A stretch of DNA of 64,000 nt. Source: a virus. Below are positions 1-64,000 of this stretch, piece by piece. The translations under genes and the position numbers were made by a program. The stretch spans positions 62,001 to 126,000 of the IMG/VR virus record IMGVR_UViG_3300044611_002466; one strand, given 5' to 3'. Numbering within the stretch: position 1 is the first letter of the stretch; each line of letters opens with the position of its first letter. Below the pieces are notes generated by a model that saw only the letters and a program-made list of their open reading frames with translations, was not told where the DNA came from and ran no database searches.

Positions 1-1
1 C

Positions 2-1504
2 TTCTACCTGGACGGGGACGGCGCGATCCACGTCGGCCCGAACATCCTGCGCAACAAGAGCTCCGGCATCCCGTTCTCGCTCGCGTCGGCGCTCGCAGAC
101 ATCTACGTGTCGTACACCGCGCTGCGTAGCGATGTGACCGCCTCCGCGGTGGCCCCGTCGCTGCTGGCCTTCAGCGACGTCGCCACTCTGGAAGCCAGCA
201 TCGGTCCCATCAGCACCAACAACCCCCTGGCGTTGGGCACCTTCCTCGCCATGGTCAACTGCCCGACCTACCAAGTCAGCGCGCTCGGTGTCGACGAGGC
301 GAGTGCGGCGGCCCCGTTCGGTACCCTGGATGGCTGGAGCCGCGCGATCGGGTTCCTGGAGAGCAAGGAGATCTACGCGCTGGCTCCGCTCACCGATGAC
401 GAGTACGTCCAGGGGCTCCTGGCCACTCACGTGCTCGCGATGAGCGCCCCGACTGAGCGCGGTGAGCGCATCCTGCTCATCTGGCAGCCCATCCCCTCGC
501 GGGCGGACACCATCACGGTGTCCAGCGGGGAGGACGGCGCGACGAACGGGACGAGCAACTCCTTCACCCTCGGGTCGAACCCGAACTCCGACCTCCTCGC
601 CAACGACATCGACCCGACCGATGCGATCGAGGTGAGCGAGAACCTCTACCTCGAGCTGGTGGTCGCCAGTTCCGGTGCCACGGAGCTGCGGCGCTACTCG
701 GTGTCGGAGGTCAATGGCGTGGTCCTCACGCTGCGCACGACCTTCGCCACCGACGAGAACGTGGATGGGTTCTTCACGACGGCGACGCTCAGCGAGGATC
801 TCTCCGCGGTCGACTACTCGCTGAAGATCCGCGGGGCCGAGCTGCTCATCGCCGGGACCGCCATCCCCGACCTCTCGGCGCGAGCCGCCGCGGCCGCCTC
901 GGCGGCAACCCCGTACGCCAGCAGGCGTGTCTACCTGCTGGCCTGCGAGGCGGTCGACACCAGCATCGACGGCGTGACGCAGAAGGTCGAGGGCTTCTAC
1001 GCCGCCGCGGCGGTGGCGGGCATGGTTGCCCAGCAGGCCCCGCAGCAGCCCTTCACCCACTTCCCGATTGGCGGAATCGGGAAGGTGTACGGCACCGATG
1101 ACACGTACAGCGAGCGACAGCTCGACGTCGTCGCGGACGGTGGCAGGTACGTGCTGGTGAACATGGGAGGCGCGGTGGTCTCCCGCAAGCAGCTCTCGAC
1201 CTCCACCACCAGCATCCAGAGCATGGAGATGTCGATCACCCGTGCGATCGACTACCTCGCCAAGGCCCTTCGCCTGACCCTCCGGGTCTTCATCGGGCGT
1301 TCCAACATCTCGTCCGGCTTCCTGGACCAGGTCACGATGGCGATCGAGGGGGCCCTCGACTACCACGAGAACCAGAAGGTGGTCAACAAGGCGGAGCTCA
1401 AGGAGCTCCTTCAGGATGAGAACCGCCCCGACACCGTGATCATCGAGGTGGAGGTCGAAGTGGCCTACCCCTGCAACAAGATCAAGGTCACCATCGTCTC
1501 CTGA
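2..1504 (+). CDS. Tail sheath protein (5' end cut by window)
   Basis: Open reading frame enters from the left edge, so the N-terminus is missing; 500 residues are visible. The segment ALAPLTDDEYVQGLLATHV followed by a statement of MSAPTERGERILLIWQP and the C-terminal part with FIGRSNISSGFLDQV and AYPCNKIKVTI resemble contractile-tail sheath proteins, whose C-terminal domain forms the interlocked core around the tube. A Ser/Thr/Asp-rich insertion near residues 170-280 looks like a surface domain. It is followed after 24 bases by a second virion gene and then a tube-like gene, the usual sheath-tube order. The GTG at 107 is internal and not the real start. Confidence 0.82.
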   Translation, partial: FYLDGDGAIHVGPNILRNKSSGIPFSLASALADIYVSYTALRSDVTASAVAPSLLAFSDVATLEASIGPISTNNPLALGTFLAMVNCPTYQVSALGVDEASAAAPFGTLDGWSRAIGFLESKEIYALAPLTDDEYVQGLLATHVLAMSAPTERGERILLIWQPIPSRADTITVSSGEDGATNGTSNSFTLGSNPNSDLLANDIDPTDAIEVSENLYLELVVASSGATELRRYSVSEVNGVVLTLRTTFATDENVDGFFTTATLSEDLSAVDYSLKIRGAELLIAGTAIPDLSARAAAAASAATPYASRRVYLLACEAVDTSIDGVTQKVEGFYAAAAVAGMVAQQAPQQPFTHFPIGGIGKVYGTDDTYSERQLDVVADGGRYVLVNMGGAVVSRKQLSTSTTSIQSMEMSITRAIDYLAKALRLTLRVFIGRSNISSGFLDQVTMAIEGALDYHENQKVVNKAELKELLQDENRPDTVIIEVEVEVAYPCNKIKVTIVS

Positions 1505-1528
1505 CCCCCGACCCTCTGCGGAGCCCAC

Positions 1529-2902
1529 ATGTCGACCGTCGCGAAGTGCCTTTCCAACGCCCCCTCCTACACCCGGCGCTACGTGGACACGTTCGCCACG
1601 CCGAAGCACCGCACGTTCGACGCGCGTGATGCGATCCTCGGCGACGCCCTCCAGATCTCCGAGGAGCGGCCGGACAGCTACTACCCGATGATCACCGACC
1701 TCGCTGAGGAGATCGTCCTCCTGGCCTCGGCCTCTCCCCTCACCGGCCTCGTGATCTCCGGCGCGAACTTCGTCGGCGATGCAGTGCGAGCCTCCGGCAT
1801 CAGCGATGAAGACGGGACCGTCACCACCAAGGAGCTGACCTGGACCCGAGTGGTCCCCGGCGACGAGGACATCACGGTCACCATCGCCTCCTCGGGCGTG
1901 GCGAACAACACCGTGACCTGCTCGTGGAACCCCTCCACCCTGGTCCTCACCGTCACCCGCGGCACCACGGCCACCGCCGATGACGTGTTCACCGCGGTCA
2001 ACTCCGACACGACCGGAAAGTGCATCGTCGACGTGACGAAGACCGGCCTCACCGCCGGCGGCGTACCGACGGCCGGGTCCATCACCCTCACCGGAGGCTC
2101 CGGCAAGCTGCTGACGCTCTCGATCGGCAGCACCGCTCTCGACGGTGGGACCGAAGGCTGCGGCATCACCGCCGTGACCGACAGTGCGATCACCTTCGAC
2201 TTCGACGCCTCGACCGAGACCAGCGGAGCGATGGTCCTCCTGCAGCTCCGCTGCGACGGGGTCTTGGTCACCCCGATCCCGCTCATCGTCGACTTCCCGA
2301 CCGTGACGGTCGCAGACCTGGCCATCACCGCCGCCAAGTTCGCAGTCGGGGCCCTCTCCGCCGACGCCACTGGTCGCGCCGCGATGGCGACCGACTACTT
2401 CAACGCCGCCACCCTCCTCCTCAAGTTCGCGGACGGCTGCTTCGCCGCGGACACCGCCACGCGCGCCCTCTTCGGCGACGGGATCTGGACCTCGGAGAAG
2501 CTCGCCGAGACGACGATCCAGTACGCCGAGATCAGCATCAACTCGGCGGCCATCAAGCAGCTCTTCACCGCCCCCTACACCCTCGTCGCAGGGGTGGCCG
2601 GGAAGGTCGTCGAGTTCCTGAGCGCCACGGTGATGCTCGACTACGGCACGGTCCAGTACGCCACCCAGGGCACCTTGGTGGTCGTCGAGGAGACCTCGAA
2701 CACCGTCATGTCGTTGGACCTCGCGAACACCCTGCTCTACGCTTCCGCGGATCGCGTGAGCACCCTCAAGCCCCTCGCCACCGACGTCGTGCTGACCTCG
2801 GGCAAGGGCCTCAAGCTCGCCTGCAAGACCGCCGACCCGACGGCCGGTGACGGCGTTCTGCGCGTGAAGGTCGCCTACCGCGTCCACACCACCGGGTTCT
2901 AA
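1529..2902 (+). CDS. Putative virion structural protein
   Basis: 457 residues beginning MSTVAKCLSNAPSYTRRY, with GCGGAG upstream of the ATG. The central part is rich in Thr, Val, Gly and Ser in alternating beta-type patterns (for example ITVTIASSGVANNTVTCSW), like an Ig-like or beta-sandwich decoration domain; the C-terminal third is more globular. It sits between sheath and tube-like genes on the same strand and ends just before a perfect hairpin. I do not recognise a specific family; tail-associated or decoration protein is an inference from position and composition. Confidence 0.6.
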   Translation: MSTVAKCLSNAPSYTRRYVDTFATPKHRTFDARDAILGDALQISEERPDSYYPMITDLAEEIVLLASASPLTGLVISGANFVGDAVRASGISDEDGTVTTKELTWTRVVPGDEDITVTIASSGVANNTVTCSWNPSTLVLTVTRGTTATADDVFTAVNSDTTGKCIVDVTKTGLTAGGVPTAGSITLTGGSGKLLTLSIGSTALDGGTEGCGITAVTDSAITFDFDASTETSGAMVLLQLRCDGVLVTPIPLIVDFPTVTVADLAITAAKFAVGALSADATGRAAMATDYFNAATLLLKFADGCFAADTATRALFGDGIWTSEKLAETTIQYAEISINSAAIKQLFTAPYTLVAGVAGKVVEFLSATVMLDYGTVQYATQGTLVVVEETSNTVMSLDLANTLLYASADRVSTLKPLATDVVLTSGKGLKLACKTADPTAGDGVLRVKVAYRVHTTGF

Positions 2903-2908
2903 GATAAC

Positions 2909-2939
2909 GAAGGGGGCGGGCAGTGTGCCCGCCCCCTTC
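2909..2939 (+). terminator. GC-rich hairpin after the 1529-2902 gene
   Basis: Perfect 12-base inverted repeat GAAGGGGGCGGG / CCCGCCCCCTTC with a 7-base loop, starting 6 bases after the stop codon. No T-run follows, so it may be a weak terminator, a transcript-stability element, or an expression-level switch before the tube-like gene. Confidence 0.55.
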
Positions 2940-2976
2940 ACATCGAACATCGCTCCCCAAGCAGGAAGGCAGCATC

Positions 2977-3678
2977 ATGGCGACCGTCTCAAACTGGAGC
3001 CCCTACGACCAGTTCGTCCAGGGGGGTATGGTCGATGGGCGTTACATGAACGCGGCTTACACGCTCATCGCCGCGGGCCCTCCCCGCTTGGCGAACGTGG
3101 GAGGGCCCGCGTTCCTGGCGGCGGCGTTCGCCGCGGGGAGCTCCGCCGCCGATCAGATCGCCTACCCGATCGGGGTGGTGCAGAGCTTCTCTCTTGGCCA
3201 CTCGATGCAGCTCAACAGGTTCTTCGAGCTGGGCTCTGAGCGGAGCTACGTCGTCCCCGGCCGCGTGATGGGCCAGCTCTCGCTGTCGCGCATCATGTAC
3301 CACGGACCCTCGCTGCTGCGCGTCCTCTACGCGTACTACCAGGACCTCGTCCCGAAGACGGTCATTCCGGCCCTGTTCGCGAACGTGGGCGCCGGCACCG
3401 TGGCCAACCCCCACGACGTCGTCATCCCTCCTGGATACGAGAACGTCTACTTGAACCTGGCCTCGGACTTGTTCAAGCAGCCCATGGGACTGCTGACCAT
3501 GTTCAAGGACTCGAACGAGGACACGATGGCCGCGTACTACTTCGAGAGCTCCTACGTCTCGAACCACTCTCTTGCGACCGACGCGATGGGCACGGTCATG
3601 CAGGAGCAGGTGGGCGTCCAGTTCGAGCGCATGATCCCCATCGCTACCAAGGTCGTCGGCCTCATCAGCGGCCTGTAG
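2977..3678 (+). CDS. Putative tail tube protein
   Basis: 233 residues from the ATG at 2977 (AGGAAGG 9 bases upstream); an in-frame GTG at 2923 would start inside the hairpin and is rejected. The segment VVQSFSLGHSMQLNRFFELG followed by SERSYVVPGRV and then LSLSRIMYHG resembles the pattern in tube and tube-like proteins where a reference to an axis or property is followed by a glycine turn and an SISR/NxTxxRG-like strand. Its place downstream of the sheath supports tail tube. The family was not confirmed by alignment. Confidence 0.55.
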   Translation: MATVSNWSPYDQFVQGGMVDGRYMNAAYTLIAAGPPRLANVGGPAFLAAAFAAGSSAADQIAYPIGVVQSFSLGHSMQLNRFFELGSERSYVVPGRVMGQLSLSRIMYHGPSLLRVLYAYYQDLVPKTVIPALFANVGAGTVANPHDVVIPPGYENVYLNLASDLFKQPMGLLTMFKDSNEDTMAAYYFESSYVSNHSLATDAMGTVMQEQVGVQFERMIPIATKVVGLISGL

Positions 3679-3688
3679 GGGGCCCTGA

Positions 3689-6106
3689 ATGTTGTCCGCC
3701 TCGAGCTCTGCGGGGCATCGCGTCCCCCTACCTCCGCGTGCTGTTGCCGGGGGGCGCATCTTCGCCGAGCTCGGGACCAAGCTCGCGGACCTGATGCCCG
3801 CTCCGACGCAGCCGAGCTCGGCCCTTCGCCCTGGCGTGGAGTTCCGTCCCCACCAGGAGGACGCCATCCAGAAGGCCATGCGGCAGAACGGCAACCTGCT
3901 GCTGAGCCACCCAGTCGGCTCCGGCAAGACGGTCACGGCCATCGGCGCGTTCGAGCGGCTGCGGCAGGCAGGGAGGGCCACGCGGGCCCTCATCGTGACC
4001 CCGGCCTCCCTGCGGAAGAACTTCACCGACGAGGGAGTGCACAAGTTCACGACGGACCACTGCACCGTGTTCGGCAACGCCCAGGAGGTGGCCGCGGGTC
4101 AGGGCCGAGCTCTCGACAACCCGGACCCCGACTCCCGCTACCACGTGGTCAGCTACGACCTCTTCCGCGCGGCCCCCGAGGCGTACATCAAGGCCTCTGG
4201 GGCGGACACCGTCATCTACGACGAGCTCCACAAGATCAAGAACATCGGTGCCACGGGCAAGGCGCTGAAGGACGCCAGGAAGTTCCACCGGAACTTCATC
4301 GGCCTCACGGGCTCCATCGTCAGCAACACCCCTGCCGACCTGGTACCGCTCATCGACGCCATGACGGACGGGAAGCATCACCTGGGCACCAAGGAGAACT
4401 TCGAGCGGAGGTTCATGACCGACGACGGGAAGCTGCAGAACACGCCCATCGTGCGGATGTTGTTGAACCCCTACATCCACCACGTCGACGCCGCGGCGAG
4501 CTCCGGCAACATGCCGGTGAAGGAGACGGAGACCATCAAGGTCGACATGTCCCCCGAGCAGCGCGAGCTCTACCAGTACGTCGTGGGGAGGATGGATCCG
4601 GTCACCGCGCTGAAGTTCCGCTTTGGCACGTCGAAGCTGAAGACCAACGACGTCAACAACATCTTCAACAAGATGACCCAGGCGAGGCAGGTCTCCAACG
4701 CCATCCACACGGTCAACAAGTCGGTGACGCTCTCTGAGAGTGCAGAGCGCTCTCCGAAGATTCGGAAGATCCTGGACGACGTGGAGGACCACCTCAGGGA
4801 CACGCCAGACGGCCAGGTCATCATCTACTCGAACATGATCCACGGCGGCCTCGACGTCATCGGGCAGGGCCTGCGCGACCGCGGCATCGACCACGGGATC
4901 TTCATGGGCAAGGGCCAGCCCGGGTCCACCGAGAAGAGCCGGACGCAGGCGGTCTCGGACTACCAAGCTGGCAAGAAGAAGGTCATCCTCCTCTCCTCCG
5001 CCGGTGGCGAGGGGCTGAACCTCGGCAACACGACCTTCGTGGCCAACGTCGATGGACACTTCAACCCTGAGAAGATCCACCAAGCAGAGGCCCGCGGTGT
5101 GCGCGCCGGCGGGCAGGCCCACCGCGCCCAGGCCGATCGCAAGGTCATCGTCAGGCGCTACGTCACGAGGGTCCCGCTCTCGACGTCGACGGTCCTCAAG
5201 GACACGATGAACCTCGTCGCGCCCAGCCAGATCATCACGCGGGCCCTGGAAGGGCAGCCGGTGTTCTACAACCCCCTGAAGAGGGAGCGGTCTCCGGACG
5301 AGTGGGCTTACGAGGTCGCAGGGCTAAAGGACGAGCGGAACAAGGCTCTCCGCGGCAACCTCGACAAGTCGGCTGAGCAGGTGCCGGACAGCGTCGAGGA
5401 CATGTTGGACCTCCTCGAGGCAGGCGTTGTCGCGCGAGCGGAGGACCGAGCACTGCCGCTGGTGAAGGAGGCCGTTGCGAAGGTGGACCACAAGGAACGG
5501 CGGATGGCCGCCGACCGCATTCCGATGCAACCGCACCGGCTCGTCAAGTCCGACCGCGTCGTGATGAACGCGTACATGAAGGAGTTCTCCCCCCACCTCG
5601 AAGAGGCCACGGACCCGGCCACGGTCGCGCTCCCCGCGGACAAGCAGCTGCGCGAGCAGGAGTACATCGCTGCGCTCCGGGCCTACTACCGGGAGGCAGC
5701 CAAGGGAGGCGGTACCGGACTGTCGAAGGCCACGACAGACGAGGAGCGGAAGAAGGAGGTGTGGCGCAATGCCGCGCTCGCCGGAGGCATCGGAACCGTC
5801 TGGGGCGGTACGCAGGGCACAGTTCAGGCGGTGGCCGGCGGCCTGCCCCTCACACACTCGCTGATGTTTGGCGCGGGGACGGCCGCCCTCCTCGGCGGTA
5901 CCTTCGGTGGCATGACCCTCTGGGATGGGATGCGCAATCCCGCCTACAGCACTCCCGCCACGCGTGCCAGGAAGACCGGCAAGCTGACCGACGCTCAGAT
6001 GGTACAGCTCCTCCGCGGCCTGGAGGTGCAGCAGAAGGAGGAGAAGACCCACCGATTCGCCGTAGGATCCACTCCTCGGGCTACCACTACTACCCTCCCT
6101 TCTTGA
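3689..6106 (+). CDS. SNF2-type superfamily 2 helicase with hydrophobic C-terminus, virion-associated candidate
   Basis: 805 residues. Walker A HPVGSGKT at 74-81, DELH box at 178-181, motif III GLTGSIVSN, and a C-terminal helicase lobe with LLSSAGGEGLNLGN and a QAEARGVRAGG arginine-finger region, so both RecA-like lobes of an SNF2/RapA-like ATPase are present. Unusually, residues about 690-745 form two glycine-rich hydrophobic segments (for example SLMFGAGTAALLGGTFGG) that look like membrane or membrane-fusing helices. Lying inside the tail gene block and upstream of a polyvalent protein with similar segments, it may be packaged and ejected with the DNA; that is inference. Confidence 0.85.
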   Translation: MLSASSSAGHRVPLPPRAVAGGRIFAELGTKLADLMPAPTQPSSALRPGVEFRPHQEDAIQKAMRQNGNLLLSHPVGSGKTVTAIGAFERLRQAGRATRALIVTPASLRKNFTDEGVHKFTTDHCTVFGNAQEVAAGQGRALDNPDPDSRYHVVSYDLFRAAPEAYIKASGADTVIYDELHKIKNIGATGKALKDARKFHRNFIGLTGSIVSNTPADLVPLIDAMTDGKHHLGTKENFERRFMTDDGKLQNTPIVRMLLNPYIHHVDAAASSGNMPVKETETIKVDMSPEQRELYQYVVGRMDPVTALKFRFGTSKLKTNDVNNIFNKMTQARQVSNAIHTVNKSVTLSESAERSPKIRKILDDVEDHLRDTPDGQVIIYSNMIHGGLDVIGQGLRDRGIDHGIFMGKGQPGSTEKSRTQAVSDYQAGKKKVILLSSAGGEGLNLGNTTFVANVDGHFNPEKIHQAEARGVRAGGQAHRAQADRKVIVRRYVTRVPLSTSTVLKDTMNLVAPSQIITRALEGQPVFYNPLKRERSPDEWAYEVAGLKDERNKALRGNLDKSAEQVPDSVEDMLDLLEAGVVARAEDRALPLVKEAVAKVDHKERRMAADRIPMQPHRLVKSDRVVMNAYMKEFSPHLEEATDPATVALPADKQLREQEYIAALRAYYREAAKGGGTGLSKATTDEERKKEVWRNAALAGGIGTVWGGTQGTVQAVAGGLPLTHSLMFGAGTAALLGGTFGGMTLWDGMRNPAYSTPATRARKTGKLTDAQMVQLLRGLEVQQKEEKTHRFAVGSTPRATTTTLPS

Positions 6107-6146
6107 GGGACATCGCCGACGGGCGCGTCGAGTTACAGGGAGGCCC

Positions 6147-8207
6147 ATGTCTGAACTACCCCCCTCCGTAGAGCGAGCCATCGGTACCACCGTGCACTGG
6201 GCCGCCTTCGCGGACGAGCTCGGGAAGCAGGCTGCCGTGGTGGAGGTCGCACACAACTTCCACCCCGTCGTCGTGCAGCCTCCGCGGGCGAAGCGTGCGA
6301 AGTTCCCCTTCACTGGCTTTATCGACTTCCAGGGCATCAAGATCGACGTCGAGAACAAGAAGGGCGAGTACCGCCGCGGGAAGGACAAGGACGGGCACGA
6401 GTGGAAGTGCCTGATGCACTCGCACTACGGCGAGATCCGGGACACGGAGGGCACCGACGGCGACAAGCTCGACGTCTACGTTGGCCCCAACCACGACTCG
6501 AGCTTGGTCGTGGTCGTTCGACAGCTCAAGCCAGACACAGGAGCCTTCGACGAAGACAAGGTGATGCTCGGGTACGACTCAGTGGAAGAGGCCATCGGAG
6601 CCTATAAGAAGCAGTATGACAAGCCTGGCTTCTACAAGGACGGTGGCCACAAGGTGATGCCGATCGGTGAGTTCTGGCGGTGGGTGCACGACCGCGAGAA
6701 CTACGGCAAGAAGGTGGCTGGATTCCTACATGACCTGACCGGCAGAAGTCTGGACGAGGCGCGCAAGGCGCACGTGCGTAGGGTGGAAGAACACAATGCC
6801 CACCTGCAGGGCGCGATCCGCGACTACGACGAGATGCGTGACTTGGTGGAGCAGTCAGCCCGATGGAAGTCGACGAGGCTTGGGAGGCACCGCAAGCGCC
6901 TTGCCGACGCCGCCAAGTCCGTCGAGCGTATTGCGGCCCTGGCTCCTCCGCATTTCGACCCCTCTCCGATCGCCAGGAGGATCCGAAACACGCGTCTCGG
7001 CACCGCGGCTGTTCTCGGTGGGGGCGCGTTGCTCACGGGGCTTGCCGCGCACCGTCACAGACAACCCGAGGCGAAGAAGGCGGCGGCCCCCCTGGACGCG
7101 GGGGTGCGAGAGTTCGCCCTGCACCCTCGTCTCCAGAAGGCGCTGGGTGGTGTAGCCGCCGCCGGAGGCCTGTACGCGGGGTACAAGTACCGCCAGCGGG
7201 AGCGCCTGAAGGAGCTGGAGTCCGGCACGCCCAGTATGGGCAGACACGCGCTGGAAGGAGGAGCAGCGGGCGTCCTCGCAGGCGCGAGTCTCGGCGGAGC
7301 AGCGGTACACAAGGCCAAGCCCGTGCTCGCGCGGATGCGGGACCTTACTGCACCAGTCGCGGCAGCTATGACAGAGAGCGCCAAGACGATGCGGAACTCG
7401 GGGATGTCCCCGGAGAAGATCAAGCAGACCGTTCTCCAGAACCCCGTGTCCGTCAAGGGACTGCACGTGGCGCGAGCAGGGCATGCGGCGCACCTGCTCC
7501 ACGGGAAGCTCAGTGTCGGGAGGGGTGCCCTGGCAGGCGCAGCCATCGCTGGTATTGCTGGCGCCGGGCTCGCGGCACGCGGCGCACGCGGAGACGAGGC
7601 GAAGGCTGACCTCCGCGGAGAGCAGCGACGGCTCAAGCGCGGCCCGTACGCCCAGCCTAAGGAGGCCGGTGCGAGCCCCCTCTCTGCGGCGGGGACTGCT
7701 ACTCCCAGCGGCCTCGTAGCACGGAACAAGATGCAGAAGACGGCGCCCCCGCACTACACCCCACCGCCTGCTGCCGTACAGGTCGCGCCCTCGCCGTGGA
7801 CAAAGGGAGCGGACGCTGAGCTGCCCGGCGTCGGTGACGAGGGAGAGCGGCCGCACATCCCTGGGATGAAGCAGCCTCGCCTGGCCACTCCACGCCTGAA
7901 CCCCGACCAAGGGAAGCACATCCCCACGAACCCCTTCCGCGGCAGCTGGAAGAAGCTGGGAGGCGGTCCCTTACACGAGGTCGCCGAGGTGGCGCACCAC
8001 TTGACCGCTGCGATCCCTGAGAAGGTGAAGCACGGCATCCTGGGCGCTGGCATCTTGGGCGCGGGGGCCCTGGGGCTAAAAGCAACCGCCGACCAGGTGG
8101 TCAATCCCCGCCCTGAGGGGGTTGGCTTAGGCGCTGGAGCGCGAGCCGGCCAGAAGGCTCTGACTCTTGGGCTCTCGCGGGCTGGATCGGGGCCCGTGCA
8201 GTATTAG
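6147..8207 (+). CDS. Polyvalent-type protein with inorganic-pyrophosphatase-like domain
   Basis: 686 residues. Residues about 45-200 match the phage/plasmid Inorganic Pyrophosphatase domain of polyvalent proteins: GTDGDKLDVYVGPN (about 100-113), FDEDKVMLGYDSVEEAI, and MPIGEFWRW. The remaining 480 residues alternate basic stretches with at least five Gly/Ala-rich hydrophobic segments (such as ALAGAAIAGIAGAGLAARGA), suggesting membrane insertion. Polyvalent proteins are known as multi-domain proteins delivered with incoming DNA. Near the N-terminus is FADELGKQA, a short motif I associate with phage internal virion proteins. Start ATG at 6147 has GGGAGG upstream. The 3' end overlaps the convergent minus-strand gene at 8101 by 107 bases. 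Confidence 0.8.
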   Translation: MSELPPSVERAIGTTVHWAAFADELGKQAAVVEVAHNFHPVVVQPPRAKRAKFPFTGFIDFQGIKIDVENKKGEYRRGKDKDGHEWKCLMHSHYGEIRDTEGTDGDKLDVYVGPNHDSSLVVVVRQLKPDTGAFDEDKVMLGYDSVEEAIGAYKKQYDKPGFYKDGGHKVMPIGEFWRWVHDRENYGKKVAGFLHDLTGRSLDEARKAHVRRVEEHNAHLQGAIRDYDEMRDLVEQSARWKSTRLGRHRKRLADAAKSVERIAALAPPHFDPSPIARRIRNTRLGTAAVLGGGALLTGLAAHRHRQPEAKKAAAPLDAGVREFALHPRLQKALGGVAAAGGLYAGYKYRQRERLKELESGTPSMGRHALEGGAAGVLAGASLGGAAVHKAKPVLARMRDLTAPVAAAMTESAKTMRNSGMSPEKIKQTVLQNPVSVKGLHVARAGHAAHLLHGKLSVGRGALAGAAIAGIAGAGLAARGARGDEAKADLRGEQRRLKRGPYAQPKEAGASPLSAAGTATPSGLVARNKMQKTAPPHYTPPPAAVQVAPSPWTKGADAELPGVGDEGERPHIPGMKQPRLATPRLNPDQGKHIPTNPFRGSWKKLGGGPLHEVAEVAHHLTAAIPEKVKHGILGAGILGAGALGLKATADQVVNPRPEGVGLGAGARAGQKALTLGLSRAGSGPVQY

Positions 8208-8364
8208 AGAGCACGGCCCCGGTCTCTGGGTCGTAGGTGCCCTCGTCCACGATGGCGAGCTCCACCAAGAGCTCGAGCACCTCCTCCGGCCGAACGCGAC
8301 GGCCCGCCTCCCGTGAGAGAGTGCGGGCCGTGCGCTCGAGGTAGCGGAGGTGGTGGGGCTGCAT
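8101..8364 (-). CDS. Small unknown protein, last gene of the minus-strand block
   Basis: 87 residues starting MQPHHLRYLERTARTLSREA, mostly helical with acidic and basic residues, reminiscent of small ribbon-helix-helix or antitoxin-like proteins but without a clear match. The C-terminal 35 residues run antisense to the end of the pyrophosphatase-domain gene. A G-rich stretch precedes the ATG but no clean ribosome binding site. The true stop could be what defines the convergent junction; moderate confidence that it is expressed. Confidence 0.5.
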   Translation of the reverse strand: MQPHHLRYLERTARTLSREAGRRVRPEEVLELLVELAIVDEGTYDPETGAVLSNTARAPIQPARAQESEPSGRLALQRLSQPPQGGD

Positions 8365-8384
8365 CCCCCACCACTACCACCCCC

Positions 8385-8669
8385 TCAGTGGTTCCGCTTG
8401 CGGCCCCGACGGTAGGACGCGTAGCGGAGCTTCCGGACCCAGACACGCACCGACGCGTAGACCAGCCACGCCACCGCGCGGAAGTACGACGAGCAGTCGA
8501 TGACCGCCTCCGTCTCCCGCAGCTGCTTCTCGAGCAGCGCCCGTTCCGTCTGCGCGTACGACAAGGCGGACCACGCCCAGTTCTTCGCCCCCTGCAGTCC
8601 GTACTGCGGATCTGCGACCATCTCATCGAAGGTCTCGTGGAACTCCTTCCTGTCTACATCGAAGCTCAC
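8385..8669 (-). CDS. Unknown 94-residue protein
   Basis: Starts at GTG 8669 with GGAGGAG upstream, the stop of the preceding gene overlapping the start (GTGA). Sequence begins MSFDVDRKEFHETFDEMV; a hydrophobic, aromatic stretch (YFRAVAWLVYASVRVWV) lies near a very basic C-terminus ending RRGRKRNH. The pattern could be an amphipathic membrane-surface or nucleic-acid-binding helix. No family recognised. Confidence 0.65.
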   Translation of the reverse strand: MSFDVDRKEFHETFDEMVADPQYGLQGAKNWAWSALSYAQTERALLEKQLRETEAVIDCSSYFRAVAWLVYASVRVWVRKLRYASYRRGRKRNH

Positions 8670-8968
8670 GACGCACTCTCCTCCGGTGGAAGGTGTTCGA
8701 GTGCCGGGCGCGTCGCCTGCCACTCCAAGGTGCCGCCGCTATCGCCGACCGCCACCGCCTGGAGGAAGTCCATCCGCAGCCCCACCAGGCGCGCTCTGCC
8801 GTACCCCCCAGGTCCCGTGTAGTGAGCGACCACGGAATCGAAGAGTTCGCGATCTTCGTAGTACTTCACCCAGTGCAGGTCCCCGTGGACCGAGAACCCG
8901 ATCTTGAAGAGCGTGACCGGACGCCCACCGAGGTTGTTGAACTTGTCGAGATGTGTCGACTGCTTCAT
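8666..8968 (-). CDS. Unknown 100-residue protein
   Basis: ATG at 8968 with GAGGAGAGGA upstream; start overlaps the stop of the preceding zinc-ribbon gene. Begins MKQSTHLDKFNNLGG and contains mixed alpha/beta sequence (TLFKIGFSVHGDLHWVKYYE). Not recognised. Coupled in a run of four overlapping genes from 9993 to 8385, so it is probably co-translated with them. Confidence 0.65.
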   Translation of the reverse strand: MKQSTHLDKFNNLGGRPVTLFKIGFSVHGDLHWVKYYEDRELFDSVVAHYTGPGGYGRARLVGLRMDFLQAVAVGDSGGTLEWQATRPALEHLPPEESAS

Positions 8969-9993
8969 TTCCTCTCCTCGTCGAATGCGGTGCACTCGCA
9001 TTCGGTGCGATGACCGCGGCAGGGGCCAAGGCGTTTGTCGGGGTCGTTCTTGCGGTAGTGAAAGTCGATGGAGTGTCCGCAGGCGGCGCAGTGCGGGATG
9101 CGCTGCACCTCCTGCTGGTACTCCTGCATGAACGGGCTTTTCGGCTTCTTCTCCAGAGGGAGAATGCTCCCCGCGTAGCTGGACTCGTTCACCCTCTCCC
9201 TGATGTAGCCAGCCACCAGGTGACCAGAGTACGCCGCCCCCAGCGCCCTCTTCAGGCGCTTCTTCCGGAGCCGCTTCGGTCCCGGCCCGAGCTTCAGCGC
9301 GAGGATGCGCGGGAAGTTCCTGAGCCAGAACTCCCGGAACTCCATCCCATCGACGTACTCGGTGTCGAGGTTCACGGGCCGCGTGAGCCTCGCATGAGCC
9401 GCCACGAGGAGCTCTTCTCGCCGCTCCTCCACAGCCCTCATCCACGCACCGGTCGTGGAGTAACTGACACTCGGAGTACCCTCGAGGAACTCCTTCGGAA
9501 CCCCCAGAGCGATGATGATGCTCTCCCGGATGTCGATCTTCTCCTTGTCGAGCTCGAGCCTCGCTATCGCTTCCGGGTTCGACACGAACAACCCGGCTTC
9601 GACGTCCACGACCTCATGAACCACGGGCGGCGGGGAGTACTCCCGCTGCAGGTGCTTCGCGAAACCGTCGAGCGACTCCCACAGTCCTTCCGGAGACGTG
9701 AGAGGGTCCCCGGCGCTCTGCGCGAAGATCTCCGACAGCGGGGGGTACTTGATCAGCGCGCCACGTGCCGCCCCGCTGACCATCGGCAAGGACATGATGC
9801 CGCTCATGTTCATCATGCCGACGCCGAGCTTCGTCGAGACGCCCTCAGCGATCTTCGGGATGTTGTCGGTCCCGCATGAGGGGCAGACGTGCGCGTCCAC
9901 GGCGTAGTGGGCCACCAAACAGCCCTCCTTTCCGTCCGGACAGGGGACCATCCGCGAGGAGTACTCGGCGCCGCAGGCGCAGACGATCCTCAC
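8965..9993 (-). CDS. Zinc-ribbon-flanked protein with a portal-like segment
   Basis: 342 residues from GTG 9993 (GGAAGGTG upstream). Cys pairs CACG, CPDG/GC and CPSCG in the first 50 residues and CAACGH...CRGH...CEC near the C-terminus suggest two metal-binding ends. Between them, IIIALGVPKEFLEGTPSVSY followed by a long helix resembles, from memory, the region of some phage portal proteins where a GVP-x-x-x-L-x-G turn precedes the helical core. It is shorter than a portal (usually over 450) and lies opposite to the structural genes. Alternative: an unknown regulatory or DNA-binding protein. Confidence 0.4.
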   Translation of the reverse strand: MRIVCACGAEYSSRMVPCPDGKEGCLVAHYAVDAHVCPSCGTDNIPKIAEGVSTKLGVGMMNMSGIMSLPMVSGAARGALIKYPPLSEIFAQSAGDPLTSPEGLWESLDGFAKHLQREYSPPPVVHEVVDVEAGLFVSNPEAIARLELDKEKIDIRESIIIALGVPKEFLEGTPSVSYSTTGAWMRAVEERREELLVAAHARLTRPVNLDTEYVDGMEFREFWLRNFPRILALKLGPGPKRLRKKRLKRALGAAYSGHLVAGYIRERVNESSYAGSILPLEKKPKSPFMQEYQQEVQRIPHCAACGHSIDFHYRKNDPDKRLGPCRGHRTECECTAFDEERK

Positions 9994-10367
9994 GAGGACA
10001 CCTTCCACTTCTGCGACGCGCAGTACTCCTTGAACGCCTCGACGGCTTCGTTGGGCACCGTCACCGAGAGGGAGGTGACCGTGCGCGCCTTCAGCCACTT
10101 CCGGACCACCGCGACAAAGTCGCTGTTGAAGCCGGCCGGTACCGGGCCCTTGCCCTGCCAGTCGAGAGTGCCGAACTCCAGGTCGTACTTCGCCGTCGGA
10201 TCTACGATGGCACCCGGACTGCCGTACTCATCGGACAGGTGAAGGGTCGCGACGGTACTGCCCTCGGGGACCTCTCCCTCCGTGAACGTGCAGCTGTCGT
10301 AGCAGACGTCGGTACCCGGCGGCCACTCCTGAAAGAACGCGATGATGTCAGCGCCTTTGATCTTCAC
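9990..10367 (-). CDS. Unknown 125-residue protein
   Basis: GTG start at 10367 preceded by GGAGGTGG; both ends overlap neighbours by 4 bases (GTGA at each junction). The protein begins MKIKGADIIAFFQEWPPG; the C-terminal half has EAFKEYCASQKWKVSS, a short helix and strand. It resembles small phage proteins with a PPG turn near the N-terminus, but no function is assigned. Directly downstream of the NUDIX gene. Confidence 0.65.
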   Translation of the reverse strand: MKIKGADIIAFFQEWPPGTDVCYDSCTFTEGEVPEGSTVATLHLSDEYGSPGAIVDPTAKYDLEFGTLDWQGKGPVPAGFNSDFVAVVRKWLKARTVTSLSVTVPNEAVEAFKEYCASQKWKVSS

Positions 10368-10825
10368 GTACCACCTCCAGCCTGGGTTGAGTGCTCTCTC
10401 GCACGCTCCCGCCTCGCCTTGATCTCGGCGATGAAGTAGGGGAGCGAGAGCGTCATTGCGGCTTCGTCGAGGAGCTGCAGCTGCTCCAGGGACATCCACG
10501 CGAAGTCACTGTGGATCTTAGAATCCATCTCGGGCGGACCGAACCGCGGCGGCTGTACCTCGTAGAGGTGCACCACGAAGCGGATGCCGCGTTGGTCCTC
10601 AAGGACGGGGGTGGTCGTGATGTAGTGCCCGATGTCGACGTTCACCTTCAGCTCTTCCCACAGCTCCCGCCGCAGGGCTGCGGAGTGTCGCTCCCCCGCC
10701 TCCACCTTCCCGCCAGGCATCTCCCACGCGCCGGCGGGGGAGTGCACCCGCTTGGCCACGAAGAGCTCGCCCGAGGCGTTCTGCACGCACCCCGCCACCA
10801 CCTGAATGAGCGGCTTCGTACTCAT
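10364..10825 (-). CDS. NUDIX hydrolase (MutT-like)
   Basis: 153 residues. The NUDIX box is complete at residues 39-61 (GGKVEAGE, then RRELWEEL), with the conserved glycine, glutamates and arginine that bind the divalent metals. Family members hydrolyse nucleoside diphosphates linked to another group, such as 8-oxo-dGTP; the VAGCVQNASGELFVAKR opening and the WEMPGGK core are MutT-like. It is coupled to ThyX by a 4-base overlap, which fits a nucleotide-pool role. The substrate cannot be read from the sequence. Confidence 0.93.
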   Translation of the reverse strand: MSTKPLIQVVAGCVQNASGELFVAKRVHSPAGAWEMPGGKVEAGERHSAALRRELWEELKVNVDIGHYITTTPVLEDQRGIRFVVHLYEVQPPRFGPPEMDSKIHSDFAWMSLEQLQLLDEAAMTLSLPYFIAEIKARRERAREHSTQAGGGT

Positions 10826-11742
10826 CGCAGCCCCAGCTTGCTGAAGAAGTCGTCTTGCTCACGATTCGTGAGCCCCCCGACATCTTCCAGCAGGAGGAGC
10901 ACGTGATCCCCTTCCGTGGTACCGGAGATCCCGCGCGACTCCGCCTCCAGCTGTTCGTCGCGGGCGTAGCCCTTGACCATCCTGCGCAGCGCCTCGACCT
11001 CCTTACGGGAGAAGGTCTTCGCCTCGAGGCGGTAGTCGACGAAGGCCTCGGCCGCGAGCGGACACCAGTCCTGCACGATCCTCCAGATCGCCTCGGCGTA
11101 CTGGCGGATCTCCCACTGTGCGTGGGGGTCGAGGCGCTGCTCCAGCATGTGGAGCAGGTTGTGCAGGTCCCACGTGGTCACCCAGTGGGTGTAGGTCGAG
11201 AGGGGCAGGCCGATGCGCGCCGTCTCCCGCGCCATGCCAGCGCCGATGAACTGGCGGTAGCTGGCGAAGCTCTCATTCGCCTCGCCGATCATCTGGCCCC
11301 GTAGCTGCTCCGCCTCTCCCAGAGGGAAGCGCTTCGCGGAGCGCCCCTGCTTGTTGCTCGAGGTCTGGTAGCAGACTTGGTCCACCGGCGGCGTGTAGAA
11401 CTCCTCCGGGAGCACAGAGTACCGCCCCGAGAGCTCGTTCAGCTTCTGCGTCCGGTAGCGCACCAGCTGACGAGCCACGAAGATGGGCAGCTTGATGTCG
11501 AGAGTGATCGCCACCTGCTCGAAGGGGCTGGTGTGCCTCTCCCGCATCAGATGACGCAGCAGCTTGCGGGTGTCCGAGATGGGGCGCGCGTCCTCGTAGG
11601 AGATGCGGGCCGCCTCCTCGATGCGCACATCCCCTCCCATGCAGTCGACGACGAAGACGTGTCCGATCTCGTCGAGGACCTTGATCTTGTTGTCCTTGCC
11701 GTACTTGGCGCGAAGCTCCGCGCGAATGGTGTCGAGGCTCAT
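10822..11742 (-). CDS. thyX: Flavin-dependent thymidylate synthase
   Basis: 306 residues. ThyX motif region at residues 95-109 reads RYRTQKLNELSGRYS, against the usual RHRxxSxNExSxRYS: the first His is Tyr and the first Ser is Lys, but Asn, Glu, Ser, Arg and Tyr are kept. The upstream RHTSPFEQV and the later ETARIGLPLSTYTHW and LLHMLEQR match the family. ThyX methylates dUMP to dTMP using methylene-tetrahydrofolate and FAD/NADPH, and is common in phages. Coupled to NUDIX downstream. C-terminal 70 residues are longer than in compact ThyX proteins. Confidence 0.95.
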   Translation of the reverse strand: MSLDTIRAELRAKYGKDNKIKVLDEIGHVFVVDCMGGDVRIEEAARISYEDARPISDTRKLLRHLMRERHTSPFEQVAITLDIKLPIFVARQLVRYRTQKLNELSGRYSVLPEEFYTPPVDQVCYQTSSNKQGRSAKRFPLGEAEQLRGQMIGEANESFASYRQFIGAGMARETARIGLPLSTYTHWVTTWDLHNLLHMLEQRLDPHAQWEIRQYAEAIWRIVQDWCPLAAEAFVDYRLEAKTFSRKEVEALRRMVKGYARDEQLEAESRGISGTTEGDHVLLLLEDVGGLTNREQDDFFSKLGLR

Positions 11743-12050
11743 CGATCTGCCGTGGTGAGGGTGGTGACTACCGGACCATTCTTGAGGAGGTCCTCCAGAC
11801 GGGCTCGCTGTAGCTCGAGGCGCTTGAGCTTGGCGGCGATCATCTGCGCAACCCGCGAGCGCGCCCCCTCCTCGTTCTGGTGCCAGTTCGTTCCCTCACC
11901 GTGTGCATACACCGCCGGACAAGCTACGCCGCCGGGATGCCAGTACACCATGTCATGGGACAGATAGACCCGATCGACCTTCTGGATGCCCTGAGTGAGG
12001 GCGTATGTCGTGACCCACACCGGTCCGATTGTACTTGCCCTGCTACTCAT
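11739..12050 (-). CDS. Unknown 103-residue protein
   Basis: ATG at 12050 with GAGAGGGG upstream; TGA overlaps the thyX start. Sequence has VDRVYLSHDMVYWHPGG in the middle and a long helix (AAKLKRLELQRARLEDLL) at the end. The layout, a beta-rich start and coiled-coil tail, suggests a small oligomer. No family recognised. Confidence 0.65.
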   Translation of the reverse strand: MSSRASTIGPVWVTTYALTQGIQKVDRVYLSHDMVYWHPGGVACPAVYAHGEGTNWHQNEEGARSRVAQMIAAKLKRLELQRARLEDLLKNGPVVTTLTTADR

Positions 12051-12310
12051 GTTGACGCCCCTCTCGGCACGGAACGCCGAAGTCTGGAGATTTGATCGGC
12101 ATGGTACTCCCGCTCCTTGTTTCCGTTCCAACGCACGACCCAGACCGTGTATGGCCGCGGAGTGGTAGTGGTCGTCGACATGCGCTCCTCGACGCGGACC
12201 ACGTCCACGGGCCATGCTACCAGATGACTCAGCATCGTGTTGCCCCGCTTCTCCCGGCGGACGTCCCAGAGGCGATCACCTGCCTTCACGTTCGCTGCGT
12301 TGATTCCCAC
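12047..12310 (-). CDS. Unknown 87-residue protein, start uncertain
   Basis: The frame is open further upstream to 12445, but GGAGG lies 5 bases before the GTG at 12310, giving MGINAANVKAGDRLWDVRRE. An ATG at 12322 is the alternative. The C-terminal half (YTVWVVRWNGNKEREYHADQ) looks like a small SH3-like or KOW-like barrel. If the longer frame is used, the 115-base gap to the next gene disappears. Confidence 0.55.
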   Translation of the reverse strand: MGINAANVKAGDRLWDVRREKRGNTMLSHLVAWPVDVVRVEERMSTTTTTPRPYTVWVVRWNGNKEREYHADQISRLRRSVPRGAST

Positions 12311-12425
12311 CAGCACCTCCATACAGGCATCTGCCCTGCGCTTTCTGTGGTCCAGGTACCGAAAGAGGCTCTGCACGGGGAGGGAGACCACCCCGCGCAG
12401 AGCGCTCAGAAGAAGGCCGCCAGGG

Positions 12426-12788
12426 CTACCCCTCGGCGGCGACACCGCTTCCCCGGAGGAACGCCCGCTGCTGCTCCTCGAGCTCGTCGGCGCCGGCCTC
12501 CACCGACTTCTGGATGGCCCCGACCGCCTGGTGGAGGGTGAGCCCGGAGTACTTCATCAGCAGGCGGATGAGCACCTTCTGCATGCTGTCGGCGAGAAGC
12601 GCCGCCATGCGCCCGTCCGAGATCCCCTTCTCGTAGTACCCGGCGACGGATGCGACGGCCGGGATGTCCACCAGCTCCTTGTCCGCGTCGAACACGATCG
12701 TCTCGAACAGGAACGAGTCGACCCCGTACCTGCCCAGAAGGTCCACGAGCTCCTGCTGAAAGTCCTTGAGGTTCTTGGTCTGAATCAC
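12426..12788 (-). CDS. Unknown helical protein, 120 residues
   Basis: ATG at 12788 overlapping the TGA of the gene before it; begins MIQTKNLKDFQQELVDLL. Hydrophobic-heptad helices throughout, including LLADSMQKVLIRLLMKYSG, and no Cys or obvious catalytic motif. No family recognised. The overlap indicates coupled expression with 12785-13093. Confidence 0.65.
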   Translation of the reverse strand: MIQTKNLKDFQQELVDLLGRYGVDSFLFETIVFDADKELVDIPAVASVAGYYEKGISDGRMAALLADSMQKVLIRLLMKYSGLTLHQAVGAIQKSVEAGADELEEQQRAFLRGSGVAAEG

Positions 12789-13093
12789 GTGGTCTCCTTG
12801 GCGACGACAATGCGCCGCGGTTCGTCGGAGCCCTCGACCACCGCGAGTCGATAGCCGGGGCAGAAGTGCATGAAGATGCCGTTGATGATGCCGAACGCGC
12901 TCACGATGAGGACGTCTTCGTCGCCGGCGCGCATGACGGGGGACGGCCCACCGGCGACCTCGTCGGTGTTGAAAAGCCGCTGCAGGACGTCCAGACAGGA
13001 GGGGTCCGACTGCATGTACGAGTAGGTCTCGATGGTGCCGAAGAGGGCGGCATCCACTTCATCCGGGACACTGGGGAGAATGTCGAGCTTCAC
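12785..13093 (-). CDS. Unknown 102-residue protein
   Basis: GTG at 13093 with AGGAGG eight bases upstream; upstream in-frame ATGs have no ribosome binding site. Begins MKLDILPSVPDEVDAALFG; the C-terminal part (FMHFCPGYRLAVVEGSDEP) is beta-rich. No family recognised; overlaps both neighbours by 4 bases. Confidence 0.65.
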   Translation of the reverse strand: MKLDILPSVPDEVDAALFGTIETYSYMQSDPSCLDVLQRLFNTDEVAGGPSPVMRAGDEDVLIVSAFGIINGIFMHFCPGYRLAVVEGSDEPRRIVVAKETT

Positions 13094-13473
13094 GAGATTG
13101 CCTCCTGGGTTGACCACGGCAGCGAGGCCGTGGGGACGATCGTCAGCCACCTGGAGCCGAGGATCTGGTCGTGTTTGACGATGACGAGGGCCGAGCCGTC
13201 GACCCGCTCGACGACCTCGAAGTACTTCCGGTCTCGCTCGATGACGAGCATCTCCTTTGCGATCCACGACACGAGCTCTGGCTTCGGGGAGACATGAAAC
13301 GAGCGATGCCCGTTCACCCCCGACACCACCAGGTAGTGTCCGATGTCCGGGTGATTCGCGACAGCGTCGCTGCGGTGTCCATCGTGTTCACTGTCCCACT
13401 TGCGGAGGTAGTGGTCCTGGGTGAAGAAGAGGTCCTCGAAGGTCTTTCCTTCCATGAACAGTTGAGCGATCAT
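13090..13473 (-). CDS. Unknown 127-residue protein
   Basis: ATG at 13473, overlapping the previous stop. Sequence begins MIAQLFMEGKTFEDLFF and holds a central GHYLVVSGVNGHRSFHV and a later VERVDGSALVIVKHDQILG. Mixed alpha/beta, aromatic-rich; not recognised. Confidence 0.65.
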   Translation of the reverse strand: MIAQLFMEGKTFEDLFFTQDHYLRKWDSEHDGHRSDAVANHPDIGHYLVVSGVNGHRSFHVSPKPELVSWIAKEMLVIERDRKYFEVVERVDGSALVIVKHDQILGSRWLTIVPTASLPWSTQEAIS

Positions 13474-13688
13474 GCCTTCCTCGCACGCAGCACGCGCGGT
13501 CGATAGGGGTGTTCATTCGGAGGCAGGGGGACACGCATTTTCCATGAGGCATTCATGTGCAGGCCCAGACCCTGCGGCCTGGGCTCCGGATTCGGCTTGG
13601 TGAACGCCGTCTCGAGAAGCGCAAGCATCCAGGTATGCGCTGTCTCCTCACTGTCGACATCAACCTCGACCTCGATAATGCACTTCAT
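13470..13688 (-). CDS. Unknown 72-residue protein
   Basis: ATG at 13688 overlaps the TGA of the VWA gene. Begins MKCIIEVEVDVDSEETAHTW; a short beta-alpha protein with a proline-rich middle and basic C-terminus. Size and coupling are like many small phage regulators but nothing specific is seen. Confidence 0.6.
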   Translation of the reverse strand: MKCIIEVEVDVDSEETAHTWMLALLETAFTKPNPEPRPQGLGLHMNASWKMRVPLPPNEHPYRPRVLRARKA

Positions 13689-15625
13689 GACCGAGCGAGT
13701 CCCTTCTGCACGTGCGCCGACGCGAGGATCCGCACGGACATCGGCAGCTCGGTGGCGAGCTCGTCGAAGGAGCTGATCATCCCGAAGCCCCCTTGACCGA
13801 ATGCGATGTTGTACTGGGTCTTGGCGTCCTCCACCGAGGTGCCCGGGTGCCTGATGGCCAGGACGGAGAGCGGAATCTTGTCTGCCCTCACCTCCGAGAG
13901 CACGGCGTGCAGGTCCGTGAGGGGGTTGCCCGTGCTCCCCCGCGCGCGAAGACTGGTCGGCCAGCCGTCGGTCACGAGCATGATCGCACGCTTGGTGGGG
14001 GCCCTCCTGCCCCACCGGTGTGCCACATCGAGCGCCTGTACCGTGTGTGTCGAGCCGTAGCGGATGCCAGTAGTCGTAGGACCGCCGACCTTGTCGAAGA
14101 TGTAGAGGGCGTCGGAGAACCCCCACATGTACGCCTTCGACCGGATGGCCTCCACTGCGTAGATAGAGTCCGCCAACGCTCGCTCCACCAGCGCGAGAGC
14201 TTGGCCCATGGTCATCGAACCGCTCACGTCGAACAGGAACAGCAGCTCGAACCGCGGCACCCGCACCGTCCTGTCGTAGAACGGGCGGTCGAGCTCGCCG
14301 GCCCCCAGCGCGCCCAGGAACTGGTCTCCGTTGAAGTCCCCTTCATCGCCCAGCTTCCGTCGCTTCTTCATCCGCAGCTGCTCCAAGATCCTGCGGTTCT
14401 CGTGCCCGGTCGCCGTAGGAGCCGGCAGCGGTCGGATGGGGGAGACGTTTCGGATCTGAATCCCCGACTCCTGTGCCCACCCCAGGCACACAGCCGCGTT
14501 CGACTCGTCCGGCGTGTCCTGTCGGCGCATCATGGCCCTGCGCGCCTCCTCCAGACGGTCCTGGAGGCTGTCGGCCCCCTGCGCCATGATGAGTCCGAAC
14601 GGTGTGACGCCGGACTCGTCCGTCTCGCGGTCGTCGGCCGACAGGAGCTTGTCCACCCCGATCATCTGCGCGTAGCGCTTCCGCTCCAGCTTGTCGGAGG
14701 GCTTCCCCTCCTTGGCCAGCGGCACATTGCTGCCGATCCGCCCACTCCCGTCGTCCTGCAGGGAGTGCGGCCCTGTCCGCGGAACCATGGACAGCAGCAT
14801 ACGGAGGAGGTGCTCTGCTTGCTTCTTTCGCGCCTCCCGCTGCTGTGCTGGGGCACCGCCGGCGCCGCCCCCTCCACCGCCTTGTGCGGGTGGCGGAGGG
14901 GGGTTGTTGGCCAGGAGCGTGTCCATGATCTCGTCGACGAGGCGCGCTGTGATGGCCAGGCAGGCCACGTTGTCGACCCCCTCCACCAAGTTCAGGGCCC
15001 TGCGCATGGGGCGCCTGCAGTCCTGGAAGTCCTGAGGGGCCTCAGGGGTCTCCACTCCGGCAGAGTAGGCGCCGAGGAACATCACGAGGTTCGACTTCTT
15101 GACCGCCAGCGGCATGACGTGCTCGCTGATGTCGTGCCAGCGCTGCTGGAGCAGCTCTCCCCCGCCCTTGTAGATCTGGCTCCACGCCCAGCAGCACCGC
15201 CAGTCCTCGATGATGTTCCACAGGTGGTGAAGCACCTTCGTGAGGTGCTTCTCGTACGGCAGCGCCGCGTCGGTACCAAGAGGGGCTCCGAGCGCATTCA
15301 GCAGCTTGCTTGCCAACTTCTCGACGAAGCGGCCAGCCAGGACCACATCGGTCTCGAACAGCCAGTGCGAGAGCTCGTGCTCCGTGACCAGGTACCCCTC
15401 AGGATCCTGAAGGGGCGCCCAGATCGTGCTCGAGCAGTCGGTCTTCCCTCCCTCCGGTGAGCTGTCGACGAGCTTGATCTCGCCCACGTCGAGCATTGCA
15501 GCGTACGCCCGGACCAAGTTCTCCGAGCGCAAGAGGATGTATGCCGGGTCCCCGGTCATCGGCCCGAGGTTGAGAGGCGGACGTACACGCGCCGACGTGG
15601 CGCCAGAGCCCTGTGTGGTTGTCAT
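13685..15625 (-). CDS. VWA-domain protein with N-terminal HExxH metallopeptidase-like region (CobT-like)
   Basis: 646 residues. HELSH at 83-87 and NIIEDW at 137-142 match the HExxH...ED metal-site arrangement seen in the peptidase-like N-terminal region of many VWA proteins that partner MoxR-type ATPases. A proline/glycine linker (NPPPPPAQGGGGGGAGG) is followed by a C-terminal von Willebrand A domain with a MIDAS motif DVSGS near 470 and TDGWP later. The AAA+ gene at 17351 is the likely partner, as MoxR/VWA pairs remodel or insert metals into protein complexes. Start ATG 15625 is chosen because it overlaps the previous stop (ATGA); an upstream in-frame start lies inside that gene. Confidence 0.85.
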   Translation of the reverse strand: MTTTQGSGATSARVRPPLNLGPMTGDPAYILLRSENLVRAYAAMLDVGEIKLVDSSPEGGKTDCSSTIWAPLQDPEGYLVTEHELSHWLFETDVVLAGRFVEKLASKLLNALGAPLGTDAALPYEKHLTKVLHHLWNIIEDWRCCWAWSQIYKGGGELLQQRWHDISEHVMPLAVKKSNLVMFLGAYSAGVETPEAPQDFQDCRRPMRRALNLVEGVDNVACLAITARLVDEIMDTLLANNPPPPPAQGGGGGGAGGAPAQQREARKKQAEHLLRMLLSMVPRTGPHSLQDDGSGRIGSNVPLAKEGKPSDKLERKRYAQMIGVDKLLSADDRETDESGVTPFGLIMAQGADSLQDRLEEARRAMMRRQDTPDESNAAVCLGWAQESGIQIRNVSPIRPLPAPTATGHENRRILEQLRMKKRRKLGDEGDFNGDQFLGALGAGELDRPFYDRTVRVPRFELLFLFDVSGSMTMGQALALVERALADSIYAVEAIRSKAYMWGFSDALYIFDKVGGPTTTGIRYGSTHTVQALDVAHRWGRRAPTKRAIMLVTDGWPTSLRARGSTGNPLTDLHAVLSEVRADKIPLSVLAIRHPGTSVEDAKTQYNIAFGQGGFGMISSFDELATELPMSVRILASAHVQKGLARS

Positions 15626-15873
15626 TTCGCGGCCGCGTCGGGGCGGAGGTCGGCAGCCTTCTTCACGGGCCACGCGTCCATCAGGACGGCGTGCACGCGC
15701 GCAAGCCGAGACGCCTCCGGGTCTCCGCCATTGCTGTCGTTGAGGTCCGCCCAGGCGCGCACCGCGGGGGCGCCGGAGACGTCCTGCGCCCTGATGATGA
15801 ACACCGGCTCGTCCGCCGGGATGAGGTTGAGGGGATCTTGGAAGCGGTCGTAGTCAGCCCGTGCGTGTCGCAT
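15622..15873 (-). CDS. Small conserved-looking phage protein of unknown function
   Basis: 83 residues with CAGGGAG upstream of ATG 15873. The pattern DRFQDPLNLIPADEPVFIIR then a conserved-looking AQD and a VRAWAD core is one I recall from small phage proteins of unknown function. Likely a compact alpha/beta protein. It overlaps the HD gene upstream by 20 bases and the VWA gene downstream by 4. Confidence 0.7.
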   Translation of the reverse strand: MRHARADYDRFQDPLNLIPADEPVFIIRAQDVSGAPAVRAWADLNDSNGGDPEASRLARVHAVLMDAWPVKKAADLRPDAAAK

Positions 15874-16705
15874 CGAAAGCTCCCTGCAGGTAGTGGAAGT
15901 GGTTGAGGAAGAGCTGCTCGCTCTCCGCAGGCAGCAGTGGGTGGGTGATTCTCAGGTGTTCGAGCGGCGTGCGCAGTCCCGACCACTTGCGGGAGGGCGA
16001 GCCATCCGACTTGAAGTACGGCATCAAGTCCATTCGCTCGGTGGCGAGCATCTCGTCGTCCGCGTCGTGCACCACATCCTCGAGCGCGGACGTCATCACC
16101 ACACCGAAGCGCTGGTAGATGTGGTACTGCAGCGACTCCTCTGCTTTGCGGTAGGGCTCCATCAGGGCGTGACGCTTCATGGGCCGCGGCACGTCCACGA
16201 GGTACGCTTCCGACCCGTCATGCAGCAGACCTGCCAGCCCTGCGAGCGTCTGCCCCTCGCGAGCCCCCCAGAGCTCCATGGCCCGTCGTGAGACGTGAAC
16301 CGAGTGCTCGGCCACGGAGTAGAACTCCTGCACGTGGCCCGCGAAGCGGCACATGTTCGAGAGAGCGTGCGCGATGTCGACCAACAGGATCTCGTCCGGG
16401 CGAGGATCCAGCGGGTAGAACGCCACTCCAGAGAAGGTGCACTGCCAGTCCCCTATGCGAGGCAGGACTCCGTCCAGCTCCTTGTCCCTGGACTCCCAGA
16501 GGTGCTCTGCGGCGTCCTTGAGCAGGTCGTACCGCCCAACGAGCTCGCCGTCGCGCGTGGCTTCCCAACGACCCTCCCGGTCGTAGTTGTCACGCGCCTC
16601 AACCATCCCGAGCTGGCGCCGTTGCTTGCGTTCTCCCTTGGTCCACACCGAGTAGACCCCTCCCGTACCCAGCGACATGTAGGGGAGTCCGTTCTTCTTA
16701 CTCAT
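15854..16705 (-). CDS. HD-domain phosphohydrolase (YfbR-like)
   Basis: 283 residues from ATG 16705 (AAGGAAGG upstream). The core DIAHALSNMCRFAGHV, EFYSVAEHSVHVSRR and LLHDGSEAY contains the H...HD...D metal-binding set of phage HD hydrolases related to 5'-deoxynucleotidase YfbR. Such enzymes dephosphorylate dNMPs or adjust nucleotide pools. The N-terminal 90 residues are an unknown extension rich in charged residues. Coupled to the Dam gene by a 4-base overlap, suggesting a shared nucleotide/DNA-modification module. Confidence 0.85.
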   Translation of the reverse strand: MSKKNGLPYMSLGTGGVYSVWTKGERKQRRQLGMVEARDNYDREGRWEATRDGELVGRYDLLKDAAEHLWESRDKELDGVLPRIGDWQCTFSGVAFYPLDPRPDEILLVDIAHALSNMCRFAGHVQEFYSVAEHSVHVSRRAMELWGAREGQTLAGLAGLLHDGSEAYLVDVPRPMKRHALMEPYRKAEESLQYHIYQRFGVVMTSALEDVVHDADDEMLATERMDLMPYFKSDGSPSRKWSGLRTPLEHLRITHPLLPAESEQLFLNHFHYLQGAFDATRTG

Positions 16706-17286
16706 CGAACCTTCCTTTTCCACGGCGCGTAGCCGAAGACGATGGGGGCTGCGTCCCCGAGTTGCTGCGGGTAGCGGATGTCTCGCTTCACCTGCCGGGG
16801 CCGAATGACGGCGACCATGGACCCTCCCATCGGGCGAGTGCGTTCGCCGTCCGGGTCAATGAAGGAGATCCGCGGAGTGAAGCGTAGCTCTGCGCCCTGC
16901 TCCCAGAGGAACTCCGCCCACCCTGTGTCTGGTGTCGCCGGCAGCAGGAGGACCACCACTTCCATGCCCTGCGCTTCGGTGTGGGCACATCCGACCCATC
17001 GGTCGAGCCCCCCGCCGTCCGGTGAGTAGGGCGGGTTCAGGAACCCGCGCCGACCGGGCCACACCCGGGTGAAGGCATCTCGCCTGCTGGGATCTGGGTG
17101 GTCGAGTCCCATCCAGTTGGCACACTTCGCCGTCTCCGTAGTGGCGGCGCAGTCCAGATCGAAGTCGAACTCCTGGTCGAGCTCGTCGAAGACCCGATAG
17201 GGCGTTCCCCAGAAGTTCTTGAGGTCGATGCCGAGACGGAGGACCTTCTCTCGCCTCTTCCCTTCCGCTACTGCCGAGTGGTCCAC
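16702..17286 (-). CDS. Phage DNA N6-adenine methyltransferase (Dam family)
   Basis: 194 residues. FWGTPYRVFDELDQEFDFDL, DCAATTETAKC, FLNPPYS (catalytic NPPY), and VVLLLPATPDTGWAEF followed by ISFIDP make the full pattern of the phage Dam-type MTase family (DNA N-6-adenine-methyltransferase). It would methylate adenine in the phage DNA using S-adenosylmethionine, possibly for evasion of restriction. GTG at 17286 is used because GGAGG sits five bases upstream; GTG 17292 would overlap that site. Confidence 0.92.
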   Translation of the reverse strand: MDHSAVAEGKRREKVLRLGIDLKNFWGTPYRVFDELDQEFDFDLDCAATTETAKCANWMGLDHPDPSRRDAFTRVWPGRRGFLNPPYSPDGGGLDRWVGCAHTEAQGMEVVVLLLPATPDTGWAEFLWEQGAELRFTPRISFIDPDGERTRPMGGSMVAVIRPRQVKRDIRYPQQLGDAAPIVFGYAPWKRKVR

Positions 17287-17350
17287 GTGCACCTCCGATG
17301 GCTCATGGTAGCTCCGCCGTAACCGACGAAGTATGCGCGCTGTTGCGGCC

Positions 17351-18403
17351 TCACCAGAGGCTCACGGCCGTGATGTCGATGTTGAAGACGCTCTTCACAC
17401 GCGCGCGCAGGTCGGCCACAAACTGGGCATCGAACTTCCCCTCGAGCATCTTGAGGGCCAGGGCGGTCGACTTGAATGCGACGTAGTCCTCAAGCACCTG
17501 CTCGAGGTCGCGCGTCGACAACGCGTACCCAAACTTCCCGCCGCGGCTCTCCTTCGCCAGGGCCTGAAGGCTCCCGATGAACCGCACCTCGTCCGCCGTA
17601 GCCTTGCCGCCGGGCATCCTCTTGGTCAGGATGGCCTGCTCGACGGCGTCCTCCATGAAGGACATCTCTACGAACTTGAAGCGGGACCGGAAGTCCTCGT
17701 TCAGGTCGTAGGTGCCCCCGTACCCGGGGTTCATCGTGCCGACGATCCAGAGCCTCGGCCTGACCGTGAGGATCTGTCCCTTGGTCACCGAACAGCCCAC
17801 CAGGCTCGCGGGGTCGAGGAGGGCGGTGACCATCTTCTGCTCGAACACCTCCTCGGTGGTGGCGTTGGCGATCACCAAGTTCGTCGTGAACTCGTCGAGC
17901 TCGTCCCTCTCTACGATTACCCCCGCGAAGGGAGCCGCCACGGCCTCCGCCAAGCGGTACACGGCGCCGACATGCGGCAGGTCGACCTCACGCCGGTAGT
18001 CGGCGATGGAGTTGACCGCCTTCTGCGCTTCCTCGTTCAGCGCGTTGATCTCCTCGAGCACCAACACGCACCTGCCGGTCTGGTTGGCCACGTCGATGGC
18101 CGTCGCCAGGACTCCCAGGGTGAAGTAGCTCTCGTCGAAGCTCTTGAGGGTGAAGGCGCCGAGCAGGTGGCGGTCGCCGGTGTCGGCGGTGCAGCTCTTG
18201 CGCAGGAAGGGCACCTTGCGCACGGCCGCCCACTGCTCGATGTTCAGGGTCTTGCCGGCGCCCTTGGGGCCCTTCAGGATGAGGGGCGAGCCCCACGCCA
18301 GCTTGTCGAGCACCTCGATGACCTTCGTCTGGTGAAAGCCCGGGAAGTGCCGGGCAACAAGCTGGTCGGTGGCAATGCGGCGGATCTCGGTATTCTCGTA
18401 CAC
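17351..18403 (-). CDS. MoxR/CobS-type AAA+ ATPase
   Basis: 350 residues from GTG 18403 (AGAGGTC upstream; the GTG at 18430 abuts the terminator hairpin). Walker A GPKGAGKT at 45-52, Walker B VLVLEEIN at 113-120, and a sensor/arginine region VGTMNPGYGGTYDLNEDF then RSRF, typical of MoxR/CobS-like ATPases. These act with VWA-domain proteins; the VWA gene at 13685 is four genes downstream on the same strand. Function in the phage is unknown. Confidence 0.9.
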   Translation of the reverse strand: MYENTEIRRIATDQLVARHFPGFHQTKVIEVLDKLAWGSPLILKGPKGAGKTLNIEQWAAVRKVPFLRKSCTADTGDRHLLGAFTLKSFDESYFTLGVLATAIDVANQTGRCVLVLEEINALNEEAQKAVNSIADYRREVDLPHVGAVYRLAEAVAAPFAGVIVERDELDEFTTNLVIANATTEEVFEQKMVTALLDPASLVGCSVTKGQILTVRPRLWIVGTMNPGYGGTYDLNEDFRSRFKFVEMSFMEDAVEQAILTKRMPGGKATADEVRFIGSLQALAKESRGGKFGYALSTRDLEQVLEDYVAFKSTALALKMLEGKFDAQFVADLRARVKSVFNIDITAVSLW

Positions 18404-18436
18404 GTTGACCTCTAAAAGGGTATTTGGCACAGAGAA

Positions 18437-18466
18437 AAGCCGCCCTGGGTCGGACCAGGGCGGCTT
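18437..18466 (-). terminator. Rho-independent terminator on the minus strand
   Basis: 12-base stem AAGCCGCCCTGG / CCAGGGCGGCTT with a 6-base loop; on the minus strand it is followed by TTCTCT. It separates the ParB transcript from the MoxR gene, which starts 33 bases further on. Confidence 0.85.
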
Positions 18467-18492
18467 CGTTTGTGGGGTCTGCGGTGAGTGCG

Positions 18493-18648
18493 CTACGCCT
18501 CAGCGACCTGAGCGGCGATGACGGACACCACACGCGCGATGGGGGTGTACTGCGGGACCCCCCGCGAGTTGAACGTCACCTGAAACAGGACGGTGACCCC
18601 CGTAGGGCCGACCCCGCGCACCACGGTGTTGGCCGTCCAGGTGAGCAT
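18493..18648 (-). CDS. Unknown 51-residue protein
   Basis: Short gene directly after parB: ATG at 18648 is three bases past the parB stop, with GCGGAG upstream. Sequence begins MLTWTANTVVRGVGPTG and continues as beta-rich strands to VIAAQVAEA. It ends 26 bases before the terminator hairpin, which supports real expression. No family recognised. Confidence 0.65.
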   Translation of the reverse strand: MLTWTANTVVRGVGPTGVTVLFQVTFNSRGVPQYTPIARVVSVIAAQVAEA

Positions 18649-18651
18649 CTA

Positions 18652-19551
18652 CTACTCCGCGTCCCTGGTGGACCGCCGGCGGCGCACCACCCGCTCGACA
18701 GGCGTCGAGCCCGCTTCCTCCTCCGGCTCGTACTGGATGGCCGCCTTGACCTCATCCTCGGCGCAGAGGCCGAGGACGCCCCGAAGCCCCATGGCGACCC
18801 CGTGCGCGTTCCGCTTCTTCGGGTTGGTGCTGGCCTCTTCGGCCAGGGCCAGCAGAGACATCAGCGTCTTCTTGCTGGGCTTGGCGGTCTTGTCGGGCTT
18901 GCCTTCCACCTTGGCGTCTTCCAGCTTGATCAGCTTCTCGCCCGCCGTGCGGGCCTGCTTGATGCGCTTGTCCTGGTCCTCCTTGGACAGGTTCTTCGCG
19001 AGCTCGTAAGCCGCGGAGATGGAGATGATGCCCTCGCGAAGAGCCTTCAGGAGCTCCTCAGACCCCTTGCGGCAGATCGTCAGCCGCAGGGAGACCCACT
19101 GGGCGCCTCGGTGAAGCCGCTTCGCCAGGCCCTCCGGGTCATGTCCCTCTTCCTCCACCATCCGATGAACCCACAGGAGCTCGTCGACGGGGTCGACGTC
19201 CTGCCGGTCGATGTTCTCCACGCCGTTGAGGAGCTTCGCATCCTCGAGGCTCCCCACGAACTTGTTGCACCGGACCTCCCCGTCGTTCCAGTCCACGTCC
19301 CGGTTCTCGAGGATCGACTGAATGGCCCGGAGTCGCCGAGAGCCGCACACGAGCTCGATGATCTCATCCCCGGTCTCCGGATCCGCGGTCTCCATGACCA
19401 CGAGGGGGTTCAGCAACCCCCCTTCGTAGATGCTGTCGGCGAGGTCGGCGATCTCCCCGGCGTCGAACTGGGTGCGGATGTTCTTGATGCTACGCCCGAC
19501 CTTGATCTCCCCGACGGGGATCATGATGGGGGCGGGTTCAATGACGTACAT
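18652..19551 (-). CDS. ParB-like nuclease-domain protein
   Basis: 299 residues from ATG 19551. The ParB N-domain is clear in the first 90 residues: VGEIKVGRSIKNIRTQFDAG, SIYEGGLLNPLVV and ELVCGSRRLRAI (the GSRR/GERR CTP-binding-like motif). A helix-turn-helix-like part (GLAKRLHRGAQWVSLRL) follows. The C-terminal third is lysine-rich. In phages such proteins serve in segregation, transcription control or as nicking-like nucleases; which applies here cannot be read. A promoter with CATAGG around 19604 may drive it (weak). Confidence 0.85.
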   Translation of the reverse strand: MYVIEPAPIMIPVGEIKVGRSIKNIRTQFDAGEIADLADSIYEGGLLNPLVVMETADPETGDEIIELVCGSRRLRAIQSILENRDVDWNDGEVRCNKFVGSLEDAKLLNGVENIDRQDVDPVDELLWVHRMVEEEGHDPEGLAKRLHRGAQWVSLRLTICRKGSEELLKALREGIISISAAYELAKNLSKEDQDKRIKQARTAGEKLIKLEDAKVEGKPDKTAKPSKKTLMSLLALAEEASTNPKKRNAHGVAMGLRGVLGLCAEDEVKAAIQYEPEEEAGSTPVERVVRRRRSTRDAE

Positions 19552-19621
19552 GAGTGCAGTTCCTCACAAGAAGGGGGCGAATCGGGACCAAGTACCCTAT
19601 GTCACGGGTGTGCCCGGCTTT

Positions 19622-19963
19622 TCAGGACTTGATCCACACCGACGGAATCAGAAGGTTGTAAGTGAATACGTTTCCATCGTCCCTGGTGTCGAACTCAATC
19701 CGCCAACCAAGGGAGCTCGGGCACAAGCGCACGTCCTCCACCCCGTGGACGCTTCGCTTCACCGCAGCTACGAGCTGCTCGAACGTCTCGGAGGGGGCTG
19801 CCTCGAAGATGTCCTGCACCGGCGACGACTCCTTGCAGGAGCGACAGATCCCCGCACACAGGTTCAGCAGGTAGCGCATGTCGGGTGCGTAGGAAGGGAA
19901 CTTCACCTCGGCACGCGCTCTGTCCGCAAACTTCCCTCGGGCGTCAATGACATTCATACTCAT
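19622..19963 (-). CDS. Unknown 113-residue protein
   Basis: ATG at 19963 (or 19957) with AGGAGCG upstream. It has a CxxC pair in LCAGICRSCK near residue 37, then a beta-rich C-terminus (WRIEFDTRDDGNVFTYNLL). Overlaps the next gene upstream by 4 bases. No family recognised; a small metal-binding protein is possible. Confidence 0.65.
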   Translation of the reverse strand: MSMNVIDARGKFADRARAEVKFPSYAPDMRYLLNLCAGICRSCKESSPVQDIFEAAPSETFEQLVAAVKRSVHGVEDVRLCPSSLGWRIEFDTRDDGNVFTYNLLIPSVWIKS

Positions 19964-20223
19964 CCGGCTTTCTCGCTCCTTCGGGCTTGGCGGGCTTCCA
20001 GGAAGCGAAGGATCTCGTCCTCGCTCCACGCGCTCAGGAGGGCCTCTGCCATCCTGTCGTCAGACACGTCGTCCAAGACGACTGGGTTCAGGGTCGTGAC
20101 CTCCCGCACCCCCCGTGCGAGTAGGATGAACGCCCCTGTTCTCTGTAGGCTGAGCTGGGCAAGCTCCCCCAGCCGCATCTTGAACTCGGCGGGGGAGTCT
20201 TGGCTGAAGTCGAGGTCGGGCAT
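19960..20223 (-). CDS. Unknown 87-residue protein
   Basis: ATG at 20223 with TAGGTG upstream (GTG at 20229 is an alternative). Helical sequence MPDLDFSQDSPAEFKMRLG then ELAQLSLQRTGAFILLARG; the C-terminal half is a second helix pair. No family recognised. Confidence 0.65.
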   Translation of the reverse strand: MPDLDFSQDSPAEFKMRLGELAQLSLQRTGAFILLARGVREVTTLNPVVLDDVSDDRMAEALLSAWSEDEILRFLEARQARRSEKAG

Positions 20224-20271
20224 CGCCACACCTACACCCTTGTACTCACATCGTCAAGGGCACGGCGCGGC

Positions 20272-20544
20272 TCAGCCCTTGATGCGGCCCTTCAATATCT
20301 GGATTGCCGGGTTCCATGCCCGTGAATCACAGGCGTAGAGGGTGCGCAGGATCAGCGTGGCGAGCTCTTCCGCCCGCACCTGCAGCAGGTCAGGTCGGCC
20401 GGTACCGAGGCTCACGAGCACGGCACCCGTGTCGGTCGCGGAGAACCCGACGGACACGAACACGACCTCCGGCACCGCGAAGAGCACACGCTCGAGTTCT
20501 TCACGGAGTGCGCGGAGCTCGGGAGTCAGAACGAGCAAGTCCAT
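20272..20544 (-). CDS. Unknown 90-residue protein
   Basis: ATG at 20544 with GGGAGGT four bases upstream. Sequence starts MDLLVLTPELRALREELERV, and EVVFVSVGFSATDTGAVLVS is a beta hairpin-like core. It lies just after the tail-fibre-like genes, so a virion-assembly accessory is possible but unproven. Confidence 0.65.
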   Translation of the reverse strand: MDLLVLTPELRALREELERVLFAVPEVVFVSVGFSATDTGAVLVSLGTGRPDLLQVRAEELATLILRTLYACDSRAWNPAIQILKGRIKG

Positions 20545-20562
20545 GAACACCTCCCAGGTCGG

Positions 20563-22059
20563 CTACTTGAGCTCGATCTCGAAAAGGTCCATCCGGACCT
20601 TGTTGTCCGCGTGCGCAGCCGCCCACTGGGCGGTCACGCGAACCACGGCGGTCTGGGTGGTGTTGACGCTCGGTGACGCGTCCGACCGCGCCACCAACGC
20701 CACCCCGTTCATGCCCGAGCCACCGCTCCACAGCTGCCGAAGGACGCGGGTAGCGTCGGTGCCGGTGGAGAGGATGTGCCCGTCGTAGAACAGGACCCAG
20801 CTCTCCCCGTCGGCGACCGTGAGCGAGAGCGTGGCCAGCGTGACCGCGGTGGCCCCGTTGAGGTAGAGCTGGAGTCGCAGGGTCAGCCCCGCGCTTCCTC
20901 CGTTGGTGTCGACGATGGTGCCGCCCGCCCGGATGCACAGCCCGCGCCCGCTCACGAGAGTGTTCGCGGGCAGGGCCGCGGGGGCGAGGCTGAACACCGT
21001 CTCCACGGTGGTGTTCTCCACCAGGGCGGAGACGTCGAGGTTGACGTAGAGGGTGCCGCCCACTGTCAGGATCGAGCCCGAGGCCACTCCCATCTCCGTG
21101 GTGAGGAGCCCATCAACCCGCAGGTCCTGGGACACCACCACGTCGCCCACCCCGAGAGTGATGACCTCAGCCCCGTTTCGAGTGTCGACGTTGAGGTAGA
21201 CGTTGCTGCCCTGCTTCACCTGCCAAGCCGTGGCCAGGTGGTCGGCGATAGAGAAGTCCGCAGACAGGGCCGTGACCGAGTAGGCTTCGCCGGCGACGTT
21301 GTAGGAGTAGCTCCCGGCGGTCTGGGAGTAGCCTCCGCTGTTCGTGAGGAGGCCTTCGACGGTGAGCGGGCCCTCCTGGAGCATCAGACCGCTGCCCAGG
21401 AAGGTGTACTGCGGGTTCGTGGTCGTGTTGCCGAACCGCATCTCCTCAGACGTGCCGGTCGTGTTGAGGTTGAAGTACTCGTTCGCTCCCTGGGCGATGA
21501 TGTAGGCGTTCTCCACGCCCTCCTTGACCGCGTAGGAGTAGCTCGCGCCCGTGAAGAGGTGGTTGGCAAGCGCAGACCCGTAGTTCAGGTCGCGCTCTCC
21601 AGAGGTGCCGATGTTCACGTCTTGGTCGACGTCGTCTGTGCCGATGTTGACCGGCCCGGCGCTCGAGTTCAGCGAGAGCGCGCTGACGCTGTCGAGGTCC
21701 ATCCCCGCGGTGCTGGTCATGGCCAAGCCGCCGAGGCCTGCGCGCATCCAGAGGCGAGCCGTGGTGACCGTCGTGGGGTCCGCGCCGACGACGACCTCTT
21801 CAGACCCGTTCGTGGTCTTGAAGATCATGTAGCGGTCGATGCCCTGCACGAGCGCCCACGCCTCGGAGGTGTTGTCGAGGAGCGCCTTGTTGGCCTCGGG
21901 CACCGTCGAGAGCATGAAGGCTCGTTCGGTGCCGGCGGAGTCGCGCACGTACGGGTAGCCGTCGTTCTTCCAGTACAACCGGTCGACCCCGGAAGCGGGG
22001 TTGGCGGGGGCCGCGCCGCGGCGGAAGTCGATGTTGTCGGTGGTGATCAAGCCAGGCAT
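20563..22059 (-). CDS. Tail-fibre or baseplate-decoration-like protein with internal repeats
   Basis: 498 residues, almost free of Cys and charged clusters, rich in Thr/Ser/Gly/Asn/Leu. The pattern AW-x3-QG-x3-Y-x4-T-x-NG-x-E-x4-G recurs three times (near 67-92, 184-210 and 273-299), which is characteristic of the repetitive shafts of receptor-binding fibres. The N-terminus resembles phage-particle attachment segments (DNIDFRRGAAPANPASGVDR). Host range is probably determined by the C-terminal 180 residues. It is on the opposite strand from the tail sheath gene. The next two genes upstream look structurally related. Confidence 0.65.
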   Translation of the reverse strand: MPGLITTDNIDFRRGAAPANPASGVDRLYWKNDGYPYVRDSAGTERAFMLSTVPEANKALLDNTSEAWALVQGIDRYMIFKTTNGSEEVVVGADPTTVTTARLWMRAGLGGLAMTSTAGMDLDSVSALSLNSSAGPVNIGTDDVDQDVNIGTSGERDLNYGSALANHLFTGASYSYAVKEGVENAYIIAQGANEYFNLNTTGTSEEMRFGNTTTNPQYTFLGSGLMLQEGPLTVEGLLTNSGGYSQTAGSYSYNVAGEAYSVTALSADFSIADHLATAWQVKQGSNVYLNVDTRNGAEVITLGVGDVVVSQDLRVDGLLTTEMGVASGSILTVGGTLYVNLDVSALVENTTVETVFSLAPAALPANTLVSGRGLCIRAGGTIVDTNGGSAGLTLRLQLYLNGATAVTLATLSLTVADGESWVLFYDGHILSTGTDATRVLRQLWSGGSGMNGVALVARSDASPSVNTTQTAVVRVTAQWAAAHADNKVRMDLFEIELK

Positions 22060-22092
22060 GAAGGTCTCCGGGAGGTACAGGGGGCGCGTGAC

Positions 22093-22644
22093 TTACGGGA
22101 GGAGGTACAGGTCGCCCTGGACATCGAGGCGCCCGTTGACGGTGAACGAGCGGACAACGATGTGCTGCGTGTCGGCGGCGATGACGTCGTCGACCTCGGC
22201 GGGGACGATGTTCGGCCAGCCGTAGGCCGGGCCGGGCACCCGCCCAGAGTGGAGGATCACGGTGCCGAGCACATCGAGGGAGCCCTGGACGTCGAGCTCG
22301 CTGATGAGGAGCTCGGTCTCGGCGGGGATCGAGACCTCCTCGCCCTCTGGGATCACCTGCTCCTGCGACCAGCGCAGGCGGTACAGGTCGGAAGTCGACC
22401 CGCCGGCACCGTACCCGTGGCGCACCCACCTCCCGGGCCCCCCAGTCGGCGGCACGATGTCCGGGAGGCTCTCCGCGAGCACCGAGGCGTAGTCGTAGAA
22501 GTAGAGGCTCCGCTCGTCCTCGACGTAGACGCCCTGTGCGTTGCTGGCGTCTCCGGTGGGGACCAGCCTGAGCTCGTCGATGTCCTGGACGGGCTGTGCC
22601 AGGGTCTCGTTCGGTCCGCGATGGGTGAGGATGCGCTGTCCCAT
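22093..22644 (-). CDS. Putative tail-associated protein
   Basis: 183 residues from ATG 22644, overlapping the previous stop. Contains VYVEDERSLYFYDYASVLAE then SLPDIVPPTGGPGRWVR, a phrase I associate with phage fibre-head joining proteins (a gp12/collar-like 'P..P.GRWv' segment), followed by beta-helix-like stretches SLDVLGTVILHSG and RLDVQGDLYLLP. It is directly upstream (in reading direction) of the fibre-like gene, so it probably forms part of the same appendage. Confidence 0.55.
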   Translation of the reverse strand: MGQRILTHRGPNETLAQPVQDIDELRLVPTGDASNAQGVYVEDERSLYFYDYASVLAESLPDIVPPTGGPGRWVRHGYGAGGSTSDLYRLRWSQEQVIPEGEEVSIPAETELLISELDVQGSLDVLGTVILHSGRVPGPAYGWPNIVPAEVDDVIAADTQHIVVRSFTVNGRLDVQGDLYLLP

Positions 22645-23021
22645 CAGACCGGCCGCACGAGCGCGAGCCACGCGTCGAGGGTGGGGGAGGTGCCGCTGGG
22701 CGTGCCTTCGACCACGAGGGCCACTCGAGGGGCCCCCTGGGACTCTACGAGGACGCAGTCGTCGCCGTTCACCACGATCTGGTTCCCCCTGTGCCACCTT
22801 CCGGACACCTCGGAGAACCAGTAGAGTCGAACCCGAAAGACGGGGTTCGTGCCGCCCAGGGCGAAGAGCACGTGGATGTACTCGTTCTGCTGAAGCAGAT
22901 GCCCGTGGCTGCTCGTGGTGGGGACTGCCGTTGCAGCGGACACGCCGGCCAGGACACGGCGCTCAGCGGCCGTGGTCCCGGAGACCGCAGTGACGTTCTT
23001 GACTCGGCGGGTTGACGGCAT
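22644..23021 (-). CDS. Putative virion accessory protein
   Basis: 125 residues beginning MPSTRRVKNVTAVSGTTAA. The middle (QNEYIHVLFALGGTNPVFRV) and the following aromatic strand are beta-rich. It begins the fibre-like gene cluster (22644, 22093, 20563) with a one-base overlap at 22644. Function inferred only from the cluster. Confidence 0.5.
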   Translation of the reverse strand: MPSTRRVKNVTAVSGTTAAERRVLAGVSAATAVPTTSSHGHLLQQNEYIHVLFALGGTNPVFRVRLYWFSEVSGRWHRGNQIVVNGDDCVLVESQGAPRVALVVEGTPSGTSPTLDAWLALVRPV

Positions 23022-23082
23022 GGTGTTCCTGCTCGGGGTGGTCCGGTTCCCCTGATACTACCTCGCCGTGGAGCTCTGCGCC

Positions 23083-23107
23083 CCAGGGCTAAGAGGACGC
23101 ACCCTGG
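23083..23107 (-). terminator. Weak hairpin after the 23144-23356 gene
   Basis: Six-base arms CCAGGG / CCCTGG around a 13-base loop; in the minus-strand reading TTAGCCC lies in the loop and second arm, like the tails of other terminators here, but no T-run follows. A T-A-rich TAGTAT lies at about 23054-23059 on the minus strand and could be a -10 box for the fibre cluster; no matching -35 was found. Confidence 0.35.
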
Positions 23108-23143
23108 ATGACTCCAGGTACGCCCACCACCGTCGCCGGTCCG

Positions 23144-23356
23144 CTACTCCTTGGCGGGCCCCAAGGACGCAACGTAGCTCGCGTGCGCCTTCCACGGACC
23201 GCCGTGGCGCACGTCTATGGCCACCCCCCGGTACCAGTCCCTTCGCTCGGGAGGGCAGGAGCGATGCAGCGCCAGCCCTTCCAGCCACGCCGCGATGGCG
23301 GCCGCGACGGCCTGCTCACTGTCATTCAAGATCGCCGCTTGTTCCTTGTCTCCCAC
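23144..23356 (-). CDS. Unknown 70-residue protein
   Basis: GTG start at 23356 with AGAGGTGAA six bases upstream, the standard ribosome binding site here. Sequence begins MGDKEQAAILNDSEQAVAAA (helix) and ends in a beta-rich, basic part. A CATAAG element lies 43 bases upstream of the start. No family recognised. Confidence 0.6.
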   Translation of the reverse strand: MGDKEQAAILNDSEQAVAAAIAAWLEGLALHRSCPPERRDWYRGVAIDVRHGGPWKAHASYVASLGPAKE

Positions 23357-23582
23357 GAGTTCACCTCTGGCACTGGGTTGTGAGGACTGCACTGCCGTAC
23401 TTATGCCGTATTCAGGAAGCATCATGCGTTCAGAGCTTCATCATGAAGCCACCTCTTGCATAGTGCGTGCGGCCCTGGGGCGGTACTGAGCCGTTCTCGC
23501 GGCTAAGAGCCAGCGCGCACTTGGAGCCAAAACACGGCGCGAGCCCCAGCAGGATTTCCCCTCCCGTGGTATGCTGGTGCCC
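23357..23582. other. Divergent non-coding spacer
   Basis: 226 bases between divergently transcribed genes. On the minus strand it contains CATAAG (23405-23400), a GCTCTTAGCC string near 23500 and a very short ORF after a GAGGTGG site (about 23430-23460). On the plus strand the TATGCT near 23570 precedes the plus-strand gene. A minus-strand frame 23430-23618 that overlaps the plus-strand start is judged spurious. Confidence 0.5.
23400..23405 (-). promoter_or_regulatory. CATAAG promoter element, candidate
   Basis: Minus-strand CATAAG after TACGG, 43 bases before GTG 23356. Same hexamer as at 14 other operon starts, but the leader is longer and no terminator precedes it, so this is a weaker example. 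Confidence 0.45.
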
Positions 23583-23825
23583 ATGAAAACCAAACACGTC
23601 AAGATTGGCCGTCTTCAAGTCCGCATCCCCCTGGCGCAGCTCCTGGCTGCCATTCCTGGAGGTGTACGCGCTGCGATCAAGAAGGGGGCGGACGATCGCG
23701 ACCCCTCCAGCCCGGGAGGGAAGAAGATCACGGCTGCGGAGATTGCCGAGGATGTCGCGGCATTCTTCAAGGCATGGGGAGAGGCAGCGCTGCCGGCCAT
23801 CCTACAAGCCAACGGGCTCCCGTAG
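23583..23825 (+). CDS. Unknown 80-residue plus-strand protein
   Basis: ATG at 23583 (MKTKHVKIGRLQVRIP); an earlier ATG at 23571 would add four residues. A TATGCT hexamer seven bases before the ATG at 23583 may be a -10 box, which would give a leaderless transcript. The protein has a basic N-terminus, a hydrophobic LLAAIPGGVRAAI and an acidic helix EIAEDVAAFFKAWGEAALPA. It is the only plus-strand gene for 14 kb on either side and ends at a bidirectional terminator, suggesting independent control. No family recognised. Confidence 0.6.
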   Translation: MKTKHVKIGRLQVRIPLAQLLAAIPGGVRAAIKKGADDRDPSSPGGKKITAAEIAEDVAAFFKAWGEAALPAILQANGLP

Positions 23826-23840
23826 CTCCGGCCTAAGAAA

Positions 23841-23866
23841 AGAGGCCGCACACCTGTGCGGCCTCT
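23841..23866 (-). terminator. Convergent-gene terminator
   Basis: Twelve-base arms AGAGGCCGCACA / TGTGCGGCCTCT between the ends of the plus-strand gene at 23583 and the minus-strand methylase-like gene. On the minus strand the stem is followed by TTTTCTTAGG, a good T-tract ending in the TTAG typical of terminators in this genome. Confidence 0.85.
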
Positions 23867-23872
23867 ACCTCC

Positions 23873-24733
23873 TCAGGTCCAGGCGTTCGCCTCGATGATA
23901 GCCTTGGCCACATCGGGACAAACGCTGTTTCCAATACGGGCGATCTGCTCCGTCTTGGTCCCGGTCAGGATGTAGGAGTCGGGGAAGCCCTGGGCACGCG
24001 CCAGCTCCCTTGGCTGCAGCATCCGCATCCCGATGTCGACCACGGCGTACTCCTCGCCGCCGAGCATGACGGTGACCAAGCCGAACCGCGCCTTGCTCAC
24101 GACTGTGGCCAGCGGCTCGTCAAGCCCCTGCCACTGGCCGCCGTTCGAGTAGTACTTCACCAGGAAGGCAGCCACCAAACCGAGGTGCTGCCCTCCCCCC
24201 GTGACCGTAGGCATCGGGTCCCGAAGGTCGCTGCCCGTCGAGGTCCCGTAGAACTTCGTGAGGTGCGCGACCGTCACCGCGTGGTGGTCCTTCCCGGTGA
24301 CCGTGGACATGGGCTCACGGATGTCGATCCCCACGACCCCGCCGTAGTGCTTGGCCAGGAAGGCGGTCACCAGCGCGTGTTTCCCTCCGCCCCCCACCAC
24401 CGTGCCCAGCGGCGCCTCGATGTTGAGCGCACGCGGGCGCTGCCCCTGCCGCTCGCCGTACCCCACCTGGACGAGGGTGGCCGCGGCCACGACGTGCCTC
24501 GCCTTCGAGGTCACCGTGGTCAGCGGATCGCGCACGCCTCGCGTCGTTGTCGTCGGGCTGGAGGACTGGTGGTCGATGGATGCAACGACGGGAGCGACGA
24601 CCACCCGCCTTTTCCTCCGCCGCAGTGCCATGCTCGCGCTCGGGCGACACACCCGGGTCACCTGCTGGTAGCTCCCATCAGGCAGGAGCTCCAGGAGGAA
24701 GGGGTCCTCCGCCTCGAAGAAGTACCGCTTCAA
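23873..24733 (-). CDS. C5 cytosine methyltransferase-like protein lacking the catalytic half
   Basis: 286 residues. The C-terminal end carries MTase motif X-like elements: RMLQPRELARAQGFPDSYIL and IGNSV. Before it are five repeats of a unit with the pattern [DE]P-x-x-TV (EPMSTVTGKDHHAV is one), as in the long target-recognition arrays of phage C5 MTases. The N-terminal part that should hold the SAM-binding FxGxG, the catalytic PC and the ENV motif is absent; the protein starts MKRYFFEAEDPFLLELLP. The start is coupled to the upstream stop (ATGA), so truncation is not just an ORF-calling artefact. The catalytic half may be elsewhere, or this is a decoy or regulator. Confidence 0.7.
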   Translation of the reverse strand: MKRYFFEAEDPFLLELLPDGSYQQVTRVCRPSASMALRRRKRRVVVAPVVASIDHQSSSPTTTTRGVRDPLTTVTSKARHVVAAATLVQVGYGERQGQRPRALNIEAPLGTVVGGGGKHALVTAFLAKHYGGVVGIDIREPMSTVTGKDHHAVTVAHLTKFYGTSTGSDLRDPMPTVTGGGQHLGLVAAFLVKYYSNGGQWQGLDEPLATVVSKARFGLVTVMLGGEEYAVVDIGMRMLQPRELARAQGFPDSYILTGTKTEQIARIGNSVCPDVAKAIIEANAWT

Positions 24734-24933
24734 GCCCTCCGCGATGCGGCGCTCTCGGCCTCCGTCACGGGCTCGACGATGCCCGTCTCCTCCTCTTCCC
24801 CCAGGTTGATGTAGATCGTGGTCTCGGCGAACGTGGCGTTCGGGTACTTGTCGAGGATGCGAAGGAGGTTGCCCAGGGGGACACCCCGCTGATCAGTCTT
24901 CACATGGATACGATGGTGTTTGAGCGGTGGCAT
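24730..24933 (-). CDS. Unknown 67-residue protein
   Basis: ATG at 24933 in a TAATG overlap with the preceding stop, GAGGAA upstream. Sequence begins MPPLKHHRIHVKTDQRGVPL and ends with an acidic helix (EEEETGIVEPVTEAE). It is coupled to the methylase-like gene downstream; no catalytic MTase residues are present in it. No family recognised. Confidence 0.6.
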   Translation of the reverse strand: MPPLKHHRIHVKTDQRGVPLGNLLRILDKYPNATFAETTIYINLGEEEETGIVEPVTEAESAASRRA

Positions 24934-25340
24934 TATTCCTCTTCCCCACTGATGTCTGCGAACTCGTTGGGACGGCCCTTCAGGTCTTCGTAAGTGGAGA
25001 CCAGCTCGAGCAGTTGAATGGTTTCTTCGGCGGAGAGCTCGTGCGCCTCACGCCCGGCGAGGAGGTCGGCGATCTCCTGCCTCTTGAGCTCAGTCATGAG
25101 CGGCCAGTTCACCAACATCTTGGTGATGGGCGTTGTGACACTCTCCTGGCCCCGCGGGACGACGTACTTGGTGACGTCGATCTCCTCTACAAGCACGTCG
25201 GGGCCATAGTCGACCTCGGGAGTCGAGATCGCCGTCACCGTCCCGATGACCTTCCCTCCGCAGGTGATGGTGAGTCCCATGAAAGACGCACCGGTTCCCC
25301 AGTCGATGCCCACGTGAAGGGCTTGGTCCCTGCTGCCCAT
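24933..25340 (-). CDS. Unknown 135-residue protein
   Basis: ATG at 25340 (alternative GTG 25352, as the frame stays open). Begins MGSRDQALHVGIDWGTGASF, a phrase weakly like a start of an actin-like or RuvC-like fold (xIDWGTG), but no further motif of either fold is seen. C-terminal half is helical and acidic. Function unknown. Confidence 0.6.
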   Translation of the reverse strand: MGSRDQALHVGIDWGTGASFMGLTITCGGKVIGTVTAISTPEVDYGPDVLVEEIDVTKYVVPRGQESVTTPITKMLVNWPLMTELKRQEIADLLAGREAHELSAEETIQLLELVSTYEDLKGRPNEFADISGEEE

Positions 25341-25344
25341 ATCA

Positions 25345-26004
25345 CTACCCACGGGTTCTACGGGCCTTATTCCACACAGCGAGTTCCTCCTCGTCATCCG
25401 GGTCGTCGACGTCCTCATCGGAAGTGCGTCCGACGAACTCCACGGCCTCCACGAGCTCGTCGAGTCCATCGCCCTCGTTCGTGCGGACCTCGACTTGGCA
25501 GGACTCCCCCGCACCGAGGTCGAGCATCTCCTCCCAGTCGAAGACTTCCGGTCCTTGGCCCTCCTTGAGCTTCAGCTTCAGCGTGACCGCCCAGGAGCGC
25601 AGCTTCGATTCAGGCTTGGCCTCGTGGAAGGGCTTGATCTCTGCACTGCATTCCCCGCAGTACTCGTTCTCACCCTCCATGTGGTGCGACCAGCCGACGA
25701 CCAGCCCCTTCTTGAAGTCCTTCGTCGCGCACAGATGGCAGAGCCCGTCCCCGCCGTCCGCCGGGACCACGTAGAGGTACGGGTAGCCCCCGTGACCGTG
25801 CTGCATCAGGTGGTCGACGTGGAACTCCAGCCCGAGCTCCGCCGCGTAGTCGGTCCAGGCGACGGCGCGCAGAGCATCGAGGGTCTCGTCGTCACGACAC
25901 GCGTAGCCTCGAGACCCCGTGAGGTACTCCACGAGCTCTTCGCGCTCCATCTCGTCGAAGTCGCGGTAGAGCTCCGCGACCTTGTCCTTCTTCACGTCCA
26001 TCAT
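25345..26004 (-). CDS. Unknown protein with a zinc-ribbon
   Basis: 219 residues, ATG at 26004 overlapping the upstream stop. The middle holds CHLCATKDFKKG and, after a WSHHMEGENEY, CGECSAEIKPFH, a four-Cys set as in a zinc ribbon, and the C-terminus is acidic (TSDEDVDDPDDEEEL). Could be a DNA-binding or nuclease-inhibitor type protein; not recognised. Confidence 0.65.
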   Translation of the reverse strand: MMDVKKDKVAELYRDFDEMEREELVEYLTGSRGYACRDDETLDALRAVAWTDYAAELGLEFHVDHLMQHGHGGYPYLYVVPADGGDGLCHLCATKDFKKGLVVGWSHHMEGENEYCGECSAEIKPFHEAKPESKLRSWAVTLKLKLKEGQGPEVFDWEEMLDLGAGESCQVEVRTNEGDGLDELVEAVEFVGRTSDEDVDDPDDEEELAVWNKARRTRG

Positions 26005-26666
26005 GGGGTCTCCGGAAGGCCGAGCAGCTTCTGCCTGCTGGCTTGCAGTAGTAGGACTCCCACGTCCGCGTGGGAGAGGAGTGTGCGCAGGTTGTGGTTC
26101 AGCTCGCGGATCCTCGACTGGAAGTCCCGCAACGCCGCCCACATCTCTTCGGTGTAGGGAAGCTGTACCCGCACGCCCGGCTCGGGCTGGTACGACCCGT
26201 CGTCCACGACACGACGCTGCTCATTGAAGTACGGGCCGGCCTCGACCTCATCGCGCGGCCACTCTCGAATGAACCCCTTACCGTCTCGCACGGCGAACTC
26301 CATCCTCTGGAAGTCCAGGCGGATGTTGTCGCCAGCGGTCTCTGGGTCGGTTGGATCCCATCTCGTCGTCTGCGTGGAGTAGCTGCGCATGGTGTGCTGC
26401 TCGCGTCGCTCCGGAGGCGCGAGCTCGGCTCGGATGATCGGCACCCAGACGAGGTTGAAGACGCGATCGGCGACGGGGCGGATGGCCCTGACAAGGTCGT
26501 CCCTCGTCTTCGCGCGTACCAGCTCGCCCACCTCCGTCTCGGGGATGCGGGCGTAGAACTCTCCCTCCGTCGCGATGTAGATGCCGACGATGTTGCGCGT
26601 GTCGGGGTGCTTCCACTCGTCGAGACGCCACCGCTTCACGAGTTTGTAGCTTGGAATGCTGCTCAT
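26001..26666 (-). CDS. Unknown 221-residue protein
   Basis: ATG at 26666. Begins MSSIPSYKLVKRWRLDEWKH; the central segment FNLVWVPIIRAELAPPERR and a later YFNEQRRVVDDGSYQPEPG are followed by a long helix (REFQ-type) with LRDFQSRIRELNHNLRTLL. No family recognised. Overlaps the next gene by 4 bases. Confidence 0.65.
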   Translation of the reverse strand: MSSIPSYKLVKRWRLDEWKHPDTRNIVGIYIATEGEFYARIPETEVGELVRAKTRDDLVRAIRPVADRVFNLVWVPIIRAELAPPERREQHTMRSYSTQTTRWDPTDPETAGDNIRLDFQRMEFAVRDGKGFIREWPRDEVEAGPYFNEQRRVVDDGSYQPEPGVRVQLPYTEEMWAALRDFQSRIRELNHNLRTLLSHADVGVLLLQASRQKLLGLPETP

Positions 26667-26673
26667 GCCTGAC

Positions 26674-26907
26674 TCACCGGTACTTGTTCGGGTTCTTCAG
26701 AAGGCGCTTCACCGCGCGGGCGACCCGGCGTTTCGCCGTACGGACGTCATCCGCCTGTCCGGCGATCTGTGCCGTACCTCCACCCTGAAAGTCGAGACAC
26801 ACACGCCATTTGTAGGCCCCGAGGGTGTCGGAGAAGTTGATGTGGGAGTAGAACCGTCCCTGGTCGTGATCCTCCCTCCCCACCCACGTGTCTGCAGTCC
26901 ACCTCAT
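26674..26907 (-). CDS. Unknown 77-residue protein
   Basis: ATG at 26907; begins MRWTADTWVGREDHDQGRFY, strongly basic at the C-terminus (TAKRRVARAVKRLLKNPNKY), so a nucleic-acid-binding helix is likely. No family recognised. Confidence 0.6.
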   Translation of the reverse strand: MRWTADTWVGREDHDQGRFYSHINFSDTLGAYKWRVCLDFQGGGTAQIAGQADDVRTAKRRVARAVKRLLKNPNKYR

Positions 26908-27284
26908 GGTTTCGGTCCTTCCTCGAGAATCGCAGGCTTCGTCCAGGTCAGGAACTCGGCGAGCTCATAGATCACCATGTTGTGTCCGTCGACGGTGAAG
27001 CCGCTACCGCAGCCGGTGTACATGAGGCCTGCAGCCATCAGGGTGCCGACCAGGTGGAGGGAGAGTCCCGCCTCGTTGGGCTCGAGGAGGGGCACGTCCG
27101 CCGGCATCCGGAGGCGTGCTATGCAGATCTTCCACGCGTCCCGTCTGGACATGAAGGAGGACTCGACCAAGTGGACGCTGGCGCTCTGGCCTACGCCGAC
27201 GACCACCTCCTTGTCGTCACGGCAGAGCACCAGGATCTGGTGGTCGAGCAGGGCCCGCTTCTTGGGTGGCTCTTGAAGACTCAC
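26904..27284 (-). CDS. Unknown 126-residue protein
   Basis: GTG at 27284 with AGGAACGAG upstream, chosen because an upstream in-frame ATG at 27413 runs through a region that reads better in another frame. Begins MSLQEPPKKRALLDHQILVL; a C-rich segment YTGCGSGFTVDGHN and a helical end. No family recognised. If 27413 is the true start the protein has 43 more residues. Confidence 0.6.
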   Translation of the reverse strand: MSLQEPPKKRALLDHQILVLCRDDKEVVVGVGQSASVHLVESSFMSRRDAWKICIARLRMPADVPLLEPNEAGLSLHLVGTLMAAGLMYTGCGSGFTVDGHNMVIYELAEFLTWTKPAILEEGPKP

Positions 27285-27292
27285 GCTCGTTC

Positions 27293-27413
27293 CTACGCTT
27301 CGGTGTTCGCCCTGGCCGCGATCTTCTGGAAGATCGCAAGCTCGGGGGAAGGTGCGGTCCTTGAGCTCCAGAATGTCCTTGAGCGAGTTCTCTTCCCTGC
27401 GGGTCACGGGCAT
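27293..27413 (-). pseudogene. Short gene with a probable frameshift at a C5 run
   Basis: ATG at 27413 has a good GGAGG six bases upstream and overlaps the TGA of the gene before it. It reads MPVTRREENSLKDILELK then DRTF in one frame; removing one base from the five-C run (plus-strand GGGGG 27344-27348) makes it continue as PELAIFQKIAARANTEA and stop at TAG 27293, just before the next ribosome binding site. As given, the frame either stays open into the next gene or breaks. An assembly error or a decayed gene is likelier than a programmed frameshift. Confidence 0.4.
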
Positions 27414-27640
27414 CCCGAGTCCTCCGATTCGAGGGGAGTGGTGAGCTCTTCCTGCCGAACGACCACCGAGCGCTTCGTCCTATAGACGAGGAACTTGGCA
27501 TCCGGCAGGGTCCCACCTCGTGTGTAGGTGTGTATGTGAGCCCTGTGCCGGCCCACCTCGGCAGGGCAGAATGAGAGGCTGGCGAGCATGCGCTCGTACT
27601 GCGCAGGATCGCCCTCCAAGATGACACGCTGTCGCTTCAT
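27404..27640 (-). CDS. Unknown 78-residue protein
   Basis: ATG at 27640 with GGGAGACAGC upstream. Begins MKRQRVILEGDPAQYERMLA, ends SEDSGCP; a beta-alpha protein with a His/Tyr-rich centre (RAHIHTYTRGGTLP). No family recognised. Confidence 0.6.
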   Translation of the reverse strand: MKRQRVILEGDPAQYERMLASLSFCPAEVGRHRAHIHTYTRGGTLPDAKFLVYRTKRSVVVRQEELTTPLESEDSGCP

Positions 27641-27662
27641 GCTGTCTCCCGCAGACAATGCC

Positions 27663-28172
27663 CTACCCCGCATCTGCGTCGTCGAAGTAGCGGTTGATGC
27701 GGTCACGGAGGTGGGATGGGAATGCCTCTCCTGCCCCCTCGCTGAACCACTTCCACTTCTTGAGGCGGTTCGCCTTCGGGTTGGTGTATTTGATCGCGGC
27801 CAACGCGAACGTCAGGAAGGGGTGCTCGATTTCCGCGCGCCCATACGCCCGCCATATCGCCTGTTCGACGAGCGCATACGGAAGACACCTACGCAGGTAC
27901 TCCGCGCCCTTCGCGGGGTAGCCGAGGCGTGCGCACTGCCGAGCGCGCCGCCGCACGTCCGCTGCGTAGATCAACGCGTTGAGGCGACGCCAGCGGACTT
28001 CCGACTGTCGGTCCGTGGGCCAGTTAGGTCCCATGGCCGTACACGCAGCCACCAGAGCAGTCATCAGCTCAGTTCCGACACCGACCTGCGGCAACCCGCC
28101 CAGGCGCGCAATGTCGGTACCGGTGAGCTCGTCCGCCAGCGCCTCCTCGACCACACGACTGCTTGTGGTCAT
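27663..28172 (-). CDS. Unknown 169-residue helical protein
   Basis: ATG at 28172 with GGAGGGCAA upstream, overlapping the TGA of the gene before. Begins MTTSSRVVEEALADELTGTD and is almost all helix with a basic centre (VRRRARQCARLGYPAK), and a KANRLKKWKWFSEG near the end. Likely DNA- or RNA-binding. No family recognised. Confidence 0.65.
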   Translation of the reverse strand: MTTSSRVVEEALADELTGTDIARLGGLPQVGVGTELMTALVAACTAMGPNWPTDRQSEVRWRRLNALIYAADVRRRARQCARLGYPAKGAEYLRRCLPYALVEQAIWRAYGRAEIEHPFLTFALAAIKYTNPKANRLKKWKWFSEGAGEAFPSHLRDRINRYFDDADAG

Positions 28173-28396
28173 TTGCCCTCCTGTGCCCGGCGAATCGGAT
28201 CGAGTGAGACGCCCCCGAGCTGCAGATGTAGGAACAAGAGCATCTCCTCTGTGATGTTCTTGATGTTGGAGGGAGCGAAGCCCCCCTTGCTCAGCCACCC
28301 CAGCAGGTCCCACACCGCATCCTCGAGGTCGTCCACCTCCATGGGCTTGGCGCGGTAGATCCTGCAAATCCGGTCGACGCAGGCGTTAGGATCCAT
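28169..28396 (-). CDS. Unknown 75-residue protein
   Basis: ATG at 28396; begins MDPNACVDRICRIYRAKPME and continues with a helical core EDAVWDLLGWLSKGG. It overlaps the next gene upstream by 11 bases and the one downstream by 4. No family recognised. Confidence 0.6.
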   Translation of the reverse strand: MDPNACVDRICRIYRAKPMEVDDLEDAVWDLLGWLSKGGFAPSNIKNITEEMLLFLHLQLGGVSLDPIRRAQEGK

Positions 28397-28589
28397 GAGG
28401 TACTTCCAGACCGAGCGCAGTGTACGCCTCGGCGAGTGTCATCTTCGGGGCGAAGGGTTTGCGCTTGGGGAGGTAGTGCGTGTACGCTTCGATCCGCGCA
28501 TCCAGCACGTCTTTTGCGCGGGACTCCTCCGTGATCTCGGGACCGAGGAAGTGGCCGCCAGAGAACACGAGACCGGACGGCCGGATCAC
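28386..28589 (-). CDS. Unknown 67-residue protein
   Basis: ATG at 28589; begins MIRPSGLVFSGGHFLGPE, contains a helical EAYTHYLPKRKPFAPKMTL. Small, alpha/beta; no family recognised. Overlaps both neighbours. Confidence 0.6.
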   Translation of the reverse strand: MIRPSGLVFSGGHFLGPEITEESRAKDVLDARIEAYTHYLPKRKPFAPKMTLAEAYTALGLEVPHGS

Positions 28590-28849
28590 GGGATCTCCAG
28601 CTTCCCATCGTCGGGGAGCTCGCTCGAGTTGACCTTGTGCACCAGCACGTAGGCGTGGTTGATGGAGCTGTCGGTGTCGGGCAGTCGCTCCGGGGGCTCC
28701 TGGTAGGTGCAGCCCTCACCGTAGCGCAAGAGCTGGATGTGCCCGACTCGCGAGGAGTTGAAGTTCTGGTTCTGGTAGACACCCCAGGTCCCGCCGCGTT
28801 CGCGAAGAGTCTTGACGGTCCCGGGGTCGAGTTCGAGAGTGCGACTCAT
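28586..28849 (-). CDS. Unknown 87-residue protein
   Basis: ATG at 28849 with CCGGAG upstream. Begins MSRTLELDPGTVKTLRERGG then a beta-rich middle (WGVYQNQNFNSSRVGHIQL). No family recognised; coupled to both neighbours. Confidence 0.6.
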   Translation of the reverse strand: MSRTLELDPGTVKTLRERGGTWGVYQNQNFNSSRVGHIQLLRYGEGCTYQEPPERLPDTDSSINHAYVLVHKVNSSELPDDGKLEIP

Positions 28850-29055
28850 CGGCAGTTCTCCGGAATGATGACGTTTTCGTACTTCTTGACGGTGTTCACG
28901 AGTTCCTTGGCCACCGCCACGTGAAGCCACTTCAGGTGTTTCACGTTGGCGAGGATCTGCCCGCGATTGGCGCAGAGGTCGTAGACGAGCTCGTCATCTC
29001 GGTCGATGCGGCGCTGGGCGGCCACCAGCACATCGTCCCACGTAGGCGACCTCAT
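28846..29055 (-). CDS. Unknown 69-residue protein
   Basis: ATG at 29055; begins MRSPTWDDVLVAAQRRIDRD, then a helix pair ending YENVIIPENCR. Mostly helical; no family recognised. Confidence 0.6.
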   Translation of the reverse strand: MRSPTWDDVLVAAQRRIDRDDELVYDLCANRGQILANVKHLKWLHVAVAKELVNTVKKYENVIIPENCR

Positions 29056-29420
29056 GACCAGATCAGGGGCTGACCGCCCAGGTCGCTGATGTTGTCCTGG
29101 ATGGCTTGGACGCGAGCGGCGTCGGCCCTCGCCCCCGTGTATGGGCTCGCGTGGCGGGCAGTCACGGCCTTCGCCACGTACTCGAACTTGGCTGGCAGGA
29201 CGTGGGTCGCGCAGAAGTTCCGAGGATCCTCCACCCCGTCCCACTCGACCCAGGTGTCCTTGTTGATGTCGAGCAGCCACGCGCTGCCGTGCTGGGCCTT
29301 CATCGCCCTGATGACAGCGCGGTTGGCATCGTTCAGGTCATCGTCTGCCTCTGGGCTCCCCTGCCGCAGCCAGCTCAGCAAGATGCTGGTGTGCTTGCGA
29401 GCGGCCTCATCCACGGTCAT
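29052..29420 (-). CDS. Unknown 122-residue protein
   Basis: ATG at 29420. Begins MTVDEAARKHTSILLSWLRQ; helical first half, then WLLDINKDTWVEWDGVEDPR and a C-terminal helix. No family recognised; overlaps its neighbour by 4-14 bases. Confidence 0.6.
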   Translation of the reverse strand: MTVDEAARKHTSILLSWLRQGSPEADDDLNDANRAVIRAMKAQHGSAWLLDINKDTWVEWDGVEDPRNFCATHVLPAKFEYVAKAVTARHASPYTGARADAARVQAIQDNISDLGGQPLIWS

Positions 29421-29799
29421 CGGAGCCTCCGGCCTTCGGTGTCGACTTCGGCTTCCGCTTCCCCGTGGTCTTCTTGATCAGGGTGTACCCGAGCTGGCCC
29501 GCCGCTCGTCGGATCAAGTCCACCTGGTCCTCGTGCGAGTGATGTCCTCGATTTCCCCACTGCTCCTGGAAGACCACGGAGGGGTAGTTCCCTCCGATCG
29601 CCAGGAGCGTGATCACGTTCGCGTTCTGGTTGCTGGCGGCCCAGAACCCGTTCGCGTAGCTTCCGAAGCCGTACTCGACTGGGGCGCCCGCTTCAGCTCG
29701 GCTGATCGCCGTCTTGGTCGCGGTCCACCACTTCGCCGGATCGCTGTCGATCTCGGAGAATGCGTCGTTACAGATCACCAGTCCGGTGTTGAATCCCAT
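29407..29799 (-). CDS. Unknown 130-residue protein
   Basis: ATG at 29799 with CGGAGATAGG upstream. Begins MGFNTGLVICNDAFSEID, which with the later FQEQWGNRGHHSHEDQVDLI recalls a phage family where a His-containing loop follows NDAF; function unknown. Lysine-rich C-terminal tail. It opens an operon after the terminator at 29843-29870. Confidence 0.6.
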   Translation of the reverse strand: MGFNTGLVICNDAFSEIDSDPAKWWTATKTAISRAEAGAPVEYGFGSYANGFWAASNQNANVITLLAIGGNYPSVVFQEQWGNRGHHSHEDQVDLIRRAAGQLGYTLIKKTTGKRKPKSTPKAGGSDDRG

Positions 29800-29842
29800 C
29801 ACCTATCTCCGGAGTTGTTGGAAGTGTATCTACAAGCAGACA

Positions 29843-29870
29843 GGCCCCAGCAGTACGAGCTGCTGGGGCC
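29843..29870 (-). terminator. Terminator before the 29799 gene
   Basis: Eleven-base arms GGCCCCAGCAG / CTGCTGGGGCC, six-base loop. On the minus strand it follows the stop of the 29877-30089 gene, and TGTCTGCTTG follows the stem. Confidence 0.8.
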
Positions 29871-29876
29871 CGGGAA

Positions 29877-30089
29877 TCAGCGGACGACGACGCCCAAGGC
29901 AGCGAACTTCTCGCGTTCCTGTCGAGCCTCTTCGCGCAACCTCTCCGCCTCCGCGAGCTTCTTCGCCGCCTGGAGCTCGCACTTGGCGGCGCGCGCTTCC
30001 TGCTCACCGCCGGGCTGGAGGTAGAACCCTGCGTCCATCCGACCGGTCTTGCGAATGGCGGAGGCGGGTACGATCCCGCAGCGAGCCAT
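29877..30089 (-). CDS. Unknown 70-residue protein
   Basis: ATG at 30089. Begins MARCGIVPASAIRKTGRMDA; the second half is a strongly predicted helix (AEAERLREEARQEREKF). No family recognised. The stop TGA is next to a strong terminator. Confidence 0.6.
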   Translation of the reverse strand: MARCGIVPASAIRKTGRMDAGFYLQPGGEQEARAAKCELQAAKKLAEAERLREEARQEREKFAALGVVVR

Positions 30090-30524
30090 TTACTCCCCCA
30101 ACTTGATGGCGACGTTGTACTCGCTCGTGTAGTCGTGCTTGGCACGCCACTCCACCTGGACCTCACTCAGGTCCGATCGGTGGAAGCGCACCTCCCACAT
30201 CTCTGTTGCAGCGGCCTGGATGCCTCCCACGAGCGACGCGTCCACCTCGGCGGGTCCGCCGTTGACGTCGATCATGGCGAAGTCGGCCGCCTGGCGGGCC
30301 TCGTCACAGTGCTGCTGGAAGTGGCGCAGCTCGACGGCATCTCCCCGATAGATGACCCAGCTGAAGGTGTCCGGGAGGCTGGGGAGCGGGAGCTCACACA
30401 GCTGCCGCGCGGTCTCCCTCAGGCCTCTCAGGAACTTGATGTCGTTCTCCGAGATCATGAGGATGTGGCTGATGGCGGTGTCCCCGCCGGACGAGTAGTA
30501 GATGTGCCTCTTCTCGGGACTCAT
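30090..30524 (-). CDS. Unknown 144-residue protein
   Basis: ATG at 30524 overlapping the stop of the next gene upstream. Begins MSPEKRHIYYSSGGDTAISH; mixed alpha/beta with a helical EARQAADFAMIDVNGGP. The C-terminus has RAKHDYTSEYNVAIKLG. No family recognised. Confidence 0.6.
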   Translation of the reverse strand: MSPEKRHIYYSSGGDTAISHILMISENDIKFLRGLRETARQLCELPLPSLPDTFSWVIYRGDAVELRHFQQHCDEARQAADFAMIDVNGGPAEVDASLVGGIQAAATEMWEVRFHRSDLSEVQVEWRAKHDYTSEYNVAIKLGE

Positions 30525-30883
30525 CCGAAGAGCTCCGTACGCTGTGTGCTGAGCGTGGCAGAGATCACCGAGCGGCGCTCGTTGAAGCGCTGAGCCACCT
30601 CCTTCGCGACGGGCCGCAGCCCGGTCGCCTTCCACACCCACACGCAGCTCTCGATGGTCTGCTCGAGCCACCCGTTCTCGCGCACGGCCGGCAGCGCGCC
30701 CCACCTGCTGAGCGCGGCGTGCCACACCGCGACGTCCTCGTGCTCCACCAGCTCGCCCTTCTCGTCCAGGACGAAGTAGACAAGCGGGCCGGCGGGAGCC
30801 GGAGGCGCCTCAGCCTTCGCCTCCTGCCACACCCCCACACGAAACTCGACCTCTTCCCGATACGGAATGTTCACGACGTCCAT
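30521..30883 (-). CDS. Unknown 120-residue protein
   Basis: ATG at 30883, GTGGGGTGC upstream. Begins MDVVNIPYREEVEFRVGVW with an LEQTIESCVWVWKATGLRP middle. No family recognised. A small hairpin (GTAGCG / CGCTAC, 30914-30930) separates it from the previous gene's stop. Confidence 0.6.
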   Translation of the reverse strand: MDVVNIPYREEVEFRVGVWQEAKAEAPPAPAGPLVYFVLDEKGELVEHEDVAVWHAALSRWGALPAVRENGWLEQTIESCVWVWKATGLRPVAKEVAQRFNERRSVISATLSTQRTELFG

Positions 30884-30926
30884 ACAAGCACCCCACGATT
30901 GAGAGTTGATAGCGTAGCGTGCATCG

Positions 30927-31181
30927 CTACTTCCAGCGGTCGATGATGACCTCTGCACGCGAGCCGTCCGGCTTCTTCCCGCTCTCGACGTAGCAGGTGC
31001 CGCTGTTGCCGTAGATACGGCAGTAGACCCGCCGCCATCTCCTTGAGCCCGGGAGCTGCACCATGAGGGTCATCGGGATGCGAGACCCGTACCCGCTCAG
31101 ATTAAACGAAACACCCATCTTCTGCCACCAGAGGAGCTTTTCCTTCCAGCGACAGGGCTTGCCATTCGCAGTAACCTCCAT
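30927..31181 (-). CDS. Unknown 84-residue basic protein
   Basis: ATG at 31181 with GGGAGTGAG upstream. Begins MEVTANGKPCRWKEKLLWW; rich in Arg, Lys and Trp (GSRRWRRVYCRIYGNSG). The 5' end overlaps the 3' end of the next gene upstream by 85 bases in another frame. No family recognised. Confidence 0.6.
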   Translation of the reverse strand: MEVTANGKPCRWKEKLLWWQKMGVSFNLSGYGSRIPMTLMVQLPGSRRWRRVYCRIYGNSGTCYVESGKKPDGSRAEVIIDRWK

Positions 31182-31591
31182 GACTCACTCCCGCGCATAG
31201 TCCTTACATCATTAACGCGCCGGACATGCAGCAGATGAAGCACTCCTGGGCAGCGCGCAGTTGTCGCATACTCGGTGTTCCTGTAGATCAGCCGGAACCG
31301 TATGTCCGGCTCAGCCGCGCGGTACCGTCGGTAGTTGTCCTGAAGCCATCCTCTGTATCCACCGCGCTGACACTGCACGATGAGGAGATCCTCCCATCCA
31401 TGTACGCGTCCGTAGTAGCCCTGGAGGACTCGGTACTTCGCCGAGGGTGGCCAGCCAGATCGATCTTGGGTGCCTGTACGAAGGAACCAGCGCGCACGAC
31501 AGAATACCGTGCGTGCGCGCTTAGTTGCACCGCAGAGGGGCAGCTCCTCCAAGAGCTGCCCCTCGCAATCGCGGAGGTTGGTAGTCGTCAT
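31097..31591 (-). CDS. Unknown 164-residue protein, overlapping the next gene
   Basis: ATG at 31591 overlaps the TGA of the preceding gene. The centre has coding character, with strongly G/C-ending codons and many aromatics (QGYYGRVHGWEDLL, DNYRRYRAAEPDIRF). The N-terminal part (EGQLLEELP) is encoded by a perfect inverted repeat GAGGGGCAGCTC / GAGCTGCCCCTC at about 31536-31565, which could be a terminator instead. The last 28 codons overlap the 30927-31181 gene. Real gene likely; its true start and end are uncertain. Confidence 0.5.
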   Translation of the reverse strand: MTTTNLRDCEGQLLEELPLCGATKRARTVFCRARWFLRTGTQDRSGWPPSAKYRVLQGYYGRVHGWEDLLIVQCQRGGYRGWLQDNYRRYRAAEPDIRFRLIYRNTEYATTARCPGVLHLLHVRRVNDVRTMRGSESWRLLRMASPVAGRKSSSGGRRWVFRLI

Positions 31592-31806
31592 CGTCCGAGT
31601 TCGCCGGTGTAGCAGTACACGCCCACGAGGGTCCACACGTGGTGCGGGCCGAACTCCTCGACCGCCTGCTCGATCGCAGCTTTCTTGGAGCTGGCGAAGA
31701 TCCGGCGCGTGCTCACGACGGGGTTGAACGCCGGAATAGGATCTGTGCGTGACATCGTCACGTCGTACTCCCGGTCGGTACTCCGTCCCCAGACCCTCAT
31801 GCCCAT
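31588..31806 (-). CDS. Unknown 72-residue protein
   Basis: ATG at 31806, overlapping the previous gene's end by 10 bases. Begins MGMRVWGRSTDREYDVTMSR; a helix (AAIEQAVEEFGPHHVW) then a beta strand. No family recognised. Confidence 0.6.
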   Translation of the reverse strand: MGMRVWGRSTDREYDVTMSRTDPIPAFNPVVSTRRIFASSKKAAIEQAVEEFGPHHVWTLVGVYCYTGELGR

Positions 31807-32102
31807 GTCGAGTCCTGCGGGTCGTTCACGTTGGGGACGTTCTCCTGTCCGAAGTAGGCGCGGCAGTCCGCTCGAAGAGCCCGACGAAGTCTACGCGTCT
31901 TCAGCAGGCGCTGGAGGATGCCCGCGTAGTCAGGCCAGTTCTCGGGCCGGGGCTCCTCGTTGAGAGCCATCTCGTCGAACGAAGAGCGCCAGACCGCGAA
32001 CGCGGCCACTTCCTGCCAGTCCTTCTCCTTCATCCAGGAGAGCTCCGGGAAGCATGCGGTGAGGGCGCCGATCTCTTCCGTGGTCAGCGGTTCCGTCGAC
32101 AT
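31797..32102 (-). CDS. Unknown 101-residue protein
   Basis: ATG at 32102 in a TGATG overlap; GGGAGTGG upstream. Begins MSTEPLTTEEIGALTACFPE, helical, ending QENVPNVNDPQDSTWA. No family recognised. Confidence 0.6.
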   Translation of the reverse strand: MSTEPLTTEEIGALTACFPELSWMKEKDWQEVAAFAVWRSSFDEMALNEEPRPENWPDYAGILQRLLKTRRLRRALRADCRAYFGQENVPNVNDPQDSTWA

Positions 32103-33127
32103 CACCACTCCCACTTCGGCAGGTCGTCGCAGGCCTCCGCGTCTCGGTCGAAGTCGATGAGCAAGGCCTTCTCCTCCCTCGCCACCTTCAGGATCGGCCG
32201 GAGCCAGTCCGGCTCACCGGCGAGCTGCTCGTCGGACGGGGTGCCGTCCACGCCCGGCACGAAGACCACCCATCCGCACTCATGCGACACGGCGCGCACG
32301 TCCCCCCAGGGCGGGCTGGCCGAGGGCATGTGAGCGGTGGAGAGGTCCAGCGTCTTCTTGGTCGAGTTGCGCAGAAGAGCCATCTTCGTCCACCCCGCCT
32401 CCATGAGGTACCGGACTTGGCTGGTCGATCCCTCGTTGTTGATGTCAGACGCCTCGACGCTCTTCGCGTCGTGCACAACCTCGTCGAGGTCGTTGAGCTC
32501 GTCGACGGCCGTAGCGAACTGCTCGAACTCCGCCGCCTTCTTGGCACGAGCATGGGCGACGCCTCGAGCGGCCTCGGTACCGGCCTCCTTCGCAGCTTCC
32601 ATGCCGTAGAAGCCCCAGCAGCTCTCGGACATGTCTCCATCGACGACGTAGCCGTACACATCACCGCTGAGGTACTGGTTCCACTCGGCGACATGCGCCT
32701 CGGCGAGCTTCCTCCAGTCGACTTCCGCCTCCGGAATGCCGGAGTACTCGGCCCATTCCTTGCGGGGGATGAGGATCCACCCACAGCGGCTCACGTCCCA
32801 TTGCTGATCGGGGAAGGTAGAGGCCCTCTCGGAGCCCATGAGCGCGAGCACCACACCCCCGTGGATGTAGCTCGCCAGCGGCCAGATGGACCACGTCTTC
32901 TCCCCCTCCGGCTCGGCTGCGCGCTCACGGAGCCACTCTCTGATGTCAGCGCGCGAACGCTTGTCCTTCATCTCCTCAGGACAGACCTCGAGCTCGCGGT
33001 GGAAGTGCATCAGGTAGATCGGTGCGTCGGCGCTGTCTTCCGGATTCGAGGCGTGCTCGTCGATGAAGATCTGCACCAGGATCTCTTCCATCGTGAACGT
33101 CTCCACGGGCTTTGTCTCTCGTCCCAT
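32102..33127 (-). CDS. Unknown 341-residue phage protein with YIHGG motif
   Basis: ATG at 33127 with GGAAGG upstream. Residues about 80-115 (PLASYIHGGVVLALMG, WDVSRCGWILIPRKEWAEYS) match a pattern I recall from unannotated phage proteins with a YDHSGI-like turn followed by a WDSGQVG-like strand. C-terminal third is helical. Role unknown; gene sits directly upstream of the GyrB gene in the reading order 35054 to 31797. Confidence 0.65.
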   Translation of the reverse strand: MGRETKPVETFTMEEILVQIFIDEHASNPEDSADAPIYLMHFHRELEVCPEEMKDKRSRADIREWLRERAAEPEGEKTWSIWPLASYIHGGVVLALMGSERASTFPDQQWDVSRCGWILIPRKEWAEYSGIPEAEVDWRKLAEAHVAEWNQYLSGDVYGYVVDGDMSESCWGFYGMEAAKEAGTEAARGVAHARAKKAAEFEQFATAVDELNDLDEVVHDAKSVEASDINNEGSTSQVRYLMEAGWTKMALLRNSTKKTLDLSTAHMPSASPPWGDVRAVSHECGWVVFVPGVDGTPSDEQLAGEPDWLRPILKVAREEKALLIDFDRDAEACDDLPKWEW

Positions 33128-33152
33128 CGGTCCTTCCATTCGGTGAGGGAGC

Positions 33153-35054
33153 TCACCCATCTGTGTTGTTGCGGTACTCTGCGCTGGAGCCGGCCTCCTC
33201 GATGTAGGCGAGTCGCATGCGCACGTCCGAGCCCATGAGGTCCTGGAGCGTTGTCGCCGCCAGGAGCTCTTCGCCTTCCGGGATCGTCACGCGGAGCAGG
33301 CGTCGCGTCGATGGGTCCATGGTCGTGGCGTACAGCATCGCCGCCGGCATCTCGCCCAGTCCCTTGAAGTACGAGACCTGCGCCGTTCCCCGCATCCCAC
33401 GTGGCAGCGACGCGAGGTAGACGTCCCGCTCCTCGTCGTTGATCGCCCAGAAAGATGCGGAGCCCGCGTTGATCCTGTAGAGCGGAGGACACGCCAAGAA
33501 CAACTTCCCTGCGCGGATGAGCTGAGGCATCGCGCGGAAGAAGAACGTGAGCAGCAGCGTGGAGATGTGGTGCCCGTCCACATCGGCGTCGACCATCAGG
33601 AGGACCTTGCCGTAGCGCAGCTTGCTGAGGTCGAAGTCGTTCCCGATTCCGCACCCCAGCGCCTGGATGAGGTTCGAGATCTCCTGATTCGACTCCATCT
33701 TCTGGAGAGGTACCTCCATCACGTTCAGGACCTTCCCGCGCAGAGGAAGGACGGCCTGCACGTCTCGGTTGCGTCCCTGCTTGGCCGAGCCACCGGCGGA
33801 GTCCCCCTCCACGACGAAGAGCTCGGTCTCCGCCACGCTCGACGAGCTGCAGTCGGCCAGCTTGCCGGGGAGCGTGATGGCCCGCACCGGGCTCTTGCGC
33901 CGAACGTCGTAGACCGCGTCCCGTGCGGCCGTACGTGCCCTCGCAGCCTCCACCACGCGCGCTGCGAGACGTTCCGACTGCTTGTGGTTGGTCTGGAGCC
34001 ACACGCCCAGGGCGCGGCGAACCTCCCCCGCCACGAAGCCCTGTACCTCCGGGTTGTTCAGGCGATCCTTCGTCTGGCCCTGGAACTGTGGGTTCTCCAC
34101 GAGCACGTGGATGGCCCCTATGAGGCCTTCCCGGACGTCCTCCGCTTCGACGGCTGGCTTGCGTGGGAGGAGGCCCCGCTCCTCCATGAAGTCGCGCACC
34201 GTCGCCGCCACGACGGTCTTCAGGCCTGCGACGTGCGTGCCGCCGTCCCTGGTCGGGATGCCGTTCGCGAAGGCCTGCAAGGTCTCGTCCATCTGCCGGT
34301 GGTCCGTGGTCCACGTGAGGGCGACGTGCAGGTTGGCGAGCGTGAGGAGGAAGGGGAACTCCGTCACGCTCGTGAGCTTCTCGTCGACGAGGCGCTCCGT
34401 CAGCATGTCCGACAGCCCGCCCTTGAAGCAGAACTCCTCCCCCGCCAGGAGGAAGCGTACTCCCGGATTCAGGTACGCCTTCACCTTGACCCGCTCTCGG
34501 ACCAGGGCGCGATCGAACACCTGCTCGCCGAAGATCTGCACGTCGGGAGTGAACGTGGTCTTCGTCCCCCGCCGGGTCGCGCGCCCCGTGCGCGCGATCT
34601 TGGCCACGCTGGGGATGCCGCGGCGGTACACCTGCGTGTACGTCTGCTCCCCCCTGCCGATGGTGATCTGCAGGCTGGACGACAACGCGTTCACCACGCT
34701 GCTGCCCACGCCATGCAGACCACCCGCGTTCTTGTAGGCACCGCCTCCGAACTTCCCGCCCGAGTGCAGGGTGGTGAGGATCACCTCGACGGCCGGCCTG
34801 CCGCTCTTGTGCATGTCGAAGGGGATGCCGCGGCCGTTGTCCGTCACCGTCGCCGAGGTCGCCGTGCTGTCCAGCTCGATCTCTACCTCGGTGGCGTGCC
34901 CCGCGATGGCCTCGTCGACGGAGTTGTCGACGATCTCCCACAGCAGGTGGTGGAACCCATCCTTCCCGGTGCCGCCCACGTACATGCCGGGGCGTTTGCG
35001 CACCGGGTCCAGACCCTCGAGAACCTCGATGCTCGAAGCGTCGTAACCGCTCAT
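33153..35054 (-). CDS. Type II topoisomerase B subunit (GyrB/ParE-like)
   Basis: 633 residues, full length. ATPase domain of the GHKL type (EIVDNSVDEAIAGHA, TDNGRGIPFDMHKSGRPAVE and GGLHGVGSSVVNALS); TOPRIM domain with EGDSAGGSAKQGRNRD and DADVDGHHISTLLLTF, where the usual A of DADVDGAH is H. C-terminal LPRGMRGTAQVSYFKGLGEM. With a GyrA/ParC partner it would alter DNA topology using ATP. No A subunit is seen in the window. Start at 35054 overlaps the stop of the gene before; no start further upstream has a ribosome binding site. Confidence 0.93.
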   Translation of the reverse strand: MSGYDASSIEVLEGLDPVRKRPGMYVGGTGKDGFHHLLWEIVDNSVDEAIAGHATEVEIELDSTATSATVTDNGRGIPFDMHKSGRPAVEVILTTLHSGGKFGGGAYKNAGGLHGVGSSVVNALSSSLQITIGRGEQTYTQVYRRGIPSVAKIARTGRATRRGTKTTFTPDVQIFGEQVFDRALVRERVKVKAYLNPGVRFLLAGEEFCFKGGLSDMLTERLVDEKLTSVTEFPFLLTLANLHVALTWTTDHRQMDETLQAFANGIPTRDGGTHVAGLKTVVAATVRDFMEERGLLPRKPAVEAEDVREGLIGAIHVLVENPQFQGQTKDRLNNPEVQGFVAGEVRRALGVWLQTNHKQSERLAARVVEAARARTAARDAVYDVRRKSPVRAITLPGKLADCSSSSVAETELFVVEGDSAGGSAKQGRNRDVQAVLPLRGKVLNVMEVPLQKMESNQEISNLIQALGCGIGNDFDLSKLRYGKVLLMVDADVDGHHISTLLLTFFFRAMPQLIRAGKLFLACPPLYRINAGSASFWAINDEERDVYLASLPRGMRGTAQVSYFKGLGEMPAAMLYATTMDPSTRRLLRVTIPEGEELLAATTLQDLMGSDVRMRLAYIEEAGSSAEYRNNTDG

Positions 35055-35380
35055 TGTCGTCGTTCCTTCCACGTGAGGCGTAGTGCGGAGAAGTCCTCGC
35101 TCAGCAGCCAGCGCTGGAAGGCGTCGATGACTTCCCGCTGCGGAATGCCGCGAGTCGCCGCGATCCTCCGAATCTCGGTCTCCCCTCGAAGCCGCTCCTG
35201 CAGTACGCGCTTGTCCTCCTGCAGCTCGGACATCTCCAACATGAGCGCGCCCACCAGGCGGTCGTGGTCGCGCACACGCTGGGATGCGTCCAGCAGCTTA
35301 CGCAACAGCTTCTGCTCGAGCTGGGTGGGGAGTCGTTCCTGGGACGGTGGAGTCGCCTCTCCGTTCGTCACAGCGTCCAT
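35051..35380 (-). CDS. Unknown 109-residue coiled-coil protein
   Basis: ATG at 35380, helical with heptads (LLDASQRVRDHDRLVGALML, VLQERLRGETEIRRI). Sits between GyrB and a small gene, overlapping both. Could be an oligomerisation or assembly factor; no family recognised. Confidence 0.6.
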   Translation of the reverse strand: MDAVTNGEATPPSQERLPTQLEQKLLRKLLDASQRVRDHDRLVGALMLEMSELQEDKRVLQERLRGETEIRRIAATRGIPQREVIDAFQRWLLSEDFSALRLTWKERRQ

Positions 35381-35586
35381 GAGTCACCCTGGAGCGTGAG
35401 CTCCACGCTGCGGGAGCGCTGGTGGTACTGGACGGTCACGGTGGAACTTCCGAGGGCCTCGATGTCCTTTCGGTCCACCAGCAACCCGTCGGGCTGCCGC
35501 ATGAAGCGCTCACCACCTACGAAGGCGGCGAGAACTTCGGCCTTTGATGTGTAGTCTTGTTCTGGCACTGGAGACAGAGTTGGCAC
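35368..35586 (-). CDS. Unknown 72-residue protein
   Basis: GTG at 35586 with GGGAGG nine bases upstream. Begins MPTLSPVPEQDYTSKAEVLA; small alpha/beta, KTFPALG-type SH3-like ending (VTVQYHQRSRSVELTLQ). It is the first gene of the transcript to GyrB and has a CATAAG element 34 bases upstream. Confidence 0.6.
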   Translation of the reverse strand: MPTLSPVPEQDYTSKAEVLAAFVGGERFMRQPDGLLVDRKDIEALGSSTVTVQYHQRSRSVELTLQGDSWTL

Positions 35587-35620
35587 GGTGCAATCCTCCC
35601 ATTAGTACGGATGCACCATG

Positions 35621-35626
35621 CTTATG
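35621..35626 (-). promoter_or_regulatory. CATAAG promoter element, candidate
   Basis: Minus-strand CATAAG in GGTGTCATAAGC, 34 bases before GTG 35586 and overlapping the end of the endolysin gene. Presumably drives 35586-33153 (including gyrB). No terminator sits directly upstream, unlike most copies. Confidence 0.5.
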
Positions 35627-35630
35627 ACAC

Positions 35631-36374
35631 CTACCTCGGGATCTTCGTCCAGGCGAGCGCCGCAGGCAGAGCCCGCAACGGCTCTGCGAGGTCCATGAAG
35701 TACGGGTACACGCTCTCGTAGTCAGCGCCCAGCGCCCGTCGGAGCCCGGCCCGGGTGCGCTGACCGCGCACTCCGTCCGGCTCCCCGATGTCGAACCCGG
35801 CGCGCAGGAGCAGCGCCTGAACGAGCCGGACGCTCGACTGCCACTCCCCTGCCTGGCCAACGTCGAGCGCGGCGCAGAGGCAGGCCGTCTCGTATCCCAG
35901 GCGCTGATGCACACCGACCCAGTCGTTCCAGCAGTCGAAGTGCCAGCGCTCGCTCTTCTTCTCATCGGGCATGGCGATGATGGGGCTGAACCCGAAGGGC
36001 GCCCCCGTCTCCCACAGGAGGTCCACCTGTCGAGAGGCGGGCTCGTGCGGGAATGCGTTCAGGGTGGCCAAGTCGACCGCGCGGCCCGCCTGGTGGTTGG
36101 ACCTGCCGGGCTTGTTGGCGGCGGCCACCGCCGCCGGCGCCTTCCCCTTACTGCCTCCGGCCTTCCAGGCGCGGAGCTCGTCGAGGTAGGCGGTGTACTG
36201 GTCCCGAAGGACCTGCTGCTGCGGGCACGTGCGCGTCAGCGAGTTGACGACGAAGCGACCCCCGCGGGCCTCAACCGCGGCCTTCCAGCCGAGCAGCTGG
36301 CCGCGCACATCATCGGCGCAGACGGCGCCCTCACCGAGCTCGGGGATGGGAACGAGGGGACGGAAGGCGGGCAT
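35631..36374 (-). CDS. Endolysin, M15 D-Ala-D-Ala carboxypeptidase-type with PG-binding domain
   Basis: 247 residues from ATG 36374 (CCGGAG upstream). The M15 zinc peptidase core has SNHQAGRAVD (92-101; H and D ligands) and SERWHFD (141-147; H145), matching VanY/M15-type endolysins. C-terminal residues about 180-225 (VRLVQALLLRAGFDIGEPDG) look like a peptidoglycan_binding_1 repeat. No signal peptide is visible, so export would need a holin; a membrane protein gene at 37135 lies nearby on the other strand. It would cut the peptide bridges of cell wall at lysis. Confidence 0.9.
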   Translation of the reverse strand: MPAFRPLVPIPELGEGAVCADDVRGQLLGWKAAVEARGGRFVVNSLTRTCPQQQVLRDQYTAYLDELRAWKAGGSKGKAPAAVAAANKPGRSNHQAGRAVDLATLNAFPHEPASRQVDLLWETGAPFGFSPIIAMPDEKKSERWHFDCWNDWVGVHQRLGYETACLCAALDVGQAGEWQSSVRLVQALLLRAGFDIGEPDGVRGQRTRAGLRRALGADYESVYPYFMDLAEPLRALPAALAWTKIPR

Positions 36375-36445
36375 GGACACTCTCCGGAAGGCAGGGGGGC
36401 TGTACGGGGACTCGGCTTCCCTAACAGCAACCCCCACTTAAAGGA

Positions 36446-36469
36446 ACGGCCCCTCCGAGGAGGGGCCGT
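36446..36469 (-). terminator. Terminator after the 36473-37018 gene
   Basis: 11-base arms ACGGCCCCTCC / GGAGGGGCCGT; minus strand continues TTCCTTTAAG. It begins 4 bases after the stop of the preceding gene and separates it from the endolysin gene. Confidence 0.85.
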
Positions 36470-36472
36470 CGC

Positions 36473-37018
36473 TCACCACACAACGGCCTCCCGCGCTTCC
36501 GCTTCCTCGGCGCGGACTGCCTGTCCGTACAGGCCACGGAGATGATCGAGCTCAGGGTCGAGGGAGATCCACCCGCCCGGAGCCCCCAAGGTGCGCCGCC
36601 AGTAGGTGTCGTCCCAGTACCCGATGTCCGAGAAGACCGTCCCAGCCTCCTCAAGGGCACGCTCCAGGTCCGCCCCGCGCGGGATGATCACGGTCTTCTC
36701 GTAGCGGTACCGCTCGCCCCGCTCCCCTTCCACGGGAGCCACCGGCTTGAAGATCCTGACTCGTCGCATCTTCACCTCCTTCGGGGCATCCGCCGCCCCG
36801 TTGCACAACGCGTCCACGTACCAAAACCCGTTATTTTCCCTACTCTTGGCGCGGCTGACACGCTCCTGGAGCGCGTGACCCGGAATCAAGACGCGGTAGA
36901 GAACGACCACTCCTCGGTTGTCCTCCCGCTGCTCTCGGCCCGTCACCGTCCCGACCCCTCCCGGGTCGCCCTTCCTGGCCGTAACCCTGGCAGCATCTCC
37001 CAACTCAAATCGGTACAT
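36473..37018 (-). CDS. Unknown 181-residue protein
   Basis: ATG at 37018 (GGGAGCTGAA upstream); ATG at 37030 is less likely. Begins MYRFELGDAARVTARKG, as in small RNA-binding barrel proteins, with a GKVTGREQRED-like loop, and an aromatic-rich C-terminal half (YWDDTYWRRTLGAPGGW). No family recognised. Promoter CATAAG lies 24 bases upstream. Confidence 0.6.
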   Translation of the reverse strand: MYRFELGDAARVTARKGDPGGVGTVTGREQREDNRGVVVLYRVLIPGHALQERVSRAKSRENNGFWYVDALCNGAADAPKEVKMRRVRIFKPVAPVEGERGERYRYEKTVIIPRGADLERALEEAGTVFSDIGYWDDTYWRRTLGAPGGWISLDPELDHLRGLYGQAVRAEEAEAREAVVW

Positions 37019-37042
37019 TTCAGCTCCCATATGAGGTACTTA

Positions 37043-37048
37043 CTTATG
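37043..37048 (-). promoter_or_regulatory. CATAAG promoter element
   Basis: Minus-strand CATAAG in CTGGTCATAAGTAAG, 24 bases upstream of ATG 37018. The divergent plus-strand promoter starts 16 bases away, so this is a back-to-back promoter pair. Confidence 0.6.
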
Positions 37049-37063
37049 ACCAGAAGGAGCTCC

Positions 37064-37093
37064 TTGTGCGCGGCCCCCCGGCCCGGCTACACT
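37064..37093 (+). promoter_or_regulatory. Sigma70-like promoter, candidate
   Basis: TTGTGC (37064-37069), 18-base spacer, TACACT (37088-37093), in front of the plus-strand gene at 37135. Both boxes keep four of six consensus bases or better; the only canonical-looking promoter I found. Confidence 0.45.
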
Positions 37094-37134
37094 CTGCCGG
37101 GTTATCGGACGTCCGCCACAGGAGCTCGCAGTAA

Positions 37135-37539
37135 ATGTCCACCGAGACACCCACTCCCAAGCCCATGGATCCTCTTTCCGAGTGGATGCTCGAGATGACA
37201 GCAGCGCTCGAGCGGCTCTCAGCCCGTGTGCAGGCCACGGAGAAGACGGTGGACCAGCAGGGCATCACGCTGGCAGTCAACACCTCGACTGCCGCGGCCG
37301 CGGCCAGCGCGCTGTTGCGCATCGCCAAGGCGGAAGAGGATCGGCTCGTCTTCGATCGGCAGCAGACGGTCTCGCGGAAAGAGGCCGAGGCGGCGGCGAA
37401 GCTACGGTCAGACCAGTGGTTTCAGCGGTTCTGGGAGTCTCAGGCGGTGCAGCTCTTGTTCCTTGGCATCGTGTTGGCCCTCCTCCAGTATTTGGGAGTC
37501 TCTCAGATGATGAACGAGCTTCATTCGGCAACGCCGTGA
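37135..37539 (+). CDS. Coiled-coil, C-terminally anchored membrane protein
   Basis: 134 residues; CAGGAG upstream of ATG 37135. The first 100 residues are charged helices (MLEMTAALERLSARVQATEK), the end has a single predicted transmembrane helix (LLFLGIVLALLQYLGV, about 110-126), followed by a short tail. It may be a tail-anchored holin, spanin-like or superinfection-exclusion protein; proximity to the endolysin (35631) makes a lysis role attractive but unproven. Confidence 0.65.
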   Translation: MSTETPTPKPMDPLSEWMLEMTAALERLSARVQATEKTVDQQGITLAVNTSTAAAAASALLRIAKAEEDRLVFDRQQTVSRKEAEAAAKLRSDQWFQRFWESQAVQLLFLGIVLALLQYLGVSQMMNELHSATP

Positions 37540-37686
37540 GCCGAGCTCTCTTTCTGGCCCAGGAAGCGGTCTCCGCCGTACATGGAACGACGCTCCGCGC
37601 ACGAAGTACCTCCGAGACCGATGATGTCGCGTCGAGCATGGTGACGCGGCTGGTGAGGCTCAGGAGGGGTGCGGAGTTAAAAGAGC

Positions 37687-37707
37687 CCCCCTCCCGTGAG
37701 GAGGGGG
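37687..37707 (-). terminator. Terminator after the nuclease gene
   Basis: Eight-base arms CCCCCTCC / GGAGGGGG with a five-base loop, flanked by GAG/CTC; on the minus strand TTTTAACTCC follows, giving a good T-tract. Located 34 bases after the stop of the 37741-39231 gene. Confidence 0.85.
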
Positions 37708-37740
37708 AACTCAGCCCCGGCGGCCTACCGACCTGCCCTG

Positions 37741-39231
37741 TCAGAGCTCGAGCTTGAGCCGCTCGATCTGCACCCGCAGGCGCCTCGACACACCGCCGAG
37801 CTTGTCGGCCGAGATGCGCACCTCGTCCTCGATGCTCTGCACCGCGGACTTGATGGTGTCGCACTTCTTGATGACGTTCGCGATGCGCTCCGCGAGCTTC
37901 TCGGCCTCCGCGATGTCGGTATCGATCTTCGCGAAGTCGAACTCGGCAGCGTCCTTCTCCTTCGCCGCCTTGGTGATGAGCGCGGTCGCCACGGAGTGGG
38001 CCGCCTCGAGGTAGACGATCGAGAGGGGGTCGGCCGAGTCCCAGACGACGAGGACCGCGTTGCCGATGCGGCGCAGCGGCTTCATGCTGTGCGGGGCCGT
38101 GCGCTTGCTGAACACGAAGACGCCGACCTCGGCGTTCCGGTTCTTCATCCCGAGCTCGATCTCCGCCAAGGCCTTCGTGTCCCCGTAGGACTGATCCTCC
38201 TTGGCTTCATAGACGATGCGCGCACCCGCACCTACCCGGTCCGGGCCGATGGTGATGACGGCGTCGCCGACCTTGCAGTTGCGCACGGTGCCCGTGGTGG
38301 CGCCCGTGGCATCGAAGAGCTCGCCCGCGCCCTCCGCGATGTTCTCCATCTGCTGGAGGAGCTCGAACTCGAAGGCCATGCCGTGCTGGGTTCCGGTCGC
38401 CGCCACCCGCTTCTTCTCGTCGAAGCGCGCGAGCATCTCCAGGACGTTGTTCTGGAAGGCGAGCTGCTTGTCCCCCAGCTCGGTGAACTGGTCGTCGATG
38501 AGGCGACGCATGCGGGTCATGCCGCTGTCGGCGTTGTCCAAGCTGAACTGGTCCACCGTCAGCTTCTGCGCGGCCTCGACGCGTCCGACCAGCCGCGACA
38601 GCGCCGAGTCCGCGTGGTCCAGGGAGAGCTCGCGGCTGAAGTTGGCGTTGCGCTCCGTGATCGTCAGCACCAAGCGAGACAGCGCCGACTCCGGACGGTC
38701 GAGGCTGAACTCGCGGGCGACCGCGAGCCGCTGCTCCTCGATGTTCCGGGCCACCAGCGCCTCCACCTTCCCGTAGAGGCTCTCCCTCTGCTTGGGGTCG
38801 AGCATCTGGAACAGGGGGCTCCCCGTGCCCACCTGCTTGGCGATGCTCTGCGCCATGGGGCCCGTGTCCCCCAGCAGGGCCTGGATCTTCTTCTCCAAGT
38901 CCTTGACCACCTGGTCCTCGCGCTCGAGGAGGCGCAGGGCGCCCTGCTGGAAGGCCCCCGTCTGCGGGTGCAGGTACTGGGTCAGCGAGTTGCCGACCTG
39001 GGTGGCCACGCTCTGCGCGTGGGTGGTGAGCATCTCCCGCACGCCATGCACGATGGCGGCGCCCTCGCGCTTGATGGCGTCGGCGTCGATGACGCCTTCG
39101 GCGCTGCTCAGGGCGAGGACACCGATGCGCATCGCGGTGAGGGCGCGGACGCGCATTGCCTGCTCATCCACGCCGCCGCGCTCGAGGTAGCGAAGGACTT
39201 CGGGGTCGGTGATGCTGAGAACGAGGTTCAT
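37741..39231 (-). CDS. Coiled-coil protein with PD-(D/E)XK-type nuclease core
   Basis: 496 residues. The first half is long helices, including repeated LSLDHADSALSRL and FSLDNADSGMTRM units near residues 170-245. At about 285-350 a core reads GTQHGMAFEFELLQQM, GDAVITIGPDRVG, IVYEAKEDQSYGDTKAL and VGVFVFSKRTAP: a D...ExK set as in PD-(D/E)XK nucleases and RmuC-like proteins. C-terminal coiled coil. It may cleave or tether DNA; I have not proved nuclease activity. Confidence 0.6.
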   Translation of the reverse strand: MNLVLSITDPEVLRYLERGGVDEQAMRVRALTAMRIGVLALSSAEGVIDADAIKREGAAIVHGVREMLTTHAQSVATQVGNSLTQYLHPQTGAFQQGALRLLEREDQVVKDLEKKIQALLGDTGPMAQSIAKQVGTGSPLFQMLDPKQRESLYGKVEALVARNIEEQRLAVAREFSLDRPESALSRLVLTITERNANFSRELSLDHADSALSRLVGRVEAAQKLTVDQFSLDNADSGMTRMRRLIDDQFTELGDKQLAFQNNVLEMLARFDEKKRVAATGTQHGMAFEFELLQQMENIAEGAGELFDATGATTGTVRNCKVGDAVITIGPDRVGAGARIVYEAKEDQSYGDTKALAEIELGMKNRNAEVGVFVFSKRTAPHSMKPLRRIGNAVLVVWDSADPLSIVYLEAAHSVATALITKAAKEKDAAEFDFAKIDTDIAEAEKLAERIANVIKKCDTIKSAVQSIEDEVRISADKLGGVSRRLRVQIERLKLEL

Positions 39232-39500
39232 GGGGTCTCCGGGGGGCTCGGGTAGTCGGACTCGAAGAGGAAGAGGGGCTTGTACTTGTCGACGGAGGGG
39301 CCAGAGCGCACCGTCCCCACGCCGACCTGGCCGATGTAGCCGCAGAGGCAGGTGAAGAAGCTCGGAAGGTCGGGGTTGCTGTCGCAGCTGAGCAGCATGA
39401 CGGCCTTTTCACAGTCAGGGCAGTACGAGCTGCCCATCTCGGTCAAGGCGTAGCGAGGCGGTGTGGGAGGAGTCTCGATGAGTTGGAGGAGCTGATCCAT
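39228..39500 (-). CDS. Unknown 90-residue zinc-finger-like protein
   Basis: ATG at 39500. Begins MDQLLQLIETPPTPPRYALT, with SYCPDCEKAVMLLSC then CLCGYIG, a four-Cys set as in zinc ribbons. Overlaps the nuclease gene by 4 bases, so co-expression is likely. No family recognised. Confidence 0.6.
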   Translation of the reverse strand: MDQLLQLIETPPTPPRYALTEMGSSYCPDCEKAVMLLSCDSNPDLPSFFTCLCGYIGQVGVGTVRSGPSVDKYKPLFLFESDYPSPPETP

Positions 39501-39522
39501 GTCGGTCCCGTGCTTAGAGTGC

Positions 39523-39858
39523 CTACCGCAGCCGGCGAGTCCTTCTCTTTCGGCGGTAAGAGATTGGAATGGTGGAGAGGTCGAGGAGGGAGGGTCCTTC
39601 ATGCGCTTCCTGTATGAGGGTATGTTTCCAGTCGGCGGAAGTGCGCTTCAGTCGCCACTCCACACGAAGTGCGTGTCTCTTGTCGCCGATGAAATGCACG
39701 TAGACGAGCTCGACCGGCCGACGCCTGCTCGTGAAGCGGGCGCCACCGACGATCTCACCATTGTGCTGTCGTACACGTCGTTCCGGGTCGATGGAGGCGC
39801 CACAGTACAGACGTCCGTCCGCACATCGCACCATGTAGACCCACCAACCCGGGGTCAC
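39523..39858 (-). CDS. GIY-YIG nuclease (UPF0213-like)
   Basis: 111 residues from GTG 39858 (overlaps the previous stop). GIY-YIG hallmark: WWVYMV (5-10) and RLYCG (16-20), then RRVRQHN, a conserved arginine/His region, and a helical ALRVEWRLKR (with Glu). The single-domain length fits UPF0213/YhbQ-like proteins; its lineage includes repair-like nucleases. The C-terminal 25 residues are basic. Role in the phage is unknown. Confidence 0.85.
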   Translation of the reverse strand: MTPGWWVYMVRCADGRLYCGASIDPERRVRQHNGEIVGGARFTSRRRPVELVYVHFIGDKRHALRVEWRLKRTSADWKHTLIQEAHEGPSLLDLSTIPISYRRKRRTRRLR

Positions 39859-40055
39859 GTAGTGGTCCCGTCCACGTTGCACATGTAGCTGTCCAAGACG
39901 CGGATGCGCCCCGCCTTCTTGGGCGTCAGGTAGATCACGATGCGCAACGCGCGCTCCTCCGTCTCAGCGGCGGAGTCTCGGTGCGCGAGGATGACAGAGG
40001 AGACCTCTGTTGCCGTCGTGAGGTCCTCGAAGCGAACTGCGCGCCACTTCATCAT
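39855..40055 (-). CDS. Unknown 66-residue protein
   Basis: ATG at 40055 with AAGGAG five bases upstream, in an ATGA overlap. Begins MMKWRAVRFEDLTTATEV; alpha/beta. No family recognised. Confidence 0.6.
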   Translation of the reverse strand: MMKWRAVRFEDLTTATEVSSVILAHRDSAAETEERALRIVIYLTPKKAGRIRVLDSYMCNVDGTTT

Positions 40056-40444
40056 GCACGCTCCTTGCTCATCTTCACCCACGGCACCGATTCCGCAGGG
40101 AGCATCGCCCATCGCAACGCGAGGTAGAAGGGGTACTCCTTCATGGAGTAGCTGCCATTGCGGTAGATGGTCCACTGGTCAGGGAGCACGACCTCGCAGA
40201 TCTTCGTGGAACCATCTGGAGAAGTCCAAGTCCACTTGTCTTCATCCGACCGCCAACCAGCCTGTCTCGCAGCAGCCACAGCACTGCGATTGAGGAACCA
40301 GCGACGCTGTCGCTGAAAGACCGACCAGCCAACGGAGACAGCGATGGCCAGCGAGATGGCGCCCAGAACGAGCTGACCGACGACGATGGCCAGTGCGCCG
40401 TAGATGTTGAGGATTGAGACCATCAACGTGTCGTCGCTGCTCAC
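40052..40444 (-). CDS. Unknown membrane protein, 130 residues
   Basis: GTG at 40444, overlapping the previous stop (GTGA). One predicted transmembrane region at about 12-40 (ALAIVVGQLVLGAISLAIAV), then a basic stretch (FQRQRRWF) and a Trp-rich cytosolic-like domain. Could be a small inner-membrane protein. No family recognised. Confidence 0.6.
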   Translation of the reverse strand: MSSDDTLMVSILNIYGALAIVVGQLVLGAISLAIAVSVGWSVFQRQRRWFLNRSAVAAARQAGWRSDEDKWTWTSPDGSTKICEVVLPDQWTIYRNGSYSMKEYPFYLALRWAMLPAESVPWVKMSKERA

Positions 40445-40929
40445 GACGACTTCGCCTCGAGACGGTCCAACCTGTCCAGCAGGAGGCGCATGTCGTGGAT
40501 CGCGTTTCGACCGTGGCGAGGATCCCGATCGTGGTACCCGAGGTACACGTTCGCCTGTTCGTTCTTCTCGAGGAGGCGTCTCAGCTCCTTGATCGCGGCC
40601 TTCTCCCTCTCGTCCTTGTGGTTCCACCCACAGCGCAGGCAGACATGACGGTCGTCGTCGGACAGCGGAGCCACGAATGAGGTGCACATGGCTGCGGAGC
40701 GCTTTCCACCAGCGTAGGCGTTCTCGCGCAGCCACTTCAGCTGGTCGACGTCGGCTTGGTTGAGGGGATGATAGTCATCCCACTCTCCGAGCTCGAAGGT
40801 CTCCACCTTTCCGACTCTGGGGTGGATGCAGTCGTTGGGGAAGTTGGCGGCATGAAGCTCCTCGACAACTTCCTTGGCGCCGAGGCCGGCGTGGTCGATG
40901 ACGACAGCGGTGAGGATGTGGGCTTTCAT
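40441..40929 (-). CDS. Unknown 162-residue protein
   Basis: ATG at 40929. Begins MKAHILTAVVIDHAGLGAKE, a phrase like a phage Rossmann-type start, then CLRCGW and a long helix (LEKNEQANVYLGYHDRD). Overlaps both neighbours by 4 bases. No family recognised. Confidence 0.6.
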   Translation of the reverse strand: MKAHILTAVVIDHAGLGAKEVVEELHAANFPNDCIHPRVGKVETFELGEWDDYHPLNQADVDQLKWLRENAYAGGKRSAAMCTSFVAPLSDDDRHVCLRCGWNHKDEREKAAIKELRRLLEKNEQANVYLGYHDRDPRHGRNAIHDMRLLLDRLDRLEAKSS

Positions 40930-41219
40930 TCGTCGTCCCTCGGTCCCAGACGACGAAGACCACTCGTCGTCATGATGTAGCCGTCCACCGAGAGGGCGTA
41001 AGCGAGCCCATTCCATGGAGCAGGGGGCAGTCGGTCAGCGAGGGCCACCTCGACAGCGCGCAGCCGCAGGCGGAACTCCGTGGCGAGGAACTTCGACACA
41101 TCCTCGTACCCTCCTTTGGGACACGTCGCCCCCGCATCGGGAGGCCCCTCGATGGGCTCGTAGAGGCGTCGCATGGCGTCTGTGACGGGATCTGACTCTG
41201 GCACCATAGGCTCTTTCAT
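40926..41219 (-). CDS. Unknown 97-residue protein
   Basis: ATG at 41219. Begins MKEPMVPESDPVTDAMRRLY; helical middle, then AYALSVDGYIMTTSGLRRLG. No family recognised; coupled to the macro-domain operon. Confidence 0.6.
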   Translation of the reverse strand: MKEPMVPESDPVTDAMRRLYEPIEGPPDAGATCPKGGYEDVSKFLATEFRLRLRAVEVALADRLPPAPWNGLAYALSVDGYIMTTSGLRRLGPRDDE

Positions 41220-41479
41220 GGGGTCTCCGTTTTGATCATGAAACTCCTGCACCAGCAGGATTCGTCGCGGCACTCGACGTTCCTGGCTGCCGCGTTCTTG
41301 TGTCGACGGCTGATCGCCTCTGGTGTGGCCTCGTGCAGGGCCTCCTCCACACCCATCCATGCGCGAAGGTTGCCGTGCCCAAGCACGGTGATGATCTTCT
41401 TGGGGAGAGCGGGGATCTCCTCGATGAGCAACTCCCCGCTCCCGGCGAAGGTGTAGACCTTTCCAACTTCGAGCTTCAT
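41216..41479 (-). CDS. Unknown 87-residue protein
   Basis: ATG at 41479. Begins MKLEVGKVYTFAGSGELLIE, beta-rich at first, with C-terminal cysteines (VECRDESCWCRS). No family recognised. Overlaps the macro-domain gene by 4 bases. Confidence 0.6.
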   Translation of the reverse strand: MKLEVGKVYTFAGSGELLIEEIPALPKKIITVLGHGNLRAWMGVEEALHEATPEAISRRHKNAAARNVECRDESCWCRSFMIKTETP

Positions 41480-41976
41480 TCGTCGTCATCCTCTGGGTCT
41501 CTCAGGTCGTAGACATAGATGTCCTGGTCCTTGAAGTTCCGAAGGAGAATGCCCCCGACGACGGACCACTTGCCGCCGGCGAGACCACACCCGAGCCGTG
41601 GCATGCCGATCTTCGGGCGATCTCGCCACGACTCCAGTTGATTGGCGAGTCCTCCGATGGCGCGCTCCAGTGCCACGTAGTCGACTTGCCGGCCCCCACG
41701 CTTCACACCCCGGCCTCCGTAGTTGTACTGGCCGTAGAGGTTCACGACCGTGACGTCGCCATGGCGCTGCGAGCGGTCGACACAGCTGACCATCTCGTAG
41801 GTTCCCAGCTTCGCCATGTCCCCTCTGGTGGTGTTCTGGTCGGCCTCGTAGGCCTCCGGGAACTTGTGTCGGATCTGCAGCGCGATGCCCGCACCGAAGG
41901 CGCAGAAGCAGTTGCAACAGTGGACCATCACGTTGCAGTCCGACTCGAGAAGGTCGCCCACCACGTAGTGAATCAT
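41476..41976 (-). CDS. Macro-domain protein (ADP-ribose-binding)
   Basis: 166 residues, ATG at 41976 with AAGGAG upstream. Macro fold hallmarks: MIHYVVGDLLESDCNVMVHC, GAGIALQIRHKFPEAY, TVVNLYGQYNYGG and IGMPRLGCGLAGGKWSVV. Macro domains bind ADP-ribose or hydrolyse ADP-ribose-1''-phosphate or mono-ADP-ribosyl modifications. In a phage this could remove host-applied ADP-ribose or process NAD-derived metabolites. Part of a coupled run of unknown genes. Confidence 0.9.
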   Translation of the reverse strand: MIHYVVGDLLESDCNVMVHCCNCFCAFGAGIALQIRHKFPEAYEADQNTTRGDMAKLGTYEMVSCVDRSQRHGDVTVVNLYGQYNYGGRGVKRGGRQVDYVALERAIGGLANQLESWRDRPKIGMPRLGCGLAGGKWSVVGGILLRNFKDQDIYVYDLRDPEDDDE

Positions 41977-42296
41977 TGACGAGCTCCTTTTCCGAGTTTG
42001 CAGTGAGGGTAGCGAGCACGCACGTGCAGCACAGCTCCGGCCCGGCTGTGGCTGCGGAAGGTAAAGTCGATGGCACCGTCTTCGCTCGCGCACCAGTACA
42101 GCGGGGCCCCCAGCCCGAAGTAGGCGCCGTGTTTGTCGTAGCCCTGGCTGTCCAGGCGTACGCGCCGCAGGTACATCTTGCCGTCGTACGGGGCGCTCCC
42201 GGGCGGAGCGACGGCCGGCCTCCCATGTGCTGTGCCTCGGGAGGCCTCGCCCATCCACCCAGCCGGCGCATGGGTCTTGTAGTCCGGCTTGCTCAT
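41973..42296 (-). CDS. Unknown 107-residue protein
   Basis: ATG at 42296. Begins MSKPDYKTHAPAGWMGEASR; beta-rich middle with RRVRLDSQGYDKHGAYFG. Basic end. Overlaps the macro gene by 4. No family recognised. Confidence 0.6.
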   Translation of the reverse strand: MSKPDYKTHAPAGWMGEASRGTAHGRPAVAPPGSAPYDGKMYLRRVRLDSQGYDKHGAYFGLGAPLYWCASEDGAIDFTFRSHSRAGAVLHVRARYPHCKLGKGARQ

Positions 42297-42748
42297 CGTG
42301 GTCGTGCTCCTGGAAGGCCGAAGTAGTCCTTGATGATCTGCGAGTACTCCCGCTTGGGGGGCGGCGGAAGCTCCCGCTCTTCGCGTCGAGCCGACCTTCC
42401 ATTCCGCACACGAGGGGCCAGATCCTCCACCAGGAGCGCAGGCGTGACGGCGCGGTCGTCGAAGGTCCAGATGCCGTATGGACTCGAGGACTGCTGCAGA
42501 TGAGGAGGCAGCCTCTCAACCAGGGCCGCTTCCGTCTCGAAGACGACGTCAGCCTTCCGCCAGTAGTAGTAGGCGTCGGTGTCGACATGCACGTCGACCG
42601 AGGTACCGAACCAGACCAGCAGACAGGCCGCCAGGTCGCTGGGACCCCTGACGTACACCGCCATGCCGCGCGGAGTCCCCTTCTCGTAGAGGTAGCCTCC
42701 CCAGTTCTGGGTGTACTTGGCCAAGAAGAGCAGGTAGTACGTCTTCAT
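42293..42748 (-). CDS. Unknown 151-residue protein
   Basis: ATG at 42748, overlapping the SSB stop. Begins MKTYYLLFLAKYTQNWGGYL, aromatic-rich; a PPPPKR stretch near the C-terminus. No family recognised. Confidence 0.6.
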   Translation of the reverse strand: MKTYYLLFLAKYTQNWGGYLYEKGTPRGMAVYVRGPSDLAACLLVWFGTSVDVHVDTDAYYYWRKADVVFETEAALVERLPPHLQQSSSPYGIWTFDDRAVTPALLVEDLAPRVRNGRSARREERELPPPPKREYSQIIKDYFGLPGARPR

Positions 42749-43116
42749 CCTTCCTCCAGAGGGGGTGGTTCGCCTGGAACGGGTGCAGCCATCCCCTCGA
42801 CCCACAGGACCGAGGTCACGATCAGGTCCACCCCGTAGTGGGTGTGCCCCTGCGAGTCCGTCCAGCGCTTCGGCGAGATCTTGGCCTCCACCATGATCCC
42901 GCTGCCCTTCCGGACCGACGCCATCTGCTTCGCGATGGCGCCGTAGCCGACGAGCCGGTGCCAGTCTACGTCCTCGATGAACGTGCCACCCACCTTACGT
43001 GTGCGCGGGGTGCAGATCCTCATCTCGCAGACCGGGGCCCCGCTCGGCAGGTTGGCGAGCTCTGCGTCCCGCCCCGTTCGGCCCATCAGATAGGCCTTGT
43101 TCATCCCTGCGAGCAT
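42745..43116 (-). CDS. ssb: Single-stranded DNA-binding protein
   Basis: 123 residues from ATG 43116 with AAGGAG; ATG 43104 is an alternative. OB-fold SSB pattern: NKAYLMGRTGRDAELANLP, DWHRLVGYGAIAKQM, VRKGSGIMVEAKIS and THYGVDLIVTSV match bacterial/phage SSB. C-terminus PPPLEEG is short, without a clear acidic DDDIPF tail. It binds and protects ssDNA in replication. A two-gene spacing to an unknown 60-residue gene follows. Confidence 0.93.
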   Translation of the reverse strand: MLAGMNKAYLMGRTGRDAELANLPSGAPVCEMRICTPRTRKVGGTFIEDVDWHRLVGYGAIAKQMASVRKGSGIMVEAKISPKRWTDSQGHTHYGVDLIVTSVLWVEGMAAPVPGEPPPLEEG

Positions 43117-43117
43117 G

Positions 43118-43300
43118 TCAGTGTCGCTCCTTGGCGTGCTCGTTGATCTTGTCCTCGACCACACCGATCAGGATCTCGACCACGTAGTCGATGTCCTCCT
43201 TGTCCAGCTCCGGGTGAAGCTGCGCAACGAGGTGCTCAAGCGCGGCTTTGTAGGAGTAGGTCGCTTGACTCGCCCTATACTTCTCGAGCTTCTTGCCCAT
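43118..43300 (-). CDS. Unknown 60-residue protein
   Basis: ATG at 43300. Begins MGKKLEKYRASQATYSYKAA and ends as a helix (VEILIGVVEDKINEHAK). Likely a small helical DNA-associated protein. It overlaps the previous gene by 26 bases. No family recognised. Confidence 0.55.
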   Translation of the reverse strand: MGKKLEKYRASQATYSYKAALEHLVAQLHPELDKEDIDYVVEILIGVVEDKINEHAKERH

Positions 43301-43592
43301 CGGACTTCCTCGGGGTGACTGGGATGAAACTGTAGACGTCGATGATGTACGCCGGTACGGCCCAAGAGGGCTTCCAGAGCAGTCTGCGGTTGACGAGCCC
43401 ATGCACGACTGCCAACGCAAGCCACCTCCAAGGGAGGACTATCCCTTCGGAGCGCTCCGCCTGCGGCTCCCCACCACGAGGAACGGGCGCTGCGACGATG
43501 ACGTAGTAGGGCGGCTCGAACAACCACAGCCACGCCGGTGGATGGTCCATACGAATGCACCCGTCCTTGACGGTCAGCTTTTGGCCTGCCAC
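43275..43592 (-). CDS. Unknown membrane-associated 105-residue protein
   Basis: ATG at 43592. Begins MAGQKLTVKDGCIRMDHPP, then aromatic hydrophobic stretches (WLWLFEPPYYVIVAA, LPWRWLALAVVHGLV) that may enter the membrane. No family recognised. Confidence 0.55.
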   Translation of the reverse strand: MAGQKLTVKDGCIRMDHPPAWLWLFEPPYYVIVAAPVPRGGEPQAERSEGIVLPWRWLALAVVHGLVNRRLLWKPSWAVPAYIIDVYSFIPVTPRKSDGQEAREV

Positions 43593-44570
43593 CTATCCCC
43601 CCTTCGGTCCCCGCTTCTGGACCTCGCGGGTTTGCGCATTGATGAAGGCCACCTGCGCCTCCAGGCGCAGATCTCGCATGTCCTCAGAGCGCGTCCACTC
43701 CTCGAGCACCGCCCGCGGGCTCTCCGAGGTGTTCACCCGAAGGCGCCTCCCCAGCTCCCGCGCCAACCGCTCGAGCAGGGGAGGGGCAGTCGTCGGAGTC
43801 AGCATGGTCAGGGCCGTGAGCGCGCACCGCGTGTCCTTCTCGTCCGTCGTGAGCACGTACACCCGAAGCAAGGGCACGTCGTCCGCGCGATCGACGTCGT
43901 AGCTGCCGTACAGGCCCTCGCAGAGCCAGCTCCAGGTGACCTTTGTCCCATCCTCCAGCACGTGTACCAGGTCGGGGAAGTCGATCGGCTCCTTGAACTG
44001 CCCCGACCTGGACTGTCCCGTGGAGACCGTGTGGTCCCTCCAGGACGACTGCCAGGAGTCGTCGAGGTCGTTGGTGTCGTAGTGACCGAAGGTGGGCGCC
44101 TGGGCCCCCTCCGGGGGCGGCGACGACGCGGGCCCAAAGTCGCCGTCATCGGCGTAGTGCTCGGGGTCGAAGAAGTCCGGGGAAGAGTGCTGGGCGGCAA
44201 GGAGCGCCCTCATCTCCTCCACATTCACCAGTCGAGACGTCATGCTCTGCACAGCCGCCGAGTACAAGCCATTTGTGGCCTCTTCGAGGACGACATCCAG
44301 CCCCATGTCAGGCGGAACAGGCTCCTGACTCAGCACCTTGATCACGTAGGTAGTCTCGTAGCGCGCCTCCACGGGGGCATCAGGGTCTTCCCCTTCGCTG
44401 GTGCTAACGAAGACCTCGTCGTAGATGACGCCCTCACGCCCTTGCATGTCAGGCAGGTCGCTCGTGACCGTCAAGTGTCCCTTCTCCACGTCGTACCTGA
44501 ACTCGAAGTGCCCATCCGTGTCGACAAGGCCGACCTCGAGGACGTCACCAGGCCTCAGAAGTACCTTCAT
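43593..44570 (-). CDS. Unknown 325-residue protein
   Basis: ATG at 44570, overlapping the upstream stop. Begins MKVLLRPGDVLEVGLVDTDG; mixed fold with helical middle and a proline/glycine stretch near residue 150; C-terminal helix pair (LLERLARELGRRLRVN). No family recognised; among the longer unknown proteins in the block. Confidence 0.6.
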   Translation of the reverse strand: MKVLLRPGDVLEVGLVDTDGHFEFRYDVEKGHLTVTSDLPDMQGREGVIYDEVFVSTSEGEDPDAPVEARYETTYVIKVLSQEPVPPDMGLDVVLEEATNGLYSAAVQSMTSRLVNVEEMRALLAAQHSSPDFFDPEHYADDGDFGPASSPPPEGAQAPTFGHYDTNDLDDSWQSSWRDHTVSTGQSRSGQFKEPIDFPDLVHVLEDGTKVTWSWLCEGLYGSYDVDRADDVPLLRVYVLTTDEKDTRCALTALTMLTPTTAPPLLERLARELGRRLRVNTSESPRAVLEEWTRSEDMRDLRLEAQVAFINAQTREVQKRGPKGG

Positions 44571-44830
44571 GAATCACTCTCCATCGGGTTTGGCTGATCG
44601 TTGTGGTCGATCTTGGTGTACCACTCGTGTCCTTCTTCGCACCGGACGAGGCACGCCCCTTCGGCGTCGCACACGGTGCGCTGCCCGTTCCAGTTCATCC
44701 GGGTCTCGTTGGCCCAGGAGGTATACCCGTCCTCATCAGGCTCCTCGAGGAGGGCGACCCCATGGACGGTGTCCACCGTTCCTTCAGGATGAAGCCCGCA
44801 GGTTGGACACTTTGGCTTGTCGATCCGCAT
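44567..44830 (-). CDS. Unknown zinc-ribbon-like 87-residue protein
   Basis: ATG at 44830 in a TGATG overlap. Begins MRIDKPKCPTCGLHPEGTV with CPTC and later GACLVRC, a four-Cys pattern for a zinc ribbon. No family recognised. Confidence 0.6.
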   Translation of the reverse strand: MRIDKPKCPTCGLHPEGTVDTVHGVALLEEPDEDGYTSWANETRMNWNGQRTVCDAEGACLVRCEEGHEWYTKIDHNDQPNPMESDS

Positions 44831-45162
44831 CACCACTCCTTCGGTATTGTGTCTTCGAGAGATCTGTGCTGCTCGCCCACTGCCACGACATCCGCGTCGA
44901 ACTTACCGTGGTTCACCGCCAGTCTGAGGCGCAAGTTGTGTCCGGGTCCGAGCTGGTTGACGATCCAACCAACACAGGGCTTTTCCTTCCCCATTTCGGT
45001 CTCGTGACAGGCCATCATGGGCCGCTCATCGTTGATGTCGTCCCCCGGCTGCGCCACCGTGTCGCGGAGCTTGACGTGATTCTCCCTCTCGTAGCCATTC
45101 GGGATGTCGTAGGGGTCGACTCCTACCTTCCAGGGACACTTCTCGCACTGTCGGCGTGCCAT
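44830..45162 (-). CDS. DUF6283-like cysteine-rich protein
   Basis: 110 residues. CEKCPWKVGVDPYDIPNGY, MMACHETEMGKEKPCVGW and GPGHNLRLRLAVN match the DUF6283 pattern (CPW, MACH, CVGW). Presumably zinc-binding; function unknown. It opens a transcript, with a CATAAG element and a leader hairpin upstream. Confidence 0.75.
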   Translation of the reverse strand: MARRQCEKCPWKVGVDPYDIPNGYERENHVKLRDTVAQPGDDINDERPMMACHETEMGKEKPCVGWIVNQLGPGHNLRLRLAVNHGKFDADVVAVGEQHRSLEDTIPKEW

Positions 45163-45177
45163 CCCATCCTCACATAC

Positions 45178-45202
45178 GGGCGTTGCCGTGGTTGCAACGC
45201 CC
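45178..45202 (-). promoter_or_regulatory. Leader hairpin of the 45162 transcript
   Basis: Nine-base arms GGGCGTTGC / GCAACGCCC around a 7-base loop, directly after CATAAG on the minus strand and before the ribosome binding site region. The mRNA would begin in or just before this stem, so it could protect the 5' end or regulate translation. Confidence 0.55.
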
Positions 45203-45207
45203 TTATG
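45202..45207 (-). promoter_or_regulatory. CATAAG promoter element
   Basis: TGTCATAAGG on the minus strand, 39 bases before ATG 45162. TTTAGC lies only three bases upstream and the terminator hairpin directly before that: the most compact terminator/promoter junction seen. Confidence 0.65.
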
Positions 45208-45216
45208 ACAGCTAAA

Positions 45217-45242
45217 GTAGCAACGGCCTGTGCCGTTGCTAC
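45217..45242 (-). terminator. Terminator at operon junction
   Basis: Arms GTAGCAACGGC / GCCGTTGCTAC (11 bases), 4-base loop; minus strand continues TTTAGC. It follows the stop of the 45264-45608 gene by 22 bases. Confidence 0.9.
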
Positions 45243-45263
45243 CGTCCGCCGCTGCTCCCCGGA

Positions 45264-45608
45264 CTACGCCTCGCCGGGCTCCGGGGAGTGGAAGCCTCGC
45301 ATTCCGGGAAGAGAGGTGGGGTCGCGGTGGGCCGCCACACCAGACTCATCCTCCCCGGACAGCAATCGCTGCGCGGCCGCGTCCAGCGATTCGAGGCTCG
45401 CGGCCAAGATGATGTGCATCTCGCCGCCTCCGCCACTACACGCATGGAGCTGCACGAAGCTCCCCGTGCGCGGGTTGCGGATCTGGCTCAGCCCGGCCGG
45501 CATGCCGTCCCCCGGCACATGCACGAGCGCAGCCATCCGCTGCTGCCCCAGGAGTGCCTCAACAACGCCCCACCACTTCTGCCTTTTTGCCCATTCAACC
45601 AGCATCAT
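45264..45608 (-). CDS. Unknown 114-residue protein
   Basis: ATG at 45608 (or 45605) with GAGGTGA upstream. Begins MMLVEWAKRQKWWGVVEALL; helix-rich with a C-terminal acidic/loop part. No family recognised. No CATAAG precedes it. Confidence 0.55.
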   Translation of the reverse strand: MMLVEWAKRQKWWGVVEALLGQQRMAALVHVPGDGMPAGLSQIRNPRTGSFVQLHACSGGGGEMHIILAASLESLDAAAQRLLSGEDESGVAAHRDPTSLPGMRGFHSPEPGEA

Positions 45609-45663
45609 TCACCTCGGTTGCTTCTTGGTTGACCATCACTTCTGCTTGTCCATCTGAGGTCCA

Positions 45664-45864
45664 CTACTTGAAGACGTAGAGGCCGCGAGAGTTGGCGTAG
45701 CGCTCGGCTGCGTCCTTCGAGGCCCCTGGGGGGCAGTTCAGGATCGTGTCGATCGATGCCCAGACCGCACCTTCGGCCCGCAGGTGGTAGGCCCGAGCCC
45801 CGTCCACCGGAGGCCCCATCGCGACGATGGCCGGCGGCGGGACGATTACCACGAGCTTCTTCAT
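45664..45864 (-). CDS. Unknown 66-residue protein
   Basis: ATG at 45864, overlapping the next gene's stop. Begins MKKLVVIVPPPAIVAMGPP; a hydrophobic N-terminal strand then a helix (DAAERYANSRGLYVF). No family recognised. Confidence 0.55.
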   Translation of the reverse strand: MKKLVVIVPPPAIVAMGPPVDGARAYHLRAEGAVWASIDTILNCPPGASKDAAERYANSRGLYVFK

Positions 45865-46181
45865 TCCGGCTCCCGCAGCATCATCACCTCGAGAGCGTCA
45901 GCCTCGGAGTCGAAGTGATTGTGCCAGCCGTCGGCCCCAAAGGGCCGCCAGCGCCACCCATCGGACGCGTGGCAGACGATGATGAGGCCGGTCCCAGGTG
46001 ACCACCAGGTGCGCGCGGAGTGGACCCTGTATCGAATCCAGCCACGCTGCCTGGCCTTCCTCCGGAGCCGGACCAGCCGCAGCAGGTCCCTGACGGGCTC
46101 CTTCAGGTAGTCCGCCAGGGTCATGGAGACCCCGCCCAGGAAGAGGCCCAGGAGGACGATGAGCATCGGAGAGTTGGGCAT
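45861..46181 (-). CDS. Membrane-anchored 106-residue protein
   Basis: ATG at 46181. Predicted transmembrane helix at about 5-22 (PMLIVLLGLFLGGVSMTL), then a basic stretch (LRLVRLRRKARQRG) and a Trp/Gly-rich domain. Probably inner-membrane; role unknown. Confidence 0.6.
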   Translation of the reverse strand: MPNSPMLIVLLGLFLGGVSMTLADYLKEPVRDLLRLVRLRRKARQRGWIRYRVHSARTWWSPGTGLIIVCHASDGWRWRPFGADGWHNHFDSEADALEVMMLREPE

Positions 46182-46188
46182 GAACCCC

Positions 46189-47325
46189 TCACTTCTTGAT
46201 GAAGATGGTCTTGGTCTTCGGGGGAGGGAGATCCTCCCCCTGCAGGTAGGGCGCGAGCAGGTGCTCGACCAGGTGGAGCTTACCCCCCTTGCCGTCCTTC
46301 TCGGCGAGCACGCGCTCTCCGCCCGGGGAGCTCACCCAGTACCGATGGAAGTGCCCCGAGATGTACTTCGGGTGCTTGAGCTTGCGCACCGGCTCTTCGG
46401 GCCCGGCGGAGCCCCCCGGGCGGGCACTACGCACCTTCTTGCTGAGGCTGAGGACCCGATAGCTGTTCAAGGTCTTGCCCGCGTCCTGGAGGACCCTGGC
46501 TGCCTTCGTCGGACGACGCTTGGCCTCCTTCGTGTTCATGACCGGCGTGACCATCTCGGACAGCACGCTGGTCGTGTTCTTGAGAGCGTAGAGCAGGTTC
46601 ACGATGACCCGCTCCAGCTCGGGAACACCGCCGAACTCGCTCGGAGCCGCGCCCAGGGGGATCTCGGGGCAGAGATGGAAGACCACCAGCGCGTCGTCCC
46701 GCATCTCACGCATCCGCGCGGGCACGGTGCCCTTAGGACGGCCGACTCCCACGCAGGTGATCCCGCGCACGAAGATGTAGTCGGGCGATCCCGAGCTGAC
46801 GATTCTCTGCCCGTCGGCTTTGTTGACCCGTGCCGCCCCCGCAGCGAACGAGGGCTTGCCGTTCACCGCCGGCACGGCGATGACGTCCCACACCAAGTAG
46901 AAGCCCTCGATGGGGTGCTGCTGCCCGCTGTTCGACAAGCAGAAGAGCGGGGGTAGTACGACGTACATGCCGTTGTCGGGAACCGACTCGACTCCTAAGT
47001 CGAAGGTCTTGACCGGAATCTCGGTGAACGTCAGCGTCCGTGCCAGCTCCTCTTCGAGGAAGTACACCGGCTTCCCGTTGTCCTCCCACGCGAGGATTGC
47101 GTGGGTCAGCGCCCCTTGCGCGGTGTCCAGGGGGTCGATCTCATTACCCGCCGCGCTGTGCAGCGCGTGCAAGAAGTGCTCCAGCTGCCCGCTGCTCTTC
47201 ACCCCATCCGGAAAATACTTCCGAATGGTGTCGTACAGCAGCGGGCCATACTCGCCAGTGGTCATGATTTCGGGGTGCTGCATCTTCCGCGCCCCGATGA
47301 CTGCCTGCTTCTTGGTAGACTGCAT
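46189..47325 (-). CDS. Unknown 378-residue protein
   Basis: ATG at 47325 with GAGGTGAAG upstream. Begins MQSTKKQAVIGARKMQHPE. C-terminal part (ISGHFHRYWVSSPGGERVLA, then LVEHLLAPYLQGED) resembles the His-Trp-rich C-terminus of an uncharacterised phage/plasmid family, in which a GHxxRYWV loop precedes a conserved PYxxG. Function unknown. Large gene directly after a CATAAG promoter. Confidence 0.65.
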   Translation of the reverse strand: MQSTKKQAVIGARKMQHPEIMTTGEYGPLLYDTIRKYFPDGVKSSGQLEHFLHALHSAAGNEIDPLDTAQGALTHAILAWEDNGKPVYFLEEELARTLTFTEIPVKTFDLGVESVPDNGMYVVLPPLFCLSNSGQQHPIEGFYLVWDVIAVPAVNGKPSFAAGAARVNKADGQRIVSSGSPDYIFVRGITCVGVGRPKGTVPARMREMRDDALVVFHLCPEIPLGAAPSEFGGVPELERVIVNLLYALKNTTSVLSEMVTPVMNTKEAKRRPTKAARVLQDAGKTLNSYRVLSLSKKVRSARPGGSAGPEEPVRKLKHPKYISGHFHRYWVSSPGGERVLAEKDGKGGKLHLVEHLLAPYLQGEDLPPPKTKTIFIKK

Positions 47326-47344
47326 GATTCTTCACCTCTATCCC

Positions 47345-47350
47345 CTTATG
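47345..47350 (-). promoter_or_regulatory. CATAAG promoter element
   Basis: CTCTTTTGGGCATAAGGGG on the minus strand, 19 bases before ATG 47325. It is preceded by the terminator at 47374-47391 and TATTTAGC tail. Confidence 0.7.
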
Positions 47351-47373
47351 CCCAAAAGAGGGGCTAAATAGGT

Positions 47374-47391
47374 CCTCCCCGAGTGGGGAGG
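47374..47391 (-). terminator. Terminator at operon junction
   Basis: Arms CCTCCCC / GGGGAGG with a 4-base loop; minus strand then reads ACCTATTTAGC. Located 23 bases after the stop of the 47415-47915 gene. Confidence 0.85.
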
Positions 47392-47414
47392 TACCGCGCC
47401 ACGCGTGCGGCGTC

Positions 47415-47915
47415 TTACTCGGAGGGTGACCCGTCTGCGTTGTGCACGGTGAAGGTGGTCACCGGGGAGCCGTCGAAGCGCAGCGCCTCGAGGACCGTCT
47501 CCATGCTCACCTTCGCCTGCGTGAGGAGGTACTCCTCCCCCGCAACACCACCAGAGCTGTAGTGCTCGAACGCCGACCCAGCGAGGGCCGTCTTCAGGCG
47601 GTTGCCGATGTCCCGGTGCCACCCCTCCTCGACCGTCATCCCGGGTGCGGGGCGATACCGCAATGAGTAGAGCTGCGGGAACACCCGCCGCACCACTTCG
47701 AGCACATCGCCGACCTTCTCCACCTTCACGATGTCACCGTATCGGTAGCCGGTCTCCAGCTTCGGACACCCGTCGATGAGCCTCAGCCTGTCGCCGAGCT
47801 TCCTACACCAGATCCACCTACCACTCGGAAGGCGACAGCGCGTGAGCTGCCACCTTTTGGAGCGCTCGCGGTACTCCGTCTTGATGTACTCGTCGAAGTC
47901 GAACTCCTCTGCCAT
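47415..47915 (-). CDS. Unknown 166-residue protein
   Basis: ATG at 47915. Begins MAEEFDFDEYIKTEYRERSK; mixed, with KRWQLTRCRLPSGRWIW and a GYRYGDIVKVEKVGDVLE (a KOW-like turn). C-terminal helices. No family recognised. Confidence 0.6.
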   Translation of the reverse strand: MAEEFDFDEYIKTEYRERSKRWQLTRCRLPSGRWIWCRKLGDRLRLIDGCPKLETGYRYGDIVKVEKVGDVLEVVRRVFPQLYSLRYRPAPGMTVEEGWHRDIGNRLKTALAGSAFEHYSSGGVAGEEYLLTQAKVSMETVLEALRFDGSPVTTFTVHNADGSPSE

Positions 47916-47923
47916 GATGCCTC

Positions 47924-48283
47924 CTACCTGCCGCCCTCGCGGCTGACGATGTTGTCGTAGTCGATCCCGGCCGCTACCGTTTCAGCGCTCGTTGGCCTCT
48001 TCGACGTCACATCCGTGAACCGAGCCCACACCCAGTAGTTCCGAGTGTGAGCTCGTCTCCATGGGTTCGAGAAGCCGCTGATCTCGTGCCCCCTCGAGCG
48101 CTTCCACTCGGCGCACAGAAGGTCCCAGGCGGTGCCCTTGTTCGGCACCACAGCCATGCCGACCTTGATCATGTGCGTCTTGGCGAAGCACTGCACCTCG
48201 AGACAGGGTCGCTCTGGGTCTTCCCCGCGCTGCAGAGGCTCTCGTACCTCCTCCGGAAGATCGGCCCAGTTCACCTTACTCAC
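47924..48283 (-). CDS. Unknown 119-residue protein
   Basis: GTG at 48283 with GAGGTGCC upstream. Begins MSKVNWADLPEEVREPLQRG; contains a Cys-rich CLEVQCFAKTHMIK and a WRRAHTRNYWVWARF near the C-terminus. No family recognised. Confidence 0.6.
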   Translation of the reverse strand: MSKVNWADLPEEVREPLQRGEDPERPCLEVQCFAKTHMIKVGMAVVPNKGTAWDLLCAEWKRSRGHEISGFSNPWRRAHTRNYWVWARFTDVTSKRPTSAETVAAGIDYDNIVSREGGR

Positions 48284-48716
48284 TTGGCACCTCAGTGGGT
48301 TCCTTCCAGCACCCCACCACGTAGAGCGCATCGCCTTGAAGGTCCGGGAACTTGGCGTCGAGTCGGCGCGAGATCAGACGCACTTTCACCGCCTTTTCCT
48401 CATTCAGCCGTCGTTCCTGCAGTACGACCGCTCTTCTCGCTTTGTCGAGTTCGACCCGCCGGTCGTTCTGCGCCTGTTGCAGCTCCAGGAGCTCCTTTCT
48501 CGCCAAGATGAAGTCGTCCTGGAACAGCCGATCCTTCTCGTTATATTCAACGCCGAGGACCTTGAGCTGGGCGTCGAGCTGCGGAATGCCCTCTTCCTCA
48601 TACAGCTGTCGTTCGCATTCCACTCTTTCGATATGTCTCGTCTCCCAGCGCTTCTTCTTCGCCGATTTGGCGGCTTTGTTGTGCGCTTTCTCCTCTTCCG
48701 TCTGCTTCTTGACCAT
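48276..48716 (-). CDS. Coiled-coil 146-residue protein
   Basis: ATG at 48716 with GAGAGGT upstream. Begins MVKKQTEEEKAHNKAAK; highly charged helices throughout (YEEEGIPQLDAQLKVL, VLQERRLNEEKAVKVRL). Its codons are less GC-rich than those of neighbours, suggesting a later acquisition or lower constraint. No family recognised. Confidence 0.6.
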   Translation of the reverse strand: MVKKQTEEEKAHNKAAKSAKKKRWETRHIERVECERQLYEEEGIPQLDAQLKVLGVEYNEKDRLFQDDFILARKELLELQQAQNDRRVELDKARRAVVLQERRLNEEKAVKVRLISRRLDAKFPDLQGDALYVVGCWKEPTEVPSE

Positions 48717-48772
48717 GTGGTACCTCTCAGTGTCGCCGCCCAACGATGACGGTCCTCGCGTTCGGAGCCAGT

Positions 48773-49387
48773 CTACTGCGGGAACGAGAACGGCTCCGAG
48801 ATGGCAGGCGGGATGGGGATGTGCTGACGGATGATGTTTGCAATCTCGTCGAGGTCTATGTGCTTCTCCTGGCGCATGTACATGCGGTCAGAGTACCCCG
48901 CATTGTGGACGAGATCGGAGAGGCGCGTCTGTTGGTTGCCGTCGAGCGGTCTCGGAGTCTGATAGTACCGCTTATCGACGAGCAGTATCCCATACTGGAT
49001 CCACCGCGGATACATCCGCCATTTACCCGTGCCGCCGGTGAATCCAAACTCGATCCAAAGCTCAGAGCGTGCACTGTCGTTGGAGAAGTGCGGGTCGATA
49101 GCGGCCCAGCGCTCCAGGAACCTCGCCACCTTTTCCTCCTCGACGTCATTCCTGATGTTGAGCAGGCGGATGATGTCCGATGCGATTCGCACGAGGGGGA
49201 TGAGGTCCATCGGCTTGCAGAGCCACGCGATTGCCCATGCCATCCAGTCGCCGCGCGAACAGGCATCCCACGCCTCTACGAGAGTGTCGTACTCGTTGCT
49301 CTTCACCCACTCGAAGGCCTCGTCGCACGCTCCTGCACGCCGAATAGATTCCAGAAGATTGGCATGTTCAGGGATTGTTGCACTCAT
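48773..49387 (-). CDS. Unknown 204-residue protein
   Basis: ATG at 49387, overlapping the upstream stop. Begins MSATIPEHANLLESIRRAGA and continues WVKSNEYDTLVEAWDACSRG then AWAIAWLCKPMD, like phage proteins of the 'cysteine-tryptophan helical repeat' kind that count Trp/Asp repeats (W-x-x-C). C-terminal 60 residues are charged helices. No family recognised. Confidence 0.6.
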   Translation of the reverse strand: MSATIPEHANLLESIRRAGACDEAFEWVKSNEYDTLVEAWDACSRGDWMAWAIAWLCKPMDLIPLVRIASDIIRLLNIRNDVEEEKVARFLERWAAIDPHFSNDSARSELWIEFGFTGGTGKWRMYPRWIQYGILLVDKRYYQTPRPLDGNQQTRLSDLVHNAGYSDRMYMRQEKHIDLDEIANIIRQHIPIPPAISEPFSFPQ

Positions 49388-49698
49388 ACGTTGCTCCTGG
49401 CCTTCCAGCGCTTCCAGCTCTCGCAGAGCGCCGGGATGTAACAGTGGTACATGGACTGCCTGGGGCCGTTGATGGCCGCCAAGCTCTCATCCCAGCAGCG
49501 GTCGGACAGCGTCATGGACGCGTAGTCCGGTCCGTTGTTGCCGAAGCGTGCGATGCAACAGGTGTGCGGCCCCTCGTCGGTGACGAGGCTATCCGCACAC
49601 CTGTAGTGGTCGAGAATCCGCCCATCGCTCTCCGACTGGCCGAGGTACACGCAGGCCTCGCAGTCGTGGGTGTAGGCGGGAAGCTGTTCTACCGCCAT
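49384..49698 (-). CDS. Unknown cysteine-rich 104-residue protein
   Basis: ATG at 49698. Begins MAVEQLPAYTHDCEACVYLG, with CEAC and several further Cys (GPHTCCIARFG, YHCYIPALC), so it may bind zinc or an Fe-S cluster. No family recognised. Overlaps the bL12-like gene by 10 bases. Confidence 0.6.
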   Translation of the reverse strand: MAVEQLPAYTHDCEACVYLGQSESDGRILDHYRCADSLVTDEGPHTCCIARFGNNGPDYASMTLSDRCWDESLAAINGPRQSMYHCYIPALCESWKRWKARSNV

Positions 49699-50039
49699 TC
49701 GATGTGCGCTCCCGCAGCCATCAGCCGCTGCACGACCAAGTTGGTCAGGTGGTACTTCCCGAGGCAGAAGGGCAGGGGGTTGTCCTCCACCATGGCCTTG
49801 ATTTGCGTCAGTCCTTCCTCAGGGCGGAGCTCTCGGAGCAGAGCGATGGCCTCCACTTTGCCGACCATGTAGCGGCGAGAGTTCGGCAGGGGCAGGCGGT
49901 GGTGCACGTTGGGGGGCAGCGCCAGAAGCCACAGCTCCATCCGAGGGTCCGTCTCGTTCAGTAGGGAGAGCACTTCGGTCCGCAGGTTGTTCAGTCCCGC
50001 CAAGAGCTCCTGGAGCTTCTTCTTCTGCTCATCGGTCAT
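49689..50039 (-). CDS. Ribosomal protein bL12 C-terminal domain-like protein
   Basis: 116 residues from ATG 50039 (GGAGG upstream). Residues about 57-116 (YMVGKVEAIALLRELRPEEG, LTQIKAMVEDNPLPF and MAAGAHIEW) align with the bL12 C-terminal domain pattern KVxVIKxVR...GLKEAKxxVExxP...AGAxVE. In ribosomes this domain recruits translation factors. The N-terminal 55 residues are a different helical region, not a bL12 dimerisation domain by eye. It may attach to host ribosomes or factors. It begins a transcript with CATAAG. Confidence 0.8.
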   Translation of the reverse strand: MTDEQKKKLQELLAGLNNLRTEVLSLLNETDPRMELWLLALPPNVHHRLPLPNSRRYMVGKVEAIALLRELRPEEGLTQIKAMVEDNPLPFCLGKYHLTNLVVQRLMAAGAHIEWR

Positions 50040-50061
50040 GATGTCATTTACCTCCGCACTT

Positions 50062-50067
50062 CTTATG
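50062..50067 (-). promoter_or_regulatory. CATAAG promoter element
   Basis: GTTTTGGACATAAGAAG on the minus strand, 22 bases before ATG 50039. TTTCTTTAGCTC and a hairpin lie upstream. Confidence 0.7.
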
Positions 50068-50093
50068 TCCAAAACGACGCAGAGCTAAAGAAA

Positions 50094-50112
50094 CAGGGCC
50101 CGAAGTGCCCTG
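50094..50112 (-). terminator. Terminator at operon junction
   Basis: Arms CAGGGC / GCCCTG with 7-base loop; minus strand continues TTTCTTTAGC. It follows the stop of the 50140-50826 gene by 28 bases. Confidence 0.75.
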
Positions 50113-50139
50113 CCTCCCCGAAGACCAGCGGCGGGTCCT

Positions 50140-50826
50140 CTACTCCTTGGGAGGGTGCTTGATGAAGCGCGCCTCGAGCACATGGGCGGTGCGGAACTCT
50201 CCCTCCGTGCGTGGGAGCAGGAAGCGCGGGGTGCCGCCCTCGGTCTCTTCGTCGAGGAGCCGCAGGATGGTCTCCAGGTCCCGACCCTGGATGACCTGAG
50301 CGGGGTCGACCCCTGCCCATAGGGGAACTCCGTTGGCGCCACCCATGTCGAACATGCCCACTCGAGGGGCACTGGACTCCACTCCCACTGCGAACACGTA
50401 GCGCCGCCCTCGCCAGTTCGGGTCTCCTCCGCTGAAGAGCACCTCCATGATCGCGTCCTTGCGGGTGACCATGAGGCTGTCCGGGCCCCTCGAGTGGTGA
50501 GTCCGCCAGCGTCCCTTCACCATCTCGCGCCAGCCGTCGCCGGGCATGATGAATCCGCAGCCCCCCTTATTCGTGCGACCCCGGGTGTTCACGCGTACGG
50601 CCACCCCCTTGGTCTGTGGTTTGCTCAGAGAGAAGGCGTCGATGTGCATGTACGCCTCTCCCTCGTCAACGAGCTCCCCCAGGAGCCCTCCTGCGGAGTA
50701 GTTGCAGATCCGAATCTCGGTACCACCAGCCGTTCCCGCGTCGCCGAATGTCGACGTGCGCTGAACGAGGTCATCCACCGGGACGCCCGTGGTGATGCCG
50801 TACGGCTCAGCCGTGTAGAAGTGCAT
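50140..50826 (-). CDS. Unknown 228-residue protein
   Basis: ATG at 50826. Begins MHFYTAEPYGITTGVPVDDL; beta-rich, no Cys clusters, ending with FRTAHVLEARFIKHPP. No family recognised. Confidence 0.6.
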   Translation of the reverse strand: MHFYTAEPYGITTGVPVDDLVQRTSTFGDAGTAGGTEIRICNYSAGGLLGELVDEGEAYMHIDAFSLSKPQTKGVAVRVNTRGRTNKGGCGFIMPGDGWREMVKGRWRTHHSRGPDSLMVTRKDAIMEVLFSGGDPNWRGRRYVFAVGVESSAPRVGMFDMGGANGVPLWAGVDPAQVIQGRDLETILRLLDEETEGGTPRFLLPRTEGEFRTAHVLEARFIKHPPKE

Positions 50827-50869
50827 TTCGCCTCCAGATAGTGGAAGGCCTCGCTGACACGCAGAGCCC

Positions 50870-51184
50870 CTATGGCCTGCGCTCCGCGGCGACCTTGTCG
50901 TAGTACCGTTCCTTGCAGCGCAGGGCCTTCTGCGCCCGCCCCAGCAGCGCCTCGAGCCCGGCCTCGTCGAGTTCAGGGGGACAGCTCGAGGAGCGGTGGA
51001 CGATGCCCCTCCAGATACCCCAGTGGGGCGGCCTGGTGACTTCACCTGCCCGCGCCTTCCACTGCCCCGTCGCGTTGACTGTGAAGGCGACCAGCCCGTG
51101 GTCGAAGGCGATCACCTCGAACCCACCCTCCCGATACGTGGGCCGCTTGGTGCCCTCGATGATAGCGCCCGTTGGAGTCGTCAT
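50870..51184 (-). CDS. Unknown 104-residue protein
   Basis: ATG at 51184, overlapping the previous stop. Begins MTTPTGAIIEGTKRPTYREG; beta-rich then a helix (LEALLGRAQKALRCKERYYD). No family recognised. Confidence 0.6.
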   Translation of the reverse strand: MTTPTGAIIEGTKRPTYREGGFEVIAFDHGLVAFTVNATGQWKARAGEVTRPPHWGIWRGIVHRSSSCPPELDEAGLEALLGRAQKALRCKERYYDKVAAERRP

Positions 51185-51507
51185 ACCGGGTCTCGTCCCC
51201 AGGCCTCGAGCTCGACATGAAGCGAGAGCACCTGCGAGTCGGGCCGTCGGATCCATCCGCGCTTGCTCACCTCGAACCAAGGGACCTGCTCAACTACCCG
51301 CAGATGCTGGGCGCTGACCGCGTGCTGTATGCAGACCAACCCGAGCAAGTCGGGCGTCATGAACATGTCCCCCACCATGGGCACCGTGTCGAAGTCCACC
51401 TGAGTCACGGCGGTGCGCACGTGCCCGAAGTTCTCGAGCTCGCGGGGCCACCTGCGCACCAAGTCCTTTCGTACGTGCATGCTCAACCAGATACTGTTCT
51501 TCAGCAT
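51181..51507 (-). CDS. Unknown 108-residue protein
   Basis: ATG at 51507. Begins MLKNSIWLSMHVRKDLVRRW, mixed; a VDFDTVPMVGDMFMTPDLL middle. No family recognised. Overlaps neighbours. Confidence 0.6.
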   Translation of the reverse strand: MLKNSIWLSMHVRKDLVRRWPRELENFGHVRTAVTQVDFDTVPMVGDMFMTPDLLGLVCIQHAVSAQHLRVVEQVPWFEVSKRGWIRRPDSQVLSLHVELEAWGRDPV

Positions 51508-51986
51508 GTCTCTTCTTCCTCCTCCTCTTCCCCCTCTTCATCCCCGTAAGGGGCGGGCGGCGGCTGCCACGTCGCTTCGAGGAGCTCCCGGAGCTTGATC
51601 ATCTCCTTCAGGGCCTTCTCGGTCTGCGCGATGATCTCGTCACTGGCGCGGCCGCAGTCGTAGGGGTCGTTGTTCCGCCCAGTGAAGATTCGCGCATTCT
51701 CTCCCCAGATCTGTCCGACGAGCTTCTTCGCTCCCGCCCGCCTCTTGCGGTCCTCGTCGACTTCACCGATACGGAGGTCGAGGAGACCGTCCGGTGCCGG
51801 CACCCACTCTGGGGACGGCCGGATCGTCCAGACACGTCGGCCGTCTTCTGCAAACAGGCCCCCGCCAACTCGGTAGACAGGAAGACCCTCGAACAGCCGC
51901 CCCTTTCTGGCGAGCTTCGCCACGTCGAAGGTCACGACGTCCCTCACACTTTCCACCTGATATTCTTTTCCTTCTTGGATCTTCAC
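51501..51986 (-). CDS. Unknown 161-residue protein with acidic tail
   Basis: GTG at 51986 with GAGAGGTGAA upstream (GTG 51992 possible). Begins MKIQEGKEYQVESVRDVV; beta-rich start, then a helix, ending with the acidic tail DEEGEEEEEEETC. No family recognised. Confidence 0.6.
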   Translation of the reverse strand: MKIQEGKEYQVESVRDVVTFDVAKLARKGRLFEGLPVYRVGGGLFAEDGRRVWTIRPSPEWVPAPDGLLDLRIGEVDEDRKRRAGAKKLVGQIWGENARIFTGRNNDPYDCGRASDEIIAQTEKALKEMIKLRELLEATWQPPPAPYGDEEGEEEEEEETC

Positions 51987-52003
51987 GTTCACCTCTCGAG
52001 GTT

Positions 52004-52009
52004 CTTATG
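52004..52009 (-). promoter_or_regulatory. CATAAG promoter element
   Basis: GGGGCATAAGAACC on the minus strand, 17 bases before GTG 51986. TCTCTTAGCC follows the terminator upstream. Confidence 0.65.
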
Positions 52010-52041
52010 CCCCATTCCATCGCATTTCACGGGGCTAAGAG

Positions 52042-52069
52042 ACAGAGCCCGTCTTGACGACGAGCCCTG
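52042..52069 (-). terminator. Terminator at operon junction
   Basis: Arms ACAGAGCCCGTC / GACGAGCCCTGT (12 bases, with two G-U type pairs), 5-base loop; minus strand continues CTCTTAGCC. Located 8 bases after the stop of the 52077-52634 gene. Confidence 0.8.
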
Positions 52070-52076
52070 TCAGTAC

Positions 52077-52634
52077 TCACCCCCCGCGAGGAACGGCGTC
52101 GAACTGCACCAGCCTGTGTACGCTGAAGCATCGACCTTCGTGGCCGGGCTCGAGATTGCAGGCCAGGGCGCGCTCGTCATCGACCCCGCAGCAGTACACC
52201 CGCACACGCAGTCCTACCTCGGCGCGTATCGAGACCCGTGCTCCCTCGGGAGTGTTCGCGCGCAGCCACTCACGGAAGGACGCCTCCAGCGCGGCCTCCA
52301 TGTCTTTCGCAGGGACGTCCGCCGCGACCGCAGGACGGCTGTTGAGTTGCCCTTGAAGTCGCTCGACCTCCTCCACCAGAGCCTGCACGTCGTGCGGAGC
52401 GGTGTGAACGTAGCTCGACCACGCCCTGGCCCTGCTGAGCCGAGCCGCCTCTGCGGGGCAGTCCTTCTGGTGCCACCAGGGGTGGCCATAGCGGCAGCCA
52501 CAGGCCACGCAGACGCCTTCCCCCTTGGGCCGCCCAGGCAGCACCCTGAGCTTGGGCTGGCCTTCGTCGAGGTACTCGGAGGGCCCGATGGAGGCCAGCC
52601 GCGCCTTAATCTCGTCGAGGTTGAAGTCAGCCAT
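52077..52634 (-). CDS. Unknown 185-residue protein
   Basis: ATG at 52634 in a TGATG overlap. Begins MADFNLDEIKARLASIGPSE; contains CVACGCRYGHPWWHQKDC, a zinc-ribbon-like cluster, an acidic/helical central part (VQALVEEVERLQGQL) and a second Cys pair (VYCCG...AC). No family recognised. Confidence 0.6.
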   Translation of the reverse strand: MADFNLDEIKARLASIGPSEYLDEGQPKLRVLPGRPKGEGVCVACGCRYGHPWWHQKDCPAEAARLSRARAWSSYVHTAPHDVQALVEEVERLQGQLNSRPAVAADVPAKDMEAALEASFREWLRANTPEGARVSIRAEVGLRVRVYCCGVDDERALACNLEPGHEGRCFSVHRLVQFDAVPRGG

Positions 52635-53077
52635 CAGCTGATTTCGTCGACGAAGAGAGCGACGTCGAGCGCCCCCGGCACGAGCTCCACGCGGGACGTG
52701 CCCTCGGTGATCTCGATGATGTCGACGTACACCACCCCGATCCGCGGGCTCACCGTCCGGACGAAGAGCATGCCGTCGATCTCCTGCGCCCAGAGCGGCA
52801 TGTTCAGTTTGTTCCACATGGGGGCGTCCCCTCCCGCCCAGATCCGGATAGGGAGCTTGCTCGAGCTCTTCGACTCGCCCGGCACCCTGGCGCACATGTT
52901 GAAGCCCCTCGGCATCCCCAGCGCGAGGGTGTGGCGGAAGTCCATCGTCGTCCCGCACACGTGACTGTCGCAGCTGAGGCCATATGCCGTGCTCGGCTTG
53001 TACTCCCCGCAGTCCGTATTGCTGCCGCACACGCAGCCGGGACACACGTACTTCTCAAGAATCGACTTCGCGTCCAT
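52634..53077 (-). CDS. Unknown cysteine-rich 147-residue protein
   Basis: ATG at 53077. Begins MDAKSILEKYVCPGCVCGSN, with CPGCVC, C (DC), C (SC) and C, likely zinc-binding, and a beta-rich C-terminal half (GVVYVDIIEITEGTSRVEL). No family recognised. Confidence 0.6.
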   Translation of the reverse strand: MDAKSILEKYVCPGCVCGSNTDCGEYKPSTAYGLSCDSHVCGTTMDFRHTLALGMPRGFNMCARVPGESKSSSKLPIRIWAGGDAPMWNKLNMPLWAQEIDGMLFVRTVSPRIGVVYVDIIEITEGTSRVELVPGALDVALFVDEIS

Positions 53078-53562
53078 CAGGTCTTCTCCTTGGGTGGCGC
53101 ACTCTGCGCCTGTTGTTGTATTCGGGCTTGCTCGCGGAACTCCTCTGTGGTGAAGAGGTAGTACCCGTTGTGGACCAGCACGTTCGGGGTCGACCCCCAG
53201 GTGGCTGGGATCCAGTCTTCGCGCGGGTCGAGGCGACCGGCGTCAAACTCGCGGTCTTGGTAAGAGGCGCACGACTCGCCCACTTCACGCACCACAAGCT
53301 CGCCAAGGACGTTGACGATCTCGTAGATCATGCCCGCCTTCAGCAGGCCCTGGACGTTCTTGCCCAGGATGAGCTGACCGTCCGAGCGCACGGCCAGGCG
53401 CGCGACCGCAGCCTCTTGGCCCTTGGCCGGGGCGCGCTGACTCCCTCCACACGCCGGGCAGGTCTCCCAGCCGCGGCCCCAGCCGATGAACACCATGCCG
53501 GCTGGATGGTTGACCTCACCCGCCCTCGGTGCACAGCTCTGACACTGCCCTTTGTCCTTCAT
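53077..53562 (-). CDS. Unknown 161-residue zinc-ribbon-like protein
   Basis: ATG at 53562. Begins MKDKGQCQSCAPRAGEVNHP then CPACGG about residue 40; the middle (LILGKNVQGLLKAGMIYEIV) is beta-rich and the C-terminus is a long helix. No family recognised. Confidence 0.6.
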   Translation of the reverse strand: MKDKGQCQSCAPRAGEVNHPAGMVFIGWGRGWETCPACGGSQRAPAKGQEAAVARLAVRSDGQLILGKNVQGLLKAGMIYEIVNVLGELVVREVGESCASYQDREFDAGRLDPREDWIPATWGSTPNVLVHNGYYLFTTEEFREQARIQQQAQSAPPKEKT

Positions 53563-53572
53563 AGTGACCCCC

Positions 53573-53929
53573 TCAATACATGATCTGGCGCCAAGCGCGC
53601 TCGGCCGTGAGACGGGAGAGCGCGTCCTTCTGGTGTTCATGGTGCAGCGCCTTCACCGCATTGGCCCGCGCCACCTCCCAGGTCTGGCTGAACAGCTCCT
53701 TGCCGTGCATCCTGAGCAGGGCACGGCTGTTCTCGGGCGTGGCGATCTCGGGAGGCAGCTCCGCCTTCGCGAGCAGCTGCATGACGGCCTCTCGAGCCGA
53801 ACTCGGGTCTACGACCTCTCCGTGGTTCTCGTAGTGTGCGGCGATCAGACGAATCACTGCCCACCCCGCCATCACGCCCACGAACCGCTCGAAGGTCTTG
53901 ACATCCCGCAGGATCTCTTCGTTCATCAT
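53573..53929 (-). CDS. Unknown 118-residue helical protein
   Basis: ATG at 53929, overlapping the upstream TGA. Begins MMNEEILRDVKTFERFVGVM; a helical protein with a hydrophobic AGWAVIRLIAAHYE segment. No family recognised. Confidence 0.6.
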   Translation of the reverse strand: MMNEEILRDVKTFERFVGVMAGWAVIRLIAAHYENHGEVVDPSSAREAVMQLLAKAELPPEIATPENSRALLRMHGKELFSQTWEVARANAVKALHHEHQKDALSRLTAERAWRQIMY

Positions 53930-54189
53930 CGTACCGCCTCGAACGTGCCTTTCACTCGGTGGACCTGTATGGTACGCGACAGCAGATGCACCTTGCCGTT
54001 GTCGATACTGACGACGAGCCGCAGCTCCTTGGTGATGATGTCGTTGAGGCCCTTCACGCTCTCCGGGTTCAACGGCATGTAGATCCGGTTTGCTTCCTCG
54101 CGTACATTCACATGCTGCAGCCTAAACGTGTCTCCATCGTCAAGATCGCTGAGCAGGAGTCCGGGGTTTGTCTTGAAGGTGACGTCCAT
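53926..54189 (-). CDS. Unknown 87-residue protein
   Basis: ATG at 54189. Begins MDVTFKTNPGLLLSDLDDGD; beta-rich with a helical middle. No family recognised. Confidence 0.6.
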   Translation of the reverse strand: MDVTFKTNPGLLLSDLDDGDTFRLQHVNVREEANRIYMPLNPESVKGLNDIITKELRLVVSIDNGKVHLLSRTIQVHRVKGTFEAVR

Positions 54190-54431
54190 TAGTCCTTCCT
54201 CTTGGTGGTCTTCTCTTCGGTCTCGGCCCACAGCTCCTCGAGCTTGTGGCGCAGGGGGATGTCACAGCCCTTGTTCATGGGCTCGATCTTCATGATGAGG
54301 CCATCGCCTCGGGAGGGGACGAGCACACCTCTGGCGATGAAGCCGTAGTTCTCTTCCTTCAGGTACTTGCGGAGGTTCGAGTCCTCGATGATCAAGTACT
54401 TCGGCCCCTCTTCTCCGCTTTCGTCCGTCAT
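54189..54431 (-). CDS. Unknown 80-residue protein
   Basis: ATG at 54431. Begins MTDESGEEGPKYLIIEDSNL; acidic, then basic C-terminus (WAETEEKTTKRKD). No family recognised. Overlaps its neighbours. Confidence 0.6.
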   Translation of the reverse strand: MTDESGEEGPKYLIIEDSNLRKYLKEENYGFIARGVLVPSRGDGLIMKIEPMNKGCDIPLRHKLEELWAETEEKTTKRKD

Positions 54432-54730
54432 GACGACACCCCCGCAGCTTCGCACAGAGCGTCCCAGCTGGCGTCGAACATGTGACTCGCGTCCAGGCGG
54501 CGGTACGCCTGGCGCATCTTGCTCTCGTTGGGAGCGTACATCTTGCGCGCCTGCTCGTCTGTGGCGAGCACGAACTGTGCGCAGGAACAGCTGGCGTTCA
54601 GGCACTGTCGCTCAGTCTGCGGACTCGGCATGTTCTTGATGTGATCGACGTACGCGTGCCCGCAGGCACACATCGACACGCCCATAGGAGCGCCGTTGTC
54701 CGCGATGGGGTTCCTCTTCAGCTTCGGCAT
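54428..54730 (-). CDS. Unknown cysteine-rich 100-residue protein
   Basis: ATG at 54730 with GGAGGTGAAG upstream; GTG 54733 overlaps. Begins MPKLKRNPIADNGAPMGV; a metal-binding set CACGHAYVDHIKNMP, CLNASCSCAQF. First gene of a transcript. No family recognised. Confidence 0.6.
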   Translation of the reverse strand: MPKLKRNPIADNGAPMGVSMCACGHAYVDHIKNMPSPQTERQCLNASCSCAQFVLATDEQARKMYAPNESKMRQAYRRLDASHMFDASWDALCEAAGVSS

Positions 54731-54748
54731 CACTTCACCTCCGTGATG

Positions 54749-54754
54749 CTTATG
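54749..54754 (-). promoter_or_regulatory. CATAAG promoter element
   Basis: CACGGTCATAAGCATCACGG on the minus strand, 18 bases before ATG 54730. Preceded by CATTAACCC instead of TTTAGC. Confidence 0.7.
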
Positions 54755-54778
54755 ACCGTGAGTTTCACAGGGTTAATG

Positions 54779-54803
54779 AACAGAGCCCGCCACGGGTTGT
54801 TCA
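54779..54803 (-). terminator. Weak terminator candidate
   Basis: Imperfect hairpin AACAGAGCCCG / CGGGTTGTT around a 3-base loop, 6 bases after the stop of the 54809-55339 gene. No good T-tract; weakest junction of the set. Confidence 0.4.
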
Positions 54804-54808
54804 AGCAC

Positions 54809-55339
54809 TCAGCCCTTCTTCGCCGTCCGCGCGTGGTTCTCCACGTGCGCGTGGAAGCAGCGGGCGTGCTCTTCTTGCATGAACAGGGCCCAGGAGACCT
54901 TCATCCCGCGGTCGTCCGTTCCTCCTCTGCTCTGCTTCGAGTAGGCCCACCATCCGTCGGTGGGCCGTGGCCGCATGTCATCCCCCGCGCCCAGCCGCTG
55001 CCGAAGGTAGAGGGGCTCGCAGAAGCGGTAGAGCGGGTGCTCCTTCAGCTGGTCCTCGATGAGGTCCTCGGCCTCCCGCCGCTGGTCGGGCATCCCCACG
55101 TACCAGAGCTCCTGGACGATCTTGCTCTCCGCCGGCAGAGAGATCTTGTCCACGATCAGGTTCTCGAGCTCCCGGGCAAGCGCGTCCATCTGAGCGCCGA
55201 CCGTGCCGAACTCGAACTCCGCAGCACCCATCCACTCGATCTCGAAGTTCTGCCCGAGTCGGCCCTTGTAGCGGTTGTCCGGCTCCTCGCGCCACGTCAG
55301 GCGCTGTACCAAGTAGGGCCGTGCAGTCGTTGTCGTCAT
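54809..55339 (-). CDS. Unknown 176-residue protein
   Basis: ATG at 55339 with GGGAGCTGCG upstream. Begins MTTTTARPYLVQRLTWREEP; long helix with WMGAAEFEFGTVGAQMDALA (a phrase recalling phage proteins that start with a GAAEFE core), no Cys clusters. No family recognised. Confidence 0.6.
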   Translation of the reverse strand: MTTTTARPYLVQRLTWREEPDNRYKGRLGQNFEIEWMGAAEFEFGTVGAQMDALARELENLIVDKISLPAESKIVQELWYVGMPDQRREAEDLIEDQLKEHPLYRFCEPLYLRQRLGAGDDMRPRPTDGWWAYSKQSRGGTDDRGMKVSWALFMQEEHARCFHAHVENHARTAKKG

Positions 55340-55360
55340 CGCAGCTCCCATGCTCATGAA

Positions 55361-55377
55361 GAGGCCACTATGGCCTC
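55361..55377 (-). terminator. Short hairpin before the 55339 gene
   Basis: Seven-base arms GAGGCCA / TGGCCTC with a 3-base loop, followed on the minus strand by TTCATGAG. Follows the 55397-55723 gene by 20 bases. Confidence 0.5.
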
Positions 55378-55396
55378 GTTGTTGAAGTCGAAGGCG

Positions 55397-55723
55397 TTAC
55401 TGCTCTTCAAGGACGATGCCGAGGTCTTCTCCGCACAGCGCGGCTACCTCAGCAACCGCGGCCCACCAGCACGCACGATCTTCGTCGTCTTGCTCAGTCG
55501 GTTTGAGCCAATACCGCGCCCAGTCCGGCATGGCCTTTTCGTGCGGAGTGGGCATCCGTATGCGCCCGTAACCATCGGCATCTTCTCGCCGACCACACTC
55601 CTTGCACTTCGCGTAGAACTCGATGTTGTAGCCGAACGTGGCGTGGTCGTCGGCATACTGCTCACTGCCCTGCTCCCACACACCGCTGCACTCCACAGTG
55701 CGAAACCCGACGTGCCTGGTCAT
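55397..55723 (-). CDS. Unknown 108-residue protein
   Basis: ATG at 55723. Begins MTRHVGFRTVECSGVWEQGS, then a CKECGRREDADGYG zinc pair, helical C-terminus. No family recognised. Confidence 0.6.
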   Translation of the reverse strand: MTRHVGFRTVECSGVWEQGSEQYADDHATFGYNIEFYAKCKECGRREDADGYGRIRMPTPHEKAMPDWARYWLKPTEQDDEDRACWWAAVAEVAALCGEDLGIVLEEQ

Positions 55724-55729
55724 CTCGCC

Positions 55730-56041
55730 CTACCAGACGTGCACGTGGTACCAGCGCTCCTCGCGCTTACCGTTGGCGAAGGTGATGTGACAGCGCTGCA
55801 CCACCTTCGGCTTCCACAACCGTCCTTCCTGGGTCAAACGACGAAGAAGCTCGAGCATGTGCATGCCGCGCGTCTCGCTAAGACGAGGCTCATCGTGCTT
55901 CCCGAACTGCGCGCGCTCCTCCTCTGACAGCAGATGCAGAACGTCGCCGCCCGACATGCCTCCATCAGAGTGCTTGCGCTCGCCGTGTTGAACGAGGAAC
56001 AAGACACGCTCTTCCATGCCACTCTCGATACCACCCATCAT
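55730..56041 (-). CDS. Unknown 103-residue protein
   Basis: ATG at 56041 (or 56038) with GAGGTGA upstream. Begins MMGGIESGMEERVLFLVQHG; helical middle, aromatic C-terminus ending HVHVW. No family recognised. Confidence 0.55.
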   Translation of the reverse strand: MMGGIESGMEERVLFLVQHGERKHSDGGMSGGDVLHLLSEEERAQFGKHDEPRLSETRGMHMLELLRRLTQEGRLWKPKVVQRCHITFANGKREERWYHVHVW

Positions 56042-56063
56042 TCACCTCGGTTGTTGGGGACGA

Positions 56064-56270
56064 TCATGCCTGTCGGCTGAGATTCTCCACTCGTATCCGA
56101 AACGCGCAGTGCTCACAGGGCTCCACGTCTGGATGGCCCAGCAGCTTTGCGCAGTACCACTCTGGCGTGGGTCGGATGTCTGCCGCAGAAGAGCTGCAGT
56201 TCCCAGGTGGCGGAAGATGCACCCGGATGTGCATGTCGATGGAGCGAGAACCGCGCCGGTCAACGCCCAT
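56064..56270 (-). CDS. Unknown 68-residue protein, start uncertain
   Basis: ATG at 56270 lies inside the end of the sigma-like gene; a second ATG at 56234 is an alternative. Reads MGVDRRGSRSIDMHIRVHLP, with a Cys pair CEHCAF near the C-terminus. Called because of its position between two genes and good coding character of the C-terminal half. No family recognised. Confidence 0.45.
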   Translation of the reverse strand: MGVDRRGSRSIDMHIRVHLPPPGNCSSSAADIRPTPEWYCAKLLGHPDVEPCEHCAFRIRVENLSRQA

Positions 56271-57321
56271 CGGGCTTTCGCGGCAGCACGAAGCCACGGT
56301 TGCCGAGTCCCTCCCAGCCCATGGGAACGCCATTGGCGTCGAACCACGTCCTCGTCTCATGCGGGAAGAGTCCGTTGTTGTACTCGTGGGTTCCTTCCGG
56401 CCACGTCTGCCGGCACACATGCGCGAGCATGCCGAAGGGATGGGCGTCGGTGATCAGGACACGCTCCCGACCACTCTCGTTCACCCGCTTGTTGTAGATG
56501 TCCACGACCTCGTTTCTGAGGAACAGCTCGAACGTGAGGGCTCGTGCCGCAACGCGTCTGAGCCACTCGATCGTTTGCGGTCCCTGCACCCGCGGCCACT
56601 TGGTCTTCGCGGAGTCTCCCTCCCCACGCACCCACTGCGTCCAGTACTCGACCATCGCATCCACCGCATCCTTGCGCGTCCACACGTCGGTGGACATGAC
56701 GTTGAACACAGCGGCGACTTCACCACGTGGCACACGCGTGGGCGGGTCCAGCTCCTCGGCGGCTCGCAGCTTGTGCCGAATATCCATCTTGCAGCGCGAC
56801 ACGGTCGACGCTTGGATCTTCAGCAGCTCGGCGAGTCGCTGCGTGCACCCGCGCCCTGACAGGACCTCGTTGACGATGGTGCGCTCGACTTCGTCCAACT
56901 CGGGGAGGATTCGAGCCAGCCGCATCCCGATGTTCGTGTAGCCGCCTGAGCGCAGCGCCTCGTGCTCCCACAAGAGCGCCGTATCCGGAGCGTTCTTGAT
57001 GACGAAGCGGCGCAGCCCCCGCAGCTGCATGTGGATGTGCGTCCACAGCGTGCTGCGCCCAGGCACCCACGTCTCACACGCCACGTGAACCAGCTGCCAC
57101 GCGTACATGTTCAGACTGCTCTCTTCCACCCTGCTCGCCTTGTACTTTTCGATCTCCGCACCAACTCGCGCGGAGAAGTGCTCGACCAGCGCATCGGACA
57201 GCCCATCCTTCGTCACACTCCACACCCCCCAGACCGCAGCGTCATGCACATGCGCCAGAACGCGCGCCTTCTCTTCTTCCACTTCCATCTCTTCCACGAC
57301 CTGCTCTGACGACTGATACAT
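56260..57321 (-). CDS. Possible phage sigma-factor-like protein
   Basis: 353 residues from ATG 57321 (GGAGGTGAAG upstream). Residues about 138-187 (ILPELDEVERTIVNEVLSGR, CTQRLAELLKIQASTVSRC, then MDIRHKL) look like sigma70 region 4, with the helix-turn-helix that meets the -35 or activators. A preceding Trp/aromatic segment (about 72-112) could be region 2-like. The C-terminal 160 residues are unknown. It opens a transcript with CATAAG and is the best candidate to read that element. I could not verify region 2 by eye; a non-sigma HTH regulator is the alternative. Confidence 0.45.
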   Translation of the reverse strand: MYQSSEQVVEEMEVEEEKARVLAHVHDAAVWGVWSVTKDGLSDALVEHFSARVGAEIEKYKASRVEESSLNMYAWQLVHVACETWVPGRSTLWTHIHMQLRGLRRFVIKNAPDTALLWEHEALRSGGYTNIGMRLARILPELDEVERTIVNEVLSGRGCTQRLAELLKIQASTVSRCKMDIRHKLRAAEELDPPTRVPRGEVAAVFNVMSTDVWTRKDAVDAMVEYWTQWVRGEGDSAKTKWPRVQGPQTIEWLRRVAARALTFELFLRNEVVDIYNKRVNESGRERVLITDAHPFGMLAHVCRQTWPEGTHEYNNGLFPHETRTWFDANGVPMGWEGLGNRGFVLPRKPDGR

Positions 57322-57337
57322 CTTCACCTCCGTCACC

Positions 57338-57343
57338 CTTATG
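57338..57343 (-). promoter_or_regulatory. CATAAG promoter element
   Basis: TGCACGTCATAAGGGTGACG on the minus strand, 16 bases before ATG 57321. Preceded by TTCTTAGCTC and the hairpin at 57373-57387. Confidence 0.7.
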
Positions 57344-57372
57344 ACGTGCATTCCTTGGAGCTAAGAACAGGG

Positions 57373-57387
57373 CCCCCTGTGAGGGGG
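57373..57387 (-). terminator. Terminator at operon junction
   Basis: Arms CCCCC / GGGGG around TGTGA; minus strand continues CCCTGTTCTTAGC. Located 22 bases after the stop of the 57410-57712 gene. Confidence 0.75.
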
Positions 57388-57409
57388 ATGTTCTTGCGTC
57401 ACGTAGGTC

Positions 57410-57712
57410 TCATTCTGCGTACAGCGAAAACACCCAGAGTCCGCCTTCATCGTCTTCGTGATACCGCCACTCCACGATGTCACAGCGCAGCACCAGAGTG
57501 CATTTCTGCGCAAACAGCTCGACCAACTCGTCGGTGGTCCAGTCCCCGCGCTCTCCATCCACGGTCCAATACGCGGCGTCGAGCTCTCCCTCTTCATCGT
57601 AGGTGGTGAAGTTGGAGAACTTTCCCATGTTCAGACGTTTGTTGACCAACGGGTACAGGTCGTTATCGTTGGAGAGCTTGGCCTTGCTGTCATCCGAAAA
57701 TACAACCAACAT
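57410..57712 (-). CDS. Unknown 100-residue protein
   Basis: ATG at 57712 with GAGGTGAAC upstream. Begins MLVVFSDDSKAKLSNDNDLY; beta-rich with an acidic C-terminal half (YHEDDEGGLWVFSLYAE). The first gene downstream of the long non-coding region. No family recognised. Confidence 0.6.
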   Translation of the reverse strand: MLVVFSDDSKAKLSNDNDLYPLVNKRLNMGKFSNFTTYDEEGELDAAYWTVDGERGDWTTDELVELFAQKCTLVLRCDIVEWRYHEDDEGGLWVFSLYAE

Positions 57713-57730
57713 GATGTTCACCTCAATCTC

Positions 57731-57736
57731 CTTATG
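57731..57736 (-). promoter_or_regulatory. CATAAG promoter element
   Basis: GTTGGTCATAAGGAG on the minus strand, 18 bases before ATG 57712. No terminator hairpin directly upstream; the non-coding region lies there instead. Confidence 0.65.
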
Positions 57737-58216
57737 ACCAACTACATCGACAAGTTCCGCAACAGCCGTAGTAGCAACGAATCGCCCAAGTCCTCGAAGC
57801 ACATGTACCCCCAGAGGGAGCAACCCATACCTGTGCAGGGAGTGTGCTGAGGGAGAGTGTGTAGATGGGAGGTGTGCGTGGTGTGAATGGTGGAAGGTGT
57901 ACATGTGCGACTGGTGGGTAGAATAGGGTAAACTACGTGTTGATGAGAAACGTAGATGGCCTCTTCTATGTGCGTTTACGCAAGAATAGCATGTATATAG
58001 CACTTCTTGTGTGTAAGAGTGGCATGTATGTGGCACTTCTTGCATATACGTGATGTCCTAAAAGTGCCTTTATTCTCACGAATACGCGCAATATAGTGTG
58101 TGGTAGACTTCGCGCGGTACCGATTTAGGGTCTTTTAAGACATGCGCTATTACGAGGACTCTTGTACATAGCCAATATGGCACTTCTTGCGCACAACACC
58201 GCTACGGGTTAATACG

Positions 58217-58291
58217 ACGACGCCACCACGGGACGCCACCCCCTTGCGAGGGCTGCGTGGTGGGAGTTGGACCCACAGTTCGCCGTTAGCT
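58217..58291 (-). ncRNA. Structured RNA candidate
   Basis: On the minus strand just after CATAAG (58297-58292): GTGGG/CCCAC stem with a 7-base loop, then CCACCACG/CGTGGTGG (58223-58230 with 58256-58263) enclosing a second hairpin with CCCTCGCAAGGGG. About 75 nt of dense structure with no ORF. A tRNA reading was rejected. Could be an sRNA, or a complex terminator. Confidence 0.4.
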
Positions 58292-58297
58292 CTTATG
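58292..58297 (-). promoter_or_regulatory. CATAAG promoter element, no gene directly downstream
   Basis: CGCGCATAAGAGC on the minus strand. No start codon with ribosome binding site follows within 100 bases; the structured RNA candidate does. Confidence 0.5.
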
Positions 58298-58429
58298 CGC
58301 GTAAATCATGGTGTTTTGCATGAATGCTGAAATGAGCGCAGATAACCCTAAAAGTGCACTAATCCTCGAAGTAGCGTGTAGGTCCTTAGGGCCAGAGGAA
58401 AGACATCTGGGTGGAAAAGGGGGCCACAG

Positions 58430-58594
58430 AGGTATCCAAGACCCCGGCACCATTTTGGTATCTCTTAAAACCGACACTTTCACAGGTATCCAAAACTCCA
58501 CCCATATTTTAGTCGTTCTTAAATGGCCCCTCCAGCTATCAATCTACGCACTCAGATATCCAAACCCTGGCATCATTTTGGTCGTTCTTAAAAC
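58430..58594. repeat. Three direct repeats of about 40 bases
   Basis: Copies at 58430-58470, 58484-58523 and 58554-58594 share AGRTATCCAA, then a C-rich segment, CATTTTGGTCG (or close) and TTCTTAAA. Unit spacing is 54 and 70 bases. A fourth partial copy (CAGGTCGTTTTAAG) is near 58631-58644. Each unit ends in an A/T-rich imperfect palindrome. Confidence 0.65.
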
Positions 58595-58662
58595 AGCGTT
58601 AAGGACGCCCCCATTAGTTCCATCCCTAAAACAGGTCGTTTTAAGATGCGGGCTAAAAGGAC

Positions 58663-58680
58663 GTGCCCCCTGCGGAGCAC
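58663..58680 (-). terminator. Terminator after the 58692 gene
   Basis: Arms GTGC / GCAC with CCCC/GGGG-type inner pairing (GTGCTCCGCAGGGGGCAC); minus strand then reads GTCCTTTTAGCCC. 12 bases after the stop at 58692. Confidence 0.75.
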
Positions 58681-58691
58681 ACCCCGGATCC

Positions 58692-58937
58692 TCAGATCCA
58701 CTTGAGCCGTTCCGCGAGCCGCAGCCCGCAGAAGGTCAAGACCCCCCAGACCGCGAAGATGCCGGAAGCCTTCAAGCTGGCCACCACCGACTGCCACGCG
58801 GTCTGGTTCCAGACGTACTCGAAGGCGTCTGGGACCAGGAACCAGGCGACAACTGAGGGTGGTATGCACCAGAGCGTCCACCAAAGGTAGACCGGCGACA
58901 GGAGGGACGACACGGGAAGACATTGGTTCTTGGACAT
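58692..58937 (-). CDS. Two-helix membrane protein
   Basis: 81 residues from ATG 58937 with GAGGTGAACC upstream. Hydrophobic helices at about 15-36 (PVYLWWTLWCIPPSVVAWFL) and 55-73 (KASGIFAVWGVLTFCGL), short basic end. Small membrane protein of unknown role; size would suit a holin, but no lysis neighbour is present. Confidence 0.65.
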   Translation of the reverse strand: MSKNQCLPVSSLLSPVYLWWTLWCIPPSVVAWFLVPDAFEYVWNQTAWQSVVASLKASGIFAVWGVLTFCGLRLAERLKWI

Positions 58938-58954
58938 TGGTTCACCTCAACGTC

Positions 58955-58960
58955 CTTATG
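58955..58960 (-). promoter_or_regulatory. CATAAG promoter element
   Basis: CAAAAGGGTCATAAGGAC on the minus strand, 17 bases before ATG 58937. No terminator directly upstream; the previous gene's stop is at 58973, 13 bases away. Confidence 0.7.
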
Positions 58961-58972
58961 ACCCTTTTGGCC

Positions 58973-59332
58973 CTACTCTTGCACCTGTACCTGGATCTTG
59001 AGGAAGTCCTTCGCGGGCATGACCCGCGAGAAGTGCTTGATGTTGGCGGCCCTGTTCGCCTCGTAGGTGCCAGTATCGGCCACCGAGCCGATACTCCACA
59101 TGCCCCGCCGGCGGTACGCATCGACCGCTTCCCGATCTCCGGTCCTGGGCGTGATTGGGAACACCTGCAGGACCTCGCGGCCGTACTTGCCAAAGACCAC
59201 GATACACCACTCATTGAGCGGCACGGAACCGCCATCCTCCTTGTCGCCGAGGGAACACAGGATGCCTCCCTCGTCGAACTTGTCCTCACCCGCTTCTTCG
59301 GCACCATCATCACTCTCGTTCAAGAACGGCAT
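58973..59332 (-). CDS. Unknown 119-residue protein
   Basis: ATG at 59332 with GGAGGTGAAG upstream. Begins MPFLNESDDGAEEAGEDKFD; acidic start, then beta-rich WCIVVFGKYGREVLQVFP and a helical end. Frame 58942-59313 on the same strand is a shadow of it. No family recognised. Confidence 0.6.
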   Translation of the reverse strand: MPFLNESDDGAEEAGEDKFDEGGILCSLGDKEDGGSVPLNEWCIVVFGKYGREVLQVFPITPRTGDREAVDAYRRRGMWSIGSVADTGTYEANRAANIKHFSRVMPAKDFLKIQVQVQE

Positions 59333-59348
59333 CTTCACCTCCGCTCTT

Positions 59349-59354
59349 CTTATG
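59349..59354 (-). promoter_or_regulatory. CATAAG promoter element
   Basis: AAATCGACATAAGAAG on the minus strand, 16 bases before ATG 59332 and overlapping the end of the 59350 gene by a few bases. Confidence 0.7.
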
Positions 59355-59835
59355 TCGATTTGACTACCACTCTTGCGGCCTCACCAGGTCGTAGTGCGTA
59401 CCCGCCATCGCGGAGCTCGGGCCACAGGTACGGAAGGTCGTTTGGGACGTCGGACCAGAACACGCCATAATGCCCCTGATCTTTGCGCAGCAGGTTTGAG
59501 CGGTGTGCGCGATGGAACCGCGCGTCCCCGAGCCACGGAGGTGCCGCCGACTCCACTTCAGGGAGGAGCTCGAGCCGTTGTCGGATCTTCTCCGCACAGG
59601 TGTCAGCGTACCCGCGCGCACTCCAGACCTCGCACACGACGAGCCCGTAGAAGCAGAGCGCGCGACGATGCCCGGACCACATGCGCGCCGCAGGATGATT
59701 GCGCCACCCGGCACCAGCGAAGCCGCCGAGTGCGTTGAGCAGCTGGAGGACTTCCACACGCTGCTTGCCCAAGCGCTGCCGGTCCAGGACAGCAGCAGAC
59801 TCGTCGAACGAGGGGTACGGAAGGAAGGTTTGCAT
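59350..59835 (-). CDS. Pyrimidine-dimer glycosylase-like protein (Pyr_excise family)
   Basis: 161 residues. MQTFLPYPSFDESAAVLDRQ, RLGKQRVEVLQLLNAL and AGWRNHPAARMWSGH are the signature of the MSMEG_6728-like Pyr_excise family, related to T4 endonuclease V (DenV). The T4 enzyme removes UV-induced pyrimidine dimers; family members may act as glycosylases or have another role. It has CATAAG upstream (59856) and a terminator. Confidence 0.85.
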   Translation of the reverse strand: MQTFLPYPSFDESAAVLDRQRLGKQRVEVLQLLNALGGFAGAGWRNHPAARMWSGHRRALCFYGLVVCEVWSARGYADTCAEKIRQRLELLPEVESAAPPWLGDARFHRAHRSNLLRKDQGHYGVFWSDVPNDLPYLWPELRDGGYALRPGEAARVVVKST

Positions 59836-59855
59836 GATAGGCCTCTAAGTACCCA

Positions 59856-59861
59856 CTTATG
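59856..59861 (-). promoter_or_regulatory. CATAAG promoter element
   Basis: GATTTTGGCCATAAGTGG on the minus strand, 20 bases before ATG 59835. TTTTAGCCC and the hairpin at 59887-59920 lie upstream. Confidence 0.75.
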
Positions 59862-59886
59862 GCCAAAATCAGCGATCGGGCTAAAA

Positions 59887-59920
59887 GGGGACCCACGGCA
59901 CAGTTGTGACGCGGGTCCCC
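59887..59920 (-). terminator. Terminator at operon junction
   Basis: Arms GGGGACCC / GGGTCCCC with an 18-base loop; minus strand continues TTTTAGCCC. Located 3 bases after the stop of the 59924-60175 gene. Confidence 0.85.
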
Positions 59921-59923
59921 GGC

Positions 59924-60175
59924 CTAATCCGAGGAGAAGCGCGTGTAGCTGGGGTCATCCCAGGGCCACACGTTCTCCCATCGACCGTCGTGCAGCATCG
60001 CCTCCTCCGTGTCGCAGTTGATCTGCCACGTCCGGAGCACGCGAAGCACGCACGAGTCACAGGTCATCTCCGACGGCTTCTTGGCCGCAGTCCGGCCCTC
60101 CTTGCCGCTGATGCGCACCCGACAGACGCACTTGTCGCCGTCGCCATGCGGATGCAGCGCATGTACGCTACCCAC
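59924..60175 (-). CDS. Unknown 83-residue protein
   Basis: GTG at 60175 overlapping the upstream stop. Begins MGSVHALHPHGDGDKCVCRV, with CVC and CDSC pairs, then aromatic (GRWENVWPWDDPSYTRF). No family recognised. Confidence 0.6.
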   Translation of the reverse strand: MGSVHALHPHGDGDKCVCRVRISGKEGRTAAKKPSEMTCDSCVLRVLRTWQINCDTEEAMLHDGRWENVWPWDDPSYTRFSSD

Positions 60176-60512
60176 CGAGCATCCTCAGGTAGTTCTCCCA
60201 GGTCACGCCTTCCGGCGTCTCCACATCGGCCTTGAACTTGAGGAAGGGCAGGGGCCCCTCGAAGTGGGCGAACTCGTCGAGCCGCGGCGGTTCGACGAGC
60301 GCCCTCATGCTCTCCACCTCCTTCGGCCCGAGGAGCGCGTTGTGACTCGAGTAGAAGGAGTGCATGTAGGGAGTCGACAAGGCCGTGTTCCAGTCCCAGA
60401 CACGACGTGCGGCCGCCGCCGGCGTGTCCCAGCCCAGGAGGACCAGGAACGCGACGGGGCTGACCGCGAGGCGGAAGCCCTCCCGACCCCAGTACCAGTG
60501 CGCCGACCTCAC
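60168..60512 (-). CDS. Membrane protein, 114 residues
   Basis: GTG at 60512 in a GTGA overlap. Predicted transmembrane helix at about 12-28 (FRLAVSPVAFLVLLGW), then an extracytoplasmic-like domain. Lies in a run of four small membrane proteins (60168-61232). No family recognised. Confidence 0.6.
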   Translation of the reverse strand: MRSAHWYWGREGFRLAVSPVAFLVLLGWDTPAAAARRVWDWNTALSTPYMHSFYSSHNALLGPKEVESMRALVEPPRLDEFAHFEGPLPFLKFKADVETPEGVTWENYLRMLGG

Positions 60513-60901
60513 AGGCCCCCCTGCTGCCCGGCCGGCAGCTTCAGCTTGGGAGCGCGGCACCCTTCGTTGCCGTAGCCCTGGAGGTTGAAGCCGGCGGCGC
60601 ACTCCACCGCGACCGAGCCGATCGCACCATCGCCCTGCGGGTAGGCGATCGTGCAGGAGACGTAGCCGTCGTTGTCGGTGTCCCACTTCGTACAGGTCAC
60701 CGACGGAGAGGGGTACTTCAACTTCTGGGCGTGCTCCAGAGCCTGACGCTCCGCCTCCACCTGGACGTCGTCGCCCTTGACCGCCTTGAGCCCCTGGCAG
60801 CTCCCGCCGAGGATGAAGAGGAAGACGAGGATGATGACGGCGACGATCGCAACTTCGATGACCGTGGCGCCCTTTCGGGCGCGGATGCGGATGGAGTTCA
60901 T
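60509..60901 (-). CDS. Pilin-like or TadE-like membrane protein with cysteine-rich domain
   Basis: 130 residues. Basic leader MNSIRIRARKG followed by ATVIEVAIVAVIILVFLF: glycine then a Glu at +5 and a hydrophobic helix, the pattern of type IV prepilin/TadE class III signal sequences. The C-terminal domain has five Cys (SVTCTKWDTDNDGYVSCTI and VECAAG, GC) and looks calcium-like (DTDNDG). Co-transcribed with two other one-helix proteins. Prepilin processing is inference; a plain membrane anchor is the alternative. Confidence 0.5.
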   Translation of the reverse strand: MNSIRIRARKGATVIEVAIVAVIILVFLFILGGSCQGLKAVKGDDVQVEAERQALEHAQKLKYPSPSVTCTKWDTDNDGYVSCTIAYPQGDGAIGSVAVECAAGFNLQGYGNEGCRAPKLKLPAGQQGGL

Positions 60902-61068
60902 GGGGTTCCTGTGGGTGCGCCACTGAGAAGGGCGACAGCGGTGTCGAGGAGACGGAAGACGAGGACGAAGAGAAAGAAGGCGCTCACGCCAGCGCCGGAG
61001 ACCACCATGATGAGGGACTCGATCTCATTCCAGCGCGTGATCTCGGTCTTGTTCGTGGTGTTGTTCAT
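60898..61068 (-). CDS. One-helix membrane protein, 56 residues
   Basis: ATG at 61068, overlapping the pilin-like gene's start region. Begins MNNTTNKTEITRWNEIES, with a helix at about 17-40 (LIMVVSGAGVSAFFLFVLVF). Very small membrane protein. No family recognised. Confidence 0.65.
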   Translation of the reverse strand: MNNTTNKTEITRWNEIESLIMVVSGAGVSAFFLFVLVFRLLDTAVALLSGAPTGTP

Positions 61069-61232
61069 GGGATCCCTGTCAGGGTGCTGAGGAGAAGGAA
61101 GCCGGCAACGAAGCCGAGGGCGGCCACGACGATGACACCTGCGCCCGTGATGAAGGCCGCCAGGATGAACGACCGCATGGCCGACAGAAGCTCCTCCGCG
61201 TAGCCAGGCTCGTCCGAGGTGTCTTCGCTCAC
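61065..61232 (-). CDS. One-helix membrane protein, 55 residues
   Basis: GTG at 61232, overlapping the previous stop. Begins MSEDTSDEPGYAEELLSAM, with a long hydrophobic stretch (FILAAFITGAGVIVVAALGF). Not recognised; operon mate of the pilin-like protein. Confidence 0.65.
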   Translation of the reverse strand: MSEDTSDEPGYAEELLSAMRSFILAAFITGAGVIVVAALGFVAGFLLLSTLTGIP

Positions 61233-61498
61233 GCCGGGTCCCCCACCCAGCTCGTCGACTCGTAGGGGGCGGCCACGGGGGTGTAGGGGGCGGCCACGGG
61301 GGCATGGTCCACGTTGAAGAGCTGCCGCACCACGGGGGGTAGGCACAGCATGTGCGCATCGGCCCCAACCACGACGTACTTGCGGCCGTCGCCGTCGGGG
61401 AGGGGGCGAATGGCCTCGACCTTGAAGCGATACTCATCGTCCCCGATGAGCCCCGAGCACACGTCGCAGGTCCGGATTGTCTGGTGAACCGTACTCAT
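61229..61498 (-). CDS. Unknown 89-residue protein
   Basis: ATG at 61498 with GGAGGTCAA upstream. Begins MSTVHQTIRTCDVCSGLIGD with a CDVC pair; a PVAAPYTPVAAPY direct repeat in the middle. No family recognised. Its leader hairpin (61508-61532) sits next to the ribosome binding site. Confidence 0.6.
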   Translation of the reverse strand: MSTVHQTIRTCDVCSGLIGDDEYRFKVEAIRPLPDGDGRKYVVVGADAHMLCLPPVVRQLFNVDHAPVAAPYTPVAAPYESTSWVGDPA

Positions 61499-61507
61499 TT
61501 GACCTCC

Positions 61508-61532
61508 GTGCACCTTGGAAAGGGCGGTGCAC
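61508..61532 (-). promoter_or_regulatory. Leader hairpin of the 61498 transcript
   Basis: Arms GTGCACC / GGTGCAC with an 11-base loop, immediately before the GGAGG site at 61503-61507 on the minus strand. May occlude or present the ribosome binding site. Confidence 0.55.
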
Positions 61533-61538
61533 ATTGTA

Positions 61539-61544
61539 CTTATG
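61539..61544 (-). promoter_or_regulatory. CATAAG promoter element
   Basis: CACGTCATAAGTACAATG on the minus strand, 40 bases before ATG 61498; the extra leader holds a hairpin. The SLOG gene stop lies inside the element. Confidence 0.7.
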
Positions 61545-61980
61545 ACGTGAACGGCATCTCGCTGACCAGCCCATCTGGCCAGACGATGAGGACCAACATG
61601 CCGCGCTTCCTCGCGTGCCGAATCGTGGCCCAGGTGCCGGACCGGAGCTCCTCCTCGAAACCACCGGGCGTCGCGAGGAGGATGTCCGATAGCGCGACGA
61701 TGCCGTGGTTCCGCTTCAGCGGAGGCCGGGGGGCGTACACCACCTCGACCCCCGCGCGTTTCTTGGCTGCGCAGTGCGCCCGCTTCTCTACGATGTCGCA
61801 GGGGTGGTGGTGCCTGCGGATTCCATGCACCGAGCAGAGGAGGTCGAAGTCGTCATCCGCACCGATGCAGTCCCCGTGGTGCGCCAGGCGAATCTTGGTG
61901 TCCGCGAGCATCAGCCCGACCTGCACCTTCTGCGCGTCGGTCATCCCTTTCTGCGTCCCTGTGAAACCTACGACGATCAT
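61540..61980 (-). CDS. SLOG-like Rossmann nucleotide-binding protein
   Basis: 146 residues beginning MIVVGFTGTQKGMTDAQ. The pattern GFTGTQKG, LAHHGDCIGADDDFD, P..PL.RN, IVALSDILLATPGG and a EEELRSGTWATIRHARK run resembles SLOG/LOG-family Rossmann proteins that bind nucleotide-sugar or ADP-ribose-type ligands. In phages such proteins may be anti-defence sensors or nucleotide enzymes. Ends in a CATAAG promoter for the next operon. Confidence 0.6.
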   Translation of the reverse strand: MIVVGFTGTQKGMTDAQKVQVGLMLADTKIRLAHHGDCIGADDDFDLLCSVHGIRRHHHPCDIVEKRAHCAAKKRAGVEVVYAPRPPLKRNHGIVALSDILLATPGGFEEELRSGTWATIRHARKRGMLVLIVWPDGLVSEMPFTS

Positions 61981-62007
61981 GCCGACCTCCTTAGCGGTGC
62001 GCCTGGC

Positions 62008-62694
62008 TCAGTGACCGAGGTCGACGAACCCGGCGATGATCTCCAGCTTTTGGCTGCTCTCCCGGGACCACTTCTCGACGCCCCGTATGATGTCCATGGA
62101 CGCGTCGTGGTAGTCCACCTCCGCGAAGACGCGCACGAGCCGCGTGGCATCCTTCGGGACGTCTTCCCCGTCGCCCGGCTCGATGCGGATCTTGAGACTG
62201 GCACCGCCGTGGATGATGGTCTCCCACTCGAAGGGCGTGTACCTCTTCGTCGACTTCTTGAGGGGGAGCTGGTTCTGCTCCGGCGTGACTGCGGCGGGCG
62301 CGGAGTCACTCAAGATGCCGCCCATCCTACTGGGGGCCGTCGGGTGCTTGAGGTTGGAGAGGAACTCCCGCGCCTGGGCGGGGGTGGCGACCCAGGTCGC
62401 CTTGTAGAGCCCCTCCACGTCCGAGGTCTTGTTGATGTAGCCGTGCCCCGAGGACAGGGCCTGTCCGTGCGGGATCCGAATCCGCACCACCGACTCCGCC
62501 GACTTGACGATGTCGGTGGCGGGATACAGGAGCTCCCGGCGGAGGAAGGTGATGGTCGTGCGGAGCTCCGTCATCTCGTAGAAGATCCTGGTCGGGCTGT
62601 AGGCCCCCAGGAGGAGGAGAAGGGATCCCAGTCGCGAGTGCACCCTGCTGGGGTGGAGCACGATATCGAGGTTGGGGGGCGTGGGGATGGCCAT
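62008..62694 (-). CDS. Unknown 228-residue protein
   Basis: ATG at 62694 with CGGAGAGC upstream. Begins MAIPTPPNLDIVLHPSRVHS; mostly helical, with a middle YINKTSDVEGLYKATWVA. No family recognised. Confidence 0.6.
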   Translation of the reverse strand: MAIPTPPNLDIVLHPSRVHSRLGSLLLLLGAYSPTRIFYEMTELRTTITFLRRELLYPATDIVKSAESVVRIRIPHGQALSSGHGYINKTSDVEGLYKATWVATPAQAREFLSNLKHPTAPSRMGGILSDSAPAAVTPEQNQLPLKKSTKRYTPFEWETIIHGGASLKIRIEPGDGEDVPKDATRLVRVFAEVDYHDASMDIIRGVEKWSRESSQKLEIIAGFVDLGH

Positions 62695-62732
62695 GAGCTC
62701 TCCGTGGTGAGTAGTTGAGTCTACCCAAGGCG

Positions 62733-62738
62733 CTTATG
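62733..62738 (-). promoter_or_regulatory. CATAAG promoter element
   Basis: ATTCACGACATAAGCGCC on the minus strand, 38 bases before ATG 62694. A small leader hairpin GTAG/CTAC (62711-62724) lies between. TTTTAGCC and the terminator at 62773-62799 are upstream. Confidence 0.7.
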
Positions 62739-62772
62739 TCGTGAATACGTCCGGTCTGTGCGGGCTAAAACG

Positions 62773-62799
62773 ACGTCGACTGCAGGAGGCAGTCGACGT
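62773..62799 (-). terminator. Terminator at operon junction
   Basis: Arms ACGTCGACTGC / GCAGTCGACGT (11 bases) with a 5-base loop; minus strand continues CGTTTTAGCCC. Located 3 bases after the stop of the 62803-63153 gene. Confidence 0.9.
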
Positions 62800-62802
62800 G
62801 GC

Positions 62803-63153
62803 TCATCGACTCTGCGATCTCGTCCACCGGACGATCGCCGCAAGGCCCTCTTCCATCTCCGCCGTGTAGAGGCGGTTGCGGCACGACTCCCACAGCGCCG
62901 GGACCACAGCCCCCACCTCACGCGCCGACCAGGAGCAGACCGGGTCTCGGGAGTCTGCGCGACGCAAGTGGACCCAGAGCCCCTCGGTGGGGCGCTGCGT
63001 CAGCTCGAGGTAGAACACGCAGTCGTCGTCAAGACCGAGCGCGATCTCACCCTGCATGTTTCCCAAGGGGGAGACATGCCCGGCGTCGACGGCGTCCTTC
63101 AGAACCTCCAGCAAGGACCGCAACTCGTGCGGGCCGTTCAGGAAGGACTTCAC
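62803..63153 (-). CDS. Unknown 116-residue protein
   Basis: GTG at 63153 in a GTGA overlap. Begins MKSFLNGPHELRSLLEVLKD; helical with a Trp/Cys middle. No family recognised. Confidence 0.6.
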   Translation of the reverse strand: MKSFLNGPHELRSLLEVLKDAVDAGHVSPLGNMQGEIALGLDDDCVFYLELTQRPTEGLWVHLRRADSRDPVCSWSAREVGAVVPALWESCRNRLYTAEMEEGLAAIVRWTRSQSR

Positions 63154-63287
63154 GGCCTTCCCGCGACGTGGTCGGCCTTCCACTGTACGATCAGCTGGTC
63201 CACCTTCACCGAGTCCAACAGGACCCAGAGCGCCAGGAAGGCTCCGATGGCGGCCATGAGAATGAACCCCACAAGCTCGTCTTTCAT
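63150..63287 (-). CDS. Unknown membrane peptide, 45 residues
   Basis: ATG at 63287 with GGAGGTG upstream. Begins MKDELVGFILMAAIGAFLAL; one helix at about 5-24, charged tail VQWKADHVAGRP. Found by reading the leader of the 63153 gene; overlaps that gene by 4 bases. No family recognised. Confidence 0.6.
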   Translation of the reverse strand: MKDELVGFILMAAIGAFLALWVLLDSVKVDQLIVQWKADHVAGRP

Positions 63288-63306
63288 TGAACACACCTCC
63301 AGTCCT

Positions 63307-63312
63307 CTTATG
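63307..63312 (-). promoter_or_regulatory. CATAAG promoter element
   Basis: ACGCCGTCATAAGAGGAC on the minus strand, 19 bases before ATG 63287. TTTTAGCCC and a hairpin lie upstream. Confidence 0.75.
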
Positions 63313-63344
63313 ACGGCGTCCGCCCGGTAGTTTGGGCTAAAAGC

Positions 63345-63365
63345 CGGGCCCCGAAGGGCAGCCCG
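63345..63365 (-). terminator. Terminator at operon junction
   Basis: Arms CGGGC / GCCCG with an inner CCC/GGG pair; minus strand continues CGGCTTTTAGCCC. Located 16 bases after the stop of the 63382-63972 gene. Confidence 0.8.
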
Positions 63366-63381
63366 ACCCGATCCTTCTGGT

Positions 63382-63972
63382 CTACGAACGCGGTGCGTGA
63401 GCCCTCATGGCGCGCTCCATGGCGTCAGATCGACGCACACAGAGAGGAGCCTTCACGACGGCGCTGTAGAGGAGCAGGGCGGTCCGCACGCGGTCCTCCG
63501 CATGCAAGACCCGCTGCAGCTGGGGAGCGTCAACGAGGGCACCGTCGAGGATGTCCCGGAAGGGCTGCGCCTCCGGAAGCGCGAGCAGCGCCTCCAGGGC
63601 CTGGAGCTCCCGGACGCGGTCCGGACTCTCCACATACCACGCGCGAAGGCCCGCCTTTGCCTCTTGGAGCTCCTCGTGGCGTCGGCGGACCAACGCGTGC
63701 GAGTCATCCAGCACCGGCTCGGTCCGAGCGGTCGCCACGAGGAACTGACACGCGCACGGTTCCTTGAGGTAGAGGTCCTTCCACGTGCTGAGGATCTGCT
63801 CGGCCTCGAGCTGCTCGACGTCGAGCAGATCCATGACCTCCTTCTCGGGGGGCCCACTGTCGTCGCTGCTGAGAGTAGCGAACATCACCACCCAGGGCAG
63901 CCGCGGGTGCATCGCGGCGAGGAACTTGAAGCTGTCGGGATGCGTGGTGGTGTCGTCGGCCATTGTCGTCAT
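63382..63972 (-). CDS. Unknown 196-residue protein
   Basis: ATG at 63972 with CGGAGCGC upstream; ATG 63963 is possible. Begins MTTMADDTTTHPDSFKFLAA; helical, with acidic/aromatic WVVMFATLSSDDSGPPEK and a long Leu-rich end. The window edge (64000) lies 28 bases upstream, so any promoter is outside. No family recognised. Confidence 0.6.
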   Translation of the reverse strand: MTTMADDTTTHPDSFKFLAAMHPRLPWVVMFATLSSDDSGPPEKEVMDLLDVEQLEAEQILSTWKDLYLKEPCACQFLVATARTEPVLDDSHALVRRRHEELQEAKAGLRAWYVESPDRVRELQALEALLALPEAQPFRDILDGALVDAPQLQRVLHAEDRVRTALLLYSAVVKAPLCVRRSDAMERAMRAHAPRS

Positions 63973-64000
63973 GGGAGCGCTCCGTGTAGTGTGCGGTGAG

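What the first reader, a model, noticed from the sequence alone, without database searches (positions are those of the whole stretch)
35621..63312. Recurrent CATAAG element at operon starts: a candidate phage promoter class
On the minus strand CATAAG (often TTTGGNCATAAG or GTCATAAG) occurs 13-40 bases before the first start codon of at least 14 transcription units between 35.6 and 63.3 kb (starts 35586, 37018, 45162, 47325, 50039, 51986, 54730, 57321, 57712, 58937, 59332, 59835, 61498, 62694, 63287), plus candidates at 23400 and 58292. At 65% GC the hexamer is expected about a dozen times by chance in the whole window over both strands, but the copies here sit almost all in intergenic sequence, on one strand and at a fixed place relative to terminators and ribosome binding sites. 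No -35 box at constant spacing accompanies it, which recalls the -10-only late promoters of T4 (established for T4, inferred here).
Basis: seen in the sequence. Interest (0 to 1): 0.85.

Follow-up and report, generated by a model that had tools for sequence, protein, structure and literature searches.

The report
Phage promoter class with matching sigma
The repeated CATAAG word is the -10 box of a set of two-part promoters in a large tailed phage that also carries its own bacterial-type RNA polymerase and sigma factor, so the phage may bring its own machinery for reading one half of its genes.

Summary
The CATAAG observation is real. All 17 copies in the window, and 29 of 30 in the 188-kb record, lie on one strand; 28 of 30 are intergenic. 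CATAAG is the strongest de novo intergenic hexamer, and three relatives keep it at orthologous operon starts.

One sub-claim is wrong: there is a -35-region element at constant spacing. Aligned sites give A(-32)A(-31) ... G(-14)N CATAAG(-12..-7) ... T(-1)G(+1). This is bacterial, sigma-type geometry, not the -10-only T4 late type. The motif lies on the strand opposite the virion genes, which suggests early or middle rather than late expression.

Outside the window the phage encodes a fused beta-beta' RNA polymerase (NADFDGD present) and a sigma70-family factor. Cultured relatives Salmonella phage Arash and Vibrio phage D69 encode an RNAP and an orthologous sigma, and have GGTATAAG/GTTATAAG on their early strand. 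Cobetia phage Carin-5 has an RNAP but lacks both that sigma and the motif.

Best model: phage sigma plus phage RNAP, perhaps virion-packaged, reads these promoters. The promoter class is near certain; its reader and timing are inferred. I found no published description.

The parts
35614..35649 (-). CATAAG promoter (hexamer 35621-35626); GTG start 35586, leader can pair GGTGCA with TGCACC
   Evidence: (counterparts G002 8245, G003 29976)
37036..37071 (-). CATAAG promoter (hexamer 37043-37048) before gene start 37018
   Evidence: counterpart G002 10286
45195..45230 (-). CATAAG promoter (hexamer 45202-45207) after hairpin-TTTAGC terminator; leader hairpin GGCGTTGC/GCAACGCC; start 45162
47338..47373 (-). 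CATAAG promoter (hexamer 47345-47350) before start 47325
50055..50090 (-). CATAAG promoter (hexamer 50062-50067) after hairpin-TTTAGC terminator; start 50039
51997..52032 (-). CATAAG promoter (hexamer 52004-52009) before start 51986
54742..54777 (-). CATAAG promoter (hexamer 54749-54754) before start 54730
57331..57366 (-). CATAAG promoter (hexamer 57338-57343) before the sigma-like gene, start 57321
56260..57321 (-). 353-aa protein, residues 26-137 (envelope 21-193) match the phage sigma profile; candidate second, CATAAG-driven sigma
   Evidence: E 2.6e-9 in the phage protein set; no Pfam hit and no meaningful PDB hit (best E 0.51), no ortholog found; single-sequence model uninformative
57724..57759 (-). 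CATAAG promoter (hexamer 57731-57736); ATG 57712
   Evidence: (counterpart G002 26310)
58285..58320 (-). CATAAG promoter (hexamer 58292-58297) inside a 0.97-kb non-coding stretch; followed by T-arm-like hairpin
   Evidence: similar layout at G002 26844 and G003 18278
58948..58983 (-). CATAAG promoter (hexamer 58955-58960) before start 58937
59342..59377 (-). CATAAG promoter (hexamer 59349-59354) before start 59332
59849..59884 (-). CATAAG promoter (hexamer 59856-59861) after hairpin-TTTTAGCC terminator; start 59835
   Evidence: (counterpart G002 29716)
61532..61567 (-). CATAAG promoter (hexamer 61539-61544); 8-bp leader hairpin; start 61498
62726..62761 (-). CATAAG promoter (hexamer 62733-62738) after terminator; leader hairpin; start 62694
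   Evidence: (counterpart G002 35658)
63300..63335 (-). CATAAG promoter (hexamer 63307-63312) after terminator; start 63287
   Evidence: (counterparts G002 36302, G003 15796)
23393..23428 (-). CATAAG promoter candidate (hexamer 23400-23405) before GTG 23356
   Evidence: no ortholog row

Best explanation
CATAAG is the -10 hexamer (-12 to -7) of a class of bipartite, sigma-type promoters with -35-region element A(-32)A(-31), G(-14), T(-1) and start G(+1) about 7 nt after the hexamer. They drive the operons on the strand opposite the virion genes (mostly small genes of unknown function; early or middle class). Transcripts either begin almost at the Shine-Dalgarno sequence or begin with a hairpin. 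Most likely reader: the phage-encoded sigma70-family factor (record 152493-153368) on the phage-encoded fused beta-beta' RNA polymerase (record 14161-23067). Both genes lie on the virion-gene strand, so the enzyme is probably made late and carried into the next cell. Shown: motif, geometry, conservation, presence of polymerase and sigma, co-occurrence of sigma type and motif in a small set of phages. Inferred: promoter activity, start site, sigma-motif pairing, use of the phage core, packaging, timing.
For: Non-random, one-strand, intergenic placement. Aligned sites show fixed -32/-31, -14, -1 and +1 positions (per genome); G(+1) and T(-1) also hold in 25 long leaders where Shine-Dalgarno cannot explain them (P = 0.001 and 5e-9). 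The motif is kept at orthologous leaders with proteins as little as 30% identical. RNAP: the beta' half matches bacterial beta' at E 1e-42, NADFDGD present. Sigma: Sigma70_r3; the profile of 8 phage homologs hits only sigma factors among the 60 chains shown (best RpoS 1.6e-16); the structure search's top matches include sigma-S, SigA and WhiG chains. Orthologous sigma in G002, G007, Arash and D69, and those phages have NATAAG or G-N-Y-ATAAG on the early strand. Carin-5 has an RNAP but neither this sigma nor the motif bias. In Arash and D69 a different motif, TAAAATA, precedes rpoC (Arash), the rpoB and rpoC operons (D69), structural genes and endolysin, consistent with late RNAP synthesis.
Against: No transcript ends measured. 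Arash and D69 carry a second, more RpoD-like sigma (gp196, VPHD69_0246) with canonical region 2.4 residues, so sigma-motif pairing there is ambiguous. Replication genes at 8-35 kb of the window mostly lack CATAAG. No proteomic evidence found for packaging; Arash's record does not label its RNAP genes structural. No alpha-subunit gene was found, though none was specifically sought.
Confidence: 0.55

Rival explanations
1. Same promoters, but the phage sigma redirects the HOST core RNA polymerase; the phage RNAP serves the other (late) class.
For: Phages that lack an RNAP use their own sigma this way (PMC7824862). Geometry is ordinary sigma-type.
Against: RNAP genes sit with late genes and behind the late-type motif in Arash and D69, so the phage enzyme would have to act within the same cycle, after its own late synthesis. 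Arash, D69, G000, G002 and G007 carry this sigma and an RNAP together.
Confidence: 0.25
2. In relatives with two sigmas the other, RpoD-like sigma (gp196 type) reads YATAAG, and in G000 a divergent protein such as the 353-aa sigma-like gene at 56260-57321 does.
For: gp196 and VPHD69_0246 keep the canonical WW..Q region 2.4 signature; the 353-aa protein matches the sigma profile.
Against: No gp196-type sigma was found in G000, G002, G003 or G007 by sequence, yet all have NATAAG promoters. The 353-aa gene has no ortholog in G002 or G003.
Confidence: 0.12
3. Host RNA polymerase with a host sigma factor reads CATAAG.
For: The -10 core ATAA and extended -10 G(-14) are tolerated by many bacterial sigmas (general knowledge).
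Against: G at -7 and no TTGACA-type -35; a sigma70-type scan finds 3 sites against 2.5 expected. The same GNYATAAG consensus occurs in phages of Salmonella, Vibrio and unknown high-GC hosts, which a host-specific sigma would not predict.
Confidence: 0.05
4. An RNA-level element (processing site or translation enhancer) rather than a promoter.
For: Close spacing to the Shine-Dalgarno in many copies.
Against: Conserved positions extend to about -35, upstream of any transcript start implied; distance to the start codon is bimodal (16-24 or 34-40 nt); long leaders fold into hairpins that begin after the motif.
Confidence: 0.02
5. T4-type -10-only late promoter.
For: Short AT-rich box about one turn upstream of the likely start.
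Against: Conserved -35-region A's; opposite strand to virion genes; hexamer differs from the T4 TATA box.
Confidence: 0.01

Closest known systems
T4 late promoters (gp55/gp33 with host core)
   Same: short AT-rich box about 10 bp before the start; phage-encoded specificity factor
   Different: T4 has an 8-bp TATA box and no -35 conservation (PMC2988020); here -31/-32 A's, G(-14) and CATAAG, on non-virion genes, and the phage has its own RNAP
Early (vRNAP) promoters of phiKZ, AR9 and phiR1-37
   Same: genome-wide motif centred near -10, start about 6 nt downstream; phage encodes a multisubunit RNAP (PMC7598289, PMC5312081)
   Different: those motifs are about 10-nt AT-rich boxes and their RNAPs are split, alpha-less and lack a sequence-recognisable sigma70-family factor; here a bipartite sigma-type promoter, a fused beta-beta' and a sigma70-family protein
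mReC phages (Weinheimer and Aylward 2020, PMC7481178)
   Same: tailed phages encoding beta and beta' recognisably similar to cellular ones, with NADFDG
   Different: that paper's text contains neither 'promoter' nor 'sigma'; phylogenetic membership not tested here
Extended -10 / alternative-sigma bacterial promoters (sigma70, sigma28, ECF)
   Same: -35/-10 layout, G at -14, purine start
   Different: CATAAG with G at -7; -35 element reduced to AA at -32/-31; strict hexamer, few variants
Salmonella phage Arash, Vibrio phage D69
   Same: RNAP plus orthologous sigma; GGTATAAG / GTTATAAG on the early strand
   Different: T instead of C at -12; a second sigma; a visible late-strand motif TAAAATA

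Membership tests
T4 late promoter | 8-bp TATA box (TATAAATA type) | tested here: not met
   Hexamer is CATAAG, few variants
T4 late promoter | no conservation at -35 | tested here: not met
   A(-31) 22/28, 27/33, 16/20
T4 late promoter | drives virion genes | tested here: not met
   Motif on the strand opposite terminase, tail sheath and other virion genes
T4 late promoter | gp55, gp33, gp45 homologs | tested here: inconclusive
   Not seen in Pfam/PHROG scans, but PHROG lists were truncated
phiKZ/AR9 vRNAP early promoter | genome-wide motif centred near -10 on early operons with start about 6 nt downstream | tested here: inconclusive
   Geometry fits; start site and timing not measured
phiKZ/AR9 vRNAP early promoter | split beta/beta' RNAP without sigma70-family factor | tested here: not met
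   Fused 2968-aa (G000) or 2103-aa (G002) protein, and a sigma70-family factor
sigma-type bipartite promoter | -10 hexamer plus -35-region element at constant spacing | tested here: met
sigma-type bipartite promoter | initiation about 7 nt after the -10 hexamer | not testable with these tools
   T(-1)G(+1) enriched, but no transcript ends
sigma70-family protein (record 152493-153368) | similarity to sigma regions 2-4 | tested here: met
   Profile of 8 homologs: the 60 PDB hits shown are all sigma factors, aligned across regions 2-4; Sigma70_r3 over cut-off in G000
mReC phages | full beta and beta' similar to cellular enzymes, NADFDG motif, tailed-phage genes | tested here: met
mReC phages | RNAP groups with the mReC clade in a phylogeny | not tested
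   No tree built

The most novel reading that the evidence does not exclude
A phage lineage carries a complete bacterial-type transcription initiation system of its own: a beta-beta' core plus a sigma70-family factor, made late and packaged in the virion. It reads a dedicated bipartite promoter class (A-A ... G-N-Y-ATAAG) on the early strand, with a second sigma switching to a TAAAATA late class in some members.
Probability: 0.4. Interest if true: 0.82.

Novelty: new variant of a known kind. Interest (0 to 1): 0.66.

Why it matters
Reviews of large phages describe two opposite strategies: bring an RNA polymerase, or bring a sigma factor to use the host's (PMC7824862, PMC7598289). This lineage has both, and its promoters look bacterial. 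The conserved GNYATAAG class gives these uncultured RNAP-encoding phages a readable transcription map, and cultured relatives (Arash on Salmonella, D69 on Vibrio) make sigma-promoter pairing, core identity and virion packaging directly testable.

Tried and rejected
DNA-level search of the phage collection: no match. Rfam and tRNA scans of the window: none. Late (+ strand) motif in G000/G002/G003: only the reverse complement of CATAAG from divergent regions stands out; host-like TA[CT][AG]NT hexamers reach P 0.005 in G000 only, so not claimed. Second motif among minus-strand starts without CATAAG: none. General avoidance of CATAAG in coding sequence: only in G000. Small Sigma70_r4 hits in G002 and G003 read as ordinary helix-turn-helix (XRE-like) proteins on inspection. 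Structure of the 353-aa sigma-like protein: pLDDT 38, not used. First gene calls missed genes crossing piece borders, giving a truncated beta'; corrected with overlapping pieces. Carin-5 as a further positive case: negative, which became a useful control. Paper searches for CATAAG or TATAAG phage promoters: nothing relevant in this open-access library.
Full report
Setting. The window is bases 62001-126000 of a 188,230-base IMG/VR virus record, called G000. It is a tailed phage with a contractile sheath (tail sheath), a gpA-type terminase and a family A DNA polymerase, about 65% GC. It matches no phage in the annotated collection at DNA level. Close relatives in IMG/VR: G002 (182,777 bases), G003 (115,144) and the fragment G001. 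More distant: G007 (201,921 bases; terminase 49% identical).

Observation. All 17 CATAAG in the window are on the minus strand; 5.96 +/- 2.54 are expected on both strands and no shuffle reached 17. Record-wide the count is 29 minus, 1 plus, with 28 of 30 intergenic in a record 93.4% coding by my own simple gene caller. In G002 it is 37 to 0, in G003 26 to 1 in the opposite orientation, in G001 5 to 0; the more distant, different G004 shows no bias. CATAAG is the leading intergenic hexamer de novo in all three genomes. In the 35-64 kb part 13 of 19 minus-strand genes with at least 60 nt of upstream gap have it, but only 1 of 8 in the 0-35 kb part, where replication genes lie.

Geometry. Aligning 64 sites of three genomes shows positions fixed relative to the hexamer: A at -31 (53 of 64), A at -32 (38), C at -35 (39), G at -14 (59), T at -1 (37), G at +1 (45), taking CATAAG as -12 to -7. 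The -31 A holds in each genome alone (G000 P = 1.5e-11). G(+1) could reflect the Shine-Dalgarno sequence in short leaders, so I tested the 25 long leaders separately: G 16 of 25 (P = 0.001), T 18 of 25 (P = 5e-9). A weight-matrix scan finds very few non-CATAAG variants near starts, so the hexamer is read strictly.

Leaders and terminators. Leaders fall in two groups: start codon 16-24 nt after the hexamer, or 34-40 nt. Over 44 longer or uncalled leaders the best stem starting near the inferred 5' end averages 6.2 bp against 4.8 in shuffles; 28 have 6 or more against 11.3 expected. One leader hairpin (CTGGC...GCCAG) is kept in three phages. Upstream, a hairpin followed by TTTTAGCC often closes the preceding operon: of 27 early-strand intergenic TTTAGC sites, stems average 8.1 bp against 4.2 shuffled and 17 have CATAAG within 64 nt downstream. 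The generic terminator scan, which wants 5 T's, misses these.

Conservation. At orthologous genes the hexamer stays while surrounding sequence diverges, with protein identities down to about 30%. CATAAG also faces away from the RNAP gene in G000, G002 and G003.

Machinery. Outside the window the record encodes a 2968-aa fused beta-beta' protein (record 14161-23067, +) with NADFDGD; the G002 ortholog is 2103 aa, and G003 has it as two genes. The beta' half matches bacterial beta' at E 1e-42. It also encodes a sigma70-family protein (record 152493-153368, 291 aa): Sigma70_r3 and PHROG sigma hits. A profile of eight phage homologs hits sigma factors of known structure across regions 2-4, best RpoS 1.6e-16, all 60 shown being sigmas. 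The model of the G002 protein (pLDDT 71, pTM 0.38) has sigma-S, SigA and WhiG chains among its best structural matches; TM-scores are low (about 0.2-0.3), so this is supporting rather than independent proof, and the sequence profile carries the assignment.

Comparative test. Salmonella phage Arash and Vibrio phage D69 encode RNAP and an orthologous sigma (Arash gp10, E 1e-16; D69 10995-11684, E 2e-11). Their early strand is enriched for GGTATAAG (17 against 0.07 expected) and GTTATAAG (16 against 0.17), with the same T(-1)G(+1) geometry. G007 has NATAAG with the conserved A at -31 in 14 of 16. GNYATAAG counts, forward/reverse strand: G000 0/28, G002 0/34, G003 17/0, G007 11/1, Arash 5/41, D69 19/51. 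Two RNAP-encoding phages without such bias are controls: Rhizobium phage RHph_TM30 21/21 (its sigma content was not tested) and Cobetia phage Carin-5 10/10. Carin-5 has beta, beta' and an annotated sigma in one cluster, but that protein shows no similarity to the sigma family here. The set is small, so this co-occurrence is suggestive only.

Late side. In D69 and Arash, TAAAATA is enriched on the virion strand (D69 14 plus, 3 minus; Arash 7 plus, 1 minus within 90 nt of starts) and precedes tail and structural genes, endolysin, Arash rpoC, and the D69 operons with rpoB and rpoC (with annotations; the D69 RNAP genes are annotated hypothetical and identified by tblastn and by position). RNAP is thus probably a late product, which suggests packaging for the next infection. 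Both phages carry a second sigma (gp196, VPHD69_0246) that could serve that class. In G000 no late motif was found. A 353-aa protein directly behind CATAAG at 57338 matches the sigma profile (E 2.6e-9) and might be an early-made second sigma, but it has no ortholog and no usable model.

What is shown and what is inferred. Shown: motif, its statistics, geometry, conservation, presence of RNAP and sigma, co-occurrence of sigma type and motif in a small set of phages. Inferred: promoter activity, exact start, sigma-motif pairing, phage core, timing, packaging. My estimates: promoter class about 0.95; read by the gp10-type sigma about 0.65; on the phage core rather than host core about 0.6.

Literature. 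The mReC paper (PMC7481178) describes such RNAPs but its text has neither 'promoter' nor 'sigma'. Reviews set phage RNAP and phage sigma as opposite strategies (PMC7824862; PMC7598289). I found no description of CATAAG or TATAAG as a phage promoter in the library, which lacks most subscription journals.

Noticed in passing
window 57722-58691: Non-coding stretch of about 0.97 kb, at the same relative place in G002 (26.3-27.2 kb) and G003 (17.9-18.8 kb), with repeated AAGAACGACCAAAATG-like and GGATACCTCTGTG-like units and, behind a CATAAG, a T-arm-like hairpin (GGGTCCAACTCCC / GGGTTCGACTCCC / GGGTTCGATTCCC). No Rfam hit; ARAGORN finds no tRNA in G000 or G002. Candidate structured RNA.
   Followed up: partly
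window 56260-57321 (-): 353-aa sigma-like protein directly behind a CATAAG promoter, without detectable ortholog.
   Followed up: partly
record G000 14161-23067 (L064:1662-10568): Fused beta-beta' RNAP interrupted by apparent inteins, one right at the catalytic NADFDGD and one in the beta' half; absent from the G002 ortholog (2103 aa).
   Followed up: partly
Vibrio phage D69 and Salmonella phage Arash, + strand (L092-L095, L087, L089-L091): TAAAATA motif upstream of virion, endolysin and RNAP genes: candidate late promoter class.
   Followed up: partly
G000 136309, G002 46634, G003 5367: Conserved block with GATAAG instead of CATAAG followed by GTGTTGAAACTGC in intergenic sequence.
   Followed up: no
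early-strand intergenic regions, G000/G002/G003: Terminator-like hairpins followed by a conserved TTTTAGCC rather than a long T run.
   Followed up: partly
sigma proteins, region 2.4: The gp10-type sigmas lack the canonical WW..Q residues of region 2.4, whereas the gp196-type sigmas keep them; possibly linked to C versus T at -12.
   Followed up: no

What the first reader, a model, noticed from the sequence alone, without database searches (positions are those of the whole stretch)
49689..50039. Phage-encoded bL12 C-terminal domain
The KVxAIxLLRxL...LTQIKAMVEDxP...AGAxIEW pattern matches the ribosomal bL12 C-terminal domain, which binds translation factors. Phage-encoded bL12 and bS21 have been reported in uncultivated viruses, but here a non-ribosomal N-terminal half is present. 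It could replace host bL12 or capture EF-G/EF-Tu.
Basis: partly seen in the sequence, partly recalled or inferred. Interest (0 to 1): 0.7.

Follow-up and report, generated by a model that had tools for sequence, protein, structure and literature searches.

The report
Divergent phage protein with ribosomal-stalk domain
A large uncultivated phage encodes a small protein whose C-terminal half descends from the ribosomal stalk protein bL12, but it lacks the part that anchors bL12 to ribosomes and has lost some of the residues that contact translation factors, so it is a new, divergent member of a known class of phage bL12-domain proteins rather than a proven ribosome part.

Summary
The bL12 C-terminal-domain (CTD) resemblance is real but remote. 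A related 183-kb phage (G001) carries an ortholog in the same gene neighbourhood (36% identity, shuffle-derived p about 4e-8). That ortholog matches Pfam Ribosomal_L12 at E=1.3e-11 and E. coli L7/L12 CTD (1ctf) at E=1.9e-6. An alignment-guided model of the target CTD has bL12 CTDs as its best PDB matches (Z 8.1-8.6), with ClpS next (about 5.4). The bL12 N-terminal dimerisation/bL10-binding domain is absent; a short heptad-repeat helix stands in its place. Replacement of host bL12 is therefore unlikely. G001 keeps the translation-factor-binding residues; the window protein has lost K70, K81 and E82, and its binding face is net negative. Phage proteins carrying bL12 CTDs with unrelated flanking sequence are already published (Mizuno et al. 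2019). Best reading: a probably oligomeric, non-ribosomal bL12-CTD mimic that binds stalk partners in trans (inferred; weaker for the window copy). In both phages the gene follows a shared CATAAG promoter-like motif. New member of a known kind; modest interest.

The parts
49689..50039 (-). Gene for the 116-aa bL12-CTD-like protein (ATG 50039, stop 49691-49689); a longer TTG start at 50072 is less likely
   Evidence: GGAGGT 10 nt upstream of the ATG; ortholog in G001
49959..50024 (-). Residues 6-27: leucine heptad helix (L9 L12 L16 L19 V23 L26), a probable short coiled coil in place of the bL12 N-terminal domain
   Evidence: 6 of 6 a/d positions hydrophobic, reached by 0.46% of shuffles; helix 3-29 in the low-confidence single-sequence model; weakly conserved with G001 (p about 0.002)
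49692..49949 (-). Residues 31-116: bL12 CTD-like domain (beta1 ELWLLAL, helices alpha4 and alpha5, beta2, alpha6, beta3 HIEW) with a beta1-alpha4 loop about 16 residues longer than in ordinary bL12
   Evidence: alignment A4, model me9ed7d4f3250, top PDB matches all bL12 CTD
49776..49862 (-). Residues 60-88: counterpart of the translation-factor-binding helices alpha4-alpha5; K65, V66, I69, R73, L80, K84 kept, K70A, K81T, E82Q changed, net charge -2 (E. coli +2, G001 0)
50050..50067 (-). CATAAGAAGTGCGGAGGT: promoter-like CATAAG plus Shine-Dalgarno, 17 of 18 bases shared with the element before the G001 ortholog
50087..50112 (-). Terminator-like hairpin CAGGGC-ACTTCGG-GCCCTG with U-rich tail, probably ending the preceding transcription unit
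   Evidence: region folds at -19.4 kcal/mol, z -2.0; not listed by the simple terminator scan
49384..49698 (-). Downstream Cys-rich 104-aa gene, start overlapping the L12-like gene by 10 bases; 55% identical homolog in G001

Best explanation
It is a phage-encoded orphan bL12 C-terminal domain on a short helical (probably coiled-coil) oligomerisation segment, expressed as the first gene of a small phage transcription unit. It most likely works off the ribosome: tethered CTDs present the alpha4-alpha5 face to partners of the host stalk (translation GTPases such as EF-Tu, EF-G, IF2 or RF3, or other stalk-binding proteins) and so compete with, or redirect, recruitment to the ribosome. Shown: gene, homology, missing bL12 N-terminal domain, conserved binding residues in the ortholog, promoter-like element. 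Inferred: oligomerisation, partner binding, effect on infection. In the window's own copy the basic face is eroded, so its partner or affinity has probably shifted.
For: Ortholog hits PF00542 at E=1.3e-11 and 1ctf at E=1.9e-6; target to ortholog p about 1e-8 to 4e-8 with shared neighbourhood genes; the pair profile against phage bL12 CTDs gives hhalign probability 97%; fold matches bL12 CTD above ClpS. No Ribosomal_L12_N match in the window's phage and no Ribosomal_L10 match in either. Heptad helix. K65 and K70 mutations reduce EF-Tu binding (PMC10602876), and alpha4/alpha5 form the positive face that meets negative patches on the GTPases (PMC3677378). Published phage bL12 domains usually sit beside unrelated sequence (PMC6375957).
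Against: Factor binding is untested. The window protein lacks K70, K81 and E82, and its alpha4-alpha5 face is net negative. The oligomerising helix is only a sequence pattern and is less regular in G001. Only two members of this exact family were found. No wider translation take-over set is evident (no tRNAs, no bL10).
Confidence: 0.5

Rival explanations
1. Repurposed fold: the bL12 CTD was captured long ago and in the window's lineage now binds an unrelated partner, with translation factors no longer recognised.
For: Loss of K70, K81 and E82 and charge reversal on the face while core residues (I69, G79, L80, V87) are kept; elongated beta1-alpha4 loop; no database profile recognises it.
Against: K65, V66, I69, R73, L80 and K84 remain, more than half of the face; the ortholog keeps all of it.
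Confidence: 0.3
2. Functional replacement of host bL12 in the ribosomal stalk, as first proposed by the reader.
For: A phage bL12-domain protein (Salmonella phage FSL SP-076) was detected in E. coli ribosome fractions (PMC6375957); other phage loci here encode complete bL12 (L007, L008: both Pfam domains).
Against: No bL12 N-terminal domain in the target, nor at cut-off in G001, so no known route to bL10; no phage bL10; in the same paper tagged viral bL12 could not be used to purify ribosomes.
Confidence: 0.08
3. Anti-defence decoy: it soaks up host effectors that are captured by the ribosomal stalk, such as the type III CRISPR effector Cami1.
For: Cami1 is described as a ribosomal-stalk-captured ribonuclease (Mogila et al. 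2023, title cited in PMC11229360); the bL12 chain of the Cami1-70S complex (8phj_W) is among the best structural matches (Z 8.3).
Against: No direct evidence; the host and its defences are unknown, and the structural match only reflects the bL12 fold.
Confidence: 0.07
4. ClpS-like N-degron adaptor: the fold is shared between ClpS and the bL12 CTD.
For: ClpS chains follow bL12 at Z about 5.4.
Against: Lower Z than bL12, 4-13% identity, and the ortholog matches Ribosomal_L12 by sequence, not ClpS.
Confidence: 0.02

Closest known systems
Phage-encoded bL12-domain proteins (Mizuno et al. 2019, PMC6375957); read here: Schitoviridae phages vB_DshP-R7L gp15 (L035) and vB_RpoP-V13 gp08 (L036)
   Same: Small phage proteins with a bL12 CTD beside non-ribosomal sequence; V13 gp08 (141 aa) has a long N-terminal segment before the CTD-like part
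   Different: Those keep recognisable PF00542 matches; the window protein falls below every profile and has lost three residues of the factor-binding face
Cellular ribosomal protein bL12 (L7/L12; 1ctf, 1rqu)
   Same: CTD fold, order of secondary structures, part of the factor-binding residues
   Different: No N-terminal dimerisation/bL10-binding domain, no flexible Ala-rich hinge, longer beta1-alpha4 loop
Complete phage bL12 in IMG/VR contigs (L007, L008; by sequence also L009, L012, L016)
   Same: Phage-encoded CTD
   Different: L007 and L008 match both Pfam bL12 domains, so these could enter the stalk
ClpS
   Same: Related alpha/beta fold
   Different: No sequence similarity found; weaker structural match

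Membership tests
bL12 C-terminal domain (Pfam PF00542) | Direct profile match over the gathering score | tested here: not met
   No match for the window protein even at E<=10; the G001 ortholog meets it with 45.1 bits against 25.9
bL12 C-terminal domain (Pfam PF00542) | Homology through an intermediate sequence | tested here: met
   Target to G001 p about 1e-8 to 4e-8 and G001 to bL12 CTDs; pair profile to bL12 hhalign probability 97.3%
bL12 C-terminal domain (Pfam PF00542) | beta-alpha-alpha-beta-alpha-beta CTD fold | tested here: met
   Model pLDDT 70.6, best PDB matches bL12 CTDs, Foldseek prob 1.00 and Z 8.1-8.6; bL12 rows were in the alignment, so not independent; the single-sequence model was uninformative
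bL12 C-terminal domain (Pfam PF00542) | Translation-factor-binding residues (K65, V66, I69, K70, R73, L80, K81, E82, K84) | tested here: inconclusive
   6 of 9 kept in the window protein, 9 of 9 in G001 (V66 as I)
Ribosomal protein bL12 (whole protein) | N-terminal dimerisation and bL10-binding domain (PF16320) | tested here: not met
   No match in G000; only sub-threshold 11.7 bits in G001, over the CTD region and not an N-terminal domain
Ribosomal protein bL12 (whole protein) | Incorporation in 50S subunits | not testable with these tools
   Needs an experiment
Phage bL12-domain proteins (Mizuno et al. 2019) | bL12 CTD homolog in a phage gene, commonly next to unrelated sequence | tested here: met
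   Phage record with tail sheath; CTD homology as above; non-ribosomal N-terminus
ClpS | Sequence similarity to ClpS | tested here: not met
   No Pfam ClpS match in target or ortholog at E<=10; identity 4-13% in structural alignments

The most novel reading that the evidence does not exclude
A phage-made, coiled-coil-tethered bL12-CTD mimic that acts off the ribosome as a decoy, either for translation GTPases or for stalk-captured defence effectors such as Cami1, with the window copy diverged under that conflict.
Probability: 0.12. Interest if true: 0.75.

Novelty: new member of a known kind. Interest (0 to 1): 0.33.

Why it matters
It adds a strongly diverged lineage to the phage bL12-domain proteins. 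The pair is useful because one phage keeps the whole translation-factor-binding face and its relative has lost part of it, on the same scaffold and behind the same promoter-like element. Comparing their binding partners would directly test whether such orphan CTDs act on translation factors at all, or on something else.

Tried and rejected
Direct Pfam, NCBIfam, PHROGs and PDB sequence searches with the target gave no L12 hit. Searches for close relatives of the target in IMG/VR, GTDB genomes and cultured phages found none; tblastn in phages gave only two chance-level hits in a phosphoribosyl transferase. Single-sequence AlphaFold gave pLDDT 50 and meaningless matches. The neighbour search with the Cys-rich 104-aa protein reached one further contig (L039), where no L12-like ORF was detected. 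A wider translation take-over set was looked for and not found (no tRNAs in the record or in L002, no bL10). The KEAKDLVE conservation of loci L006-L022 is partly imposed by the search pattern and was not used as evidence of constraint. dN/dS was not attempted: two orthologs at 36% identity are too diverged.

Full report
Observation. The minus-strand ORF at 49689-50039 encodes 116 aa from an ATG preceded by GGAGGT. It scores as coding. The window is positions 62001-126000 of a 188,230-bp virus record that encodes a contractile tail sheath, a phage-type gyrase B, ThyX and a ParB-like protein. No tRNA gene was found in the record.

Direct similarity. On its own the protein matches no Pfam, NCBIfam or PDB L12 sequence and no relevant PHROG. 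A profile of phage bL12 CTDs scores it at 4.8 bits, and 44 of 20,000 shuffles do as well.

Intermediate sequence. A neighbouring 378-aa gene led to a second phage, IMGVR_UViG_3300044695_008209 (182,777 bp, called G001; locus L002). Many genes of the window have homologs there in the same region. Between them lies a 156-aa ortholog (L002 7573-8043) that aligns with the target over its length at 36% identity. Shuffled-sequence statistics give p about 4e-8 for the whole protein and 1e-8 for the C-terminal part. The ortholog matches Pfam Ribosomal_L12 with 45.1 bits (cut-off 25.9, E=1.3e-11), NCBIfam L12 at 2.3e-9 but below its equivalog cut-off, and 1ctf at 1.9e-6. The profile of the pair matches phage bL12 CTDs with 97% probability. 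Homology of the window protein to the bL12 CTD is therefore well supported, by transitivity.

Fold. With the eight-row alignment A4 AlphaFold gives pLDDT 70.6 and pTM 0.61 with strands and helices in bL12 order. The best PDB matches are bL12 CTDs (Foldseek prob 1.00; Z 8.1-8.6, rmsd 1.7-2.3 over 61-70 residues). ClpS, the known related fold, follows at Z about 5.4. Because bL12 rows were in the alignment, this is a consistency check and not independent proof; the single-sequence model had pLDDT 50 and no useful match.

Anatomy. The N-terminal third is not the bL12 N-terminal domain: PF16320 has no match in G000 and only a sub-threshold one in G001. It is a leucine heptad helix (L9 L12 L16 L19 V23 L26; 6 of 6 a/d positions, reached by 0.46% of shuffles), weakly conserved with G001 (p about 0.002) and less regular there. 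The beta1-alpha4 loop is about 16 residues longer than in ordinary bL12. Of nine residues on the translation-factor face, G001 keeps all (V66 as I) and the window protein keeps K65, V66, I69, R73, L80 and K84 but has A, T and Q for K70, K81 and E82. Net charge of the alpha4-alpha5 stretch is +2 in E. coli, 0 in G001 and -2 here. Changing K65 or K70 of bacterial L7/L12 weakens EF-Tu binding (PMC10602876), and alpha4-alpha5 is the positive surface that meets negative patches on IF2, EF-Tu, EF-G and RF3 (PMC3677378).

Expression context. The gene is preceded by a terminator-like hairpin and by CATAAGAAGTGCGGAGGT; the G001 ortholog has CATAAGAACTGCGGAGGT. CATAAG occurs 17 times on the minus strand of the window and never on the plus strand (about 3 expected on each), 10 times just before a Shine-Dalgarno and start codon. 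It is likewise strand-specific in L002 (15 to 0), with conserved A's 19-20 bases upstream and a G at -2. It looks like a phage-specific promoter (inference). The gene overlaps the next one by 10 bases, so it probably heads a short unit.

Mechanism. Replacement of host bL12 would need the missing N-terminal domain or another route to bL10; the phage has no bL10 match. The best-supported reading is an off-ribosome, probably oligomeric, CTD mimic that competes for stalk partners, with the G001 copy better equipped to bind translation factors than the window copy. Binding, oligomerisation and effect on infection are inferred. A shifted partner in the window lineage is the main rival.

Known precedent. 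Mizuno et al. 2019 (PMC6375957) reported phage bL12 domains, commonly placed within unrelated polypeptides, and detected one in ribosome fractions, though ribosomes carrying tagged viral bL12 could not be purified. Al-Shayeb et al. 2020 (PMC7162821) list L7/L12 among huge-phage genes. Schitoviridae proteins read here (L035, L036) show the same kind of architecture. The finding is a new, strongly diverged member of that kind.

Noticed in passing
window, 17 sites on the minus strand (e.g. 50067, 52009, 54754, 57343, 57736, 58960, 59354, 63312); L002, 15 sites on the plus strand: Strand-specific promoter-like element: CATAAG with G at -2, conserved A's at -19/-20 and a short leader often ending in GAGGTGAAC-ATG; absent from the opposite strand. 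Possibly read by a phage-encoded sigma factor or RNA polymerase.
   Followed up: partly
L037 (Enterobacter phage SonariX, PQ898399.1 about 210,075-212,207): A well-conserved bL12 CTD (PF00542, E=7.4e-16) lies inside a large protein of at least 695 aa (the CDS runs past the stretch read) annotated as hypothetical; its C-terminal part resembles phage rIIB from memory, not tested.
   Followed up: no
L013, L014, L015, L017, L019, L020, L022: Several phage ORFs carry only the alpha4-alpha5 hairpin of bL12 (IK.VRE.TGLGLKEAKDLVE) without an evident rest of the CTD, as if the factor-binding part alone had been kept; the search pattern favours this stretch.
   Followed up: no
window 49384-49698 (minus) and L002 about 6048-6356: Cys-rich 104-aa protein (HDCEAC...CCIAR...GPRQSMYHCYIP), conserved at 55% between the two phages and possibly metal-binding; a third relative is in L039.
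   Followed up: partly
window 32102-33160 (minus): Protein with a C-terminal DUF5983 domain directly downstream of a phage gyrase B-like gene (33153-35072).
   Followed up: no
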